NCBI GenBank assembly: GCA_030248215.1
Contig: JASANG010000598.1
Span: 184,805 to 248,804, forward strand
Direction: 5' to 3'
DNA length: 64,000 nucleotides
DNA from: Enoplolaimus lenunculus
Taxonomy: Eukaryota > Nematoda > Enoplea > Enoplida > Thoracostomopsidae
Positions 1 through 64,000 of this stretch are shown piece after piece (the first letter of the stretch is position 1; each line of letters starts with the position of its first letter). Both the position numbers and the translations under genes were made by a program. Under the pieces are notes generated by a model. That model saw only the letters and a list, made by a program, of their open reading frames with translations, was not told where the DNA came from and did no database searches.

Positions 1-1876
1 GCTAAGTAAGTAGATTCGAAAAAATTTACTAACATTTTCTCTGAGATAAAAATGTTCTAAACAACAAAGGTTTTATTCATTTCTTAGCAGTAAACTGTAT
101 GCTTTTCTTCATGCATATTGAAAGTCGTGAAGATCACAGTAAGGAAAAGCAGTGAATTAATCGGTACATCATACGAGCTGTGTAGATAAAGGTCGAGTCA
201 GAGCTGTGGGTTTGGTTGAGATTAACATATTTACAAGGATTTAATACGCGATATTGACTCTAATTCGTGTCGTTTCGAAATGTTAAAGTGACCTTGGCTG
301 GGTTTCAGAAATCTTACTTTTGTTGCAGCAAGGCACACACTAAACCATACTTAATGTTTCAGTGGATAAAGTTATTAAATATTAATTTGGATATGTTTCA
401 CTATGTTACTGAGTAACAGTTCTACCATCCCGCCTGAATAAATTTTAAGGTTCTTTGTAAAACTATGGTGCTTTTTGATCATAAAGCAAAACTGTGGCGT
501 GTTTAGTTTTACGCTGCCCAAAATTGGAATTATTTGTATTTGCCTTAAAAATTAAACATTTTTACTTAAATGAAATCGTTGACTTAAGTATATATTTGAC
601 CATAGTAAATTACTCAAGCAAGGTTTGTGTTGTAGAAACCGAGCCAATCGCAGCGAAGTTGTGTCTAAGTTTTCAATTTCTGTATACTTACTAATGCGAA
701 ACATGGAGTTTTGAAATTGAACAAATACATGAAATGTAAATGTGGAATTGATACAAAAATTTTCCACCATGTCAATTGTAGAAGATGTATAATGCTAAAC
801 GGCATCAGTTAAAGCACAGTACGATTTGTATACAGTGTGATCAAAACTATTTCATCAAGCTATTTCTTGAGCAAACCCATTCAATGAAGACGCGCGTCTC
901 TGCGTTTTCTAGGCCATCTACCGTGGTTTCATTTTGAGTTGTACGTTGTATAGTTGTCATCATTTTTGTCTACTTTTGTTTTTAGGTTGAGCGGAATGCT
1001 TTGTAGCAAGCGACAACATAGCTGAAATAGTGTGTTTTCGTTTCTAAATTAGTCTTTGCGGGCCTCACTGTGCTGCGTTTTCGTTCGTGGAGCTGTGTTG
1101 TCACGGACAAAGTGGATACGGCAGCGTTGCTTTCTCCTGTCTAAGCAACAGAGATAAATCTTGAGCATTTTGATAACCTGTGATATTTTATTTTAAATGC
1201 AATCCGATTAATAAGAAACGTATCGGTGAAGCTACAACTATAAACTTGACTGTTGATTTGTTAGAGCTGAACAAATTGCAATAGAATAACAATTAATCGC
1301 CTGTCTTGTAATAAATACAAGTTTTAGGTGTTGCATAAGTTGCATGTCATGCTAAAGACTTACTCTGAGAGTTTTTATGGTACTTTCGTGCAGGGGACCA
1401 GTAGCTAATCCAATAGCAGAGGGGCACCTTCCGGGAACTGCGCGAGGGAAGACCTTGCGAGTGAAACGTGCCAGAAGGTAAACGCCATTTTCACATCAAA
1501 CTCTAATACAACACCGATTCCACTTACGGCCAAGAGTTGGTTCGATACTGGCGTTTTACTTTATTTGGAAGCCGAAAAAGGGGCAAAAATGAACGCATTA
1601 AATTGTCCAATTCCTTGTGACTACGGCAAAAACACTCCGATTCCGATCAAATTTTGATTACTTTTCGGACGCAGGTGCTCTGTTATTAAGCATTGAATGA
1701 ATATCACAGTTGTAAAGTCGTTGCGATGCAGGCAGGAAATAAATCAGGTCAAAGTTTTAGTGAAGAAAATTGCGTCTACATTGTGTGTTTTAATATGCCG
1801 CATATAAAACGTGACAGCTGATGTCAGTCTAGGTAGGAACCGGGACATCAAACCTTTCAACTAAGCAGCTGGAAAA
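1..1876. other. No supported gene
   Basis: AT-rich sequence with only short ORFs expected by chance. No domain, tRNA or clear repeat seen. Confidence 0.6.
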
Positions 1877-1953
1877 GCGGGCTAGAGCGGGGATCGAACT
1901 CTTAGCCTATGGATCCTTAAGCGAGCACTCTACCACTGCGCCACGTAGCCCGC
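1877..1953 (-). tRNA. tRNA-like sequence, degenerate or SINE head
   Basis: On the minus strand a perfect 7-bp acceptor stem (GCGGGCT/AGCCCGC) encloses 77 nt with an A-box (TGGCGCAGTGG) and a B-box (AGTTCGATCC). A TTTT terminator follows immediately at 1876-1873. The T stem does not pair normally (AAGAG against CCCGC), spacing after the acceptor stem has extra bases, and no clean anticodon arm forms. I read it as a tRNA pseudogene or the head of a tRNA-derived SINE rather than a working tRNA. Confidence 0.5.
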
Positions 1954-3493
1954 CCCTCCAACTGCGTTTTTCGTCGACTATATATGTCGACCGTGCAACA
2001 CAATGTGCATTGTTTTTATTGCATATGCACCAGGACAAGCATGTCTCACTTGCTTACACTGAGGACAACAAGTGAGAAAAGGCATAAAGTTTGCACAAAA
2101 CACACTAAGATTGCAAAAAGTCTAGGAAACTACCTAGTCTGAGATGATTGAAAAAATGCTGAATGGCATTCTCCTACAGATGTAGAGATTCTGCGTTTAT
2201 TGCAGTCTCGATTCGCTGAATTGTACCCTACTCAACATTACTGGTAAGCGAAATGCCGGCCAGAAACTCAACAGAGATGTGTCTGAACTGTTTTAACTTG
2301 GCAAGAAACTCAACAGAGATGTGACTGAATTGGTTAACTTGTTATTCCTTTCATTTGTAGTTCGCTTTTGTTCAGCATAAAAACATTTCATAACTTACGT
2401 TCGAAAATAAATTAACATTCAAACAGCGGTTTAAATAATAGACCGGGTACGAGTAATTTATTCAAAACGACCTTATAAAATGTGTTACATTCATAGCCGT
2501 ATACAAGGAGGGCACCCAAGCCACGCCTCCGCAACAGCAATCAACACCAAACTTTTTTTTGTATTAAGATTTAGCACAAAAATTGCGCGTTTGGCTTTTT
2601 ACTCGCAGCGTCCGCGAATTTTTTCTCAAAAATATCTGTATCTGCCGCTGGTTGCACCTACACAGCGCCCGTTGGATATATTGGCGAATATAAATACTGA
2701 ACCGAGATTGAAAATCGATTAGTTTCGGGCAAAGAATATTAGAAACGAAGACAACGTTTATCAACGTCTAAAATTTGAACTTTTCATTCAGCGCCGCATC
2801 GAGAAATATCTCACAGGGTTCGCGCGATATATAATAAAGAGAACTAGCGAACGATAAGCCAAACGCAATTTTAGAACAAGTTTTTAATACTAAAAAATTT
2901 TGGTTTTGATCCCTGCTGTGGAGCAATCCATGACTTGGTTTGCTCTGTTTGGATCAGCAAGCGTTTTATTGAATATGCACGAATGACGAACAAAACGTTT
3001 AAAACAGGGTATGTTTTTGACATGAATTAATTTCTAAAATATATTTTAGTCATATTTTACCCAAATGAGGCTGTTACGGCAAACGCTGCGTGTATATAAC
3101 GCACATATGCACAATTGTGTGATACTGTTCTGGTTTGCTATATAAACACTCGTACTGGTGCAGCAGCTGCGATGCGGTGGTGGGCTCTATCCTTTTAGCG
3201 GTCGAAAATTTTTGAACTCGAGCCAAAAGTTAGAAGCGTAAATTATCAAAACTAGCAGTCCTTTTGGACCCTATCGCCTACTAAAATTGCATTGTGCTTT
3301 TCGCTTGCTCCGTTCGGTGCTGGCAACTTCTAAAAATATCTCATGAATAGAGATTTCGGCTTCATTCCAAACATATATAAGAAGTATAAAAATATGGTGC
3401 CCTGGTTAAAAAATATATATTTTTTCAATATATGCTCACTGGCCCATGCATAGAACCACAGTCGGAACGTTTTCCTGCTGGGCTACAGTCAGA

Positions 3494-3625
3494 TTAAGTT
3501 TTGCCTAAGTTTTCTGCCTAGGTTTAGGCTCAGGCTTCGCAATAGGCTCATCTTTACGCTATGACATAGGCTTAGGCTTAGGTTTGAGATTATGCTTATA
3601 CAACTGTTCCGGCCCAGTTCAATAC
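3494..3625. repeat. TTAGGC-like cluster
   Basis: Degenerate TTAGGC/TTAGGT hexamers (CTTAGGCTTAGG about 3568-3582) followed by GCTTATACAACTGTTCCGG. It belongs to the dispersed family described in Part 2. Confidence 0.7.
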
Positions 3626-3842
3626 ATAAGCCAGCTCACTGATGTGTTTGGGTTGCAAAGATTTCAATTATCTCAGAGGCGGGTTAAGCTTAATAAAAAA
3701 TTAATTAATACATGCACTAATTAACACTAAACTATAGGTGACAAGACCTTTCCCAGATACATATTAAACCAAAATTCACAATAAAATCGTTGTGTTTTAG
3801 AAAATTTTTTTAAATATGAACATACGGATTGAAACTTAAAAA

Positions 3843-4002
3843 ATGTATTTTGGCTCGAAATCATATTTTTACAATCAACGTTGCCTTACCAAACCACGGC
3901 CAGTTGACTGTTGTTCAGTGTGCTGGTATGCACTCGTCGCCCTGATGTCGCTAGCTCAAGTCTGCCAGGTTCATATGATTGCTGCCGAAGACTATTTAAA
4001 GC
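3843..4002 (+). CDS. Candidate signal-peptide exon
   Basis: ATG 3843 opens 53 codons plus one base, ending at a consensus donor AAGC|GTAAGT (4003). The peptide has a hydrophobic segment (WYALVALMSLAQV, residues 29-41) after a Cys-rich N-terminus and ends AAEDYLK. The donor is phase 1, like the other two leader exons at 17479-18388 and 30596-30911. It could be a distal alternative first exon of the Ly6 gene 28 kb downstream, but an ORF this short is expected by chance. Support is only the leader, the good donor and the phase. Confidence 0.3.
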
Positions 4003-7000
4003 GTAAGTTTGTAGCTTTTAATTTTTGTCAATGCATGAGAGAGGGGGGTTACCGAATTTTAACATAACCAATGAATGATTCAAGTAAAGTGTATGGAAGT
4101 GACCATGGAGCCGCGTGATAAGAAAACTTTTCACTGACCCATCCGATATATTTATTGACGACAATAAAAACAATTTTGTTGTTTTAAAGTCATTCTTTAC
4201 TCGTCGTGTCGAGACACCGTTTTTGCTTGGCCTGTTAACAATTATTGACGCTTGGGTTGTAAAATGTTTCCCAATATAGAAACCAATACTGTGAAAAAAT
4301 ATGATTTTGACTGATGTTCAAGATTACTTAATGTTGAAACTGTGTTAAAGGTAACAGCCGTTGCTTTAAGTTTGAAATATTCTCCAGTGGTCACCGTTAT
4401 TAACGGTTTATCAGCTATGTTTCATTAAGCGAAAAATTTAAGCACATCGTTAAAGAGATTGAAATCAACTTTAACACAGTGTATAATTGAAGGATTTTTC
4501 ATCGGTAGCACAGTGTGCTTTAAACATGTTCCTGTAAATATGTCATTTTCATATCCGGGTTTTGTTCGTTATCAAAACGTGTCTTTTTTACCAAACCGTG
4601 CGAAATTATTCTTGATTTTGAAATTTCTATCTATTTGCATTCATAAAGCTTGAGTATTAATATGCGATATGTCCAGTGGACCATTCATATCTAATGGTAC
4701 ATTTCTACCTTCATTGAAGAAAATGTGGAGTATTTACAAACCTCAAACGCGAAATAGATACATATATTATACTCATATACAGTAAAACTGATTATTTTAC
4801 GTGAAAGAAGAGATTGAAAATTTTGTAAAGCAGTTATATGGTTTAGATTCTCGATGAAGATGAACTTCAGATTTTATCACAATGAATACGTGCTGCCTTT
4901 GAAAAGTTGCTAATTAAATTTGGTGTTCCTACTTCAATTTTGTCTATGCAAGAGCATTTAAAACAAGTTTCTAGTATAAGCCACACACTTTGGTAAAGGT
5001 CAATGTGGCAGCCGACAAATGAGTCACAAGAATATGAGTGAAAATATCAAACTTAGAAATAAAACGACTGATAGCACTGCAGATCTAGGTATATTTGAAA
5101 ATTTTTTATAAATTTTAAATTTATTAATTTTAACCGTAATCTGAAAAGTGTAACAATAATTTGTTTTTAAGCTTCCGTTGATGAGAAATCTTAGAAGTTA
5201 CGCTTCTAAAACAGCAACAAGGCAAACAAGTAAGCTTACAGATAGGAACAACGTTTACAAATGAGCAACCTTTGAAAGAGTCAGGAAGACAGGAAGAAGG
5301 AATCAAGGCGTTTGTTTGAGAATCGACTGCTCTTAGCAACAAATATAATGTTCACTTGATGCTAATTAGGTATGAACTGACGATGTATCCGTTTCTATGT
5401 AGCCCCATATGCCGCTATGTGTTCTTGTCTATAACTTAATAGAGTTCTTTTCAAACGATTACCCATTTCAAAAATCATCGACTTTTTTATTGGAAAGGCA
5501 AACTTTCATGTGACGAAAATGTGCGTATTCGGAAATTTTACAAGGTTCGCACGACAAGTCAAACCCTGCTCGACCGGAAGACAAACCATCCTGTTTACCA
5601 ACTGCGTCACATTGACAAAAATATAAAAAACTTCACTTTCGAAGTTTCCAAAATCACCGGCCAGTGTTTTACCGACTGCCAGAGGCGGAGGTCGACTTTT
5701 GACCTGATCTGGTGGCAGACCTAAAGGTTGTATCCTGCTTGTTGCATTTCTCCAGCAGAAAATTCGAAGGCCCGCGCTAATTCTTTAAAGCATATGACGC
5801 AGACCTGCCAGACTGACCATAAAAAGGCTTTTTAAACCCGATTGAACTGCATAAACCAGGCATTGTTGGTAAAAATACTGAATATAAATATTTTTTAATT
5901 TTAACTTGTACAACAGATTGCAGGTAGGTGTGACGAAGACTCACTCCTTCATACTGTAACTCAGTAGCGGCAGTGGAAGCTTTAACGTCTTTCTGGTCAT
6001 ATAAGAACACGAATATTTAACGCTGAACTACTGGTTATGATTTCCAAATTCCTATCTTTGTTCCAATAAATCATGAACGTTAAAGCTTAAAAGTTGTGAA
6101 ATACCGAAGCCGTGCAGCATCGTTTTCCAGCATGATTTGTGTCTGTGTTACCAAAGTTAGTGCCACGCAAACTTTCTGAGCTCACCTGATTATCGGCAAT
6201 CACTTGGGTCAATAGTTAAACAACAAATCATCGCTAAATGTTCACGTTTAAAAATAAATGGTTTGCAGCCACTTTTTGAACTTCCGAGCTACTTGTTTTA
6301 CGGTAGGATCCGATGATTTAGCCTCGAGATAAATTGAAACCGGTTAACATACGCTGTTAAATTAAAACTCAATCATGTCGTTATTCATCAAGCTTACGAA
6401 TTTCGTAACCAACACCGGATGTAGCAATTTCTCACGGGGATGGGCACGGTGTAGTGAAAAAAGGCTCGCGAGGAAAGCGTGGGAAAAGCGAAATTCTTTT
6501 TTTAGTTAGTGCTATATTTCAATTTTTTCTATCTCCGTTGTACGCCGTGGCCTTCAAGGCCCCTTTGGATCCGCCAGCGGTTCTACTAAATATTCGGAAA
6601 AGGTCGGAGTACTTTTCTGTGCTCACATTTGGAAATGATTAAACACTTTTGCTTTCTAAGCTTATATATATTGAACGTTGCGCAACTTTTAGTCTGCGGC
6701 AGTTCTTTGTGCAACTTTTGTACTATTTAGTGATTGATAAATCTGAGTACGCACGCAAGCTGTACAGGTTTCGAAATGCTGGGTTCCATTGCTGCTTGAG
6801 GCAGTGGCGTGCACACAAATTTGATTTAGTGGGATTCGGCGCTGAAAAAAACAAAATATTTCAAACAGAAAAGGTAAGCTGTTCACAATTACTCAATAAA
6901 GTAGTGCCTTTATCAGTCAAATGCAATTAGGATTTGTTTGCCTCTTCCCAGCCCCCTCTTAATACGCCAGTGCCAGGGCAGGAGGCGCCACCTCATACCC

Positions 7001-7519
7001 CCATTTGGGGCACCCTGAAACAAGAACCGCCGAAGTTTTAAAATGCGTCTGGCTTCTCGCTCGCGAAGTTGTGGGCCTCAACCCTTAAGTTTGTGGGAGC
7101 CCCACCTTTGTCTGCTCCGGTATTGCCGCAGTGACATATGGTTTTAGGGCTTGGTGGTTAAATGTGCGGTTCTACTTGCAAATTTAATGTGTTTTGGAAG
7201 CGTGTTGCATATCAGTTTGAAATATGTTTTATGTATATCTGGTTCTGACAATTATATGCAAACAAGCTAATTTAGCAATGATTTGTTTTAACTTTCTGAT
7301 ATTAGTATACAAACAAACGTGTTCGCTGCACACCAGGTGAACACTCAAAGAACTCGCTGATTTGAGCAATTGTATTGGTCGATCGCAGTAGTATTTATTA
7401 TGCGTGATTGAAAATAGGAATTTAACACGACTTCTGTATGAAATTTTGTGGAAAATTCCTGTTGCACTCTGATTTAAAACGAGTTTGTTTCTAGTTGCAA
7501 TGGGATATGAGGCGGCTTA

Positions 7520-7965
7520 CTCTTAGGCCCACACTAAGGCTGAGCCTCAGGTTTAAGCAAGTTTATTTAGTGTTTGCTAAAACCAAACGTTATTGCTTTA
7601 TAACGTATATACTTAAAATCCTTCTTGATTCAGCCCAGTGTAGTTCAACCAATAATGTGAATGATTTTGCATAGAGTATTAAATCGAACAACTAGTAGGC
7701 AAAAGGAAATCACACACTTCTTTTATATAGCGACCAAAATTTCACGATTCCAACCAAGAACACACTTGTATACAAATTTTCAACTGTTCAAAATGCTGTC
7801 CAATGCTAAAGATAAGGGGTGCAACAGCAGTAGAACAAGCTTAAACGTTAGACTAATTTTTTAGATTTAGGCTTAGGTGTAAGCTCATTCATGCACTTAG
7901 ACTTAGGCTTATGCTTAGGAATCTGCTTATACTACTGTTACGGCTGTGTTCTATACATTGGCCAG
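7520..7965. repeat. TTAGGC-like clusters (two blocks)
   Basis: The first block is 7520-7580 and the second 7863-7965. The second ends with GCTTATACTACTGTTACGG and ACATTGGCC, the conserved tail of this family. Confidence 0.7.
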
Positions 7966-9061
7966 TACGCTTAAAGAAACTTTTTGCTAAAAACAAAAAT
8001 TTTAACGTTTTGTGGTGTGGTTTTATATATTTAGAAATTTAAGCAAAATTAGATTTGCAACAGATTAACCGTTTCAAAGGTTTCGTATCGTCGGATAACT
8101 CTGCAGATAAATTTCTAAATTAAGGTTAAACCTACAGCTAAAAAATACAAAAAACAAGCATAGTTTGACATTTAATAGCCCTAACAACCAAATGTAGTCG
8201 TGATTGCCGGTTGCCAACTTTAAAAGCTGGGCCAAACTCGCGTCAGCAACTAAACTTAACCCAAACAAAAAATAATTGTGGTGCTACCGGAATACAATAG
8301 TGAAAACATAAGGAAAAAGTTTATCGCTCCAATGTTTTGCTTTATCAAACAATTTCAATAAAAGCTTGTTTTACTTAGTGGCGTAGCCAAAATGATGTGG
8401 GGCAGGGTAGCCGACACCACCCTCGAATCCATGTTCATTACTGTCGTCCAAAACACGACCTTATTGAATCATCGTTAATGGGTTACTAGTTGTTAAGAAC
8501 CAAAATATTTCCTTGTTTTAAGGTGTCTGCGCCCACAAATTTTAATCATTTGTCAAGTTACAATTGCCGGCTTCCACCAATTGAAATTCGTCAGTACGCT
8601 ACAGGCTTACGCGCTAAGTCAAGCTATTTTTGTGTGTTTGGGGCGCCGTATACGATAATTTTGCATAGGTTTTGACTTTTTATCGTCATGTTTATTGCAA
8701 AAGTGTCAGCAAAATACTTTTGGAACCAAGTAATTGAAATAAATTCGGCCTCGTCATAAAAACGACGACATGTTGCTGCCTGAATTAAAATCCAAATAAT
8801 TCTATTTTGGAAACGCAATTTAAACTATTCAACACACCAAATGAATACCTAGTTCTTCTACATGTTTCCGGTGTTTTTGTAAATGGTTGAAAGTCGTTAA
8901 TTTTTATTACTGTAAATTCACAAAAATACAACAAAATAGTCTAAATTAAAAAGTTTGAAACTTTTACTATTTTCAAAATTTTGATTACTTCCGTTTCGAC
9001 TATACACTTAATTGAAGCAAGATTAATCTGAGTTTTGCTGTTGGCTTTATGTACCGGTATA

Positions 9062-9450
9062 AAATGTCCTAAAACAGGGGCGTGGGCAGGGTTTCATTTC
9101 GGGAAACGCACGTAAAACATTTTTTGTTAAAAACGAGTGCAGCAAGCAATAATAAGTCTTTGAATTCTAGGATCCATCAGGTTGTGTTGTATTCCGGCAA
9201 AAGTGCTTTTTTCGCGTCCCTACCGAGATTTCGGGGGAGATATGTCCATTCCCTTTTACGATTATGCCCTAAAACCGCAACAAAGGTTGTACAAGTTAAC
9301 AGTGCTAAAGGTGATTTATCTGTCGCATACTCCCACGAGACTTTGCGTCCTGTATGTTTTCTTACCATCAAAAACAAGCAAAGCAGACCTGTTCGGATTT
9401 AGCGTACTGTCTGCGGCGGGTTTTCGATTTGGTTTTTTGTGTCGTTGAAC
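9062..9450. other. Locally GC-richer stretch open in three frames
   Basis: Plus-strand frames of 106 and 88 codons and a minus-strand frame of 66 codons overlap. None has a recognisable motif or convincing splice sites. It may be a transposon remnant. Confidence 0.25.
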
Positions 9451-9582
9451 TGAATAACTGCCCCAGAGGCAACGTTGAAAATTTCAATGTCACAATCTTT
9501 TTTATCGATCCAATATATTTAAAGCACTGCCATAAATAAAGCAAACACAAAATGTAACTTGTTTACACTAAAGCTTAGACTT

Positions 9583-9805
9583 AGCCCCATATTCTCATAT
9601 CGATCTACCACCCATCACCAGTTAGTAATAGGTTTTCAAACTAACGAACTGCTATAATTGCAGAGCTCAAAATTTGCGCAGATGTTGAGTAAATTGAGAG
9701 CAGCAAATGGGTTTAATTTCAAACCTCATTCTGGTTTCGAAACTTGTAATACCTATCTGCAGCTGATAATAGGAGCTACACACTTTTGAGAATATAAGCT
9801 ATAGT
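9583..9805. mobile_element. MITE-like repeat, copy 1
   Basis: Left end GCCCCATATTCTCATAT and right end ACACACTTTTGAGAATATAAGC are imperfect inverted repeats about 215 bp apart. The interior CAGTTAGTAATAGGTTTTC aligns with the copy at 11662. Confidence 0.65.
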
Positions 9806-11339
9806 CTTAGTTTAGGTTATTGCTTAGGTAAACTGCAACTTTAATATTTTACTGCATATAAAGCGCACGACTTTTTTCGAACGCAGATTCGAGAACTGCC
9901 TTTCAGACTGGCTTGTTTATAATATTTTTAGTTTAAGTAACAAACTATTAAACTATGATTTAAGCAATTTTGCGTCCGTACGAAGCTTTTCAATCAAAGT
10001 ACCAAGATATTAGAAGTTAACACAGATTGGAATTTATTGTAATATTGCTTTTACGCATTATTATTTAGGTTTCGCAACTATTAGTAGAAATCACTGAATC
10101 GTAGGTGCCACTCATTAGAACAGTAACTGAACTTTTAGGCAACCGAACTGAATCTAAACCTTGTATTAAGCTATTCGAGCTTTACCATGATTGCCAGAAT
10201 AAGGACATATCAAAAGCGGATAACGCTCTTTATAACAAGAGTGTGCAACTACGCAAATTCTGCGTATAAAACAATGTACCCAGCGCACGTTGCGCATTTG
10301 GCCGACCGCTCCCCCCCCTGAAAATTCATAAAAATTTGGGGGCACTAAAATACTCCGCTGATAGTCTTGAGTAATTCATGCGTTTTGGCAAATGTATACG
10401 CATAGAGCGTTACAACTCCCGTTTCCCGAATCAGGGGGGTCTGGATAAAATGCAACGCGCGGTGGTACATTTTGTGTTGCGGACTATCACGTGAGTTGCA
10501 TACTCTTCTGCAAGTTGGACATCATTATCTAAGTATATATGTGTTTGGACCTTTGACTCCTATAGCTTCACCCATGGCTTCAATACTCAGACTCTGTTTA
10601 AGTTCAAATTCATGCTTCATTTCTTCTGTCAGCAGGCAAATATACTGAAACGAGGAACTTTACACATGATTGTCTTAAAGCTGAACATTTATAGACGTTG
10701 CCATTCTCAGGGGCGCATACAAACGAAAGAATACAGGGGACACATTTCTTTCCAACACTTGAAGACGAGAAAAATGTACTGTTACACAATTTAGAGTGAT
10801 CTGGTGCATTTTTCGATTTAATAATTTATTTAGAATAAGGTTATACCCTCACGAAATCAAAATCCCGGTTATACCGTTTGCCGTTCTATGCGTGTCATGG
10901 TAACTCAGGTAACAGATGGTCAAAGTTGTTGCATTGTGACAATCGTGATTGATTTTATTTCATGTCCATTATTTCTCATGTTTGTCCAGTGCGGTAGCGT
11001 CGTGCGTTTGCATTGTTGCATTTTTGTACAATAACAGAACTCTAGTTGACATTTTATGGTTAAAAGTGCACCGGTTTCAAGTGTTTAATTGCTGCATACG
11101 CCCAGCCGTATTTTACGGTGAGAATTAATTCAACGCGAACGGTTGCCAAGGCCGTAACAACCGCTTCCCACAGACTCCATTTTAGGGCGCCCACTTCATA
11201 ATAGGGCCCGCGGACCGTAACAAGATTTTAAACCCAACATTTGAAAAATATTTTGATCATCGCAAGGGTCGCATAGCCCGGAATTTTTTCGCGACGCCCC
11301 ACCGTAGCCTGCTTCGGCATTGGCGGATGCCTATAAATA

Positions 11340-11495
11340 TTTCAGCCATAGTATTTTGAGTAGGATTAACAGTAGTATAAGCTTTTTTCTTAGCCAAGGT
11401 GTAAGCCTCAATGTAAAGATGAACATATTACTAAGGCTTAGCCGAAGCCTACACAAAAATAAGTAGTTTAAAGCTTAAGCTTACTTTATTGAATT
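11340..11495. repeat. TTAGGC-like cluster, reversed ends
   Basis: It begins with AACAGTAGTATAAGC, the reverse complement of the family tail, then mixed CTTAGCC and GCCTAA hexamers to about 11490. Confidence 0.6.
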
Positions 11496-11661
11496 TTGGC
11501 GAAAGAACTGTACGCCTTTTAAATTATCGCAGGTCACTATTTCAGAGGGATCCACACCATATTTCTGTAAACATTGTTTTCTTAGCAATTTTTTACATCC
11601 TTAATTGAACATGTTTGCATTATCCCTTTCTCATATGAATATTATCTATTTCATCTCTGAT

Positions 11662-11873
11662 CATGGCTCGTATTCTCAAATGTGTATATATCACACCTGT
11701 CATCAGTTAGTAATAAATTTTCGAACTAACTATTGCTGTTGTTTGGTAAGAGAATATAGAAAATCATATGCGAAAATGTGCTGAATTTGACCTCTGCGTT
11801 CACAGGTTTGAAAGTTACAAGACTTATCACCAATTGATGATAGGTTCTACGCACATTTGAGAATATGGGCCTT
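11662..11873. mobile_element. MITE-like repeat, copy 2
   Basis: Left end GGCTCGTATTCTCAAATGTG and right end CGCACATTTGAGAATATGGGCC form an inverted repeat of about 20 bp. It shares CATCAGTTAGTAATA and the region before the right end with copy 1. Partial relatives occur near 29359 and 45520. Confidence 0.7.
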
Positions 11874-13887
11874 AATTTTGAGTTAGAATTCCACCATAAC
11901 AACTCACCATTAAGAGCGTGCAGCTGAAGCGTGATTTGTCAGCCAGGCGGAATCGCAATTGGAACCCAAATTTTATCTCAATTTTAGCCGGAATTGGAAT
12001 TACACTGGAACCCTGAATATACTAACGTTTAATGTTATGCGCTGGCAGTGTGATGGTATTTTGAAACAAACTGTACATATTTCTTTTGAAATTTGCAACA
12101 TGCGAGATTCGGATTCGGCAAATTGGCAATATATTCGGAATCGGGTTAGGATTCGGTCAAGTCGTGGATTAGGTGAAACGCTACCTCACACAACAGGTCG
12201 AATCGAACAGAAGAGTGTGTTAAAAGAAATCGTTGGAAAATAGGGTAGTCGAAATAGTGGAATAAGAAAGATAACTGGACCCGCACAGTCCATTCGTGGA
12301 CTTCACAAACTTTTTAAGCTTCGGTGGAATCATAAGTTACTTCTCTAAGTGCAAATCTAGAAAAGTGCTTAGGTCGTAAATTTTGTTTCGTACTACCGGT
12401 ACAAATTTATTTTATGTGTCACTATAAAAAAACTCCGGTGTATAAAATAATGATGGTTAATAAAAGGGCCTGTTAGCCATATGGCCCCAGGCCTCCCAGC
12501 ACCGTAATCCGGCCCTGGTAAGCCTAAACGTTAGTCTAAACATGAGCCTAAGCCTGAGAGTAAATTTCAAGTGTTTACGTCACCCATTACTCCTGTTTCC
12601 TAATTGGCAGGCCCCTATTCTTGAACTGGGCCAATTAGCTAGCATACTATTTCTACCTATTAGTGTTACTAAATAAAGTGCAGATTTTGCTACAGGGCAT
12701 AATAACGTGGGTGTTAACGTCAATAAAGCCCGTGACAAAGACCGACAAAAGACTTCATGAAACACTGTAAAAGTTGTAGTTTTTAATTTAACATATATAC
12801 AATTCATTAGCTGGTTTTTTGACGTTTACAAGCCACCGGCACAAAGCAAAATGTTACGTAAATACAAATGGGTTTTAGTTTTGTTTGGTTTTGTATTGTG
12901 AAGCGTATATGTCTACTATAAATAGCTTTAGCACTGTACATATCGCCAGCGGTTTATTTGTGATACGCGGTCAGAAGCCAGATTAGAGCCAGATCAAGGG
13001 TTGAGACCTATTTTTGACTTCGCTTGTAGGTGTATCTGATGTACGCTCAAAATATAGCAAGAGTTAATTTTTACGCTTTTCGTTAAAAATGTCTTCATCT
13101 ATCAAGGGCAATGAATTAAATAGAATACTGCAGACTGCAATTTTGCTAAACCAAACACCAATGATTTAGGATCTTGCTAGCATTTTAGTTCAGACGAATA
13201 TAACCTCGCTTAATACTCTAAAGTTTGTTTAAAATGTTTTATTGTTGTCTTTTCAGAAATCCGGTAGGGCACATATCTAATCTATTTTTTCCTTTGTACA
13301 CGCGACACCGCCGCAGATTTAGTCAAGGAAGTTAGTGTTTTGTGAGATGGCTGGCGTTTTTAAATTCTGTCACACCATGCAATTTAAATTGTTACACTTG
13401 TTAAATATCGACCAAAACAATACTATTTTATTTTTTCAAGCAAATGTTTTAGTTATAAATTTTGCTGTTAGCATTTCACCGCGACAGATGGCTGATTTTT
13501 AAGTCGACATGAGTAAATGTTTCAGATGCTGCTTGTATAATTTTCGAGTGTCGCGTTTGCTTTCGGACGCCTGTTGCTTTATACTGGTTTACTTTTTAAA
13601 GTTTTTGCATTGGTAATAAACCCTTCCTAACTTAAAAAGTTTCCTATTAAAAATTTCTTATTTTACTTTAGATTTAATTTCAAAATCTAATTAAAGCTAA
13701 AACACAGAACATATGTTAATTTGGGCATATTTTCAACTAACTGTTACATTATATCACACCATATAAATCAAATGTTTCATATTATTGTTATCTACGAAAC
13801 AATGGCGTAATCGGGAGGGACGCAAGGGGGCCATGGTCCCCCCAATCGTTTTGAAAATTGAATAAATTGAAATCGGATGCCGTGTTC

Positions 13888-14063
13888 GTTTGACTTCCAC
13901 ACATTAGTTGTTGGTGTTTTCATATTAACTGAACCGACATTTCTTTAGCGGTATATGTACCAAAATATATTTTCTCACCCGTTGATGTGTGTAGTGACTG
14001 TTTTTGTACCATTTCTTTTCATCAAAACTGTTGTATAACCAACGCACAGGGTACAACTGGAGG
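13888..14063. repeat. Direct repeat, copy A
   Basis: From TTCCACACATTAGTTGTTGG to AACCAACGCACAGGG. It is similar along its whole length (about 175 bp) to 14363-14533. Confidence 0.75.
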
Positions 14064-14362
14064 TCTGCCACTGGCTCCGGCTCTGGCAGAAAATCGGCCT
14101 CTGGCTCCTGCTCCTGTAGAAATTATGCATAATTGTGCAAAATATATCTGTTTAGCGCGTTTTTACTTTTGTCACAATTTTCACGAAAGAATTTTCAAAT
14201 TTCGCCGAAAATTACCGTAAAACCAAACAACTTAACAACATATTGCAGATATTGGCAAAAATAAAATAATTAACCATCATTGTTACTACTTAATTTTGCC
14301 TCACCTCCGGCTTCACCACCGGCTCCAGCAAGGTTCGTTGACGTCCGGTTTCCCCTGCGCTT

Positions 14363-14533
14363 CACTCCCACACACTAGTTGTTGATGTTTCTGTATTAAC
14401 TGTGAACCGACATTGCTTTTAGTATATGTTCCAAAATTTATTTTTTTCACGCGTTGTTGCGTGCAGTGACTGTTTTTATACCGTGTATCTTGAACAAAAA
14501 CTGTTGTATAACCAACGCACGCAGTATTGTGAG
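14363..14533. repeat. Direct repeat, copy B
   Basis: From CTCCCACACACTAGTTGTTG to AACCAACGCACGCAG, same orientation as copy A and offset about 470 bp. The spacer has Pro-codon-like GGCTCC and CTCCGG triplets; a reversed relative of part of the spacer is at 33930-33990. Confidence 0.75.
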
Positions 14534-16973
14534 TTCCATTGATTATCACTTTTTACAAATAATAAAATTCGTCGCATTATCCTGGATCAGGAAAGGGTGA
14601 TTTTTTATATAAAAGGGTATTAAATAACATCTTAAACTACCATGTTAGGGAGTGATGGGCATCGGATATTTTTTCATATCGCGATATCCGGCAATTGTTA
14701 ACGAATATTTATTCGGATATCGGTAATTAAATTATTATTTCTGATAACCAATACTTTTCGTTTGAAGATTGCTGCTGACTAATAAATAGTTGCGTTGGCC
14801 ACTTGAAATTGAGTTGGTTTGGTTTGTCTCTGTCCGATTTGAACCGCTGGAGCTGAGATTCTATCGAATGTCACCTTTTTATCAAACTATATATACATGA
14901 AACGTTTTGTGTTCCAAGAAGAAAAAACCACATTTAAATATACTTAAGCACATCAGCCCATGTTACTTTTAGTGGTGCCCCGCTGGTCCGTTTATCTCAA
15001 GACCGCAGTAGAGAACGCTTTAATGTTAAAAATATTTTTTGCTAGGGCTTAGCTTAAGCTTGTCTTAAGCTTTTAGAATTCCGATTCAAAACGAGTTCGG
15101 ATTCTGATTCCGATTGCACAATTGATCGGAATCGGAATTTTGCAATTTTAATTTGATCATACTTTGGTTGCGTACATATTCTCTCGATCTCAACATCTTG
15201 ACAAACAAAATTTTTTAAAAATAACAATAATTGATTGTAGTTTAGCTTTACAGAACCAAAAATAATACCAACATGTTGATGCGCCGTTTTTGAAAATTGT
15301 TGCCAGTTAACAGATACCCTGAATTATTATATTTTTGATACAAATTATACGTATTGTCGCAAAATTTGTAGTTTTGATTCTGATTCTGGTATAATCCAGA
15401 TAATCTAGTTTCGTTTTGCACCGTGCTACACATGCTAATGGATGAAAATTGATAACACGCTTTAAAACAATTTGTGTGCCCCCTCCAAACCAAACCCTGG
15501 CTACGCCCATGCTACGAAACAAGTTGGTGTTGCAAATCACTGCTGGATCCAAGTGGCAGTAAAGTCATGAACACTTAATAGAGATTAAATTGAAATTTTG
15601 GTATTAACATTTGGTGTCTAAGATTGGTTTAATGTCTCACTCGATTGGCTGGCAATTTTATTTCGCTATCAGATATCGCATGGTACCATCGAAAATTCCT
15701 TTATCCTCAACTGTTGCAAATATTAGAACTATTTTATTAAAATGACTTCACATTTAAAAAATTTTGTGGTCATTTTAGTAAGTTTAATGAGCTTTCAATA
15801 ACCGATGCGGACAGAACAATTATAATACCATCTAAATACTAACAGCAAGTTGTGTGGTTGCTGGAATCGAAGTTATTTCAGCCAATCCTACCCACAGTGT
15901 AGAAAAATGCTACAAAAATAAATTGCATGTTTTCAGCTCCTCGTGAGTTTCGCTGTGCCAATTTGCTGTAACCGTATACAAATTCAAAGCTTGGGAATAA
16001 ATTTTCGGGGTATTCGTGGTTCATTTCGACATCGAAAATATGTCTTAAAGCTTAGATATATTTATTTATTAAGATTTCAGTTACGCTTGCTTGAAACAAT
16101 TGTCTAAGTTTTACTAACCGTCATATAAGACATGAATATATACTACTTACTATTTAAACAATAAAAGAAGGCAAAGATTAATATTAAAGTTTACTTATGA
16201 AAAAACAGCTTTTCAGTGAATTAGTATTCGCGAGGTACGAACATCATATATTTTTGACACAGTACTGTATTTACCCAGACACTGATCTAGAACGATATTA
16301 ACGAGACATTTGCTGGATAAAATTCTAACCAGGAATGAGTCGCACGTGACACGATTAATAGTCTAAACACGTGCATTTTATGAATAAAATAGCAGATAAA
16401 TAAAATATGGAGTGTTTTTATATTTTCATTTTATATTTCACGCAAATTTTAGCGCAGTTTAAAATGAATATAGCAATATTGAAATTCAAAGCTACGTTTA
16501 ATCAATGTTTGAGTCAATCGATGTAATAGCCTGATTATACGCTTGCAAGTAGTGAAACGTACCTTGCGGTGAACTTTTAAATTTATGCAGGGATGCTTTT
16601 TGCAAGCTAAAATAGCTATATATTGAACTGAAAGTGCTAAATCAACAGCCTACTTACAACCGATTATCTAAAGTGTTTGTGAGCTAATGAGGAATTGGAT
16701 TCCAACATATTATTAGCGCAACTGTGCTGAGAAAGTTGTCTATTAATCAAGTATCACCGATTCTATTGTACAAACCACGATTTTGCTGCAATTACTGATA
16801 CATATTTCTTTTTTTTGATTGGTTAGAACTTAATTTGCAACAGTTTCGCATCCATTATTTTATTTTGGAAATATATAATTCAAATACGAAATTTGTTTGG
16901 GAACGAGCGTATAGTGAGCGAACGACAAAAATTGTTATCCATGAGCTAGCCTGTGTATGTCTCTGATCTCTAA
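14534..16973. other. Intergenic, no gene seen
   Basis: Contains an ATATCC/CGGATATCGG-rich stretch at 14660-14740 and a GAATCGG array at 15078-15140. The ORFs at 15248-15552 lie over the latter region and show no domain. Confidence 0.5.
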
Positions 16974-17265
16974 AGCCCTATTCCCACGTGCAAGTTTTTC
17001 CAGCAAAAACTTGCACGTGCAGTTTGCACACGCATGATTGGTCACAAAGCAACTTTGAAGTTATATTGCAGCGGCAATTTATCACTGGAATTCATGCTAT
17101 TTAATTTAATTCGCATCTGTGAACGCAGTTGCCTGTCACTTGAATTTTTTGCACCTGCAGTTTCATTAGTTAATCGGAATGTTCCTTTGAAAATACTTGC
17201 AGCTGCATGTGTTTCTTGCAAGTTGCCGCTGCGTGTTCGCTGCAAAAACTTGCACGCGTGAATGG
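16974..17265. mobile_element. MITE with about 30-bp inverted ends
   Basis: Left TATTCCCACGTGCAAGTTTT and right AAAACTTGCACGCGTGAATG are imperfect inverted repeats 290 bp apart. Internal CTTGCA motifs recur. No clear target duplication. Short ORFs inside are not coding. Confidence 0.65.
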
Positions 17266-17478
17266 AGGTTAGAATCCATTCACGTATTTTGTTTTCGTAC
17301 GGTTTCATATTTGAGAAGCCATCTGGTTGAAAGTCAAATATATATTTTAATACGAAAAGTTGTCTGATATATTAATTAGAACCTCGTTGAAACAATTTTA
17401 AGTTAAAAAATGAGCTATTACCTAATTACTGCAAACCACAACTATAACATACCAATTTTTATTTAAGAGTAATCACTT

Positions 17479-18388
17479 TTGTTACAAAATACGTATTATT
17501 CCATGCAACTGCTGTGTCATTTAACTGCCGTTGTTAATATTGCATGTAAAAAATTTCTTCGAAACCAACCGAAAAAGTGCCTTAACTATCAAATTGGTAA
17601 AGTTATAAACTTCACTGAACAGTTTGTAAATCTACGTAAGAGGCAACATTGCCACGATAATTTTGTCTCGAAATCTAATAATTCATTTCCGCAAAGACTT
17701 CTTTTGGTGCTTGGAATACTGGTCACACACACGATTGAGTCGGCCTCGTGCCGAAGTATGCCGACTAGATTGCCAATCAGCGAAAAAATTAAAAACGACC
17801 CAAAAAATGACGCACAAAATCGGCACGAATCAAAATATGTTACCGAGAAAAATTTTCAAATTCTACAATCGGTTCAAAGTAACGTATTGTTTTCGCACGC
17901 ACCATTTGGTTATTTGCCTATTTCTCGCAGTCACGACCTGCGCATGTCCCCTTTTTCGAATGCCGACGTGTCCGATTATGAAACACAAAATTCGCAACGA
18001 TTTGCAACCGTGCCCCTTTACTCTAACTACGAACCGCCGACAAAACAAAAGCTAAAACCAGACAGCGAAGACGTAGCTACTGCATCACCGGATCCGCGGA
18101 CAATTAATAATGGTCAAATTCAGAAAATTTCGCCAAGCTCAAGATTATTTCACGGCGTGCTGGAAACGTTTCATAATTCAAACGGTGACAAAACTTTACC
18201 ATCGGGTTCAAATAATGTAGCGAAAGGGTTTAGAGCCGAAACTCAACCAAATCCTGCGCAACTTCACGGCGTAGAAAGTAGCCCAGAAGCTCAAAGTCGT
18301 CACTACAGCGGCTATTCGCGTATGGTTCATTCAAAACCGGCAAACGTTCCAGCATTGCCGTCCATTGTTGATCCTGAAAAATACAAAG
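17479..18388 (+). CDS. Orphan long coding exon with hydrophobic leader, possible alternative first exon
   Basis: An open frame of 314 codons runs from ATG 17479 to a stop at 18421-18423. This is far too long to be chance at this base composition. The likely exon end is 18388, at donor AAAG|GTATAT, leaving 303 codons plus one base (phase 1). A hydrophobic stretch (LLLVLGILVTHTI, residues about 74-86) followed by SASC looks like a signal peptide or signal anchor, so the real start may be a downstream in-frame codon. The remainder is hydrophilic, rich in Ser, Asn, Pro and Lys, with no domain I recognise. No matching downstream exon was found nearby. Its phase fits the Cys-rich second exon at 32229, which would give an EKYK-D-TTKCYSC junction. 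It may therefore be an alternative 5' exon of the Ly6 gene, or the first exon of a separate secreted protein. Confidence 0.7.
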
Positions 18389-18607
18389 GTATATTTTGTA
18401 TGAGGTGTGACTTATACAGGTAGTCAGGTAGTTTTTTCGTTTGAATGGGATTGAATCTAATGCCAAGAAGAGGAATTGACCGGACTGCCTGCCGTCAAAT
18501 AAACTGTAGGTTTAGCTTGTGAGATCGGAAATACATGTAGAGTTAGATTGCAAGGTGAATTTTTATTAAAATACGGTCACTTGTACACTTTTTTACATAT
18601 TAAAGTT

Positions 18608-18695
18608 GAGGCCTTAGGGTGAGGTTCTGGTGTAGGACAGGGTTATGCAAGGCTTATATAAGCCTTTGCTAAAACCTAAAGCTTGAGCGTAAATG
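18608..18695. repeat. Short TTAGGC-like cluster
   Basis: CCTTAGGGTGAGG, GGCTTATATAAGCC and GCTAAAACCTAAAGC resemble the other clusters but are more decayed. Confidence 0.45.
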
Positions 18696-20224
18696 CTTGA
18701 AAGGACGTGTACAACAGCCAAGATATGTCTGTCTATAAGTTTTTTCAACTCTAAAATGTTTAAGCACGCAGTTGTGAAAGTTTGACGTATAGTTTGACGT
18801 TTTAATTCTAGTGAAATAATGCAAGTGCTTACGAATGACAAATTTCACGCTGCGAAAGAGCGATAGGTCTTCCAACGTAATGCAGAACGTTGTTGGTTTC
18901 AATTCGCTGGTTGAAAAGTTGGAAAGCCTAGCATCAACAACTAATGGGTCCTCACTAGCTGATCCTGAGTTCAGAATTTTTTGTGAAAAAATGATCAGGT
19001 CCCTTCCCACCTTACAATTTTTCCCTTCAGAAATTTTCTTGGGGATAAAACAATAAGCCTTCTTTACATTTTTTCGCTTCCGATGGCGTATTTAGCATAC
19101 AGTATAAACTGCGTTTCATAATATTTGCCAGGCAATCTACATGTTGTAAGCCAAACACCTATTCAGCTTAACAATAGCTAGACGGTTTACATCACATTGA
19201 TGTTCTTAGATAACCTCAGCTCAGCATTGGCATTAAAGTTGAATAGAAGTTTGACTTAGGCCCAAAAGCAAATTCTCCATGCTGCAATGGCGTGAATTAA
19301 GCATCAAAATATTCGAAATAGCAAATTGGCCAGAATACCAGGTCTACCAAATGACAGATATGTTTTGCTCAATTCAACCGGATTATAAACTTTTTACAGT
19401 GCCACATATTTGAAGCTATAGATTAAATTCTTATTCTATACATAGTATTTAAACCTAACAACCTATTCAGTATCGAATTCAATCGGATGTAATCCGCCAC
19501 CGGCCTTATCAGGCTGACATATTTTGCGAAACAAATAGTTCAACTAAAACTCGCTATGTGCTTTCTAGCCAAATAAGTAACAAACATGACGGAATTTCAA
19601 CTTGAACACAAACATTTTTCGCCTTCGGCGCAATCGGTCCATCTTAAAATATTGAAATTTTGGTATAAGGTCCTTTAAAATTGCCAATTTTGGAAAACAA
19701 AGTTGAAAGCATACTCACTGCTAACCACAGCTTCACTGTATCGGCACTTGCACATTTGAACAAAATCTTGCTTATTTTGGACATAAATTCCAGCAATGTC
19801 GTTTTTCAAATCTAGTCAGATTTTCGTGCTATACGTGGTATGAACCTGTATAATTTGTCTTCTCAGAATAGCAAATATACTGCTATAGTGCGTAGAGTGG
19901 AAAATTGCTTTCTCTCAATTAGAACACACATATCAAGTGACGCAGTCACGCAAAAAACGTCAAAACTTTTTGTTCATTTCCGTCATTTGTCATGTTTTGA
20001 GCCCAAAAATAATGTCCACAAATAGTAAGTTGTTCGCAAATGTGTAAAGGTAAAACCCGTGGTGCATTTTGTTAAACGTACACTATACTTCAATGTTTTT
20101 TCAATAGTTTTCCTTTCAATGTTCATTTGTAGTTTTCTTTTTTTTCGCCTGGAAGTTCATTGAAGAATTTGGTTTCGGTAAATTTTTCTACAATCTTTGC
20201 ATAAAATATTTGGCCAATATTACT

Positions 20225-20412
20225 TTAAGGAGCGTTACAGTAGATTAAGCGTATTCCTAAGCCTAAGCCTAAGCCTAAGCGTTGCAAGAATTTGTTCCTA
20301 AGCCTAAACCTAAGCCCAAGCAAAAAAGTAATCTAGAATCTAAACTTACTCTTTTATAGACCCACCAGTAACCTAGACGCCCCTTAAAGTAACATGGGCC
20401 AAATACTTGAAC
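20225..20412. repeat. TTAGGC-like cluster with the best telomere-like run
   Basis: Four uninterrupted CCTAAG units at 20256-20280 (TTAGGC on the minus strand), then CCTAAACC, and the tail CCTTAAAGTAACATGGGCC near 20385. This is the cleanest telomere-like run in the window, but too short and too embedded to be a telomere. Confidence 0.75.
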
Positions 20413-20799
20413 TACAACGAGTTCTGCTTTAAAATGCAATTGTAATACTACTGCAAGAAATAAAAACTATAGCAATTTGTAGAACGCATCACAGAATATT
20501 GGAGGTTTTGTTTTATAATTTTCGTCAACCAAATATTAAAAATAACTTTTGTAGTTTTTAAACTGCTGATGAGGAGATACAAATCACAACGACAACGGAA
20601 ATGCTTTCATGCCACTGAACAAATGTTGAAAATAACGCACAAAACTTAAATCTATTACACCTGTTTTTAGAAGCTTGATGTATTTTCAGCATTTGTGTAG
20701 CTTTTATCGACAGTTAGCAACAGGCTTTTAAAGACCAACTGCTAATAGATGGTACAAGTATATAAAGTCAACAGTTGAAAACATTTTGTTTTAACAGTT

Positions 20800-20985
20800 T
20801 TCCGCAAGAAGGTTTCACATTTCATCTCGAATGCAATGTCAAGCTAGGATTCGAACCGCTTATCTCTTTGGCTGGTAGGTGTTTTTATCATCACTCCAGG
20901 AATTAACTTGACATTAGAGCCGAGAGAAGATGACTTGAGTTTGGAAATGTTGTACTGTACACAGAGGAATTAATTGTTAAACACT
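20800..20985 (-). repeat. SINE-like repeat, copy 1
   Basis: Contains CAAGCTAGGATTCGAACCG, which on the minus strand holds a tRNA B-box (GGTTCGAATCC). It is followed by GAGCCGAGAGAAGATGAC and TGTACTGTAC segments shared with the copies at 34480, 34950 and 54160. Confidence 0.6.
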
Positions 20986-21423
20986 TTGTAATGTATTTTA
21001 TTTCTCTGGCCTCGTATTAGACTTAGAAACTTGCTTATACTGCTAGTTTTGTTCCTTGAAGTATTAGTAGTATATTATAGGCAAGAAAGGGTTAAGAATA
21101 GCATCATAGGTGTCCACCGGTTTTAACAACACAGTTCGGCATATGGATACAGAAAAATATAATCAACAGTACCTTTGCGCGAGATTTATTTTCTATTCAA
21201 GCTACCTTTGTTCGCATTTGACTGATTTTAATTGAATTGAGTGCTATACGACTTTATGTATTCGTCTCGGGTTTTATCTTTTGTTATTTTGAGCAACCTA
21301 CAACCTATCTGCTGATAGTGAGAGGTTATTTTTCTTGATTGTCAATGCTTTTTACTAACTTTTATCAGTCGTGGTTGTATTTATTGGCTCAAATACAGCA
21401 GCTGTAATCGCAACCAACTACTG

Positions 21424-21850
21424 TAGCGATGCGAATAAGAGGGACGTAATAAGATGGAGTCCCCATATTGAGTCCCAATCAATAGGAGTACGTATCCCTA
21501 GAATGACTCCGTTAGCGGGTAGGGTTCCTAAACCCTAAATTAGAGTCCATAAGTGTCAAGTATTCCTAATCATGGTGCACAAATGAGTCCAGGACCTAAT
21601 CAAGTTAAGACCAAAACTTCAGAGCATACTTACTTAAGTTTTGAAAGTACATTCTTAACTATATATCCTTGCATTATCGCTCATGCTTGTGATACAATAC
21701 AAATAAACGTTTCAACGGATAGTTTCAATATTAGATGTATCAGCAACGAAGAACGTCGGAGGGCAAGTTAAACTAAATATCAATCTGTAACCGAATAGCA
21801 GGGGGTACCCACTGAAGAGCCCAAATAAATATCAGTCCCCCCTTTTATTC
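21424..21850. mobile_element. MITE-like element with TA-flanked inverted ends
   Basis: Left TA-CTGTAGCGATGCGAATAAGA and right (reversed) TA-CTGTAGTGGCCGGAATAAAA suggest terminal inverted repeats with a TA duplication, as in mariner-type elements. The right 300 bp is related in inverse orientation to 31420-31720. The ORF inside has no recognised domain. Confidence 0.6.
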
Positions 21851-23882
21851 CGGCCACTACAGTATTGGCTACGGACAGGCTTTTCCTTCTAATTGCTTTT
21901 TTCTTAATAGGAGGCAAGTGTGGTCACTAATATCTAGCAATTATAGAGAATAGCATACTTTACCAGACATCAAAACTAACTCTTGCATTCTGACGAATAG
22001 TATACTCATTGGTCTGTAGCAGTAAAAAGTGTTTTATTTAGTTGCTTAGATTGAGTAAAACACTTGTAATTTCACGTTTAAAAAGTGTTTTGCGAAACTG
22101 TAAGCACATTCGAAATGATGAAAGTATATTAATGTAACGTTGGTGGTGCCGATACAAAGGAAACCAGGACCACTCAGCCGCAGCTCATCGCTACTCCTAC
22201 AGGGTGCGATTTAGTACTAAACTTGCACTTGGCTTGAAATTCGCGAGCCTTTTCACTAGTATATTTCGCGTGGTCTTCCGCCAGAACTATGTGGATCCGC
22301 CGCTGTTTTAGAAATCTTGATGCACGTTGAGACGGAAGTAAAACGTTCATTCTTAAAATTTGTGTTAAAGCATCAAATGTACCTGCAACGGTTACGCATT
22401 TCCGATACAAAACTAGTAAGTACGGTTTTAAGCGGCACAGCTGTATAGCCGGTTTATGGGTTACACTTATATCTGTGCAAGAGTCTGAATCTACCTTTGC
22501 CTTCAATTAAGTTTGCAACAAGACTAAAATGGTGTAACATTTTTGAGGAAATCGCAGACCTGCGAGCATTATGTATACTGTCTTATTTAATTCCAGTTAA
22601 CCAACTGTATATTTTATACTCAGTGGAGTAGATGTGACTAGATTTTTCCTCTCTCCAAATTTAAAATGTTATAAGGCCTGTAAAACGTCTCAGAATCTCT
22701 GGGATAGTTTTTTGTCTTCTCTTGAAAGGATATAAAAATTTGAACTACATTTCGTGGGCACTAGCTGATCTAGAAGAGGCTTGGCTGTATATCTTGATGA
22801 AAACATGCTAAGGTCCCTTCATATCTTAAAACTTTTCAGTTTTGTGCGATTCATCTGAATTTACTTAAATCTGTAGTGTTCGGCTTTGGAACACCGCAAC
22901 AAAATTTCTCCTGCGACATGATTTGGTTACATTACACACTGCAGATCCTCAAGTTGTAAGAGAGGCGTAGTCTAAATGGAATGCCAGTTGAATACGCACC
23001 CTATACATGAACTACCACAGAATGCATCTTTTTCAACACCATGTAGTAGTAAATATATAAAGGGCTTCCAGGGGTGTATACAAGCCGAGGCATATACGGA
23101 ATATATCCCATGTCAAATTTTAGGAGTACAGGAAACGAATTTATCCGTACTTCTTAATAAACATCTGCGGATCCATAAACCTCCAAAAGCATCTTCTCGC
23201 GTGCAAAACTTGCTCGCAAAGAGGTTTCTATGATTCTATACTCTCCCGAAATGAATATTGCCAACGTACGTGGCGCTAATACTCGTTTTTAGAACAGCGA
23301 TTTGTAAACTTTTCTGCTCGGTTAGTAACGAACTATCACAACTTCTGAAAATCTGCGAAAAAAATTTCGCAACTAACTTGATAACATTTACCGAAATATC
23401 GCTTAACTTTCACAAAGTTATGAAATAAATTGGCTGCCAAGTATTGGAAATCTTCCGTTCATACTTACTTTGTTGGTTAAGAAATTAATAGAAAATAAAT
23501 TTTGCAATTAATTATGCATTACTAGCAACGAATCGCACGTCTGGAGCTTTTTTGTATAAAACCTACGAAGCAGCGTATATATACGTATTCGGTTTTGAGT
23601 TTCTTTTCGGCTCAATTCCTAAGTCAATTGCTCTTAAAGTATGCCAGTCGGTATTTTACTAAGAACCCCTACCGCGCAGACTTTAATGTTTCAGCTGGCT
23701 TGATCAGGTTAAATTTCCGTTTAACTTTAAAATGGTTGCCCACTGATGCGAAAACTCGTATTCATTTCGCTTGAATTAAACTACAATTTAACAACGCATT
23801 TAAAAAAACAGTTAATTCTTCACACGGTCATATTTTGAGGGATGCGCTGTTTCTTCTCGGGACTGCAATCGAGTAAGAATAC

Positions 23883-24012
23883 TAAAGCTTTAGGCTAATT
23901 TTTTTGTATACACTTAAATTAGATGTTGTTATAAGCTTATTTTTTATGTTTGGCTTAAGATTACGAATATGCTTATACTACTGTTACGTCCCTCAAAGTT
24001 GCATTGACCGTT
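23883..24012. repeat. Decayed TTAGGC-like cluster with complete tail
   Basis: Isolated TTAGGC and TGGCTTAAG units, then GCTTATACTACTGTTACG, CCCTCAAAG and GCATTGACC. It shows the full tail module. Confidence 0.65.
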
Positions 24013-24570
24013 CATTTTATGTGTTTACTTTTATTGAGAACACTATCTCGAAGTTCAGCTTTATCACATTGCAGATTAGGCTTGCAGAAATTTAATTTTT
24101 TAGAACGCATGATTAATAATCAGAGCAGAGCCTTAATTTAATAAGAATAAAAATGAAGTAAACATTTGTGTTTTTAAAGTAAACCGTTCGAACATTTCAT
24201 AACTTATTTTTTGAATTTTACTTAATTTTAGTTTAAACCTTTTCACCTGTAGAGTATACTATGAGCAATTATAAAATTGCAAATTGTGTACGCGCAATAT
24301 TTAGAATTCATTTTTCGCGCACGCAGTACAAAAACGTCAGAAAACCTGAAAATATACGCACATCCAATTTGCATTTTTTATATAATTGCTTTAACTCTTC
24401 CAATATTGTAGTCTTTGTATCGGGTTAAAAGATTAAAATACATAAATGCAAGTTGTCAAAGATTTATCACCTTTATCACCATATGTGCACGTTAAAACTA
24501 AAAAGTTGATAAGCCTAGTCCGTCGACAAAATTCGGTTATCGTTCACACGAGCGTAGCCAAAGTTTTGGT

Positions 24571-25053
24571 TCAAGAAGGTATAACATGATGTAAACGTGT
24601 TATGGCCAGCAAGCGAGCGAATTTTTTGACCCATACACTCCAGTAAGTTATTCTAAATCCTGCAAAATAGCCTATATTTTCGTGCTTTTTTGCAATTTCA
24701 GGTGGGAATGTGACCCCCTCTATTTCTCCCTGCATATGAAACTGATCGTTTACCACGTTCACTGCAGTTTGGGCCAAAGCCAACGCTGCAATTTTTCTTA
24801 ACTCTAATTTAATATATGCGACGACGTAATTTTGTGTCCAGCTTGTTTTGCTTGTTTTAGCCGCTACTGCGCAAACTGAACGCTGGTTATTTTTTATGGA
24901 ATAAAACTCACCAGTATACAAAATTGTTGTACATTTTGATGCTTCTAATGAACTAAACGAGTGCAACAACACGGTGAAAAAACTGCAGAACGCTATATAT
25001 TGCATTGAACACGTGACAGCTATAAAATTGCATAAACTAAATTTTAAAACCAT
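24571..25053 (-). CDS. Single-exon ORF, 160 codons, secreted-like, unknown
   Basis: ATG at 25053 to a stop at 24571. The N-terminal ~37 residues are hydrophobic (IAFCSFFTVLLHSFSS), then SLEASKC, resembling a signal peptide. The rest is mixed, with a central Ala-rich stretch and a hydrophobic/basic C-terminus. No family is recognised. By a rough estimate from stop-codon frequency, an ORF this long is unlikely but not excluded by chance in 64 kb. There is no splice or neighbour evidence. Confidence 0.3.
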   Translation of the reverse strand: MVLKFSLCNFIAVTCSMQYIAFCSFFTVLLHSFSSLEASKCTTILYTGEFYSIKNNQRSVCAVAAKTSKTSWTQNYVVAYIKLELRKIAALALAQTAVNVVNDQFHMQGEIEGVTFPPEIAKKHENIGYFAGFRITYWSVWVKKFARLLAITRLHHVIPS

Positions 25054-25424
25054 GAAGAGTTAAATCCACGTATAGAAACAGCTATGTTCCCGGATTCGTC
25101 TGTAACTATATTAAAATGTGTAACTGTTCGATAGCTTTAGTGCCTATCCTCCAACAATTAGTCGCTGAGACTGGTGTGGATCCGGGTGACAAAACGACAA
25201 TTTTGCATATAATTGAGATTAACTTCCGTGATTATTTCATTTCGACAAATTTTCGATTGAAGCCAAATTAGTGTTTACCATAACATAATGACAACTTTGC
25301 ATTAAACCCATATAGTTAAATTTAGCTGAGCAGTTTATGCAAAGTCGTTCTGTTGCACACTTTCCCTCTAACATTTAAAGTTATAACGCAAATGGAAGAG
25401 AAGACATAGCCAAAGACATACGGT

Positions 25425-25485
25425 TAGAGTTAGGCAAACTTTTTCCTAAGCATAAGCCTAAGCTTAAGCTTGAAAGCAAATGTGG
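25425..25485. repeat. TTAGGC-like cluster
   Basis: CCTAAGCATAAGCCTAAGC followed by TTAAGCTTG; short and without the tail. Confidence 0.55.
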
Positions 25486-27042
25486 TGGCAAAACGTATAA
25501 CTCGATAATTCAGATCATAAAAAGCACACAAAGAGCGAAAGGGAAACGGAAAAATATACTCAATAGATGCATCTGTTTAACCAATCGTATCAGATTTACT
25601 GTTTGATTAAGCGAACAAAACACAACCAACCGTAACTATGATTTGACCGTTTTTTTCTATCCGTACAATATCTTTTAATTCATTTCTTATTCGGCCCCGG
25701 CGTACTCGCAATAATTAAAAGCCACTTTTAATGTCAATAGCTCGATACTTTTTGTTTAATAGACAAGTGTCTGTGTGTGTGCGATAGTTTTACCGTGAGA
25801 GAATGGGTTTAACAAACAAAGGAAGACTTAAATCGAGATTAATGCATCAAAAAATGCGCACATGAACGAATATAACGAAAATCCAAAACTTTAAAACTGT
25901 GTGACATTTCTTCGATACGTAGAAAACGCCTGGGTCTAATGGCTTAGCCATGAGTGCCGTCAGAATATTGGGCTTTAGAATGTGCATTCTGATGTTTTTG
26001 AGTAAAACGAATAATAGGATCGCAGCGTGACACCATTAAGCAACTTTTTTAATCTATACCTATTAGAAACTACTCAACGAATCCAAAGGGGTGCAGGCAC
26101 ACTTTCTTGCAAACCGGCACCCATACGGGATTGCCTAAATGATATTCGAGACCTTCGATTAAATACGAGCCAATTGTGAACATTAAAAAAGTGCAGTTGA
26201 ATTTTACGGTTTGTACGCTTTGTGTCCAGATTTAAACCGATTTGTTTAATTCTTCATAGCAAATATATAGAAAGTCACTTTTTTAGTTGAGATGCAGTTG
26301 GCTTGCTCAGGTTCGAGCCCGTAGCTACCTTAGAAAATTTTCAACCTTGCTTGTAAGTCAACGAACGCCGGTGTTCTTGTAAGAGCAAACTAATAAATGT
26401 TTAGCCCTTCCAAAGCAAGCTGGCCCTATAAATTGAACTTTGACAATTTTTTCGCTGATAGAAAGATATGAAGGCACCGGACACAGATTCAATATGAATC
26501 AACTTTTCTTTATGATGTTTGTTCTGCCCTACGAATACCAGACTAAATGTACCAATATTTTACCAATGCAGGCGTGTATTTATTCTCTTTTGACAGTTGT
26601 AGAATGGTTTTACAACCTTAATATTAACGTGGAGCATTTTTCACCACCAAGTAACATCTTGAGCTTATGAGCTCGGGAAAAAACAGCCTCGTTAACAGTT
26701 TCACATGTTTGCTATTAAAATCAAACCAATCGTGTGTGATGTTTTTAGTGGAAGTTATTTTTGTAACGATTAGAGTATTTTCACATCGACTGCTAACATG
26801 TAAGCTTCATGAATGTTATACTATATCCAGTTTTCGTCACCTGTAAATTTTTCCATTTAGAAAAAGACTCGGTACAGTTATCGGACCATTTATCTCCAGT
26901 TGATGCGCGGGCGTGTGCCCAGAGGCTCTAGTAACTTTTTCTCTCGCTAAACTAGTTTTAGTAACCTGCTGGCAGCAGCAGTTCCCACACTAATGTACAC
27001 AGACCGATGTGTCAAACAAGTGTAACTGGAAAAACGAACTCG

Positions 27043-27257
27043 GGGCCAATGTATAGATGAGGGCCGTAAACAGTGTATAAGCTTTTCCTAAGCCTAAGCG
27101 TAAGCCAAAGCCAAACCCGCGGGCCAATGCATATATGAGGGCCGTAACAGTGTATAAGCTTTTCGTAAGCCTAAGCGTAAGCCAAAGCCAAACCCTCGGG
27201 CCAATGCATATATGAGGGCCGTAACAGTGTATAAGCTTTGCCTAAGCCTAAGCGTAA
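27043..27257. repeat. Tandem array, about 78 bp x 3, with TTAGGC-like core
   Basis: Units start GGGCCAAT at 27043, 27121 and 27198. Each holds TATATGAGGGCCGTAA, CAGTGTATAAGC and CCTAAGCCTAAGCG. The third unit is broken by the transposon at 27258; its continuation (GCCAAAGCTAAACCC) appears after 28331. Confidence 0.85.
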
Positions 27258-28328
27258 TGCATCATCCACATTAAAGAATGTTGCTGTGTGGAGAAAAATG
27301 GTACACATTCCAAAACGCAAATTTCGAAATTTGATTCAATTCCAGTACACGCAAGCTAAACATTTAGGTCAATCATCATAATCGTGGAATACGTAAACTA
27401 ACGTATTTTGTAATAGCGCATTTTACAATTTTATAAAATGTTATTGGTGGTCTAAAGTTCAAGTTTACCACAGCACGACTCTAGAAACAAACAATGATAC
27501 AGTAGACGTTTTCCAGAAATCGTGAAAGAGTAAACATTTACATTCTCAACTACGTAACGAGTTTTATTCTTAAAATTTTATCTCAAGTCATTTTAGTTAA
27601 ATCTAACATAATGCAATTCTAGAGAACCCGTTCGTGTACAATGACATATCTTGTACACCAGCAATTTGGAGTTAACAAATATCAAATAATCTTGAAGTGA
27701 ACAAAAGATAAAAGTGCGTCTTCGTAAGTCTGTTAGTTTCAAGTTTTAAAGACGTCACATTTTAAAGAGTCGTGAAAGTCGAAAATTACGATTAAGTGAA
27801 ACGTAAGCCTTTATTAATAACGGGGGACCATATTGTCCATTACTTGAGTCATGCAATATACTAATCCATCATGTTGATTTTCTACGAAGCGTATAAACTA
27901 TAAAACTAGGATTTATGTAATCGTTGAACTTAGCAATTTGATAAATGATAAAATATATAAATATCAGATATGCACATGTGTCGAATACTCCACTTGCATG
28001 TGCTAGATTAGATACAATTCCCGTAGACGTTACATGAAGATCTGCAAATTTTGTTACGACAACAATTTTAAAGATTACTATTATTTACCTATTCCAGTAC
28101 ACGTATAACTGTGACATTATGGATATTAGGAATAACATGTTTGTGAACGTGCGTGTATTGGAATTGGACATTAAAGGTATTTCAAATTACTCTGTGAAGT
28201 AAAATTTAACGAAACTAAATCATGTTAAATTCCAATACACGCAAACTATTTTATTTCTAATTTACCCTATTTTCCGGAATTGAATCAGCCCTTTCCACAC
28301 AGCAACATTCTTTAATGTGGATGATGCA
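27258..28328. mobile_element. 1,071-bp DNA transposon (non-autonomous) with 35-bp perfect TIRs
   Basis: Left end 27258-27292 and right end 28294-28328 are perfect inverted copies beginning TGCATCATCC. TAA is duplicated on both sides (27255-27257 and 28329-28331), which fits a PIF/Harbinger-type 3-bp duplication. The flanks join to CTAAGCG-TAA-GCCAAAGC, identical to uninterrupted units of the adjacent tandem array, so the empty site is visible. The motif CCARTACACG occurs about four times in the interior (near 27342, 28095, 28151 reversed, 28231), possibly protein-binding repeats. No transposase ORF is present. Confidence 0.85.
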
Positions 28329-28799
28329 TAAGCCAAAGCTAAACCCTCAACGTAAGAATAAACATATTCGTAAGCGGTGACCAATGCCTTAAACATAAGT
28401 TAAGCAGTCACGAAAAATAGTCCGGCCATCATCCATACATGGGATCACGACAGCAAGGGGAACCAAGTCGTTCTCAGCCATGCGTAAAAAGCTACCATCT
28501 GACCTGTAAATCTTATAGCTTCATGTTCGAATCAAATTAGTTTTAAGCACAATTTATGGGGCCATTGTGGTATTTTTAGATACCTAAATATATATCGGAG
28601 AGACTACAAAGTAGGTTGAAGATGTTTTCTGTTAATTAAATAATGGAATTAAAAAAGACTTAAGAATGTCCATAAAGACTTGTGGAAACACAAAAAATAG
28701 TGTAATGCGAGTGTTTACCAGAGCTGGTGGCTTATTGGTCGAAATCCTTTATGAAAATTTTGTCTTGCGCAATTTTTATGTTAGCAACACAAGAATCAC

Positions 28800-28925
28800 C
28801 AATTTTTACATAGGCTTAGGCTTCGGCTTAGGCATAGTTATAAAATTTATCCTTACACGGCACGGAGGTTAAGGCTTACGCTAATGCATAACCACTGTTA
28901 CACCCCTCGAAGTAACATTGACCTC
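28800..28925. repeat. TTAGGC-like cluster with tail
   Basis: TAGGCTTAGGCTTCGGC, then AACCACTGTTACACCCC and GAAGTAACATTGACC. The palindromic GTTAC...GTAAC pair in the tail is intact here. Confidence 0.7.
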
Positions 28926-29354
28926 ATTTTGTTTGAACCACTCTTATAAGATTTCATCATATATTTTGTGCTTGCGGCAAAATCAGCTCAACTTAACTCT
29001 CACTGTTATCTTATGATGTTCCATTAGTGGTGATAGACAATGTCTAGTCTGTAAGATATAAAGCCTAGTATTCTGTTAAACAAAAATACCGACAACTAGT
29101 TTCGTTTTTGACCGTCATTTTATCATGAAATTGTTTAGAATTTAAGTTTTTGACCGCTATTATAGTTTAAAAAAAACGGCTCATGCCGCGTTAACATCAT
29201 AAACGTATTTTGCAGCACTCAGAACAATTCCCAGCTTCGTTAAAGTTACAGCGTTTTAACTACGCTTAACATTGTTGTTTGAGAAAATTACGTTTCCAAC
29301 TCTCAGGCACTGCATTTTTTGGACTACGAAACTGTTATTTAACCCGTCGACACA

Positions 29355-29480
29355 GAGCGTGCATATTCTGAAATGTGCGTGGTGCCTATTCACTACTAGT
29401 TAGTGATGTTTTTAGAAGGTTCAACGCAGCGAAGCATTATGAGCTTTGAAAATTAGCAGATTTTTCGAAATTGATTTATC
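29355..29480. repeat. Partial copy of the CATATTCT MITE family
   Basis: GCATATTCTGAAATGTGCG followed by TACTAGTTAGTGATG and AGCTTTGAAAATTAGCAG follows the left half of the copies at 9583 and 11662. No right end is seen. Confidence 0.5.
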
Positions 29481-30545
29481 CTACTTCAAGGCAGAATCTG
29501 AGATCGACTTGTAGTTGGCTTGGCTGAAAATTAAGGTGCTTCGCGTAGTTAAAAATACGGTAACAGCTTTGGGGTGAGAAATTTCTTGGTGACTCTTAGC
29601 GTTATGTTTCAGTGCACAACTGTGGGAGTGTGCATGTTTCCAGTGCGTCATGAAATTCTCAATAATTACCGTCCTGCTTAGTCTGTGACTTTAGAAACGA
29701 CGGGCAAAACATTTTCTGTATATGAAATTATGCCGTCTTTCACTTAGAACGTAATTTTAAAATTTTTGAAAAAACCTTTTTGCCTCTTCAAAAATTTTGG
29801 TATGGTGTTATATATCAGGTTTACACTCCTTTGTATACGCGTCTGGTATTATTCAACCTGTCTACCCTTAAAATATAACTATCCTTATTATTATGCTGTA
29901 TATGCAAAAAAGCTGCACGCCCCCAAGCCTCGCACTTTGCAACCGACTAACAAACACAAATCGCATTCGACTCCTCACTGTGGAATATTCAGCATTCAGC
30001 CCTAATGAATCACTTGAATTGAGAATAACCGCTGTGTTGTCGAGCGTAGAATAAGTCTCGACAATCGACGTGCGAGGCTATGAAGTTCACTAGATCCTTC
30101 GTATTCCAGCCCTTGCGGTCTTTTGTAATAAGCAAAAAACCTGACGGTAAATCTGACTTTCTGTGATAGATCAGATGTCAACATTTTGTGGTTTTGTTAT
30201 TACTACCTTAATTCACGCCAGGAAATAATCGCTTGTAAACGAAACTTCATTGATAGTTGTACTATGTGGGACGAGTCTACGAATCGAGCCACAGTAGACA
30301 GCTCACTCTCGAGAAATTTCGGCAGCCTAGAAAGGTTTAAGCCGCGGTTTGCAACTCGTGCAGTTTTTCCGCATGCTGCTCTTAAAATTGTTTTGCTCGC
30401 CCCTAAAACATGTTGAGCTGGTTACTGGCCTGAAGCCATATCTATTTATTTATGTCAATCTTGACTCATGCGATAGGTTAATGTGTTGACATTGTTTTGA
30501 GTTTAAATATAGACACGAAATTTACTATAGCCACTGACAAACTTC

Positions 30546-30552
30546 TATAAAA
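30546..30552 (+). promoter_or_regulatory. TATA-like box upstream of the Ly6 gene
   Basis: TATAAAA lies about 50 bp before the ATG at 30596, leaving room for a short 5' UTR of roughly 20 nt. In such AT-rich DNA this can be chance; position relative to a supported first exon is the only support. Confidence 0.3.
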
Positions 30553-30595
30553 TGAGTCTACAATTTGTCGTCACTCGTCTAAGAAGTTACTATCG

Positions 30596-33572
30596 ATGAA
30601 TGTTGTGAAATTTTGTTCCGCTCACCGTGTCATTTTACTATCAAACTCCAACTACAAGATAATTACGCGTCTAATTGGGATAATTATTCTAAGTATGTCA
30701 CTGAATGATTGTGCTACAGCCGCGAGTGAAAATGGTGACGCAGGTGTGACACCCTTGTCAACCAGCCGTGCCTTGCCTTTTATACGGCACTACCCGGAGA
30801 AAGAGCCACCTCCTCCGGCTCCAATAGTTACACCGCATTTTTATTTGTTCAACCCTGATCGACGGCTTATGTTTCTTGATACTGTTGAATCGGATCAAAT
30901 TGTATACACAGGTGAGGCAACGAAATGTTCCACACAAGTTTTTGTAAGACTAACATTGTAAGATGGAGATAAAATATTTCATTTGAAGGCATATAGCGGT
31001 AGAATTTGAAGATTGTATACTAAAAGATTTCATCATTAATTTTGACTGTATGATATGGTTTAATCAGAGCCGACTCTGGTACACTTTCTCGCGCATTTAA
31101 GATTAAGGATCAAGCATATGCTTTAGCTTGAGCCTTACGTAAAGCGTGTGGTAAAAGTATACTTTTAGTAAGCAGTTTACGTAATTTAAGCCTAAGCCGA
31201 AGCCTAAACGCTGTTACATTCCATGTTCAAAACCACTTTATGTTTTCCCAATAAATTTTATTTTTAAAAGAATGGTGTGGAATGACAGATACCACCTATT
31301 TAACGGTGAAATCGTGAATTGTACAAACGTTTTCAATCATATATGTTTGTGGTTTGAGATATGTTTTACTTTACAGTTCGCAGGAACAAACGCGGATGAT
31401 GACTATGGGATTGTACTGTAGTGACCCGAATAAAAGGGAGGGACTGATATTTATTTGGCCTCTCCAAAAGGTACCCCCTGTTATTTGGTTACGAACTTAT
31501 ATTTATTTTTAATCCACGCTCCGCCACCCTTCGTTCCTGATATATATTCGGTACTAGAATTATCTATTGAATTAAACGTTTGTCTTGTATCAAAAGCTTG
31601 AGCGATATTCTATTTCAAGTATTATGCAATGGTTTGATTTTAAAACCTTAAAAAATTGGGTGCATCCGCAATTTTTTAACAATCCCTATGAATAGTATCA
31701 CACCTCAAATGTATTGGCGGAAAAACAAAACGACTTTTAAGCTTTTATGCTTCAATATTAGTTTTCTATTTTCGCTTCCGCGATATTAATCACTGTTCAT
31801 TTCGGTTTCCGTTTTTATTATTACAAAATTTACACGCTGAAACCAAATACATTATGTGAAACAGTGCGTTACGCTGTTCGTTTTCTTTTTCCAACAGTGA
31901 TGGGTAGTGTGAAAAAAATTACAAAATGTCACATTTCATATCGAATGTTTTACATTTATCCAATTAATGTTCTCAGAACTTGTGCAAAGCGAAACTCGTC
32001 ATGGACGCATAGACAAATATTAGTTGTGGTTCGGAGTTAAATTTAAAATAATTTTTATTAATTACTAATTTGTTTATTTTACTTAAGCTTTATTTTAAGT
32101 TTCATATTTCAAAACGGTTTTCGCGCAGCTGATCAGCGCCACAACTTTTGAGCCTAAAACCTGACTACCACATTTCCTTCTTGTTTCTTCATCTATGAAG
32201 GTTAAAGTATGCGCATTCATCGTTTCAGATACTACCAAATGTTACAGTTGTATGTCAGATGTATATCTGAGAGCGTGGTCGAGGCTCAAATATACCTATA
32301 CACAACCGCGCAACTTTTCCGAACAATGTAACGACAACTATCAACAAGCGAATATTGGATTGGTTGACTGTCCGACAATTTGTGTTGTGATGATTGATGA
32401 AACTGTGATAGCGGGTAAAATCAAACGAACGCCCATTCCGCGTTATTCAGTTTCGCATATGCAGAATACCGATTTGGGATGTGCCAGTGGGGTCCAGTGA
32501 AGAAAATTTTAAATAAAAGCTACTATACTTAACTGCAAAATTTACACTTTTTAGAGGCAGCTTTACTTTATATTCCATCCAATCAAAGTCGCTTTAGAAT
32601 TACAGGAAGTGCAACTGGACTTCCATTGCACAACAGCGCTAATGGCTACACAATAATTTTAGCTATGGGCATCCAAGATTTTTTTCTTATACGGATATCG
32701 CGCTAATTTTCATATTTCTGATATTTGGAATTACTTCTTTTTGCATCTGTGAGTCCGAATTTTTGTTCTTTACGAACTTTTTAACCAATAGCGTTTGAAT
32801 CAAGTGCCTTGTGAAGCATAATGAGTTGTCTGAAAAATATCAATGATAATGAAACACAAAAGCAAAATTTCATGTTTCAGTTCGCTAGCAGTACGAACAA
32901 GCAACGCCTAGGAAACATAGTGTAGAATAGTACAATTACGAACCGTGGAGGATTTGTTACCTGCTTGCAGGCGCAATATGTCTCAAAAGAAAACGCGGGA
33001 GAGGAAATAATTGACCGTTGACTAGTTCTTGCTGAAATAATTATTAACAAAATGCTAAGCAGACGAAATTACAAATTTTAAACGCGGCATTTTTCGCTTT
33101 TGTTTCAGGTTTTAGCTACTTTGGCTTTATTCGCGGTTGTTACGACAACATTTTGCAATCAGGATTTAATCAAACCATCGTACAACAGGACGGATGGCTC
33201 CGAATGAATACGTGTCGCCGTTACGATCGCTATGAACTGTTAAAACTGTCCAGAAGGCATGTTCGACATCGTCACGCAGCGGCAACAACAAACGATGGTG
33301 GAATATGGTTGTGTGCTTGTTACGGTGATAAATGCAATCGCGGTGTGCCTAGATTTAATGCAGCAAACGGAGCACAATCGATCAAGCATATTGGTATTTC
33401 AACTGCAGGTACATTTTCTCGCTCGCCAACGCTGAGTCAAGTTGGTGGCCAACAATTTGGTGGCACATGGCAACAAATGCGATGGTTTAGGACAGCGGCA
33501 ACAAATGCACTGGTGCTACTTACGGTTTTGCTGGCGTCGGTTGTGAACGTTCTGTTGATTGCAGATCGGTGA
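30596..33572 (+). CDS. Ly6/three-finger GPI-anchored protein, ODR-2/HOT-like (3 exons)
   Basis: Exons 30596-30911, 32229-32414 and 33109-33572 sum to 966 nt (321 aa plus TGA). Both junctions are phase 1, with donors G|GTGAGG and G|GTAAAA and acceptors TTTCAG. Residues about 24-43 are a hydrophobic leader, followed by a Pro-rich linker containing PPPPAP. Exons 2-3 encode the cysteine domain: it opens CYSC (C110, C113) and then has C in SEQC, DC, IC, RGC, NTC, LCAC and KCN. That makes ten cysteines with the CN end typical of the Ly6/uPAR fold. NFS and NQT are possible N-glycosylation sites. The last ~20 residues are hydrophobic (LLTVLLASVV), as in a GPI-anchor signal. Known for the family: C. 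elegans ODR-2 is a neuronal Ly6-related membrane protein needed for olfaction. Assignment to ODR-2/HOT rests on the CYSCMS opening, the FIRGC spacing and the architecture; another Ly6 subfamily is possible. Ly6/GPI identity is fairly secure, neuronal function is inference. Confidence 0.85.
31085..31235. repeat. TTAGGC-like cluster in intron 1 of the Ly6 gene
   Basis: AGCTTGAGCCTTACG and AAGCCTAAGCCGAAGCC, then CTGTTACATTCC. It lies between exons 1 and 2 and may lengthen the intron. Confidence 0.6.
31420..31720. repeat. Inverse partial copy of the 21424-21850 element
   Basis: TACTGTAGTGACCCGAATAA, GACTGATATTTATTTGG, GGTACCCCCTG and AAACGTTTGTCTTGTATC match the reverse complement of 21553-21850. 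It lies in intron 1 of the Ly6 gene. Confidence 0.65.
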
Positions 33573-34474
33573 AAGATATTGCTCGCTAAATACTTTGGAA
33601 GAAAAAATGTTTGAAAATCGCAGGAAACATGCGATTCATCTGGTGTTGTAGTTACAAACAGATTAGTCAAAGGGTAAATTAGGCAAAAAAATTGCAATTG
33701 CATCTTGGCATGTCACCATTTCGGGGATTATTGGGACATGTAGCTATGATGATTTTATTTATATATAAAACATACAAATGCCTGGACAAATGATGTGACA
33801 ATACGCGAAGAGGACACTTTGCTTGAAGTATCATATTCCTGTTGAATGTCATGTGCCGCCGCGAGATATTTTACCGGGTGGCGACGATCTACCACCCTTC
33901 TTCTGTTCGCCTTAGAAAGGGGACGATCAGGGGCAGCCGGAGGTCAACAAAATTTTGTGGTTCTGAAGCCGGAGGAGAGGCAAAATTAGCTGCTATGTAT
34001 ATATGCTAATTTTCCTAACTTCGCAGTGAATAGTTAATCTGCGTAGCGTTGCTAAACATTTCTTTTTGAGGGACCCATGGGTGTTTGGTGCACCAACAAT
34101 GCGAATGCGATCTGCTATTTCAAAGAACTTTGCACCGTTGGAGCTAAGATCCGGCTTGCCACGCTGAAGTTTTTCTCCACTATTATATGGTGCGCGGCCA
34201 CCAAATACTCGCTATTTGGATTAGCTGTTGCGCAGCTGTGCCACTGATAGAGGCACTACCAAAGTTTGGGGGCATCGAATATCCTAACCGCGGAACTGCT
34301 ACACTGCATGTTTTGTTCTATTTGCGTGTCAGATTAAATGAACTTAATAGATGCGAGCTGCGCAGAAATTAGGGTGCCGCCAAGGGTGACAAATACCGGA
34401 GCCATACGTGCCAATAATAAGCTTTGCGGGGGCCACATGCGAAGCAAAATTTGGTCACCAAAATAGTTGGCAGC

Positions 34475-34712
34475 AAATGAAATTTTTTCCATTAACTCTA
34501 TCTCACAGGAATATTCACGATTACGTATAAACAATTTCAAACCAGGATTCGAATCGGAGTTTCAAGGGTGGGCGGCGTTTAGCATTCTTAAACCAAGTTA
34601 TAGAAGCTTGAAACTGGAGCCCGAGCGGCCTCTCACGTCTTGAGAAGATTTTACACTGCGCATACGCGTAATAATTGTTCAACGCTGCACGTTGTGCTGT
34701 ATGTCGTAGTCA
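34475..34712 (-). repeat. SINE-like repeat, copy 2
   Basis: CACAGGAATATTCACGATT, TTTCAAACCAGGATTCGAAT, GAGCGGCC, then TCTTGAGAAGATTTTACACTG. Same orientation and order as the other copies. Confidence 0.65.
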
Positions 34713-34949
34713 GCCGGTTTTGCGCAATGCACAAGACAGCGAATGTACATGCAAATTTTCTACTTACAAAACAATCACTTTTGTGTTAAAGATGTTGTAA
34801 ACGAAGTTATTGCTGGAAAGTTGTCCAAAATACGTATGTGGTACATTCTAGCTTTAATTATTTTAGATACATAGCTCTAGAAACGTCTATTGTCTAGTAT
34901 GTGAGAAGGGGTTAGACATCAATCATCACTGTTTTCCATTATATAGAAA

Positions 34950-35155
34950 GCAATTGAAATTTTTTTTCCATTTACCGTGCTCACATGAATATTCATGATT
35001 GCGTTTGGGTATAAGAACTAATTTCAAGCCGGGATTCTAATCGCAGCCTCACTTGTGGGAGCCATCACCATCGACAGCGACAGGAACTAGATACTTAAGC
35101 CCAAAGCGAATCAAGTCTTGCGGACATTTTTTTCATACTGCGCGTGTGGTTTATC
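34950..35155 (-). repeat. SINE-like repeat, copy 3
   Basis: CACATGAATATTCATGATT, TTTCAAGCCGGGATTCTAAT, CATCACC, then AAGTCTTGCGGAC and ATACTGCGCG. It follows copy 2 by about 240 bp in direct orientation. Confidence 0.65.
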
Positions 35156-36364
35156 GTGCACATATATTGCTCTATGTTGCTACAGTTTACTCTATGCGAG
35201 CGAGGTATTCATAATTTAAACGCTAATCTTAGAAATTTTGAACAAAGTTCATGTGTTTTTTCAGAAATTTCCGTCGTTAAAGCTTCCAAAATTGTCGGAA
35301 GCACGTTACAGCTCTTGCAAAAGTCTTATAATTTCGGTCTTTCGCTGCTTGAAAACTGATCAACAGCGCAGTTTACTAACATTTAAAAACATGCAACAAT
35401 TAAATTATATAAGCAATCCCAATGTGGATTATTAAAGGAATATAATATATGACAAGGATGCATATACAACACCATGCAGACAATAACTAAAATATTGAAA
35501 GCAGGCATTAAAACATGTCTAGTTTCAAAAATAGTGAAGCACGGTTTGAATGAAAAATGTACAGAAGAATTATTTACAAAAATCACGAGGGCCAGAAACA
35601 TAAATGGGTTCTTCCAAAAATATCCATAACTATAGTTTCTCCTGCTATTTCTCATGGAAGCAATTTTTATGGGGAAACGATTTAACTTGTTTTTCAATCT
35701 GCTGAGACTTGGTAAACTCACAACATATCACCAATGCAATTCAATGATACTGGTACATCACTACAACAAAGAACCCGCCGTGATACGGAACTGCGCTAAA
35801 TCTATTGCTAATTTTGTACGATTGCACTAAAACTAGTCAAACAGTGGATAGGCCACAAACCTTAACTAACAAAAATTTCGTCTTTTAGCAAGGTAAAGCA
35901 AAACTTAAAGATGTAACCCTTTCCTCCTGGAGTGACCCATATGTAATTTGACAATAAAATAAAAAATTCATTGGCAGACACCATTCGCGGTAGCTGTACA
36001 ACACAGGATTTTGCGAACTACGCAATTTTTTCTAAAATATAGTGTGTCTCAGATCAATCTTCAAGTTTCTGCCTTTACAGATTGGTGTTGAGCTGTAGCG
36101 GGCGATACTTGCCCAGCGCATTCAATGCAGAGATTTAAGTTCCGAACACCTTTTGGCCCGACCTGAAATAGACAATAACTCCGTAAATAATAAGTCTGTG
36201 CTAATAAATATTCTGCGACATACTTTGATCTAAACTGGGGGTAAATCCCGACCTTTTCAAAAACAGTTAAATTATTAAAACAAAAAGTGCATCAACCTTC
36301 AAGTCCACGCTCCCCGAAGAAAAATCCTGGGGCCGCCAAAAATATATATGTAGGGTGCAACTTT

Positions 36365-36492
36365 TTTCAAAATTTTGGCATTCGAAATGGTGTGTTAACA
36401 CCATTAAAAGCGATAGTATTTGTTGAATTTCGGTTCCATTATTTTTTAACCTTCAGTTCCTATTCCGGCATTTTATAATTCCGGTTGGACTT
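36365..36492. mobile_element. Partial third copy of the hAT-like MITE
   Basis: The stretch with AAATGGTGTGTTAAC...CATTAAAAGCGATA and the end TTATAATTCCGGTTG aligns with the right part of the 59524-59957 copy. The left end is not clear, and the terminal CACCCTG has decayed to GACTTTC. Confidence 0.6.
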
Positions 36493-36744
36493 TCGCGCCG
36501 ATGCATTTTTAACACTTTGACAACGATCCTGTTAATATACTTTTCTATATTTTGTAGCGTTGCGCTCAGTTGCAATATTCGTTTGGCCCATGTTCCTTTT
36601 AATGGTACCCAGTTTTCCGTAGGTACTATAAAACAGATGTGGCTAAGATCAGGAATAGCAGCATCGATCTCGGTCTCAGCAAGTCTCGATATTTGGCAGG
36701 TCTCGGTTTCTTAAGTCTCGGTGGTTTCCCATCCCTGGCTTGAA

Positions 36745-36870
36745 TTAAGGCTATTATTTTTGCCTAGGCTTAAGCATAGGTATAGACCCATTTTTATGCA
36801 GAAGTTCAGACTTAGCCTTACTAAATAATCGAAATATGCCGAAATATATTCTGTTACGTCTCTAGAATAA
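36745..36870. repeat. TTAGGC-like cluster and CTCGGT repeats
   Basis: TTGCCTAGGCTTAAGC and CTTAGCC, then TTCTGTTACG. Immediately upstream (36667-36725) GTCTCGG recurs four times as a separate short-period repeat. Confidence 0.5.
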
Positions 36871-36964
36871 CACTCGTCATCTATATCTGGATTTCTAGCG
36901 TTATTGTAACCCAATAAAGATTGTAAACGTATACGGTCACTTGCAAACGTTGATATTACATGTG

Positions 36965-37135
36965 TAACAGAAAATTATGTAAAAGTAAATCCATCAGTTC
37001 GATGGTACTTGGCATAAATATGGATGGTATAAATTTTCTGAAGTTTTTTAAAAATAATATCCGGCAAGTTAAAATACCGGAGCCGAATGTCAATTTTATG
37101 GTGGAGCCGGATATCTGGTCGCACGATGATATATA
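36965..37135 (-). repeat. CCGGATAT-cored repeat, copy 1
   Basis: Reverse complement shows GTGCGACCAGATATCCGGC, GGCTCCGGTATTTTAACTTG, ATGCCAAGTA and GATTTACTTTTACAT, in the same order and spacing as 48965-49122. Confidence 0.75.
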
Positions 37136-40100
37136 ACATATAGGCTATTTTAAATTCAAATACCAGATCTAACTCTGCTACATTGACCCGGTTTAATATA
37201 CAAACAAAAGACAGAAAAAATGGTTGTATTCGTACATTGTAAACAATTAAAGATCTAACACAGTAGAAAATGTAGAAAACGCTGCTTCGAGTCGTTAGCC
37301 GCGCGGACGCATTATGTTAGACTCGTTAACCGCGCAGAAAAGTTGCTCTGATTCCGAGGAGCATGCCTGAATAACATGTACACTACGTATAACAGCTGGT
37401 CATACGAGTCAGCACCTTAAACCGTGACCCGGATCGACTCACCAAAATAACATTAAAATTTGACACACTGCTGGCGAACCCGCTTCCAACTCTGGTAAAG
37501 TGGTATGTACCGAACGGAATCATAAAAAACCATTTACAGTCTAGTCAACTTACCGCTCGATTTGTTGGATCTAGTTTGCGAAAGCATTCTTTGCAATTCC
37601 CCCTTTGCGAGGCAGTACTCCGTCCTCGACTTGTCACTGGATTTGGCGTTCTAAATTAACGACATTTATACAGTTGAAATTAAAAAACAAACTAACAACT
37701 ATAGAGTCTGGCTATTTATCAAGATGTACGCTACATGTAGTTTGCCAATTAACAGTTGTAAGGTTATTTTTCAACTTAGTTAGTTACTAACTTGCTTTTA
37801 CATTAACTAATCCGTTGTGTAAATTTTTAGTTTACATTCGACGGACGCATGCGACCTGAAGCCAAATTTTCAACGTAACTTTTGAAAATTACAAGGCTAA
37901 ACTTCTATTTACATAAACTACCTAATACATTTCGCACATAAATGAGACCCAATATATAACCAATCTAAGCAAAAAATTAGACTAAAGCTTAAGCTTACTC
38001 TATTGCAGTCCCGTAAAAAATGTTCTACCGCTGACCTTTACATGGGCCTAAATGGAAAAAAAATTCCATATTTCGAGAATTTTTGACTCATATTTAACGA
38101 GCGAACTACCTAGTACTAATAGTAGCCAGATACATGCATGTTACTGGCAAATAATACTTTAATTTTTAAATGGCAATGTTTTCAAACTAACAGTAATACT
38201 GAGTAACAAACCTGCATTTTATAGGAGTACCACGATAAAGCGGACGTTTTGTTTAAATTTCAGAGAAAACACCTTTTTTCATGAACGCGAACAAGCTCTA
38301 GGTCGTCAAAGACTTGTTAGTATCGTTTTAGAAACATATATAAGCATACAAAGTTATATTTTTGCCATGGGTGTCTGATAGCTAATTATTCACCACAACC
38401 GCCTGAGAGTTGCATGTTAGAAAAACGGAAAGATGAGTAAAAGCACGTTAGTTAACAGTAGCAGTTAGAGGTGCATCTGGATCGAAATATTGCGGATGTT
38501 TTTAAAGAAAATTCCGGGTCCGCGTTCATTGGTGTTGAAAAATTGCGTGCCCGAGTATAAATTTTTGAATGCTGCAACTCTTAGAGTGGCATCCGTGTAT
38601 TATTCTGGTTGTTCGGGTTCGGGTATTGGCTTTGGAAAATTCGCGGTCCAAGTATTTATTTTTTATTGTTGCAACTCTAGTAGCGATGCAGTTAATTTCA
38701 CGACTAGTAACAAACACATATCATATCCTCCATCAAGATTCTATATCGGATGCCTGCCGTTTTTGAATCAAGTTGGAACATGAGCTACCTTTGTTTGAAA
38801 AGCCGTATGCCATCATAATTCCCACAATCCAGGGTTTCAGCGTAACTACAAAACCTGTTTAAAATTCAGAAGTGAGGTTCGTAATGCAAAACAAACACAC
38901 GGGTATAATTTTCGAATTTTGAGAATCGCACATGCCAACATCGTTCTAGGTTCTGATGCGCAACAGTAGCCGGCGAGATCAATAGATTAATTATATGTAC
39001 CAATTCGGGACACAAACACTGTGCAAACTGAGCTAATTGTAGCTATTTTTGAATACATGATCCTATTTAGAACATTAACAAAAGATATTACATTGAATGC
39101 AAATACAGATCAGTTGAGTATAGTGTATAAACAACTTATATAATTGTTCAGAATACCACACAGAGTATAAACTTGTGCCAATCCCATGGTGTCGGTAAGC
39201 GTTTTAAGAAAAATACATACACTGATTGACGAGTTTTCAGTTTATATACCTGCTTTTGCGCGAAAGTTTCATCCCTTATAGATATGACCACGTGCGCACG
39301 CCGCGCCACTCAACTTAAAATCTAGCACCACATGGAACAGATAGTAGCTAGCGATTACGACGATAAAGGCAAGCATTGTCACTTTTTACACTTGAATCAC
39401 AAATTCATAGTGATTCACAAAATCATGAGATGCGCTCACTGAATACATAAAAAATGAGATCTGCAATCAACGGGAAAACTGCAATTAAAAGAATGCGTCA
39501 GTTTATGTTGACGCATAAAAAATGAAGAATACAAACAACAAATAATTTTTTTGCACCTGCTGCATTTTGTAGAAAAGGGTTCCGTTTATTTTTTAATTGG
39601 TTTAACAAAACCTGTTTGGTGACATTTGACTTCGGACACATTTTGCTTCTGTTCCCATTACGCTTTAAATGTTTATGATCTAGCATAGGATAGTCGATAC
39701 TTGGATGTACACAGATATTAAGCGCCTATGTATAACCAAGATCTCTCATAACAGTTAATTCGTGGAAAAGGAGCATAGTATGAGAAGCAAGGAGACGAAC
39801 GTTCGTGACAGAATATAGTCCTGAACGATTTTTCGTGAGAAGCATTCGTCCTGCAACGGTGGGGGAAATCGTAATGAATAATTTTGGGACAGGTATTGTT
39901 TTAGGACGTTTCTCCGGAAAAAATTGTTCAAGGGTAGAAAACGTCCTATGACAACGGCATTTGAAATAATTTTCATTGGCCGTAAAAAGAAATATATTGC
40001 TGCATTCTTTAAAATCGGAACAGTAACACGAATCGAATTTTTGTCCAGGCAGAGGAGAAATTTTGGCGAAACCCTACAACACCAAAACCAAACACCACCA

Positions 40101-40329
40101 CCGTGGGTGCCGATCTACCAAAACACATCTTCAGTTGCCTACACAAACCATTTACAACTCATTCACCGCTGACCACCGCCACCAGAATGAATAACAAGAA
40201 TTACTTTGTATTGATGAATACATGCAAACATAGCACACGCTAGTGTTATCAGTTTGATGCAATGCAGTTACACAATGCACACGCAAATGTTAGGTAAATC
40301 TGATTTCCTTCACCATAAACGTATTCAAC

Positions 40330-40671
40330 TCACTCATGTTGCTGTACAACATGCCGTTGCATATTCCACTTGCTCGAGAATATGCGCTCACAATACCCGC
40401 ATATAAACGGTGGCTCATTTGACGTCAAACTGGCTGATAACCTGAACATATGAGTATATATACTTATGTTGGCATTTTTGAATGCTTGCATACAATTTAC
40501 GTAACTGGCTGATAACCTGAACATATGAGTATATATACTTATGTTGGCATTTTTGAATGCTCGCATACAATTTACGTACTTTGAGTAAGGCTTTGCCGAT
40601 TTATAGACATTTTCGTAAGTATAGGCATCAGCATTGAAAAAATGCCAATTCGCTGCCGATACTTTTTGCAC
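40330..40671 (-). CDS. Putative C2H2 zinc-finger exon with internal 75-bp duplication
   Basis: The frame ends with one C2H2 finger, CGYCERIF...MQRHVVQQHE, spaced C-x2-C-x12-H-x4-H, then a stop at 40330. Upstream of the finger the frame carries two tandem copies of a 25-residue unit (SIYTHMFRLSAS), which are the translation of a 75-bp DNA duplication. Only the finger part (about 40330-40425) looks protein-like, and an acceptor (ATCAG) lies just upstream of it. It is probably the last exon of a zinc-finger gene or of a domesticated or decayed element. No further exons were identified on the minus strand. Confidence 0.4.
   Translation of the reverse strand: MQKVSAANWHFFNADAYTYENVYKSAKPYSKYVNCMRAFKNANISIYTHMFRLSASYVNCMQAFKNANISIYTHMFRLSASLTSNEPPFICGYCERIFSSKWNMQRHVVQQHE
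40428..40577. repeat. 75-bp perfect-length tandem duplication
   Basis: Two adjacent units, 40428-40502 and 40503-40577, beginning AACTGGCTGATAACCTGAAC, identical except one T/C. Being 25 codons long it keeps the minus-strand frame open. Confidence 0.95.
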
Positions 40672-40850
40672 GTAACAGTTAGATGGAGTGCTATGAGTTA
40701 CAGTCTTGTCTCTGTATATCAGTGAGTCTGATCATGGAAACTGCTTTTACTCTTTCGTTTGTGTTTGAGAAAGGACTAGAAATGAACCGTTCTCTTAAAA
40801 TTATAATCGTTTATGGTGGTTAGGGTTTAAGTTTTCCGTAATGATGTAAT
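40618..40850 (+). repeat. Dispersed repeat, copy 1
   Basis: Shares GCCGATACTTTTTGCAC, GATGGAGTGCTAT, GTTTGTGTTTGAGAAAG and TTATAATCGTTTATGGT with 52134-52340. It lies next to the zinc-finger ORF, which reads through its start on the opposite strand. Confidence 0.65.
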
Positions 40851-41749
40851 GTAATATTTTATCTCTTCTTTATGCATCGTGAATTGGAGTTGGAATCAGC
40901 ATCGATTAGGCATATTATCGGTATCGCCAAAAGTTTTGGTATCGACGCATTCCTACTATTTAGTCGATAAGTAGTCAATGAATATAAAAGCTGACAAAAA
41001 TTAAAGAGTTGCAAATGACACATGAGTATAGCTTGCAGTTTGCAAAAAAGCAGTAGGCACTGCAACTCATCGACCACATAACCCATTGAATAGATTAAGC
41101 GGGAAATAAGTTATTCGGGTTTGACGAAACGTCGACCGAACCATTGCAACAAATATAAAGTACTATTACATGCTTTTTATAACATACGCTTTGGTAGCAA
41201 ACTGCGAGTTATATTACATTATGCAACTTACAACATGACAAATATCGCTTGCCAATAGTTAACAAAACTCCTAACAATTTAACCGTTTCTTATTCCGCGT
41301 CAAAAACAAACGTCACTAAAAAGTACGCAAGTATACCTCTTTTGAAAGAAAATCCTACACTAGCGTATCGTTCAGTCGTTTTCCAGTCTGTTCTATGCAA
41401 ATTTCAAGAACCACCGGGCGCCGAAAGCCTAGCTAACTACTGACTATGAAGTCTGTACAGATGTATCTGCATTTAGCGCCTGTAAATCTTAGCAGAACTT
41501 AGTATATGAATAACCGGGATCACATTGTTGAGGTAATGTGTGAGCCTTTGGGCTGACATAAAATTTTGGGAGTTTATCCGGGCGACAAGACCCGTTACAG
41601 GCTCGTGTCGGCAGACACAACTTTGGTTCGGAAGGTTCTGAGCTAAAAGTAGCAGCCCTTTAAATTTCGGTGCTCTAGGGGGTCGCTACATATGCGTGTG
41701 CACAGGTCTGGGAGTCGACAGCACTTGTGCAAATGCACAGCAGGGTGCA

Positions 41750-42090
41750 AATCGGGACTGGATCGTACCAGAATCGGAATCGGAACAGCAAATTAATTTC
41801 GGAATTGTAATTCGAATCAGAATCGGAACTGGAAAATTTGTAATTGCACGGATACTTTGTACTGACAAATATCATTTTGATGTAGGGTGTATGTTGGCTA
41901 TCAACAATTTTCAAAAAGATTGTAGGAACAAATTGGCGATCAATCATTGATAAGTTAACTCATCGAAAGCAATTGAACAAGTAAGATTAAAATTAAATTT
42001 CAAAATTCCGATTCCGATTATGTCAACCGTAATTCCGATTCCGATTAGAATTCCAATTCAAAACGAGTTCCGATTCCGATGAGTGTGGTT
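41750..42090. repeat. GAATCGG arrays in opposed orientation
   Basis: AGAATCGGAATCGGAAC near 41770 and ATTCCGATTCCGATTA near 42000-42080 face each other about 200 bp apart. Related arrays are at 11945-12010, 12105-12160 and 15078-15140, the last sharing AATTCAAAACGAGTTC. Confidence 0.7.
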
Positions 42091-43732
42091 ACGTCGAGCG
42101 GTATGTGCTGCTTGGGAATTGTTTGCTTGCGAGAGCGCTTACGCTTAGCGTGCTTAGCTGAATTCTCTCGCTTTGGTTAGTCATATCTAGGCTGGGCGAA
42201 GCTACTCGTTCCCGACTGTGCATATGTGTCGACGTGATTTACGCCGAGGATTGCGGGTAAAACGGATTTTTTGGCATTCCCCGTGGGGCCATCTGATCGG
42301 GCACTGATCTGACAATTTTTGCACCACAAGTCAAAAGTTGCTGAGGGTAGGCGATGCCCAAACTTTTAGACCTATAAAGCCTAAGTAAAGAATTCAAAAA
42401 CAACTAAATGCTAATAAATATAGTTGCACATGTGTAACTTCCAGATGTGCCTGTATTTGAAAAGGAAATAGTAAAACTGATATAAGTTACCATAGAAGTT
42501 TCAAACCTAAGATATGCAATTTTGATTCACAGCTGATCTGTAATTCTTGTGCTGATCCGATGCAAAAGAAAATATGCCGCAACGAAAAATCTTCTGCCAA
42601 GAACAATTTCAACAATACGGATACAACATTGCACTTACAACAATATATCCTAACAAAACTATACTAATATAACTATTCTGCATAAACATACATCTTATAT
42701 TAAAATCCGCTATAACGCTGCCCAAAATACAATAATATGGATAGATTAGCTTTAGAAGCGTAAGTGCTTTCTGCTGTGCTCAATGAAAAGATTATGTTGT
42801 ATTTTGACAAATATTCAACTATATCTCTTTATAAATCGGTTTTATAAGAAATTGAACGCTATGAACAATGGACAAAGTTTCTGGGTAAGGATAAAATTTA
42901 AACACCTGCAAATCATTTGGCTACTCACTAGTGAGCCCAGTTGTTAAACTAACTATGGTAATCAAGCTCATCGTCTGTCTGAAAACGGAGGTCACTAACA
43001 TTTCAAACACCATAACCGTAAGTATATGGGATGCTCAGAAATTTATAACTGCGCATTTGTTAGCTACTATCTAATTATATAGCACATTAAATTACGAACT
43101 ATTACATTTAAGCGAAAGATGTTTTTAAATCTCGGTTTCAGCAGCATCTGAACACAGTGGTTCATGAGGGTTTTGGAAATTGGCAACTAAATCGACCTTG
43201 ACTGGCTCAGTTCGAAGTTGTCGACTGTTTGACATAGTAGTATCTGTGTAATTGTCCAATAATTTACTATACTTAGCTTAGATGCAGTCGATGTCTCACA
43301 ACAAAACGTCTAACAAACTTTTATCACTAAATAATTATAAAACCTGCAGTAATCTTGAAGATAGTGTGAGAAAACCAAATTATAATGTAGTTTCTAATTA
43401 TTGTCTGAACGCAATCCCAGGTGATAAATACCGCAAAATAAGCAATGAATGAGCAATGACATATACCGATAATGCTAGTATAGTAACTGTATTAACATTC
43501 CGAAAGTTAAAGACAATTCCGGTTATGCGTTTACCCAAACATTTCGACCAGTAAGTTAGGCAGCAATTTTGTAACACTAAATCAATCCCCAATCGTCAAT
43601 CAAAAGATACCAAAATTCAATGTGCTTAACTTCTTACCCATATTAGAATATATGCAAAAACATGCAGCCAGTGTTACATAAAGAAAAGACCTATACATCT
43701 AATTGGCATTTGTACACTTTCTTCCTACATTT

Positions 43733-43840
43733 AAGGTTAAGGCTCAGGCTTGGGTAAAGGATTGGCATAGGTAAAAGCCTGGGGAAAGGTTTGGACATAT
43801 GCTTATGTAAGTCTTTACCGAAACCTAACCCTAAACTCTA
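43733..43840. repeat. TTAGGC-like cluster downstream of PHF10
   Basis: AAGGCTCAGGCTTGGG, ATAGGTAAAAGCC and CGAAACCTAACCC. It lies 170 bp beyond the PHF10 stop codon. Confidence 0.55.
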
Positions 43841-44007
43841 TGGTATGTGTACAAGAGCACAACCTGTTCTTAAACATTCCTTACGACTCTGACAATGAAC
43901 AAAAACTTTTTCAAGTTACGCGGACTATAAAACAGAGTAATGCCACCGGGTGGTACCTTCAGCAGCAACATGGCTGAACATAGAAGGAGACTTATTATGC
44001 ATATGAA

Positions 44008-47000
44008 TTATGTAAACACTTCAATGCAAACATACTTTATTTTTGGAGTCTGTTTACCATCTACGTTCGTCGTGTTGCCGCTAACGGACGATGAAAACGG
44101 TGCAAACGAAACAGGACTCGGTGCAGATCCATTTTCGATCAACTGCGCACGATTAACATTCGACGAACCTGACTGTGACGCAGTTGATGAATTACCGGCC
44201 AGATTGGCGCGCTTTGGACTACTAACTGGTGAGCCTGTATTAGACGGGGCTGACGGTGAGCTGGATGCTTCTCGTCCTCCTCCCGTAGTTACAGATTTAG
44301 TTTTGAGCCCACGTCGTGATTTCGGTTTCGGCTTGCAATACAACGGACAATGCCAACTTCCGAGCGGAGGTTCGTTCAAGCCGACACAGAATGTATGATA
44401 GCCACGATCGCAGCGGTCACAGAATAACATTTTGTCCTAGAATTTAAATTTATTATTGACTATTATAACGAAGATAAAATACATTGTCCTTAATCATCTG
44501 TTTCGCGATTTCATTAGCCAGTTTTCTTAGTTTACAATACATACTTCATATAATTTCAAGTCCGAGTGTAAATTGCACACCAACCACAATTACGACATGA
44601 TCAGGAAATCTAAGTAGCACAGAAATTTTCCGCCAAAACTCAATTATGGTGGAATTACAAACTAATCTAACATTTGTTAATAATCTACCTGCTGTTTTGT
44701 GCAAAGCAAACCCCGAGCAAAAGCAGAAGCTACGCGAATCGTTTGTCTTGTTGTGCTCAAGTAGTGTAGATGTCAGTCAATTTGTCAGTCCGGCCGAAGC
44801 GAATCTTAGGATCCACCGAACGGATATTGGTAAACTTTTTCTTTCAAAGCTTATTATCGTAAGTTGTTAAATTCGTATTGATCTTTTAAAATTCAAAGCC
44901 ACTAAGAATGCTACAGGAAAAATAATTTGCATATTCAGTTATACTTAAGCTAGAACGTCACATTATGTCGCTAACTGCATGGTTTTCAAGCGTCCTGAGT
45001 TAAGCATTAAGAATTTTGGTGGCGGAAAATTGATTAAATCTGTAAAACGACTATCTCATCAGGTTGCTACTCACTAATTAGCGTATTAGCCATGTTAACC
45101 ATTGAAGTTAATTTAGCACTAGATTCAACACGCAATATTGAACGCGTTTCCGGCAGGTACCATGACATTCATGATCTGCAACTAATTTGCAGCTTTAATT
45201 GATATTTTAATTTTTAGTTCTGATCTCGAGCGTTAGTTAACGCAATTAAACCTTAGTGCAAGTGTATGACCAGAGTATTTGCACTTAGAGGTGTAATGAA
45301 GCGCATATGTATTGTTTTAAATACCTCTTGATCCAAATTTCCGCACACCGAACATGGCTTACACTCCATACATTCCCAAGCATATTGTTTTACGATCGTG
45401 TACATAGCAGGTGTCATATCGAAGCATGAAGGATGAGCTGAAACACTGGTCACAATCACATTCGAGTTACAATTTATTTTTTACTCACCTTGAAAATTTT
45501 GAATTAACAGTTTGAAAGTTATTCGATATACGGACAACTAATGATAGGCGCTACATGTTTGAAGAATACTTGTCATAAAGGTGGAGAACAGAGTGAATCA
45601 ATTAATGAAACTTTTGCACTTGCGGCTGTGGTACTCAATTCGTGATTTTTAATTTTATACATTGCTTTTATCCATATAAAACGAAGGAATAGTTCAGTCA
45701 TCGTACGGATTCGGAACCGGTGAAAGAATGGGTTCAGCGCCACCCCGCTAGTACTTATTTACGACATAAAATACATTTAGAGCCATTTACCCACAGACGA
45801 ACACTTCGCACATTGCACATATCGGTCATTGCTATATACGTCTTTTTCACAGAAAGCGCAATGTTCGCCAGTATCTTCACCACGCTGAGTAGCATTAGCT
45901 ATGTCATTGGCAGGATTAATAACGGAATCAGATGGACCACTGGTCTCCTTTGCATGTCCGCTTGACATACTCTCCTGCTCCGTTGCAGGGGGCGACTGAT
46001 TAATAGATGTAGCTTCCAGGTTTCCACCCTGGTTCGCGTCGGCAGCAAAAGAACTGCTGTTATTAACGTCGTTTGTGCTTGTCAAATTTTGAAACTCTGC
46101 GATACTGTTATCATCAAGATTCTAAACATAGATATTCTACGTCGTCAATTTCAAACATCAAATCAAAAAGTTTAGGTAATATTAACAATGCATGTTGCGG
46201 CAAAATTTAATAAAATCGAAGCCAAAAGTATGAAGAACTTGAAAAAACGTTCAAATTACCACTGCAATTACAATTACTGCTTTGCTTACTTCATCCAAAA
46301 TCTCATCTGCTATTTGGTAGCATGTCTTCTTAGGAACATATGACTCTACGTCCGTCACTGTATGAACTGGTAAACGTTTTAACTCATTTCGCGAATAGCT
46401 AAAACCACTAAACACACATGTCACATGTTCATTATTTCAGAAGCTCTTTTCACATAAAAAGCTACCTGCTCAGTAATATTTTCCTAAACTTGAAAACCGC
46501 CGGCAACAGCCATGCACAGCGCTAATCAATAATCAGCTAAACGCAATGTGATTTAATTTCAGCATATATCGATGTTACATGAACTTTACGCACTTCGTAT
46601 ACCAAATACGCTACAAAGTACAAACTACATAAGAAACCACTCATTCGCTCCTCACACATTACTACATTTCACTTCTGCAGTGTTGCACATAGCAAAACGA
46701 ATAATTGCAAACAGATCGATCCGCTACATTGTTCACTTTAGGTTACTAGCGCAAAAAACCAACAGTACTTACGAACGATAATAAGTTTGGTACTGTCCTG
46801 CGATAACCGCTACAGGATATGAGCCATAGTTAGTGGGAATTTTGCGCTTCAATACGTCAGATACAGGTTTCCGTTGTACCACCTGCAATTTATTTACAAA
46901 AACGTACCGATTTCTTATAAACATGTAAGTGAAAGCAAAGCATCACGATATAAACAAGCCGATGTTTAAATGAATACCAAAGACATGACAGTCTACAGTT

Positions 47001-50000
47001 GGAGTTTCGTCAAAAACAGGAATTTTACCGCGGATGGAGACAGTATCAACCGGGACCAAAGAAAATTTGTGCAAAACATGTACTTTGACACGGTTTCTTC
47101 GAAAAATGAAACGTTTAGACGAATCAATATTTTCTTATTGTAACATAAAATCAGGATACAACCTGAGGTTCGACACAGGCTCGGCAAGAAAATCAAGCTC
47201 CGGCTTCGGTAGAAATGTTTTGGCGAGTTCGGTTTTAACTTTGGGTACAATTTTGAGGTAGCAGGTACAATTTTGAGGTAGCATCAAAATACCTGCTATA
47301 TTCAAACATTTTTTGAGCGAACCTCTTCCTGCCAGGACAGCTATTTTATAAGCCATGTTGTTGCGGAACTAATATTAAAACAATGCGTTGACGCGTTAAC
47401 CATATATTAAAAACAAGAAAATCACCATTGTTGTAAGGTCTAAAAACGACTTTCTTTGATTAATACGTTCCTGGTTCATCGTTGAAGACCAATTTGCAGC
47501 TGTACGCATTGCTTCGCGACGTAAAGCATTTAAAGCTTCAGTGTCAAGCTTTATGTGAAACACTTCTCTCGATAAATGAAACTAAACATTTTAATACTAA
47601 ATTTAAACGCCTAAAATTATTAAACCGTCAAAGCCAGAAAAACCATAATCGGTATGCAATTGACCAGGTCTTGAGATTAAAAAGCATATTTCAAAACAAT
47701 CGGTAAGAATTTGTTTTCTCCTACTATGTATTATTATCGTCATTGTTTGCGTCAAATATAAGCTTCACTTTTCAAACAAAATAACAATTAATTATTAATT
47801 CAATAAACATAACCTTTTCATACTCCTCTTGCTGTCGTTTAATATCTTCCTTTTGCCTCTCGTTTAACGCTCTTTGCAGCTCCTACAAAAATGCAGAAAA
47901 AGTAAGAAAGCAACTTTGAATTTTATACAAAATAATCATTTTGCATCAAAATAATAAGCAAATAAGGATTCCACCAAAAATCTGATTTTACGTATCGCTG
48001 GTTTTGATTTTATAATGAAACAATCAGTAGCGATACACCTCGCACATCAAAAAATGTAACTGCACTAAAAAGAGAACTTACTTCGTATTTATCTGGAAAA
48101 TCAGCTCCTAGTAATTCAAAAACTTCATCCGCTTGGAGCGCAGTTATTCCTAAAACGACAAAAGTTCGCTGATTTTGCAGACTATAGATTTTTACCTACC
48201 TATGGAAGACTGACACATCACACATACCGCAAAAATAATAAATATCTAAATGTTCCGGGATTAAAGCCACACAATAAAATATATGCAAAAGTACTAGCGC
48301 AGAAGAACAGTGGACCGCAACTATAATATAATAATATAATACCGAACGTGCCATTCACGAATTGTTCTAACATACTTTTATGACTTTTTCAACAAAACGT
48401 TCAGCCAAAACAACACTTAAAACAGTGTTAACTATTTAACGTACCAAGTGCTAGCTGGGTCGGAGTCACAACCTTGCTTGATTTTAGAAAATTCATTTCT
48501 TCCATTCCAATCGAGCGACGGTTCAAATCTAAATACGGCATTAAACTTGAGAAAACTTATTTCTAAGACATGCGACAGGATTATATACTGTAGATGGGGT
48601 AGCGAAATTCAGTCTCTAGCGTTCACGCAATAAGGCTAGAAATCAGCTCACAAAAATCATTAGTTAGTCAGCACTCAACAGCAATACTTATTTCCAAGTA
48701 GAGTTGCCTCAGGCCTGGATTTTCACCGGGGGCCAAAGCCCTGGGATCTCGGCCGGTTTTAAACGGGACCAAGTTAGAACGCGTAAAGATAATTATATGC
48801 ATGAGCTACGACAATATATAATAACGGTTATGGTGACCAACTGTAGTACTATGCATTATTTCCGGTGTTACTTTATATTGTAACTGATGAAAAACAGTTT
48901 ATTCATTGTTTTTCTTTTTTCTTTATATATATACAAGGGCGGACTGTGAGGAATCTGTAAGTTGCAAGGTGCGACCGGATATCCGACCCCGGCAAAAATC
49001 AACATCCGGCTCCGGTATTTTAACTTGTCGAATTCTTTTTGAAACCTTCAAAAAATTGAAACCATCATTAGTATTTACGCCAAGTATATTCCATAGAGCT
49101 GATTGACTTACTTTTACATTTCTACTTGCCCAATTAAGTTATGGTTGCCGGAAACCTATATTAATTTTGAGCTTCTCTAAACAAAAAAGCAGTCTAAACC
49201 TTAAGCTAACTCTACAATCATACGCAACAAAAAACTCAAACTCTCAAAAAGTAACACACTCCTATTCGGATAACAAGCCAGTATCAAGCTACAGTTGTTT
49301 TCTTATTGAGTACCAGCGCGTTTCGCTTCCAACAGATTATTCATTTATTCATTTATTTTAATATATTTAGGTTGGCTCGATATGCATTACCACTGGTTCC
49401 TACAGGGAGTACAGGGAAATGCTGGCAATCGTTCTAATATTTGTGTACTGTTATCACAGAAATAACGCATTTGCCAATAAAAAGCAAAGAGCTGACACTG
49501 ATGTTGTTTGCCAACAGTTTTACGGGTAAAATAAACATGGTTGCATTGATAAGACTTATGCCACTGATCTGAACCTGTATACATTCGTCAATGTTAGCGT
49601 TTGTTAGAGACGCAACACTAGTGTTAGCGTAAGGATAAGTCTAGAACTAAGCCTAAGCGAAAGTATTAGCCTTAATTTTAGCCACATCCATTTCATAGCG
49701 CCTAAGGATGGATAACTAGATGCTCTTAAAAGTAACATGTACCTAGCTACAAAACATACAGTAATTAAACAGAGTCATTATTAAAGTGTTACAAATGCGT
49801 TGGAGTGAGATCTTAAGGTTGCTCCCGTAAACACTTTTGATACCTAGGCATTCATGGAAGAATTGTTAGCTGTTTTGATTTTTGAATGCCATCTATCTAT
49901 CTAGTATTAGATTTGACTTAACCCCCTTTGAAAATAGAATTTGGGGTCCTAAATCTTCTTATTCTGATTCTGGTACAAGGTTCCATTTCCGATTTCAATA

Positions 50001-52032
50001 CAATTTCGATTAAATTAACTTCCGTTTGTCATCCTGTTGTATGTGTTACAACGTTAAAACTTACATCTTAAATATAATAGCGTTAAATTTGTTGTTTCTT
50101 GTGATTTTCACATTTTTCAAACGAAAACCGACCGCGATAGATTCTTTTCAAAGAGAGGTGATTAAGAATTGTATTCAAAACAGGCCCCGGTTAGACCGCG
50201 TCAAATGTGTTGGAGCAGGCCAGGGCGCCTTACGCCCCGATTAAGCCTCGACGAATAACGTGTTGGCTCCGGTGCCAGGGCTGGCCCAAAGGCGTCTCTA
50301 TTTACAAGTTCTGCAGCGTTATGATTCGTTATTTATGCATCAAATCGGTACACTAATATTTCTCACTCACACTATACCAACCATATCTGCTATAAAGATT
50401 CGGCTTGCTAGTAAAACTGCTCACTTATTCAGTATCTGCATCACGTTCATTAAAATTTATGTGTAGGTTAAAAACGATAACGAACCTGGATATCGACGCT
50501 TGAAACTTTTTAATCCAAGGTACTCCGACACTTGCTCCTGAATAAAATACTGAGAACCATGTCGGGTATTCGGCCACCGATACACAAATAACTTTTCCGC
50601 AGGAAATATGCTTAAAATAAAATGAAAGGCCATTATTTACGTATTAATACACTTTAAATGGGCAAGCATGGCTTTCCTTTCATATATAATTTTGTTGCGT
50701 AAGGGTAAAAATTGAAACATTTAGATATGCGATGTTATTGTAAAAACGAGAAACCAGGAGTCACAATTTTGAAATAAAAAAGGTGTGTATCAAGAATAAA
50801 AAAATATACGCGGCACGCAATGCAACCCCCGTTTTGTAAACATACATCTATCTACCGGACAGCGATATATTGTGATTTTGGATGCTAATTTTAGAATACC
50901 GGAACCGGATGTTGTCTTTCATATACACGTACCGGATATTGGAACCAGATACGGATGTCGCTTTTCTGCGGACATCAAACCGAATCCGGATATCCGGCGA
51001 TCCTTCCAATTCAGATTCCTGCAATCTGAATCGAAATTTCGTGTGTGATAAAAGAAACTCACACTTGGTGCTTCCCGATCCTTGCTTCTATATTTGTTCG
51101 ACCACGACGCGAATTTCTTCTGGCTATATTTCCGTTAGCCTGTGACGTAGTCTGGGCGGGTTTTGGCGAATTTGTTGCTGGTACCACTGCAGGGCAACTA
51201 GATTCTGTATCTCTACTTGCGTCATCATCGTTTGAACCAATCTCAAATTTCACGATGGGACTTTCGGCCTAAAAACGCTTCACAAAATATTGACAACGAC
51301 CGTACGGTGTATATGTACGTAATAGTTCACAGTAAAACTTTTGACACGTCAGAAACATTGAATTTTATATTGAAGTGAAGGATGATAAACTTTGAACTTC
51401 GCGCGTTTTATAAGTTTTTAAGAACTGGCAAAACTATCTTAGAACACATACGTAAATTTGAGTTACCCGAGAGTGCGACAAGCTAAACAATAAATAATTT
51501 AAGCTGATATAAACATACACTGTCGATGTCAACAGATTCGTTAGCGCATGCCATAAGCGAGCTATCCTCCATCGATGAATCTAAATCGATCTTTTCATCG
51601 TCACAGTATTCTTTATCCAGTGCAGCATTTGATGAACAATCGTTCGAGTCCGTCGACGCAATACGACGTGAAGCAACCGCTGCCGATGTTGGCAATTCGT
51701 CCATCAATTGATCACCGTCAGTAACGGGACTACCTAAATAGTATAATATTACTCTTACAATACGCCCATTAGTGGAAAAATTTGCAACGTAAGTACTCTA
51801 ACTATGGTTGTAGTTCCGAGTTTATTTGCATTCAGAAACGATCTGCGTTTTGATGTACTTTCAAGTACAGTTATAAACCGTGACATTATTTTTCACCTTT
51901 GCTGTCACATTCAGCAGGAACATCATTGCTTGATTCTTTGCTGTTATTTGTACTAGATTGCGCTCCGCTTGATGCATCATCAATAATTTTGTTCATTTCC
52001 GACATTGAACTACAACCCACGTCGTCCGACAT
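44008..52032 (-). CDS. PHF10: PHF10/BAF45a orthologue, SAY domain plus tandem PHD fingers (12 exons)
   Basis: Minus-strand exons in order: 52032-51897, 51733-51519, 51268-51063, 50610-50486, 48528-48445, 48149-48082, 47882-47814, 46882-46773, 46398-46290, 46121-45791, 45437-45325, 44436-44008. They total 1,995 nt (664 aa) with all 11 junctions in phase and GT-AG. Residues 1-185 are acidic and Ser/Asp-rich. From 186 there is a SAY-type domain, with [50 protein letters not shown] and [10 protein letters not shown] all matching the vertebrate PHF10 order. PHD1 spans about 462-510 (C462, C465, C478, C481, H486, C489, C507, C510) and PHD2 about 513-556 with [20 protein letters not shown]; the two are fused as usual for this family. 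Known role: the PHF10 subunit of PBAF (SWI/SNF) chromatin remodelling, reading histone H3 tails in the nucleus. The coiled linker after the LGITAL block is shorter than in vertebrates. The last PHD2 pair is C-x3-C rather than C-x2-C, and a Ser-rich tail of ~90 residues follows. Start ATG 52032 is the first in-frame Met of a plausible exon; an upstream non-coding exon is possible. Confidence 0.93.
45518..45580. repeat. Fragment of the CATATTCT MITE family in PHF10 intron
   Basis: ACTAATGATAGGCGCTACATG and TTTGAAGAATACTTG resemble the right end of the copy at 11662. Confidence 0.45.
48965..49122 (+). repeat. CCGGATAT-cored repeat, copy 2, in PHF10 intron
   Basis: GGTGCGACCGGATATCC, GGCTCCGGTATTTTAACTTG, ACGCCAAGTATATTCC and CTTACTTTTACAT. 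It lies between PHF10 exons 4 and 5. Confidence 0.75.
49625..49738. repeat. TTAGGC-like cluster in PHF10 intron
   Basis: ACTAAGCCTAAGCG, TAGCCTTAA and the tail CTTAAAAGTAACATGTACC. It sits in the large intron between the exons at 50486 and 48528. Confidence 0.6.
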
Positions 52033-52094
52033 TACATAAGGACAATCATGATAAACTATGAAAAAATTATACGTATTGTATATCTATATGTTAG

Positions 52095-52340
52095 GGATGT
52101 GCCAATTAATCAGCATTGTTAATAATCGGCATTTCTCGTACTTATCGGCATCGGCACTGCAATAAATTGCAGATTTTTTGCCGATGCTTTTTGCACATAC
52201 CAGCGGGATGGAATGCTATCATTTCCCTTGTTTCAGGGAAACGGTTACACCTATTACGTTTGGGTTTGAAAATATTAATCGAAAGGAACACTGTCTTAAT
52301 ATTATAATCTTTTACGGTTAATTAGGTTTACGCCTTCGCA
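52095..52340 (+). repeat. Dispersed repeat, copy 2, just upstream of PHF10
   Basis: ATCGGCATCGGCACTG, GCCGATGCTTTTTGCAC, GATGGAATGCTAT, GTTTGGGTTTGAAAATA and TTATAATCTTTTACGG. It starts about 60 bp upstream of the PHF10 start codon, so it may lie in or near its promoter. Confidence 0.65.
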
Positions 52341-53456
52341 TTTATGCAAAGTTCACAATAACTTTTGAGTGCCTGTCTCCGATTTGTACCGGTGTTGGAA
52401 TTATCCCATGTACACGTTTTAAAACACAATCGTTAACAATCACAGCATTACACTATTTCGTGTCTGATATTGAATACTTTATGAACAAAAAACACTTAAT
52501 GCTTGGTATTTTCTTACATATAGGTGGTGCTTTTGATAATGTGAACTTCAGTTCCATTGAAAAAGCACTTAATAGATTCAATGTTGAACTGTTTATTATC
52601 AATTGGATAATGCAGTAACTAAATACTAGAATCATTACTGCAAAAGTAGGATGTAGCAGTAGAAGTGTATTAGCGAGAACAGGATGCCCACAACGCGGAG
52701 TCTTTCACCACTTCTGTGGGTAATGGTCATTGACTCCTTGATTCAAGAATTGAAATGTAGAAACATTACTTGTCAGGTTTATGCTGATGACGTTGCAATA
52801 CTTTGCACAGGGTTGTAACCTAATGAGTCGTTGAAAATAGTAAATAAGTGGTGTCGACAGAATGGTTTGAAAATTCAACCTTCAAAGAGCAGCATTGTGT
52901 TTTTTAACAGGAGAAGGATACAGCCTGTTTTGCTAGCTATTAAAATAGATGGTGTAACTTTAACATTATCAGAATCAGTAAAACCTTTAGGCGTCATTTT
53001 AGACAAAAAACTGCGGTGGAATATACACATTGAAGCTGCATGCAATCAGCGATAAACAGTTTGATTCAATGCAACAAAATTGTTGGGAAGGGTCGGGGCA
53101 GTCGAGCGTAAACAGTTCTTTGGCTGTACGAAGTTGTGATACTCCCGAAGCTGTTGTATGGTTGTTTAGTTTGGTGGCATAAAATGTCCTTTAAGGTCAA
53201 TCAGAAAGCTCTGACTAATATTCAAAGACTTGCATTATTGTATACATCAGGAGCTTTGAGATCAACAGGTCAAATGTCATTAGGAATTATGTTTAATGTT
53301 TTACCTATACATTTAGCGGTCTTTAAAGATGCTGCCGGATGGTACACAAGACTTCATTCTTGCAAATCTTGCAAAAATCACCTCACAGGTCATGGCACAA
53401 TTTCTAGCGCTGTTCTAAAAAGAATTCCCTTAGTAAACGCACCAACTGATTTGGAC

Positions 53457-53835
53457 CAGGGTGCAACCGGAATTCCGGTTCCGGCATTTTTTCACCTTCC
53501 GGTTCCGGTAAATTTTTACCGGATTTAAAAATTCCGGTGTTATAATTTGCCCGTTTTCTTAACTTTGCTAATTTTTAAGAATCTCTTTTGAAAGCCACTT
53601 GTACTCCGAATATAAGCCATTGATGGTAAATTTCATTTCAGTCGATGATGAAAATCTAAAATACAACAAATAAAATAAATACCTATGTTCGACTAAGGTT
53701 ATTTCACAAATAATAGAGCAAAAAATAAGATTAAAATAAATTTTTTGGTGAAATGCATTTTTTACTTTGCGGTTCCGGTTCCGGTAAAATTTTCAAATTC
53801 TGGTTCCGGTAAATTGTAATTCCGGTTGCACTCTG
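53457..53835. mobile_element. hAT-like MITE inserted in the LINE
   Basis: Terminal inverted repeats begin CAGGGTGCAACCGGAATT on the left; the right end, read in reverse, is the same with one change (CAGAGTG). It is flanked by an 8-bp target duplication, ATTTGGAC on the left and ATCTGGAC on the right. CAG-starting ends and an 8-bp duplication are hAT hallmarks. The interior is non-coding, with GGTTCC-type subterminal repeats. The LINE reading frame resumes directly after the insertion. Confidence 0.85.
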
Positions 53836-54155
53836 ATCTGGACGTTAGAGAATATATAGATACAAGTCCATGGACGGTACTAATTAATGGAATGGATCAT
53901 CCTGTAACTGATATAGAGTGTTTTACTGATGGGTTAAAAAGAGAGCATTGTTAACACAAATAGAGGCACCGGATGTGGTGTTTTCATTGACAATGTAATC
54001 AGTTTATCTTTCTCTTTGGGACAATTTTCGTCAGTTTATCAAGCAGAAATTTTGGCTAATGATGAGGTCGGCTTAGAATTAATTAAGCGAGGTATTAGAC
54101 AGAAAATAATTGTCATTAGATCAGACAGTCAAGCTGCCCTCAAGGCACTTATGTT

Positions 54156-54380
54156 AATACCAATTGAAACAGCATTTTGCCGGGTTTACCTTTTCTGCAA
54201 AGTATTTTCGATTTCCGCTGAAACCTAATTTCAAGCTAGGATTTAAAGCTCGGACGCTTTTGTCATCACCACTTTGCTATAAGAGCTTAACGCTAGATTG
54301 CGAGCGGGTATCGTATCTTGTGAAGATTTTGTACTGCAGAAGAAATATTTAACAATACTCAGAAATATTTAACAATACTC
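54156..54380 (-). repeat. SINE-like repeat, copy 4, inserted in LINE RNase H
   Basis: TTTCAAGCTAGGATTTAAAG, TCATCACC, GCGAGCGGG and TCTTGTGAAGATTTTGTACTG match copies 1-3. It ends with a 20-bp unit (AGAAATATTTAACAATACTC) in tandem duplicate. The LINE frame stops at about 54155 and resumes near 54820, so this and the following ~440 bp of unknown sequence are inserted. Confidence 0.65.
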
Positions 54381-55200
54381 GATTTGCTAGTACGCAGTTT
54401 GTAAATAGTGGCTCAGTGCATAATATACTGCAGCGGAAATGGGTCTTAAAAGTAAGCCCTGGTCCTATCGAAAAGTTACCAGCAAGTTTTCAGCCGGCCG
54501 GATGGGTATAATGGGCAGTCACAAATATAGCCATTATTTCAAAAGCACTATTCCGTTTGCTAAACCACTAACAACGGATATATGCCACTATTTCAGTTAG
54601 CACTGCAGCTATGACTCATTTCAATGCGTATGTTTTATATGTATACGTATTTGTAAACTTATATGTAAATGCATGTATGTATGTATAATACATACGTAAT
54701 AATATGTCTTTCCGAACGTATTTGAAAAACCCATTTTATTTAAAAAAACCCACTGAAATTAAAAAAACCCACCAAGACACCCACGCCGAATTTTGAAAAA
54801 CCCTGGTAATTCCAAAAAACTAAGAGCCGCTCAAAGCACCTACAAGATCTCTCAATTACAAATAAAGTGTTTTTAACATGGATCAAAAGTCATTCGGTCA
54901 ATTATGGAAATGATATGGCTGATGCATTGGCTAAAGCTGGAGCTCAAAGGAGGTTTATCGGACCAGAACCTGTTATAGGTGTACCACAAACATAGATAAA
55001 AAATATGATCCAGAATTGGTGCATTTCACACACTAACCAGAGATGGCTACAGCTAAATACTTGTCGAAATACAAAGATATTGTTTAGTAAACTTGGAAAC
55101 AAAACATACTAGTTTCATTGTGCGACTTACTAGAAACAGAGTTAGATTACTAACATGAATAGTTACTGGACATTGTCAACTAAAGAATTCGGTATAGGGT

Positions 55201-58200
55201 CTACAGATCATATAGTCTAAATAAAATTGATAATAATATAAAGAAACTGAATAGGTTTATAACAGATTCAGTAAACTCTAACTTAGTTACCACAGTTTTC
55301 AGAGATTGTGTAACGGACGAACTGTGTCTAAACACCTCGAGGTGTCTATCAATGGATATCTATCTATCGATGGGATGGCTTTAGCCCATTCCACAGTTAG
55401 CCTTGATTCAACAAATAAACGGTGTTTTTCTTCTTCCATCGTAAATTCTTTTCTTTGACTGTAGTTAGTGCACTTGGCCATCGGTGGCAGATATACAGTT
55501 GGTTGTTGTCTGAGTTTATTTATTAGTTCCGGCATCGGATTAACATATTCAGGCTATTGGTCTTGCGCTGATCTATTGAGGTGCTGCGCAGTCGGGTAAA
55601 TGTAACAGATGTGGCGACATCGTTGTTCTTTAACTGAAAAGCTCGGAGTTAATAGACTTATTTAGCGAAACAAAACCATGAGAGATCCTTAAAAGTTTAT
55701 TATCCTGGGCCTGGAGTGGTACGGTTAACATGGCATAGGGATCTTGAAATTTTAAGCTATTTATTAGCTACAGATTAATTATAATTTGCATCGGTTAAGC
55801 CTAAATTCGTACTTTTACATTATTTAACTAATTATAAACGCTACACATACTTGCGAAAAGGTTTTTGGGTCCGCGGAATCTCAATTTATAGTTCCTGTGC
55901 AAAGATTACCCAAATTTTAATACCCTAACGATTAATTTAAGGCTCAAAAGGATCTAATTCAGTTTGCACGTGAAAATGGCATGTTTGTCTTCTCTATTAG
56001 GGACCATATAGCAAGCATATATTACTAATATCGTAACCGTAAGTAGTTCATGTTGATAGTTCTCTTTACGTGTTCCAACTTAGTACCGGATGATACGGCC
56101 TTAACCCCGCTAAAAACCTGGCCCAGGGAAAGCTCTAAATCCGACCATGTGTAATGATATATATGAAAATGGAAATGTAGGTGGTATTTCATCTTGAAAT
56201 TCTAAATTTTTACTTTTTACATTTTTAAACCACCCTCCCTCAGCTTCCCCTCATCCAGAGCGAAATGTGCTCTCAATTCGTTCTCGTTTCCTTATTGCTA
56301 AACCGTTACTCCGCTAGCCTTAATCTGTGTGCGACTTTGAATTAGCGCCGGATGTTATTCCTAAGAAATTATCAAAACTTCTTATTTTTACTTAAAAATT
56401 TACCTTGATAGGGTTTGCATGTGGTTTTGTCAAAGTTTTATGCGTTGTGTTTCGTGTTGTTTTTATCTCAGTGTGATTATATTCTCGGCACGTGTGAAAA
56501 ACGTCGAAAAACAATTCTTAAAAATTATTCTCCAAAAGTATTAAAAATAACCGAATTAAGTTCCACAGTTAGCATGTTCCAGTTAGTTGCGTATTCCAAG
56601 TTGTGCTTTCTCCCCGATTTATTTAATATAGTCTAAGTCAGATTAGTGTTATTTCTACAGTACACCAGTACGCAGCAGTCCTATTGGGCTTCGACAGAAT
56701 GGGCACCTTTCTTAGCAAGGCAATTACGCCTGAGCACTGCGGAGCGTACAACGCAAGTAACGCTGATAAAAGCCGTCACATCCGTGGTTGCACAATTTGC
56801 AACACAGAACGCACATTATGCACCAACCGCAAACCGTCGATAGCAAACCGCTGTTTTCCCGGTCAAAAGCAACATTTAAGCTAAGACACACTTCAAAGCC
56901 GTAATTCTGGCTGAAAACTAATCCGCAAAAACGAAATTTCAACTGAAATTACTTAAATCCGTAAAATCCTTATACTTGCCAAATATCTCTGAAAAATATA
57001 CCGGAACTCGCATTACAAAGCTAGCTAAGTTAATAATAAGTATTGAACCGGTAAACTCAACGGATTAGCTCGAAAAATTGGCAGAAATTAGTTAGGAAAT
57101 TTTGAGTGCATTTTTGAATAATTTAAGGGATTTGAATAGAAAAACAGAATTCGCGATCAAAAATAACCCAGAATATAACAAATAACGATAATAGGCACAA
57201 TATAAGGCGAAATAACGACATACTGATAAACTAGTAAAGTTGCGCAGCAACCAGAGGTCCCCTCCAGACAAGCCTTAGCAAAACCAAACCATAATTCAAT
57301 TTCAAACTTCAATTAAGGTTAATAATCCCGTTATTCACACGTATTTTAGCTTCTCGCTCACTTCGCCCGCGAAACTTTTATCGTTATTATATGTTAAGTT
57401 ATGTCGCGTACTCTACAAGATAATCGACACGAAAAGTGTGCTAAGATTTAAAACTGTTTGCCCCGATAACTCAAGATCACATTGATGATGCGTAAGTTGA
57501 TTCATTATAACAAAGGCCGAACGGTCAACCAAATACTTTGGGTTTGTGCCAAAATTCGCACATATACTGCAGAATGTTGAAGAAAAGTATGTAAAAGTTG
57601 TGTTTAAACACAACTTATTGCATTCGATGAGTGAGGTTTATTGTCAAATTCTGGCTCACTTTTTTGACTGCTTATGAGTCATGTATTGACTCGGCATTCT
57701 TTGCTGTGTACTGTGTTCGTGCAGGAGACACCTAACAAAGATTAGGCTCGGGCACGCCCCGGGTCCATATCCATAGGGACGTTAGGTACGCACAGTCCCA
57801 TATATAAATTATGCACTTCTCCCTCACAGACAACTTACAATCTGCTTATAGATCAATTAAAATCCTAGTATGGCCCTCCTTAAAATTTTTTCAGCTCTCT
57901 AGCGAGATTAGCGGTTACGGGTCTGCACAGCCCATTTCCAAACCTCCCCCACTTGCGTAAACTACGGCGCATATGTGTGCTACATATGCATCTATGTTAC
58001 ATACGCATAGTTTGGTTTCAATAGTCCCTTGCGAGGCACTCAGCAAAACTTGCACACCGTGCGTAGAGCATAGCGACAAAATCACGTTATCGTCGTAAGG
58101 TTGCGTCAAACATAGGTTTACACACTGCCTATATTTATCGTCCGTACACTGTTAGGATAACTTATTCGTGTAAGAGGTACTGTCTGAGCCCAGTGTGTTA

Positions 58201-58261
58201 ACACAATGTCGATCCTCAGAAGTGTAGGACAATTTCTTACTATTGCACGAGCGTTATAACG
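55201..58261. other. Intergenic, no supported gene
   Basis: Follows the LINE. A 78-codon minus-strand ORF at 55299-55535 has protein-like composition (MEEEKHRLFVESRL) but no recognised family or splice context. The rest is unremarkable. Confidence 0.45.
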
Positions 58262-58853
58262 TGGATGCTCCATGGGACAGCGGGACAGAAGGAAAGTGGG
58301 ACAGCAGGACAGTGGGACAGAAGGAAAGTGGGACAGCAGGACAGTGGGACAGCGGGACAGTAGGACAGCGGGACAGTAGGACAGCGGGACAGTAGGACAG
58401 TGGGACAGTAGGACAGCGGGACAATGGGACAGCAGGACAGTAGGACAGATGGACAGCAGGGCAGCGGGACAGTAGGACAGTGGGACAGTAGGACAGTGGC
58501 ACAGCGTGACAGTGGCACAGCGGGACAGTTGGACAGCGGGACAGTGGGACATCGGGACAGTTGGACAGCGTGACAGTAGGACAGCGGGACAGTAGCACAG
58601 TGGGACAGCAGGACAGTGGGACAGCGGGACAGTGGGACAGTAGGACACCGGGACAGCGGGACAGCGGGACAGTGGGACGGTAGGACAGCGGGACAATGTG
58701 TTAGTAGGACTGTCCCGCTGTCCCACTGTCCCACTGTCACGCTGTCCTACTGTCCCACTGTCCTGCTGTCCCACTGTCCCGCTGTTCTACTGTCCCGCTG
58801 TCCCACTGTCCCGCTGTCCACTGTCCCACTCTCCCGCTGTCCCACTGTCCCTG
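58262..58853. repeat. 10-bp minisatellite, head-to-head inversion
   Basis: About 43 units of GGGACAGYRG (58266-58700) run straight into the reverse-complement units CTGTCCCRCTGTCC (58711-58853). The switch lies at 58697-58712. Long open frames on both strands here are products of the repeat, whose 10-bp period gives a 10-residue protein repeat in every frame; they are not genes. Confidence 0.95.
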
Positions 58854-59097
58854 GACAGCGGACGGCCCTCAGCGTAACATGGGTCCGAGTTTTATTGTCA
58901 GAATTGAATTTACGTAACTTTGTGCATTTACAATTCTTGTTAGTTCAAGTTGCCTACAATAGTCTCGTAATGTGCTGTTCTATGTTATTATATTTAGCAT
59001 CTACGAACATACCGAGAGAAAGGCAGTTTCACAATTCTTTTACCCGACTAACGTTAAGCTAAGGTGTATATTAGTTCGGTACATAATCGCGCCTTGG

Positions 59098-59292
59098 CTA
59101 CGTGTCCCAAGTGTCCCAACTGTCCCATCTGTCCCAACTGTCACATCTGTCCCGAGTGTCCCAACTGTCCCATCTCTCCCAAGTGTCCCATCTGTTCCAT
59201 CTGTTTCATCTGTCCCAACTGTCCCATCTGTCCCATCTGTCCCACTGTCTCATCTATCCCAACTGTCCCAACTGTCCCGCTGTCCCAATTAT
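59098..59292. repeat. Second minisatellite block, CTGTCCCAA/ATCTGTCCC
   Basis: About 20 units of TGTCCCAACTGTCCCATC, in the orientation of the second arm of the main array. It is separated from that array by about 240 bp of single-copy-like sequence. Confidence 0.9.
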
Positions 59293-59307
59293 ATTTTTTG
59301 AATGTAT

Positions 59308-59383
59308 ACTCCTGGTACATTGCTGTTCCGGGAAAATGGGACGGGTACTCCTGGTAAATTTTTGTCTCGGGAAAATGGGACGA
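59308..59383. repeat. 37-bp tandem duplication
   Basis: Two imperfect units begin TACTCCTGGTA and end GGGAAAATGGGACG. They lie between the minisatellite and the TAAAGTAACATTGG tail typical of the TTAGGC family. Confidence 0.8.
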
Positions 59384-59432
59384 CCTTTAAAGTAACATTG
59401 GCACAAATGGTCATAATTGTTATAACAACGGA

Positions 59433-60399
59433 ACTGGGTCATCCACGTGATACTGTCTACGGTGCTGTAAAAAATTGTCCACACACCTGGTTTTAGGGCG
59501 GGACAAAACAACAATGTCCTTAACAGGGTGCAACCGGAATTCCGGTTCCGGCGGCGAAATTTGTATTTTCACTATCCGGTTCCGGTAAGAAATCCGGTAT
59601 TTTTTCACCGGAATTTTCCGGTATTTTAGGTATTGAAAATTTTTTTCTCATTCGAAGATTTAAGAAAGTTGGCATACAATTCGAACTTATTAATCTAAAA
59701 TTGTCCCAGCGTATATTGCCAAAATTTTCAATTTCTGTCACATCCCATAATTTATCATATTTTTCCACCTACTGCATTGTTTCAGGACTTTGGTATTCTA
59801 AATGGTGTGTTTACAGCATTAAAAGCGATACAATAGCGCTTAAAAATGAATCCTTCGGTAGCAAATATTTTTTTATTTTCCGGTTCCGGCTCCGGTTCCT
59901 GCATTTTATAACTTTCGGGTTCCGGTTCCGGTATTTTATAATTCCGGTTGCACCCTGGTCTTAAGCTATAAAGACTTAACATATGTGTAATTAGCTAGTT
60001 GGTTTTTGCAGCAGGCCCTTCGAAGGGACTAAGGACAATGTAGGTACTATCTGGACACAGTGTCTGACAGTACGAGTTCCTTCGAACAGACGCTGTATAA
60101 TCGCTGAGCAAAGATCCTTCCAACAAACTTTGTGTTATGAAATAAGCTGAGTCCCTTCTGACAGACCTGGACTAAACAGTTGTCCTTTAAATAACGTATT
60201 GACAATTTAGCATGGGTATGTACGGCAACGCGACCAGGCATAGGTCGTTTAGAGAGTTCGAGTTGTCAGCAGGGTCTACACAGGAAATGAGTAACATTTT
60301 GACATGTAATTTGGAAACAATAAAACTACAGACTTAGGTGCTGGTGTGTGGGGACAATTTTTTACAGTAACGTAGACAGTATAACGTGGATAACCCAGT
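59433..60399. mobile_element. Element bounded by about 66-bp inverted repeats
   Basis: 59433-59498 (ACTGGGTCATCCACG...TAAAAAATTGTCC) recurs inverted at 60333-60399 with a few differences. The ~0.83-kb spacer contains the hAT-like MITE at 59524-59957. It could be a foldback element or two opposed copies of one repeat; no target duplication was identified. Confidence 0.6.
59524..59957. mobile_element. Second copy of the GGTTCC-cored hAT-like MITE
   Basis: Starts CAGGGTGCAACCGGAATTCC and ends GGAATT...GGTTGCACCCTG read outward, with GGTTCC arrays inside both ends. Length is 434 bp. The flanking octamers GTCCTTAA and GTCTTAAG are only loosely alike. It sits inside a larger pair of inverted repeats (59433-59498 and 60333-60399). 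Confidence 0.8.
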
Positions 60400-61879
60400 A
60401 ATATGCGAATATCGGATGATATTAAATTGTAGCGAATATCACATAATGTATTTCTTGTGCAGTACAATCTAATTAATATACACCCTAAAATAAAAGAGAA
60501 AACGAAGCAGTATTAAAAATTTAGCACCTTGAATTAGCTCCTGCGTTGTTTCCATCGAAAGCTTTCACTAAATATGCTTCTAAATGAAATATTATTCATC
60601 GGGGACAATTTGGCTGTCACCTCAGATATGAAAACATTTGGAAACATATCATATGAATCTCGCAGACAATATGTTGAGAACCATATGATATTGCAGGATA
60701 AACGGTAACTGTCACTACTTTCGTTATATTTTGTACTAACTTTTTGAGACTGCCTGGAGGCCGCGTCTTTTAAAATGGTCAAATTTCCGGGGTACCAACT
60801 TTACAATAGGTTTCCCTTGAATATATTGTTCGATTTTTCGTTTTAGCTGTGTTAGATATAAAGTTATAGCAGATATTTTGTGAAAAAATTGAAGCTTGGA
60901 TTTTAGTTTCCGAAAGAACTCCCCCAGTTTTTAATCCCGTTATCCCCCGAAAAGCTCTATTTCTATTTTTGATCTTCATATATTAAAAGTTACACAACAC
61001 TTGCATATTGATTTGAATGTATACATAGGTATGGTGTGAAAATGTATTGCAGCGTATAAAATGTTCATAAAACGCATTACAGCTATCATGACAATACAAC
61101 ACGTTAAACTAGGCAAATAATAAGACACGTAAGCAAGTAGATATTGCAGGTCAGCGTTGTAGATCAGTGGGTTGTTAGAAGGCTGGTTTGGACTGGGTGC
61201 CACGGGACCGGAAAACGCTTGGGATTTGGTATTTTTTATTTTCTGGCTTCATGCTTGCTAAGTTAAGTTAGGAACGATTCCACATTTGTTTGAAAGTAGA
61301 GTTTTTCGAATTGCTTATTCCGATTAAAAATGAAAAGGCTTTATTTGTTTTCAAGAATTTGAGAAAACTTTAATTTTACTGATTTGTGTGCAACGTCCAG
61401 TGAAAAACGAAACAATATGCTGCAAGTACTCTTAATTTCTACCTTTTCAGTATATTAGTTAATTTTTGTTCCAATAACTTTCTGATCCTGCCAATTTTAA
61501 TACACGAAGACTTTGCCTTCACTACAAGTTAATTTTGTCCCAAAAGTAATAGTGGAGCTGTGACACGATTTGTGGATTGGTTTGTGGCAAAAGTTACTCG
61601 AGGTGTGTTTATGTTTTAAGGTACGATGTACTACAATTAATTCGTTTCTAAATTTCTAATACTACCATTATGCAATCGCTCGGTTAAAAAAGTGAAAAAA
61701 TGTAATTTAAACATTTCGTATGAAAATATATATACTTCACTTCTCACACGTATTGCCCACAAACATAACCTTTGAATTTGGCTCACATAAAAATGACTTC
61801 CAAAGCAAAACAAATTTATTTTATTCAATTTTTCTGTCCAATTTTGCATCAATGACTATACCGCCCACGCTGTTTACTA
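60400..61879. other. AT-rich, no gene seen
   Basis: Only short ORFs; no repeat recognised. Confidence 0.5.
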
Positions 61880-64000
61880 TAAGGTTGTCTAATAATGTTA
61901 CGGCTGCGACCAACGGGTACCTCTGCGGACGAATCCGGGTGGTATCCCTCACGGGTGTTCATGGCCGTGGGTCTGCCTAGTAAGCCAACGTGTCTAGCGG
62001 ATGACGGTCCCCCAGGCGTGACGTCGGGTTTTGAGAGTCACAAAATTCCAACGTCGTCGTACGCCTAAGCTCTCATGAACACTCGCGTGCGTGGCTAAGT
62101 CGCACCCCCCAACACATGGTTACAACTTTGAATGGTGTGGTTGCCGCTGATTTTCATAATTAGGACTAATGATTTCTGTGTCTAAATCCTGGTGAGCACT
62201 TGGTCACCTGATAAGGTTCATGGATTTCACTGAGAGACCTATTGCACTTTCGCAGAGTTTGGCTACCTAGGTTATTAGTCTATTGTAATAGAGGGCGAAT
62301 CGACCCGCGCCTCGGGGTTTTTTGCTCCAAAATGAAGAGCCTGGTTCGCACCAGCACTGTTTTATTCCTTAAAATTTCAGCCATGGCTCTAGGCCAGGAA
62401 TTTTCTTGACTGCTCAGGGTTCAACAGGGAACACAACCTAAAGTTTTGGTTTATTGAGTCTACACATTTTATTTCATGTGTTTACCTCTATGCAACGAAA
62501 CTGGGACTAATCAGTTTCCAGCTTGACAGCCTATAGTTATTTTGCACGCCGAGCGCCGTGTACAATAAAATTAGCTGAAAGTTATTTGAAATTACTGACT
62601 GAAAGTGAATTTGCGATTATATACCTTACGCCTCTCTAGATCCCTGTACGCTGGGATAATCTTACCATGACCTAATGTTGACTGGTTGCGGTGAAATAGT
62701 TACGTATTGTTACCCCTGGGTATGCTCATGCAACGGATTTTCCTGTGCCAAGCTGCTTAGAGCATTATCTGTTGACATGACAAAGGCAGGGCTATGCATA
62801 ACTCGCGTGATAGAGCTGCTGCGTGGAGGGCACACTGTTGAATGAGCATACCCATGGTTTCTAGATACATATCCGAGAAGACACGCGTGCGTACCACATG
62901 AGTTGTAGGTGGTCAAGTGAGCTGAAGTATTCCGTTAGTCAGCCACAAGGTTGGAGGTGAATTCGCAAATAGGGGTGACAAACCGCGCCTGATTCTTGTA
63001 ATTACGTAACCTGTATGCTCCTAGGCCTAGGTCTCTCACGGCTGCATATTCAGCAGTTTGATTGTCAACGGCGGTGATATGCCTTACAGCTGAGTTTCTA
63101 GGGCTTGACTAGAATCGTCTGAATTCACGGGGCATACGAAAGTTTTGTACTCGACAGGCAGGGCCTTAGCTCTTTTGTTTGACAATTCCCTAATGCTTAG
63201 CATCGGGCTGACTTGGCAGGCGGCCTCTGATTGGCTATAAGATTTTACAGGTAATCCTAACATTTTTAGCCAAGGGGTGGGTCGATAAAATTAGATTTAA
63301 ACGGTGTGGCCGAGGGGCAGGTAGCAATCTCGGATGTTTTAGGCAGAACTGACAGGGTAGGACGACTCCCTAAAAATACTGGTACGCGCGCGTGACTTTT
63401 CACTTAGGTTGTCCATTCCCGCGTACAGGGCCTATCTCACTGTCAATAGTTAAGGCACCAAGATGCAATACAAAACAGAGTATAAAAATTAAAGGCACGA
63501 CAAAAGTAGAAAGCACAAAAACCAAACGAAATGTATCAAAATCCAGTAAAAACTAGAGAGCGAAATCTATGTCATAAGCGACCAGGTTATTCGGTCAACT
63601 AAAATTCACCACTGCTACCCTAGCGGTTAGCGTGTGCCTACAACCCTGGAATTTCTTTTGCCAAACCAGCTAATGCACGTAGACTGTGTTAAAGTGTCAC
63701 AAGTTCAAAATTCGCTAGGGTTTCCTACCGAACCTGGCCAACAAAACGATAATATAAACACGAAAGCACAAACGATAAGGCAAACCGATACAAGGCGTAC
63801 ATATGTAAACACCACAAATCCGTACACTCATAATGCCTGATAAAGTACCGAGACAGTCTCAAGACAAATTCCTGTGCCATTCCCGAAATGCTTACACTAT
63901 AACTTCAACCTAACTCAAGGAACACACACACTCTAGACACTCTTAATCGGCTCAGAGAGTCCGCCAAAATTACGGGCCTTGGGCTAGCCATAACTTTTCA
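61880..64000. other. Compositionally distinct, GC-richer end segment without genes
   Basis: From about 61.88 kb G+C rises visibly (for example 61960-62110 and 62960-63430 are near or above half), and poly-A/T runs become rare until about 63.45 kb. No long ORF or rRNA-like block is recognised. A 12-bp perfect inverted repeat (GGGTATGCTCAT at 62718, reversed at 62842) spans about 135 bp. It may be another repeat class or satellite. Confidence 0.5.

Follow-up and report, generated by a model that had tools for sequence, protein, structure and literature searches.

Whether leader exons scattered over some 30 kb of DNA can all serve as alternative beginnings of a single Ly6 domain is the question raised by this locus of the nematode Enoplolaimus lenunculus. 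The window, that is, the whole stretch of 64,000 nucleotides that was analysed, corresponds to positions C257:184805-248804 of the 296 Mb genome. In C. elegans the gene odr-2 carries alternative 5' exons placed ahead of common domain exons, and its isoforms are reported to differ only at their extreme N-terminus. It reportedly makes three isoforms from different promoters, a description said to go back to Chou et al. in 2001. The favoured reading, to which a probability of roughly 80% is given, is that the window holds a gene of the odr-2 kind whose first exons exclude one another, comprising at least the two leaders called B and C below, with leader A the least sure of the three.

The Ly6 exons and the leaders upstream of them

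The Ly6 domain is encoded by two plus-strand exons. Exon 2 (32229-32414, phase 1 at both ends) follows the acceptor TTTCAG and opens at 32229 with two bases of a codon before reading TTKCYSCMSD, so that the cysteine-rich exon does take a phase-1 partner, as the initial annotation had held; its product runs (D/H)TTKCYSCMSD...DETVIA(G). Exon 3 (33109-33572) continues with (G)FSYFGFIRGCYD...CACYGDKCN..., and finishes in a hydrophobic C-terminal tail and a TGA stop codon at 33570-33572. When spliced together, the two exons match the Pfam family PF06579 (Ly-6_related), which is described as C. elegans ly-6-related (a Ly-6-related domain being shared with ODR-2), over residues 8-139 of the spliced domain (E 9.1e-29, 100.7 bits, cut-off 24.4). 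The domain also passes the cut-off of the QVR family (Quiver/Sleepless, PF17064; E 2.2e-7, cut-off 27.3), but with 32.2 bits as against the 100.7 for PF06579. Among solved structures none matches it by sequence up to an E-value of 1.

The Ly6-type cysteine pattern comprises 8-10 cysteines and ends in ...CN. The domain of the window follows this pattern with ten cysteines, all of them within the first 140 of the 214 residues counted, starting at CYSC and ending at LCACYGDKCN. The C-terminal tail, TNALVLLTVLLASVVNVLLIADR, is hydrophobic and, judged by eye, resembles a GPI signal, and the end of the protein encoded by a paralogue on contig C11 is likewise hydrophobic. This tail suggests that the product may be GPI-anchored rather than secreted, the latter being the fate originally proposed for the isoforms. 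Weak Ly6-like matches at 10.6, 55.0, 56.1 and 62.7 kb were rejected, as in their context no cysteine-rich exon resembling exon 2 is seen; the stretch at 54.8-55.0 kb is an RNase H fragment. The downstream minus strand carries a PHD-finger exon, near which a C2H2 exon may be present, and Rfam and tRNA scans of the window returned nothing.

Upstream, on the same strand, lie three candidate alternative first exons, A, B and C, and their reading frames and GT donors confirm the earlier description of each as an open exon with a hydrophobic leader and a phase-1 donor. Leader A (3843-4002) contains 53 codons and one base, with its hydrophobic core at residue 31 and the donor AAGC/GTAAGT, giving a His at the junction (C/AT). 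Leader B (17503-18388) contains 295 codons and one base counted from its ATG, with the core at residue 66 and the donor AAAG/GTATAT. Leader C (30596-30911) contains 105 codons and one base, with the core at residue 26 and the donor ACAG/GTGAGG; both B and C give an Asp at the junction. The exon that includes B had been placed at 17479-18388, of which the open frame and the donor stand while the start does not, since position 17479 reads TTG and the ATG is found at 17503. The linker lengths, given as 303 and 105 residues for B and C, need a similar correction: the figure for C is right, whereas the leader of B has 295 residues. The residues lying well after the hydrophobic core number 4 in A, about 211 in B, where they include no cysteine, and 61 in C. 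The core is preceded by 30, 65 and 25 residues in A, B and C, respectively, which is long for a cleaved signal and may, in B above all, reflect a signal anchor or a missed upstream exon. A further plus-strand candidate at 26667-26799 (44 aa, phase 1) is doubtful; it has a weak hydrophobic core, and about one such chance match is expected per 77 kb.

One alternative is that only C feeds the Ly6 domain, B being an intronless or separately spliced gene for a secreted protein and A a chance frame. C is the nearest leader, at 1.3 kb, and on the scoring matrix used it has the best donor of the three (6.8, as compared with 2.6 for A, 2.1 for B and 1.7 for the Ly6 exon's own donor), while B, if read on beyond its donor, reaches an in-frame stop after 32 bases. 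Against this, A and B both end in phase 1, and no domain above cut-off is present in the neighbouring open stretches that were tested around 17.5 kb. No open stretch of the window is longer than the one that contains B (316 codons, 17473-18420), which is among the 25 open stretches of at least 88 codons that start to the left of 32229. These 25 include the stretches of B, of C and of the Ly6 exon, as well as one to the left of A. The other 21, spread over both strands between 4 and 32 kb, have no Pfam match above cut-off, shorter exons falling below this size limit; the best match below cut-off is to an eIF3 profile (18672-19091, minus strand, 17.3 bits, cut-off 22). A complete separate gene around 17.5 kb had been named as the finding that would speak against shared use of the leaders, and among these 21 stretches none with a Pfam domain was found; at this level of search no separate domain-bearing gene is evident between 4 and 32 kb.

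The leaders themselves are isolated in sequence. Pfam returns no family match for A, B or C up to an E-value of 1, and when the genome is searched with the DNA of each leader, or with the protein sequence of B, only the query itself is recovered. Codon usage was scored with a model trained on kinase exons, for which 20 fragments were used (among 30 loci, nine had stops and L055 had an empty core). The totals are -7.5 for B, -3.9 for C and +3.0 for A, with the true Ly6 exon 2 little better than A, and the best 50 codons rank 54 (A), 24 (B) and 82 (C) among 782 stretches, where the true Ly6 exon 2 ranks 42. Codon-usage scoring separates coding from non-coding sequence too weakly here to decide anything.

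The layout in a paralogous gene

A profile search of the genome with PF06579 gives 20 exon matches above cut-off on 12 contigs. The other genes of this family (on C11, C114, C824, C100, C12, C43, C103 and others) are like that of the window in having a two-exon Ly6 domain, where both exons are seen, and a CYSC start. A tree of eight first-exon sequences from within the genome resolves into four pairs, one of which unites the window copy with that on C11 (support 0.93). At the protein level the first Ly6 exons of these two are 92% identical and the first 84 residues of the second exon 69%, and where the two Ly6 exons align, their DNA agrees to 76-83%. On the strength of this level of DNA likeness, and because exon and counterpart are paired in none of the other matched stretches, C11 is taken to be an old duplicate and not an allele.

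If alternative 5' exons do feed one Ly6 domain, then the layout may persist in a paralogue, as is the case in C11. Three plus-strand, phase-1 leaders are found ahead of its Ly6 exon, namely A' (C11:388676-388937, 87 aa), B' (C11:405311-406112, 267 aa) and C' (C11:420000-420273, 91 aa), the last being a counterpart of C by position only. The order is the same in the two genes, and the sizes are 53, 295 and 105 aa in the window and 87, 267 and 91 aa in C11. A, B and C precede the Ly6 exon by 28.2, 13.8 and 1.3 kb, and A', B' and C' by 32.1, 15.0 and 0.8 kb. As with B in the window, the open stretch that contains B' is the longest in the 60 kb of C11; it has 284 codons and is situated about 15 kb before the Ly6 exon; an open stretch of 98 codons is found about 1 kb before it. 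A doubtful extra candidate (C11:413859-414012, plus strand, 51 aa, phase 1) lies between B' and C'.

Between the leaders and their counterparts the likeness in sequence is slight. A blastn comparison of both upstream regions gives 275 matches, of which only the Ly6 exons pair with their counterparts, the rest of the 60 inspected being repeat-like, and there is no DNA alignment of leader with counterpart for A, B or C. The stretch of B' ahead of its hydrophobic core matches a repeat that is scattered in the window, and a comparison of B with B' from end to end shows hardly any resemblance (20 of 500 shuffles as good). Some likeness is seen when the last 40 residues of each leader are compared, anchored at the donor and set against 500 shuffles. 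The tails of B and B' give a z of 4.8, with 2 of the 500 shuffles as good, and those of A and A' a z of 3.1 (6 of 500). The tails of C and C' are unlike (z 0.7, 117 of 500), C being nearer to A' (z 1.4). Of the six pairings of non-counterparts, that of A with B' comes to a z of 2.9 (13 of 500), near the value for A with A', and the other five range from -0.9 to 1.9. B ends in VPALPSIVDPEKYK/G and B' in FPQLLPMPNPDDYR/G, and by eye the likeness stops at the donor and the sequence beyond it differs. A and A' also share a C before GTAAGT, which places a His before TTKCYSC, the other four leaders giving an Asp. A C directly before the GT of a donor is uncommon.

The proposal that alternative leaders feed one Ly6 domain within a locus of about 30 kb is thus supported, though short of proof, by the layout in C11 and by the junction tails of B and B' and of A and A'. 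The reading in which C acts alone has to account for the counterparts of B, and probably of A, at a similar place before the Ly6 exon of C11, and for a resemblance between B and B' that runs up to the donor and, by eye, no further. In its favour is the copy on C114, which has the same exon border and a single leader of the C type, so classed by position only (C114:203257-203461, plus strand, 68 aa, phase 1, 1.5 kb before the Ly6 exon); no further plus-strand, phase-1 leader is present there within 20 kb. On balance this reading is improbable. In the preferred model of alternative first exons, C is in no way inferior to B as a leader.

C11 is the only other PF06579 gene seen with three leaders, as compared with the one of C114 within 20 kb, and the layout is confined to the C257/C11 pair in a survey where most other members were covered by flanks of 1.5 kb. 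Within such flanks on C100, C12, C824, C43 and C103, short phase-1 candidates occur in C43 and C103. A leader-like exon with a phase-1 donor (C257:177759-178317, 186 aa from its first Met) lies about 6.5 kb to the left of the window and 38.7 kb from the Ly6 exon, and it may be a fourth leader or part of another gene; C11 has no equivalent leader in the 22 kb upstream of A'. Pfam searches with this exon, A', C', the C114 leader and residues 1-229 of the 267 of B' give matches below cut-off only.

Chance expectation and cysteine content

To what extent such leaders would arise by chance was estimated with a scan for an ATG, an uncharged hydrophobic core, an open frame and a phase-1 donor, a later version of which allows any Met. 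The thresholds were relaxed so that A and B, and C' as well, would pass, at a point when A-C had already been identified and B' and C' recognised by eye. Under the first, strict setting C is the only plus-strand start of the window and A' and B' are those of C11, with one and none on the minus strands. The loosened scan of the regions upstream of the Ly6 exons finds four distinct phase-1 starts in the window and four in C11 (45 kb), with two and one, respectively, on the minus strands. In the same regions phase 0 gives none in either and phase 2 one in each, that of the window being B with other donors. Downstream of the Ly6 exons there are one plus-strand and two minus-strand starts in the window and none on either strand of C11.

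In 150 runs of a Markov-3 model over 77.3 kb the mean is 0.83 starts and the maximum five, with no run reaching eight and a longest leader of 140 aa; a separate Markov-3 estimate gives a mean of 0.89 and a longest leader of 142 aa. Across five threshold settings the plus strand has 9, 8, 8, 5 and 3 starts and the minus strand 7, 3, 2, 1 and 1, as compared with 1.88, 0.70, 0.48, 0.35 and 0.18 in a Markov-4 model (60 runs), so that the excess on the plus strand nearly disappears under the loosest thresholds (9 versus 7). Open stretches of at least 284 codons are expected by chance only 0.0004 times. A control with kinase loci (208 kb, both strands) yields four starts, two of which are long (458 and 698 aa), meaning that the scan also lets through long open exons that belong to other genes. 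What gives the case its strength is the length of the long exons, their common phase and the fact that they recur, and not the short exons taken by themselves; short leaders such as A are individually within the range of chance.

These counts bear on a second alternative, in which B and C, with B' and C', are true alternative first exons while A and A' are chance frames or the first exons of another gene. A is short, has a donor score of only 2.6 and lies inside the chance range of about 0.8 per 77 kb, its tail is nearly as close to that of B' as to that of A', and A' has a weak resemblance, below cut-off, to a transposase profile (15.5 bits, cut-off 28.6). What A and A' have in common, however, is their place in the order, the C/GTAAGT donor and the junction tail, and A' passed the stricter first scan. 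Overall, this alternative, which is a sub-case that overlaps with the main model, is unlikely but deserves to be kept in mind.

Further evidence comes from the cysteine content of the linkers, which was counted in seven leaders (A, B, C, A', B', C' and that of C114). With nothing skipped, B, C and A' contribute one cysteine apiece, which makes three among the 644 residues that follow the cores; base composition predicts 3.64%, or about 23 (binomial P 1e-7). When the eight residues next to the core are skipped, the count falls to one in 588. The other five frames of the same DNA contain 6-10 cysteines in the case of B and 2-12 in that of B', and the other open stretches of at least 60 codons in the window and C11 have 3.79% cysteine, with two of the 55 reaching 100 aa without one. 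Runs of 193 and 211 sense codons without cysteine are found in 0.26% and 0.16% of placements. The low cysteine content would fit linkers that pass through the ER beside a disulphide-rich domain. Since a low cysteine content is a general trait of disordered protein, the count backs the view that the linkers are real and non-globular more firmly than the view that they are secreted.

That the leaders are merely a chance set of random open frames, which within 32 kb happen to share phase 1, is hardly credible. The weakness of the codon-usage evidence and the occurrence of short candidates on the minus strand too speak for such an origin, but it is contradicted by the eight starts observed against 0.83 expected, a number reached in none of the 150 runs, by a longest chance leader of 140 aa, by the low cysteine content and by the recurrence in C11.

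A proposed choice of first exons and of stalk length

The preferred model, then, is of one plus-strand Ly-6-related gene of the ODR-2/HOT type, with its two ends at about 3.8 and 33.6 kb. Each of A, B and C would act as a first exon under its own promoter and would contribute a start codon, a putative ER signal and a distinct N-terminal linker of about 4, 211 or 61 residues. The phase-1 donor of each is predicted to join the same two exons, which provide the Ly6 domain and, probably, a GPI signal. The choice of promoter would thereby set which cells display the same domain and on how long a cysteine-poor stalk they do so.

A more specific version, offered tentatively and with rather less than even confidence, is that promoter choice sets stalk length, from very short through medium to some 200 cysteine-free, disordered residues, both in this gene and in its old duplicate. 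The stalks may have been kept for their length and lack of cysteine and not for their sequence, with B and B', unlike as they are, as functional equivalents, and the leader 38.7 kb upstream may offer a fourth option.

The C. elegans gene differs from this arrangement in that one leader here puts about 211 residues between the hydrophobic core and the Ly6 domain. Three promoter-specific isoforms are already reported for odr-2; what appears to be new is the roughly 210-residue, cysteine-poor stalk of B and the retention of the layout after duplication. Several formulations of a literature search for such an organisation of first exons returned no paper, and others a few papers that mention odr-2 together with isoforms or alternative promoters, most subscription journals being outside its coverage. 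The odr-2(16) promoter is associated with the RME and SMD neurons (PMC8626090) and the odr-2b(3a) promoter with AIB and AIZ (PMC7644224).

The canonical SL1 is a 22-base sequence, and when it was used as a query it was not found in the genome with up to two mismatches. An Rfam search for SL1 gave no match among the 50 of 112,346 candidates scored, a search in which the control gave no signal either.

For annotation the locus provides a warning, in that first exons situated 14-28 kb from their domain may be missed or called separate genes. If the model is true, alternative first exons of the odr-2 kind would be found in a genome where no canonical SL1 has been detected, and they would outlast gene duplication despite a near-total replacement of their sequence. 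The conserved trait would then be the layout, that is, the choice of promoter together with the length of the stalk.

Further leader-like exons

Outside the window, about 6.5 kb to its left, lies a phase-1 leader-like exon (C257:177759-178317 on the contig that holds the window, or 2955-3513 of its local extract L067), which ends at the donor GAAA|GTAAGT and encodes 186 amino acids counted from the first Met or 119 from a later one. The Ly6 exon is found 38.7 kb downstream of it. C11, the contig with the diverged paralogue, showed no counterpart of this exon over the 22 kb that precede A', the positional equivalent of leader exon A. Doubtful phase-1 leader candidates are present in both copies between the B and C exons, at 26667-26799 of the window and at C11:413859-414012. 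A TAAGCC-like repeat at C11:405400-405431 (9400-9431 of the local extract L011) is crossed by the reading frame of B', the counterpart of leader exon B, before the hydrophobic core, and the window also contains such a repeat.

Other features of the window

Within 40333-44436 the minus strand carries a PHD finger (44011-44436; 2.1e-6) and a possible C2H2 finger (40333-40731; a match below cut-off), which perhaps belong to a single chromatin-factor gene. An RNase H fragment on the plus strand (54810-54992; 2.1e-6) is probably of retroelement origin. Tandem arrays with units of 8 to 39 bases, most of which are variant forms of GGGACAGT or of the complementary sequence, occupy 58274-59382 and account for the long open frames seen there on both strands.

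Spliced leader and family pairing

The canonical 22-base SL1 spliced-leader sequence has no match with two or fewer mismatches across the whole genome, which counts against a typical chromadorean nematode. Eight members of the Ly6 family (PF06579) group as four close pairs, located on contigs C257/C11, C114/C824, C100/C12 and C43/C103, a pattern that might have been left by large-scale or whole-genome duplication.
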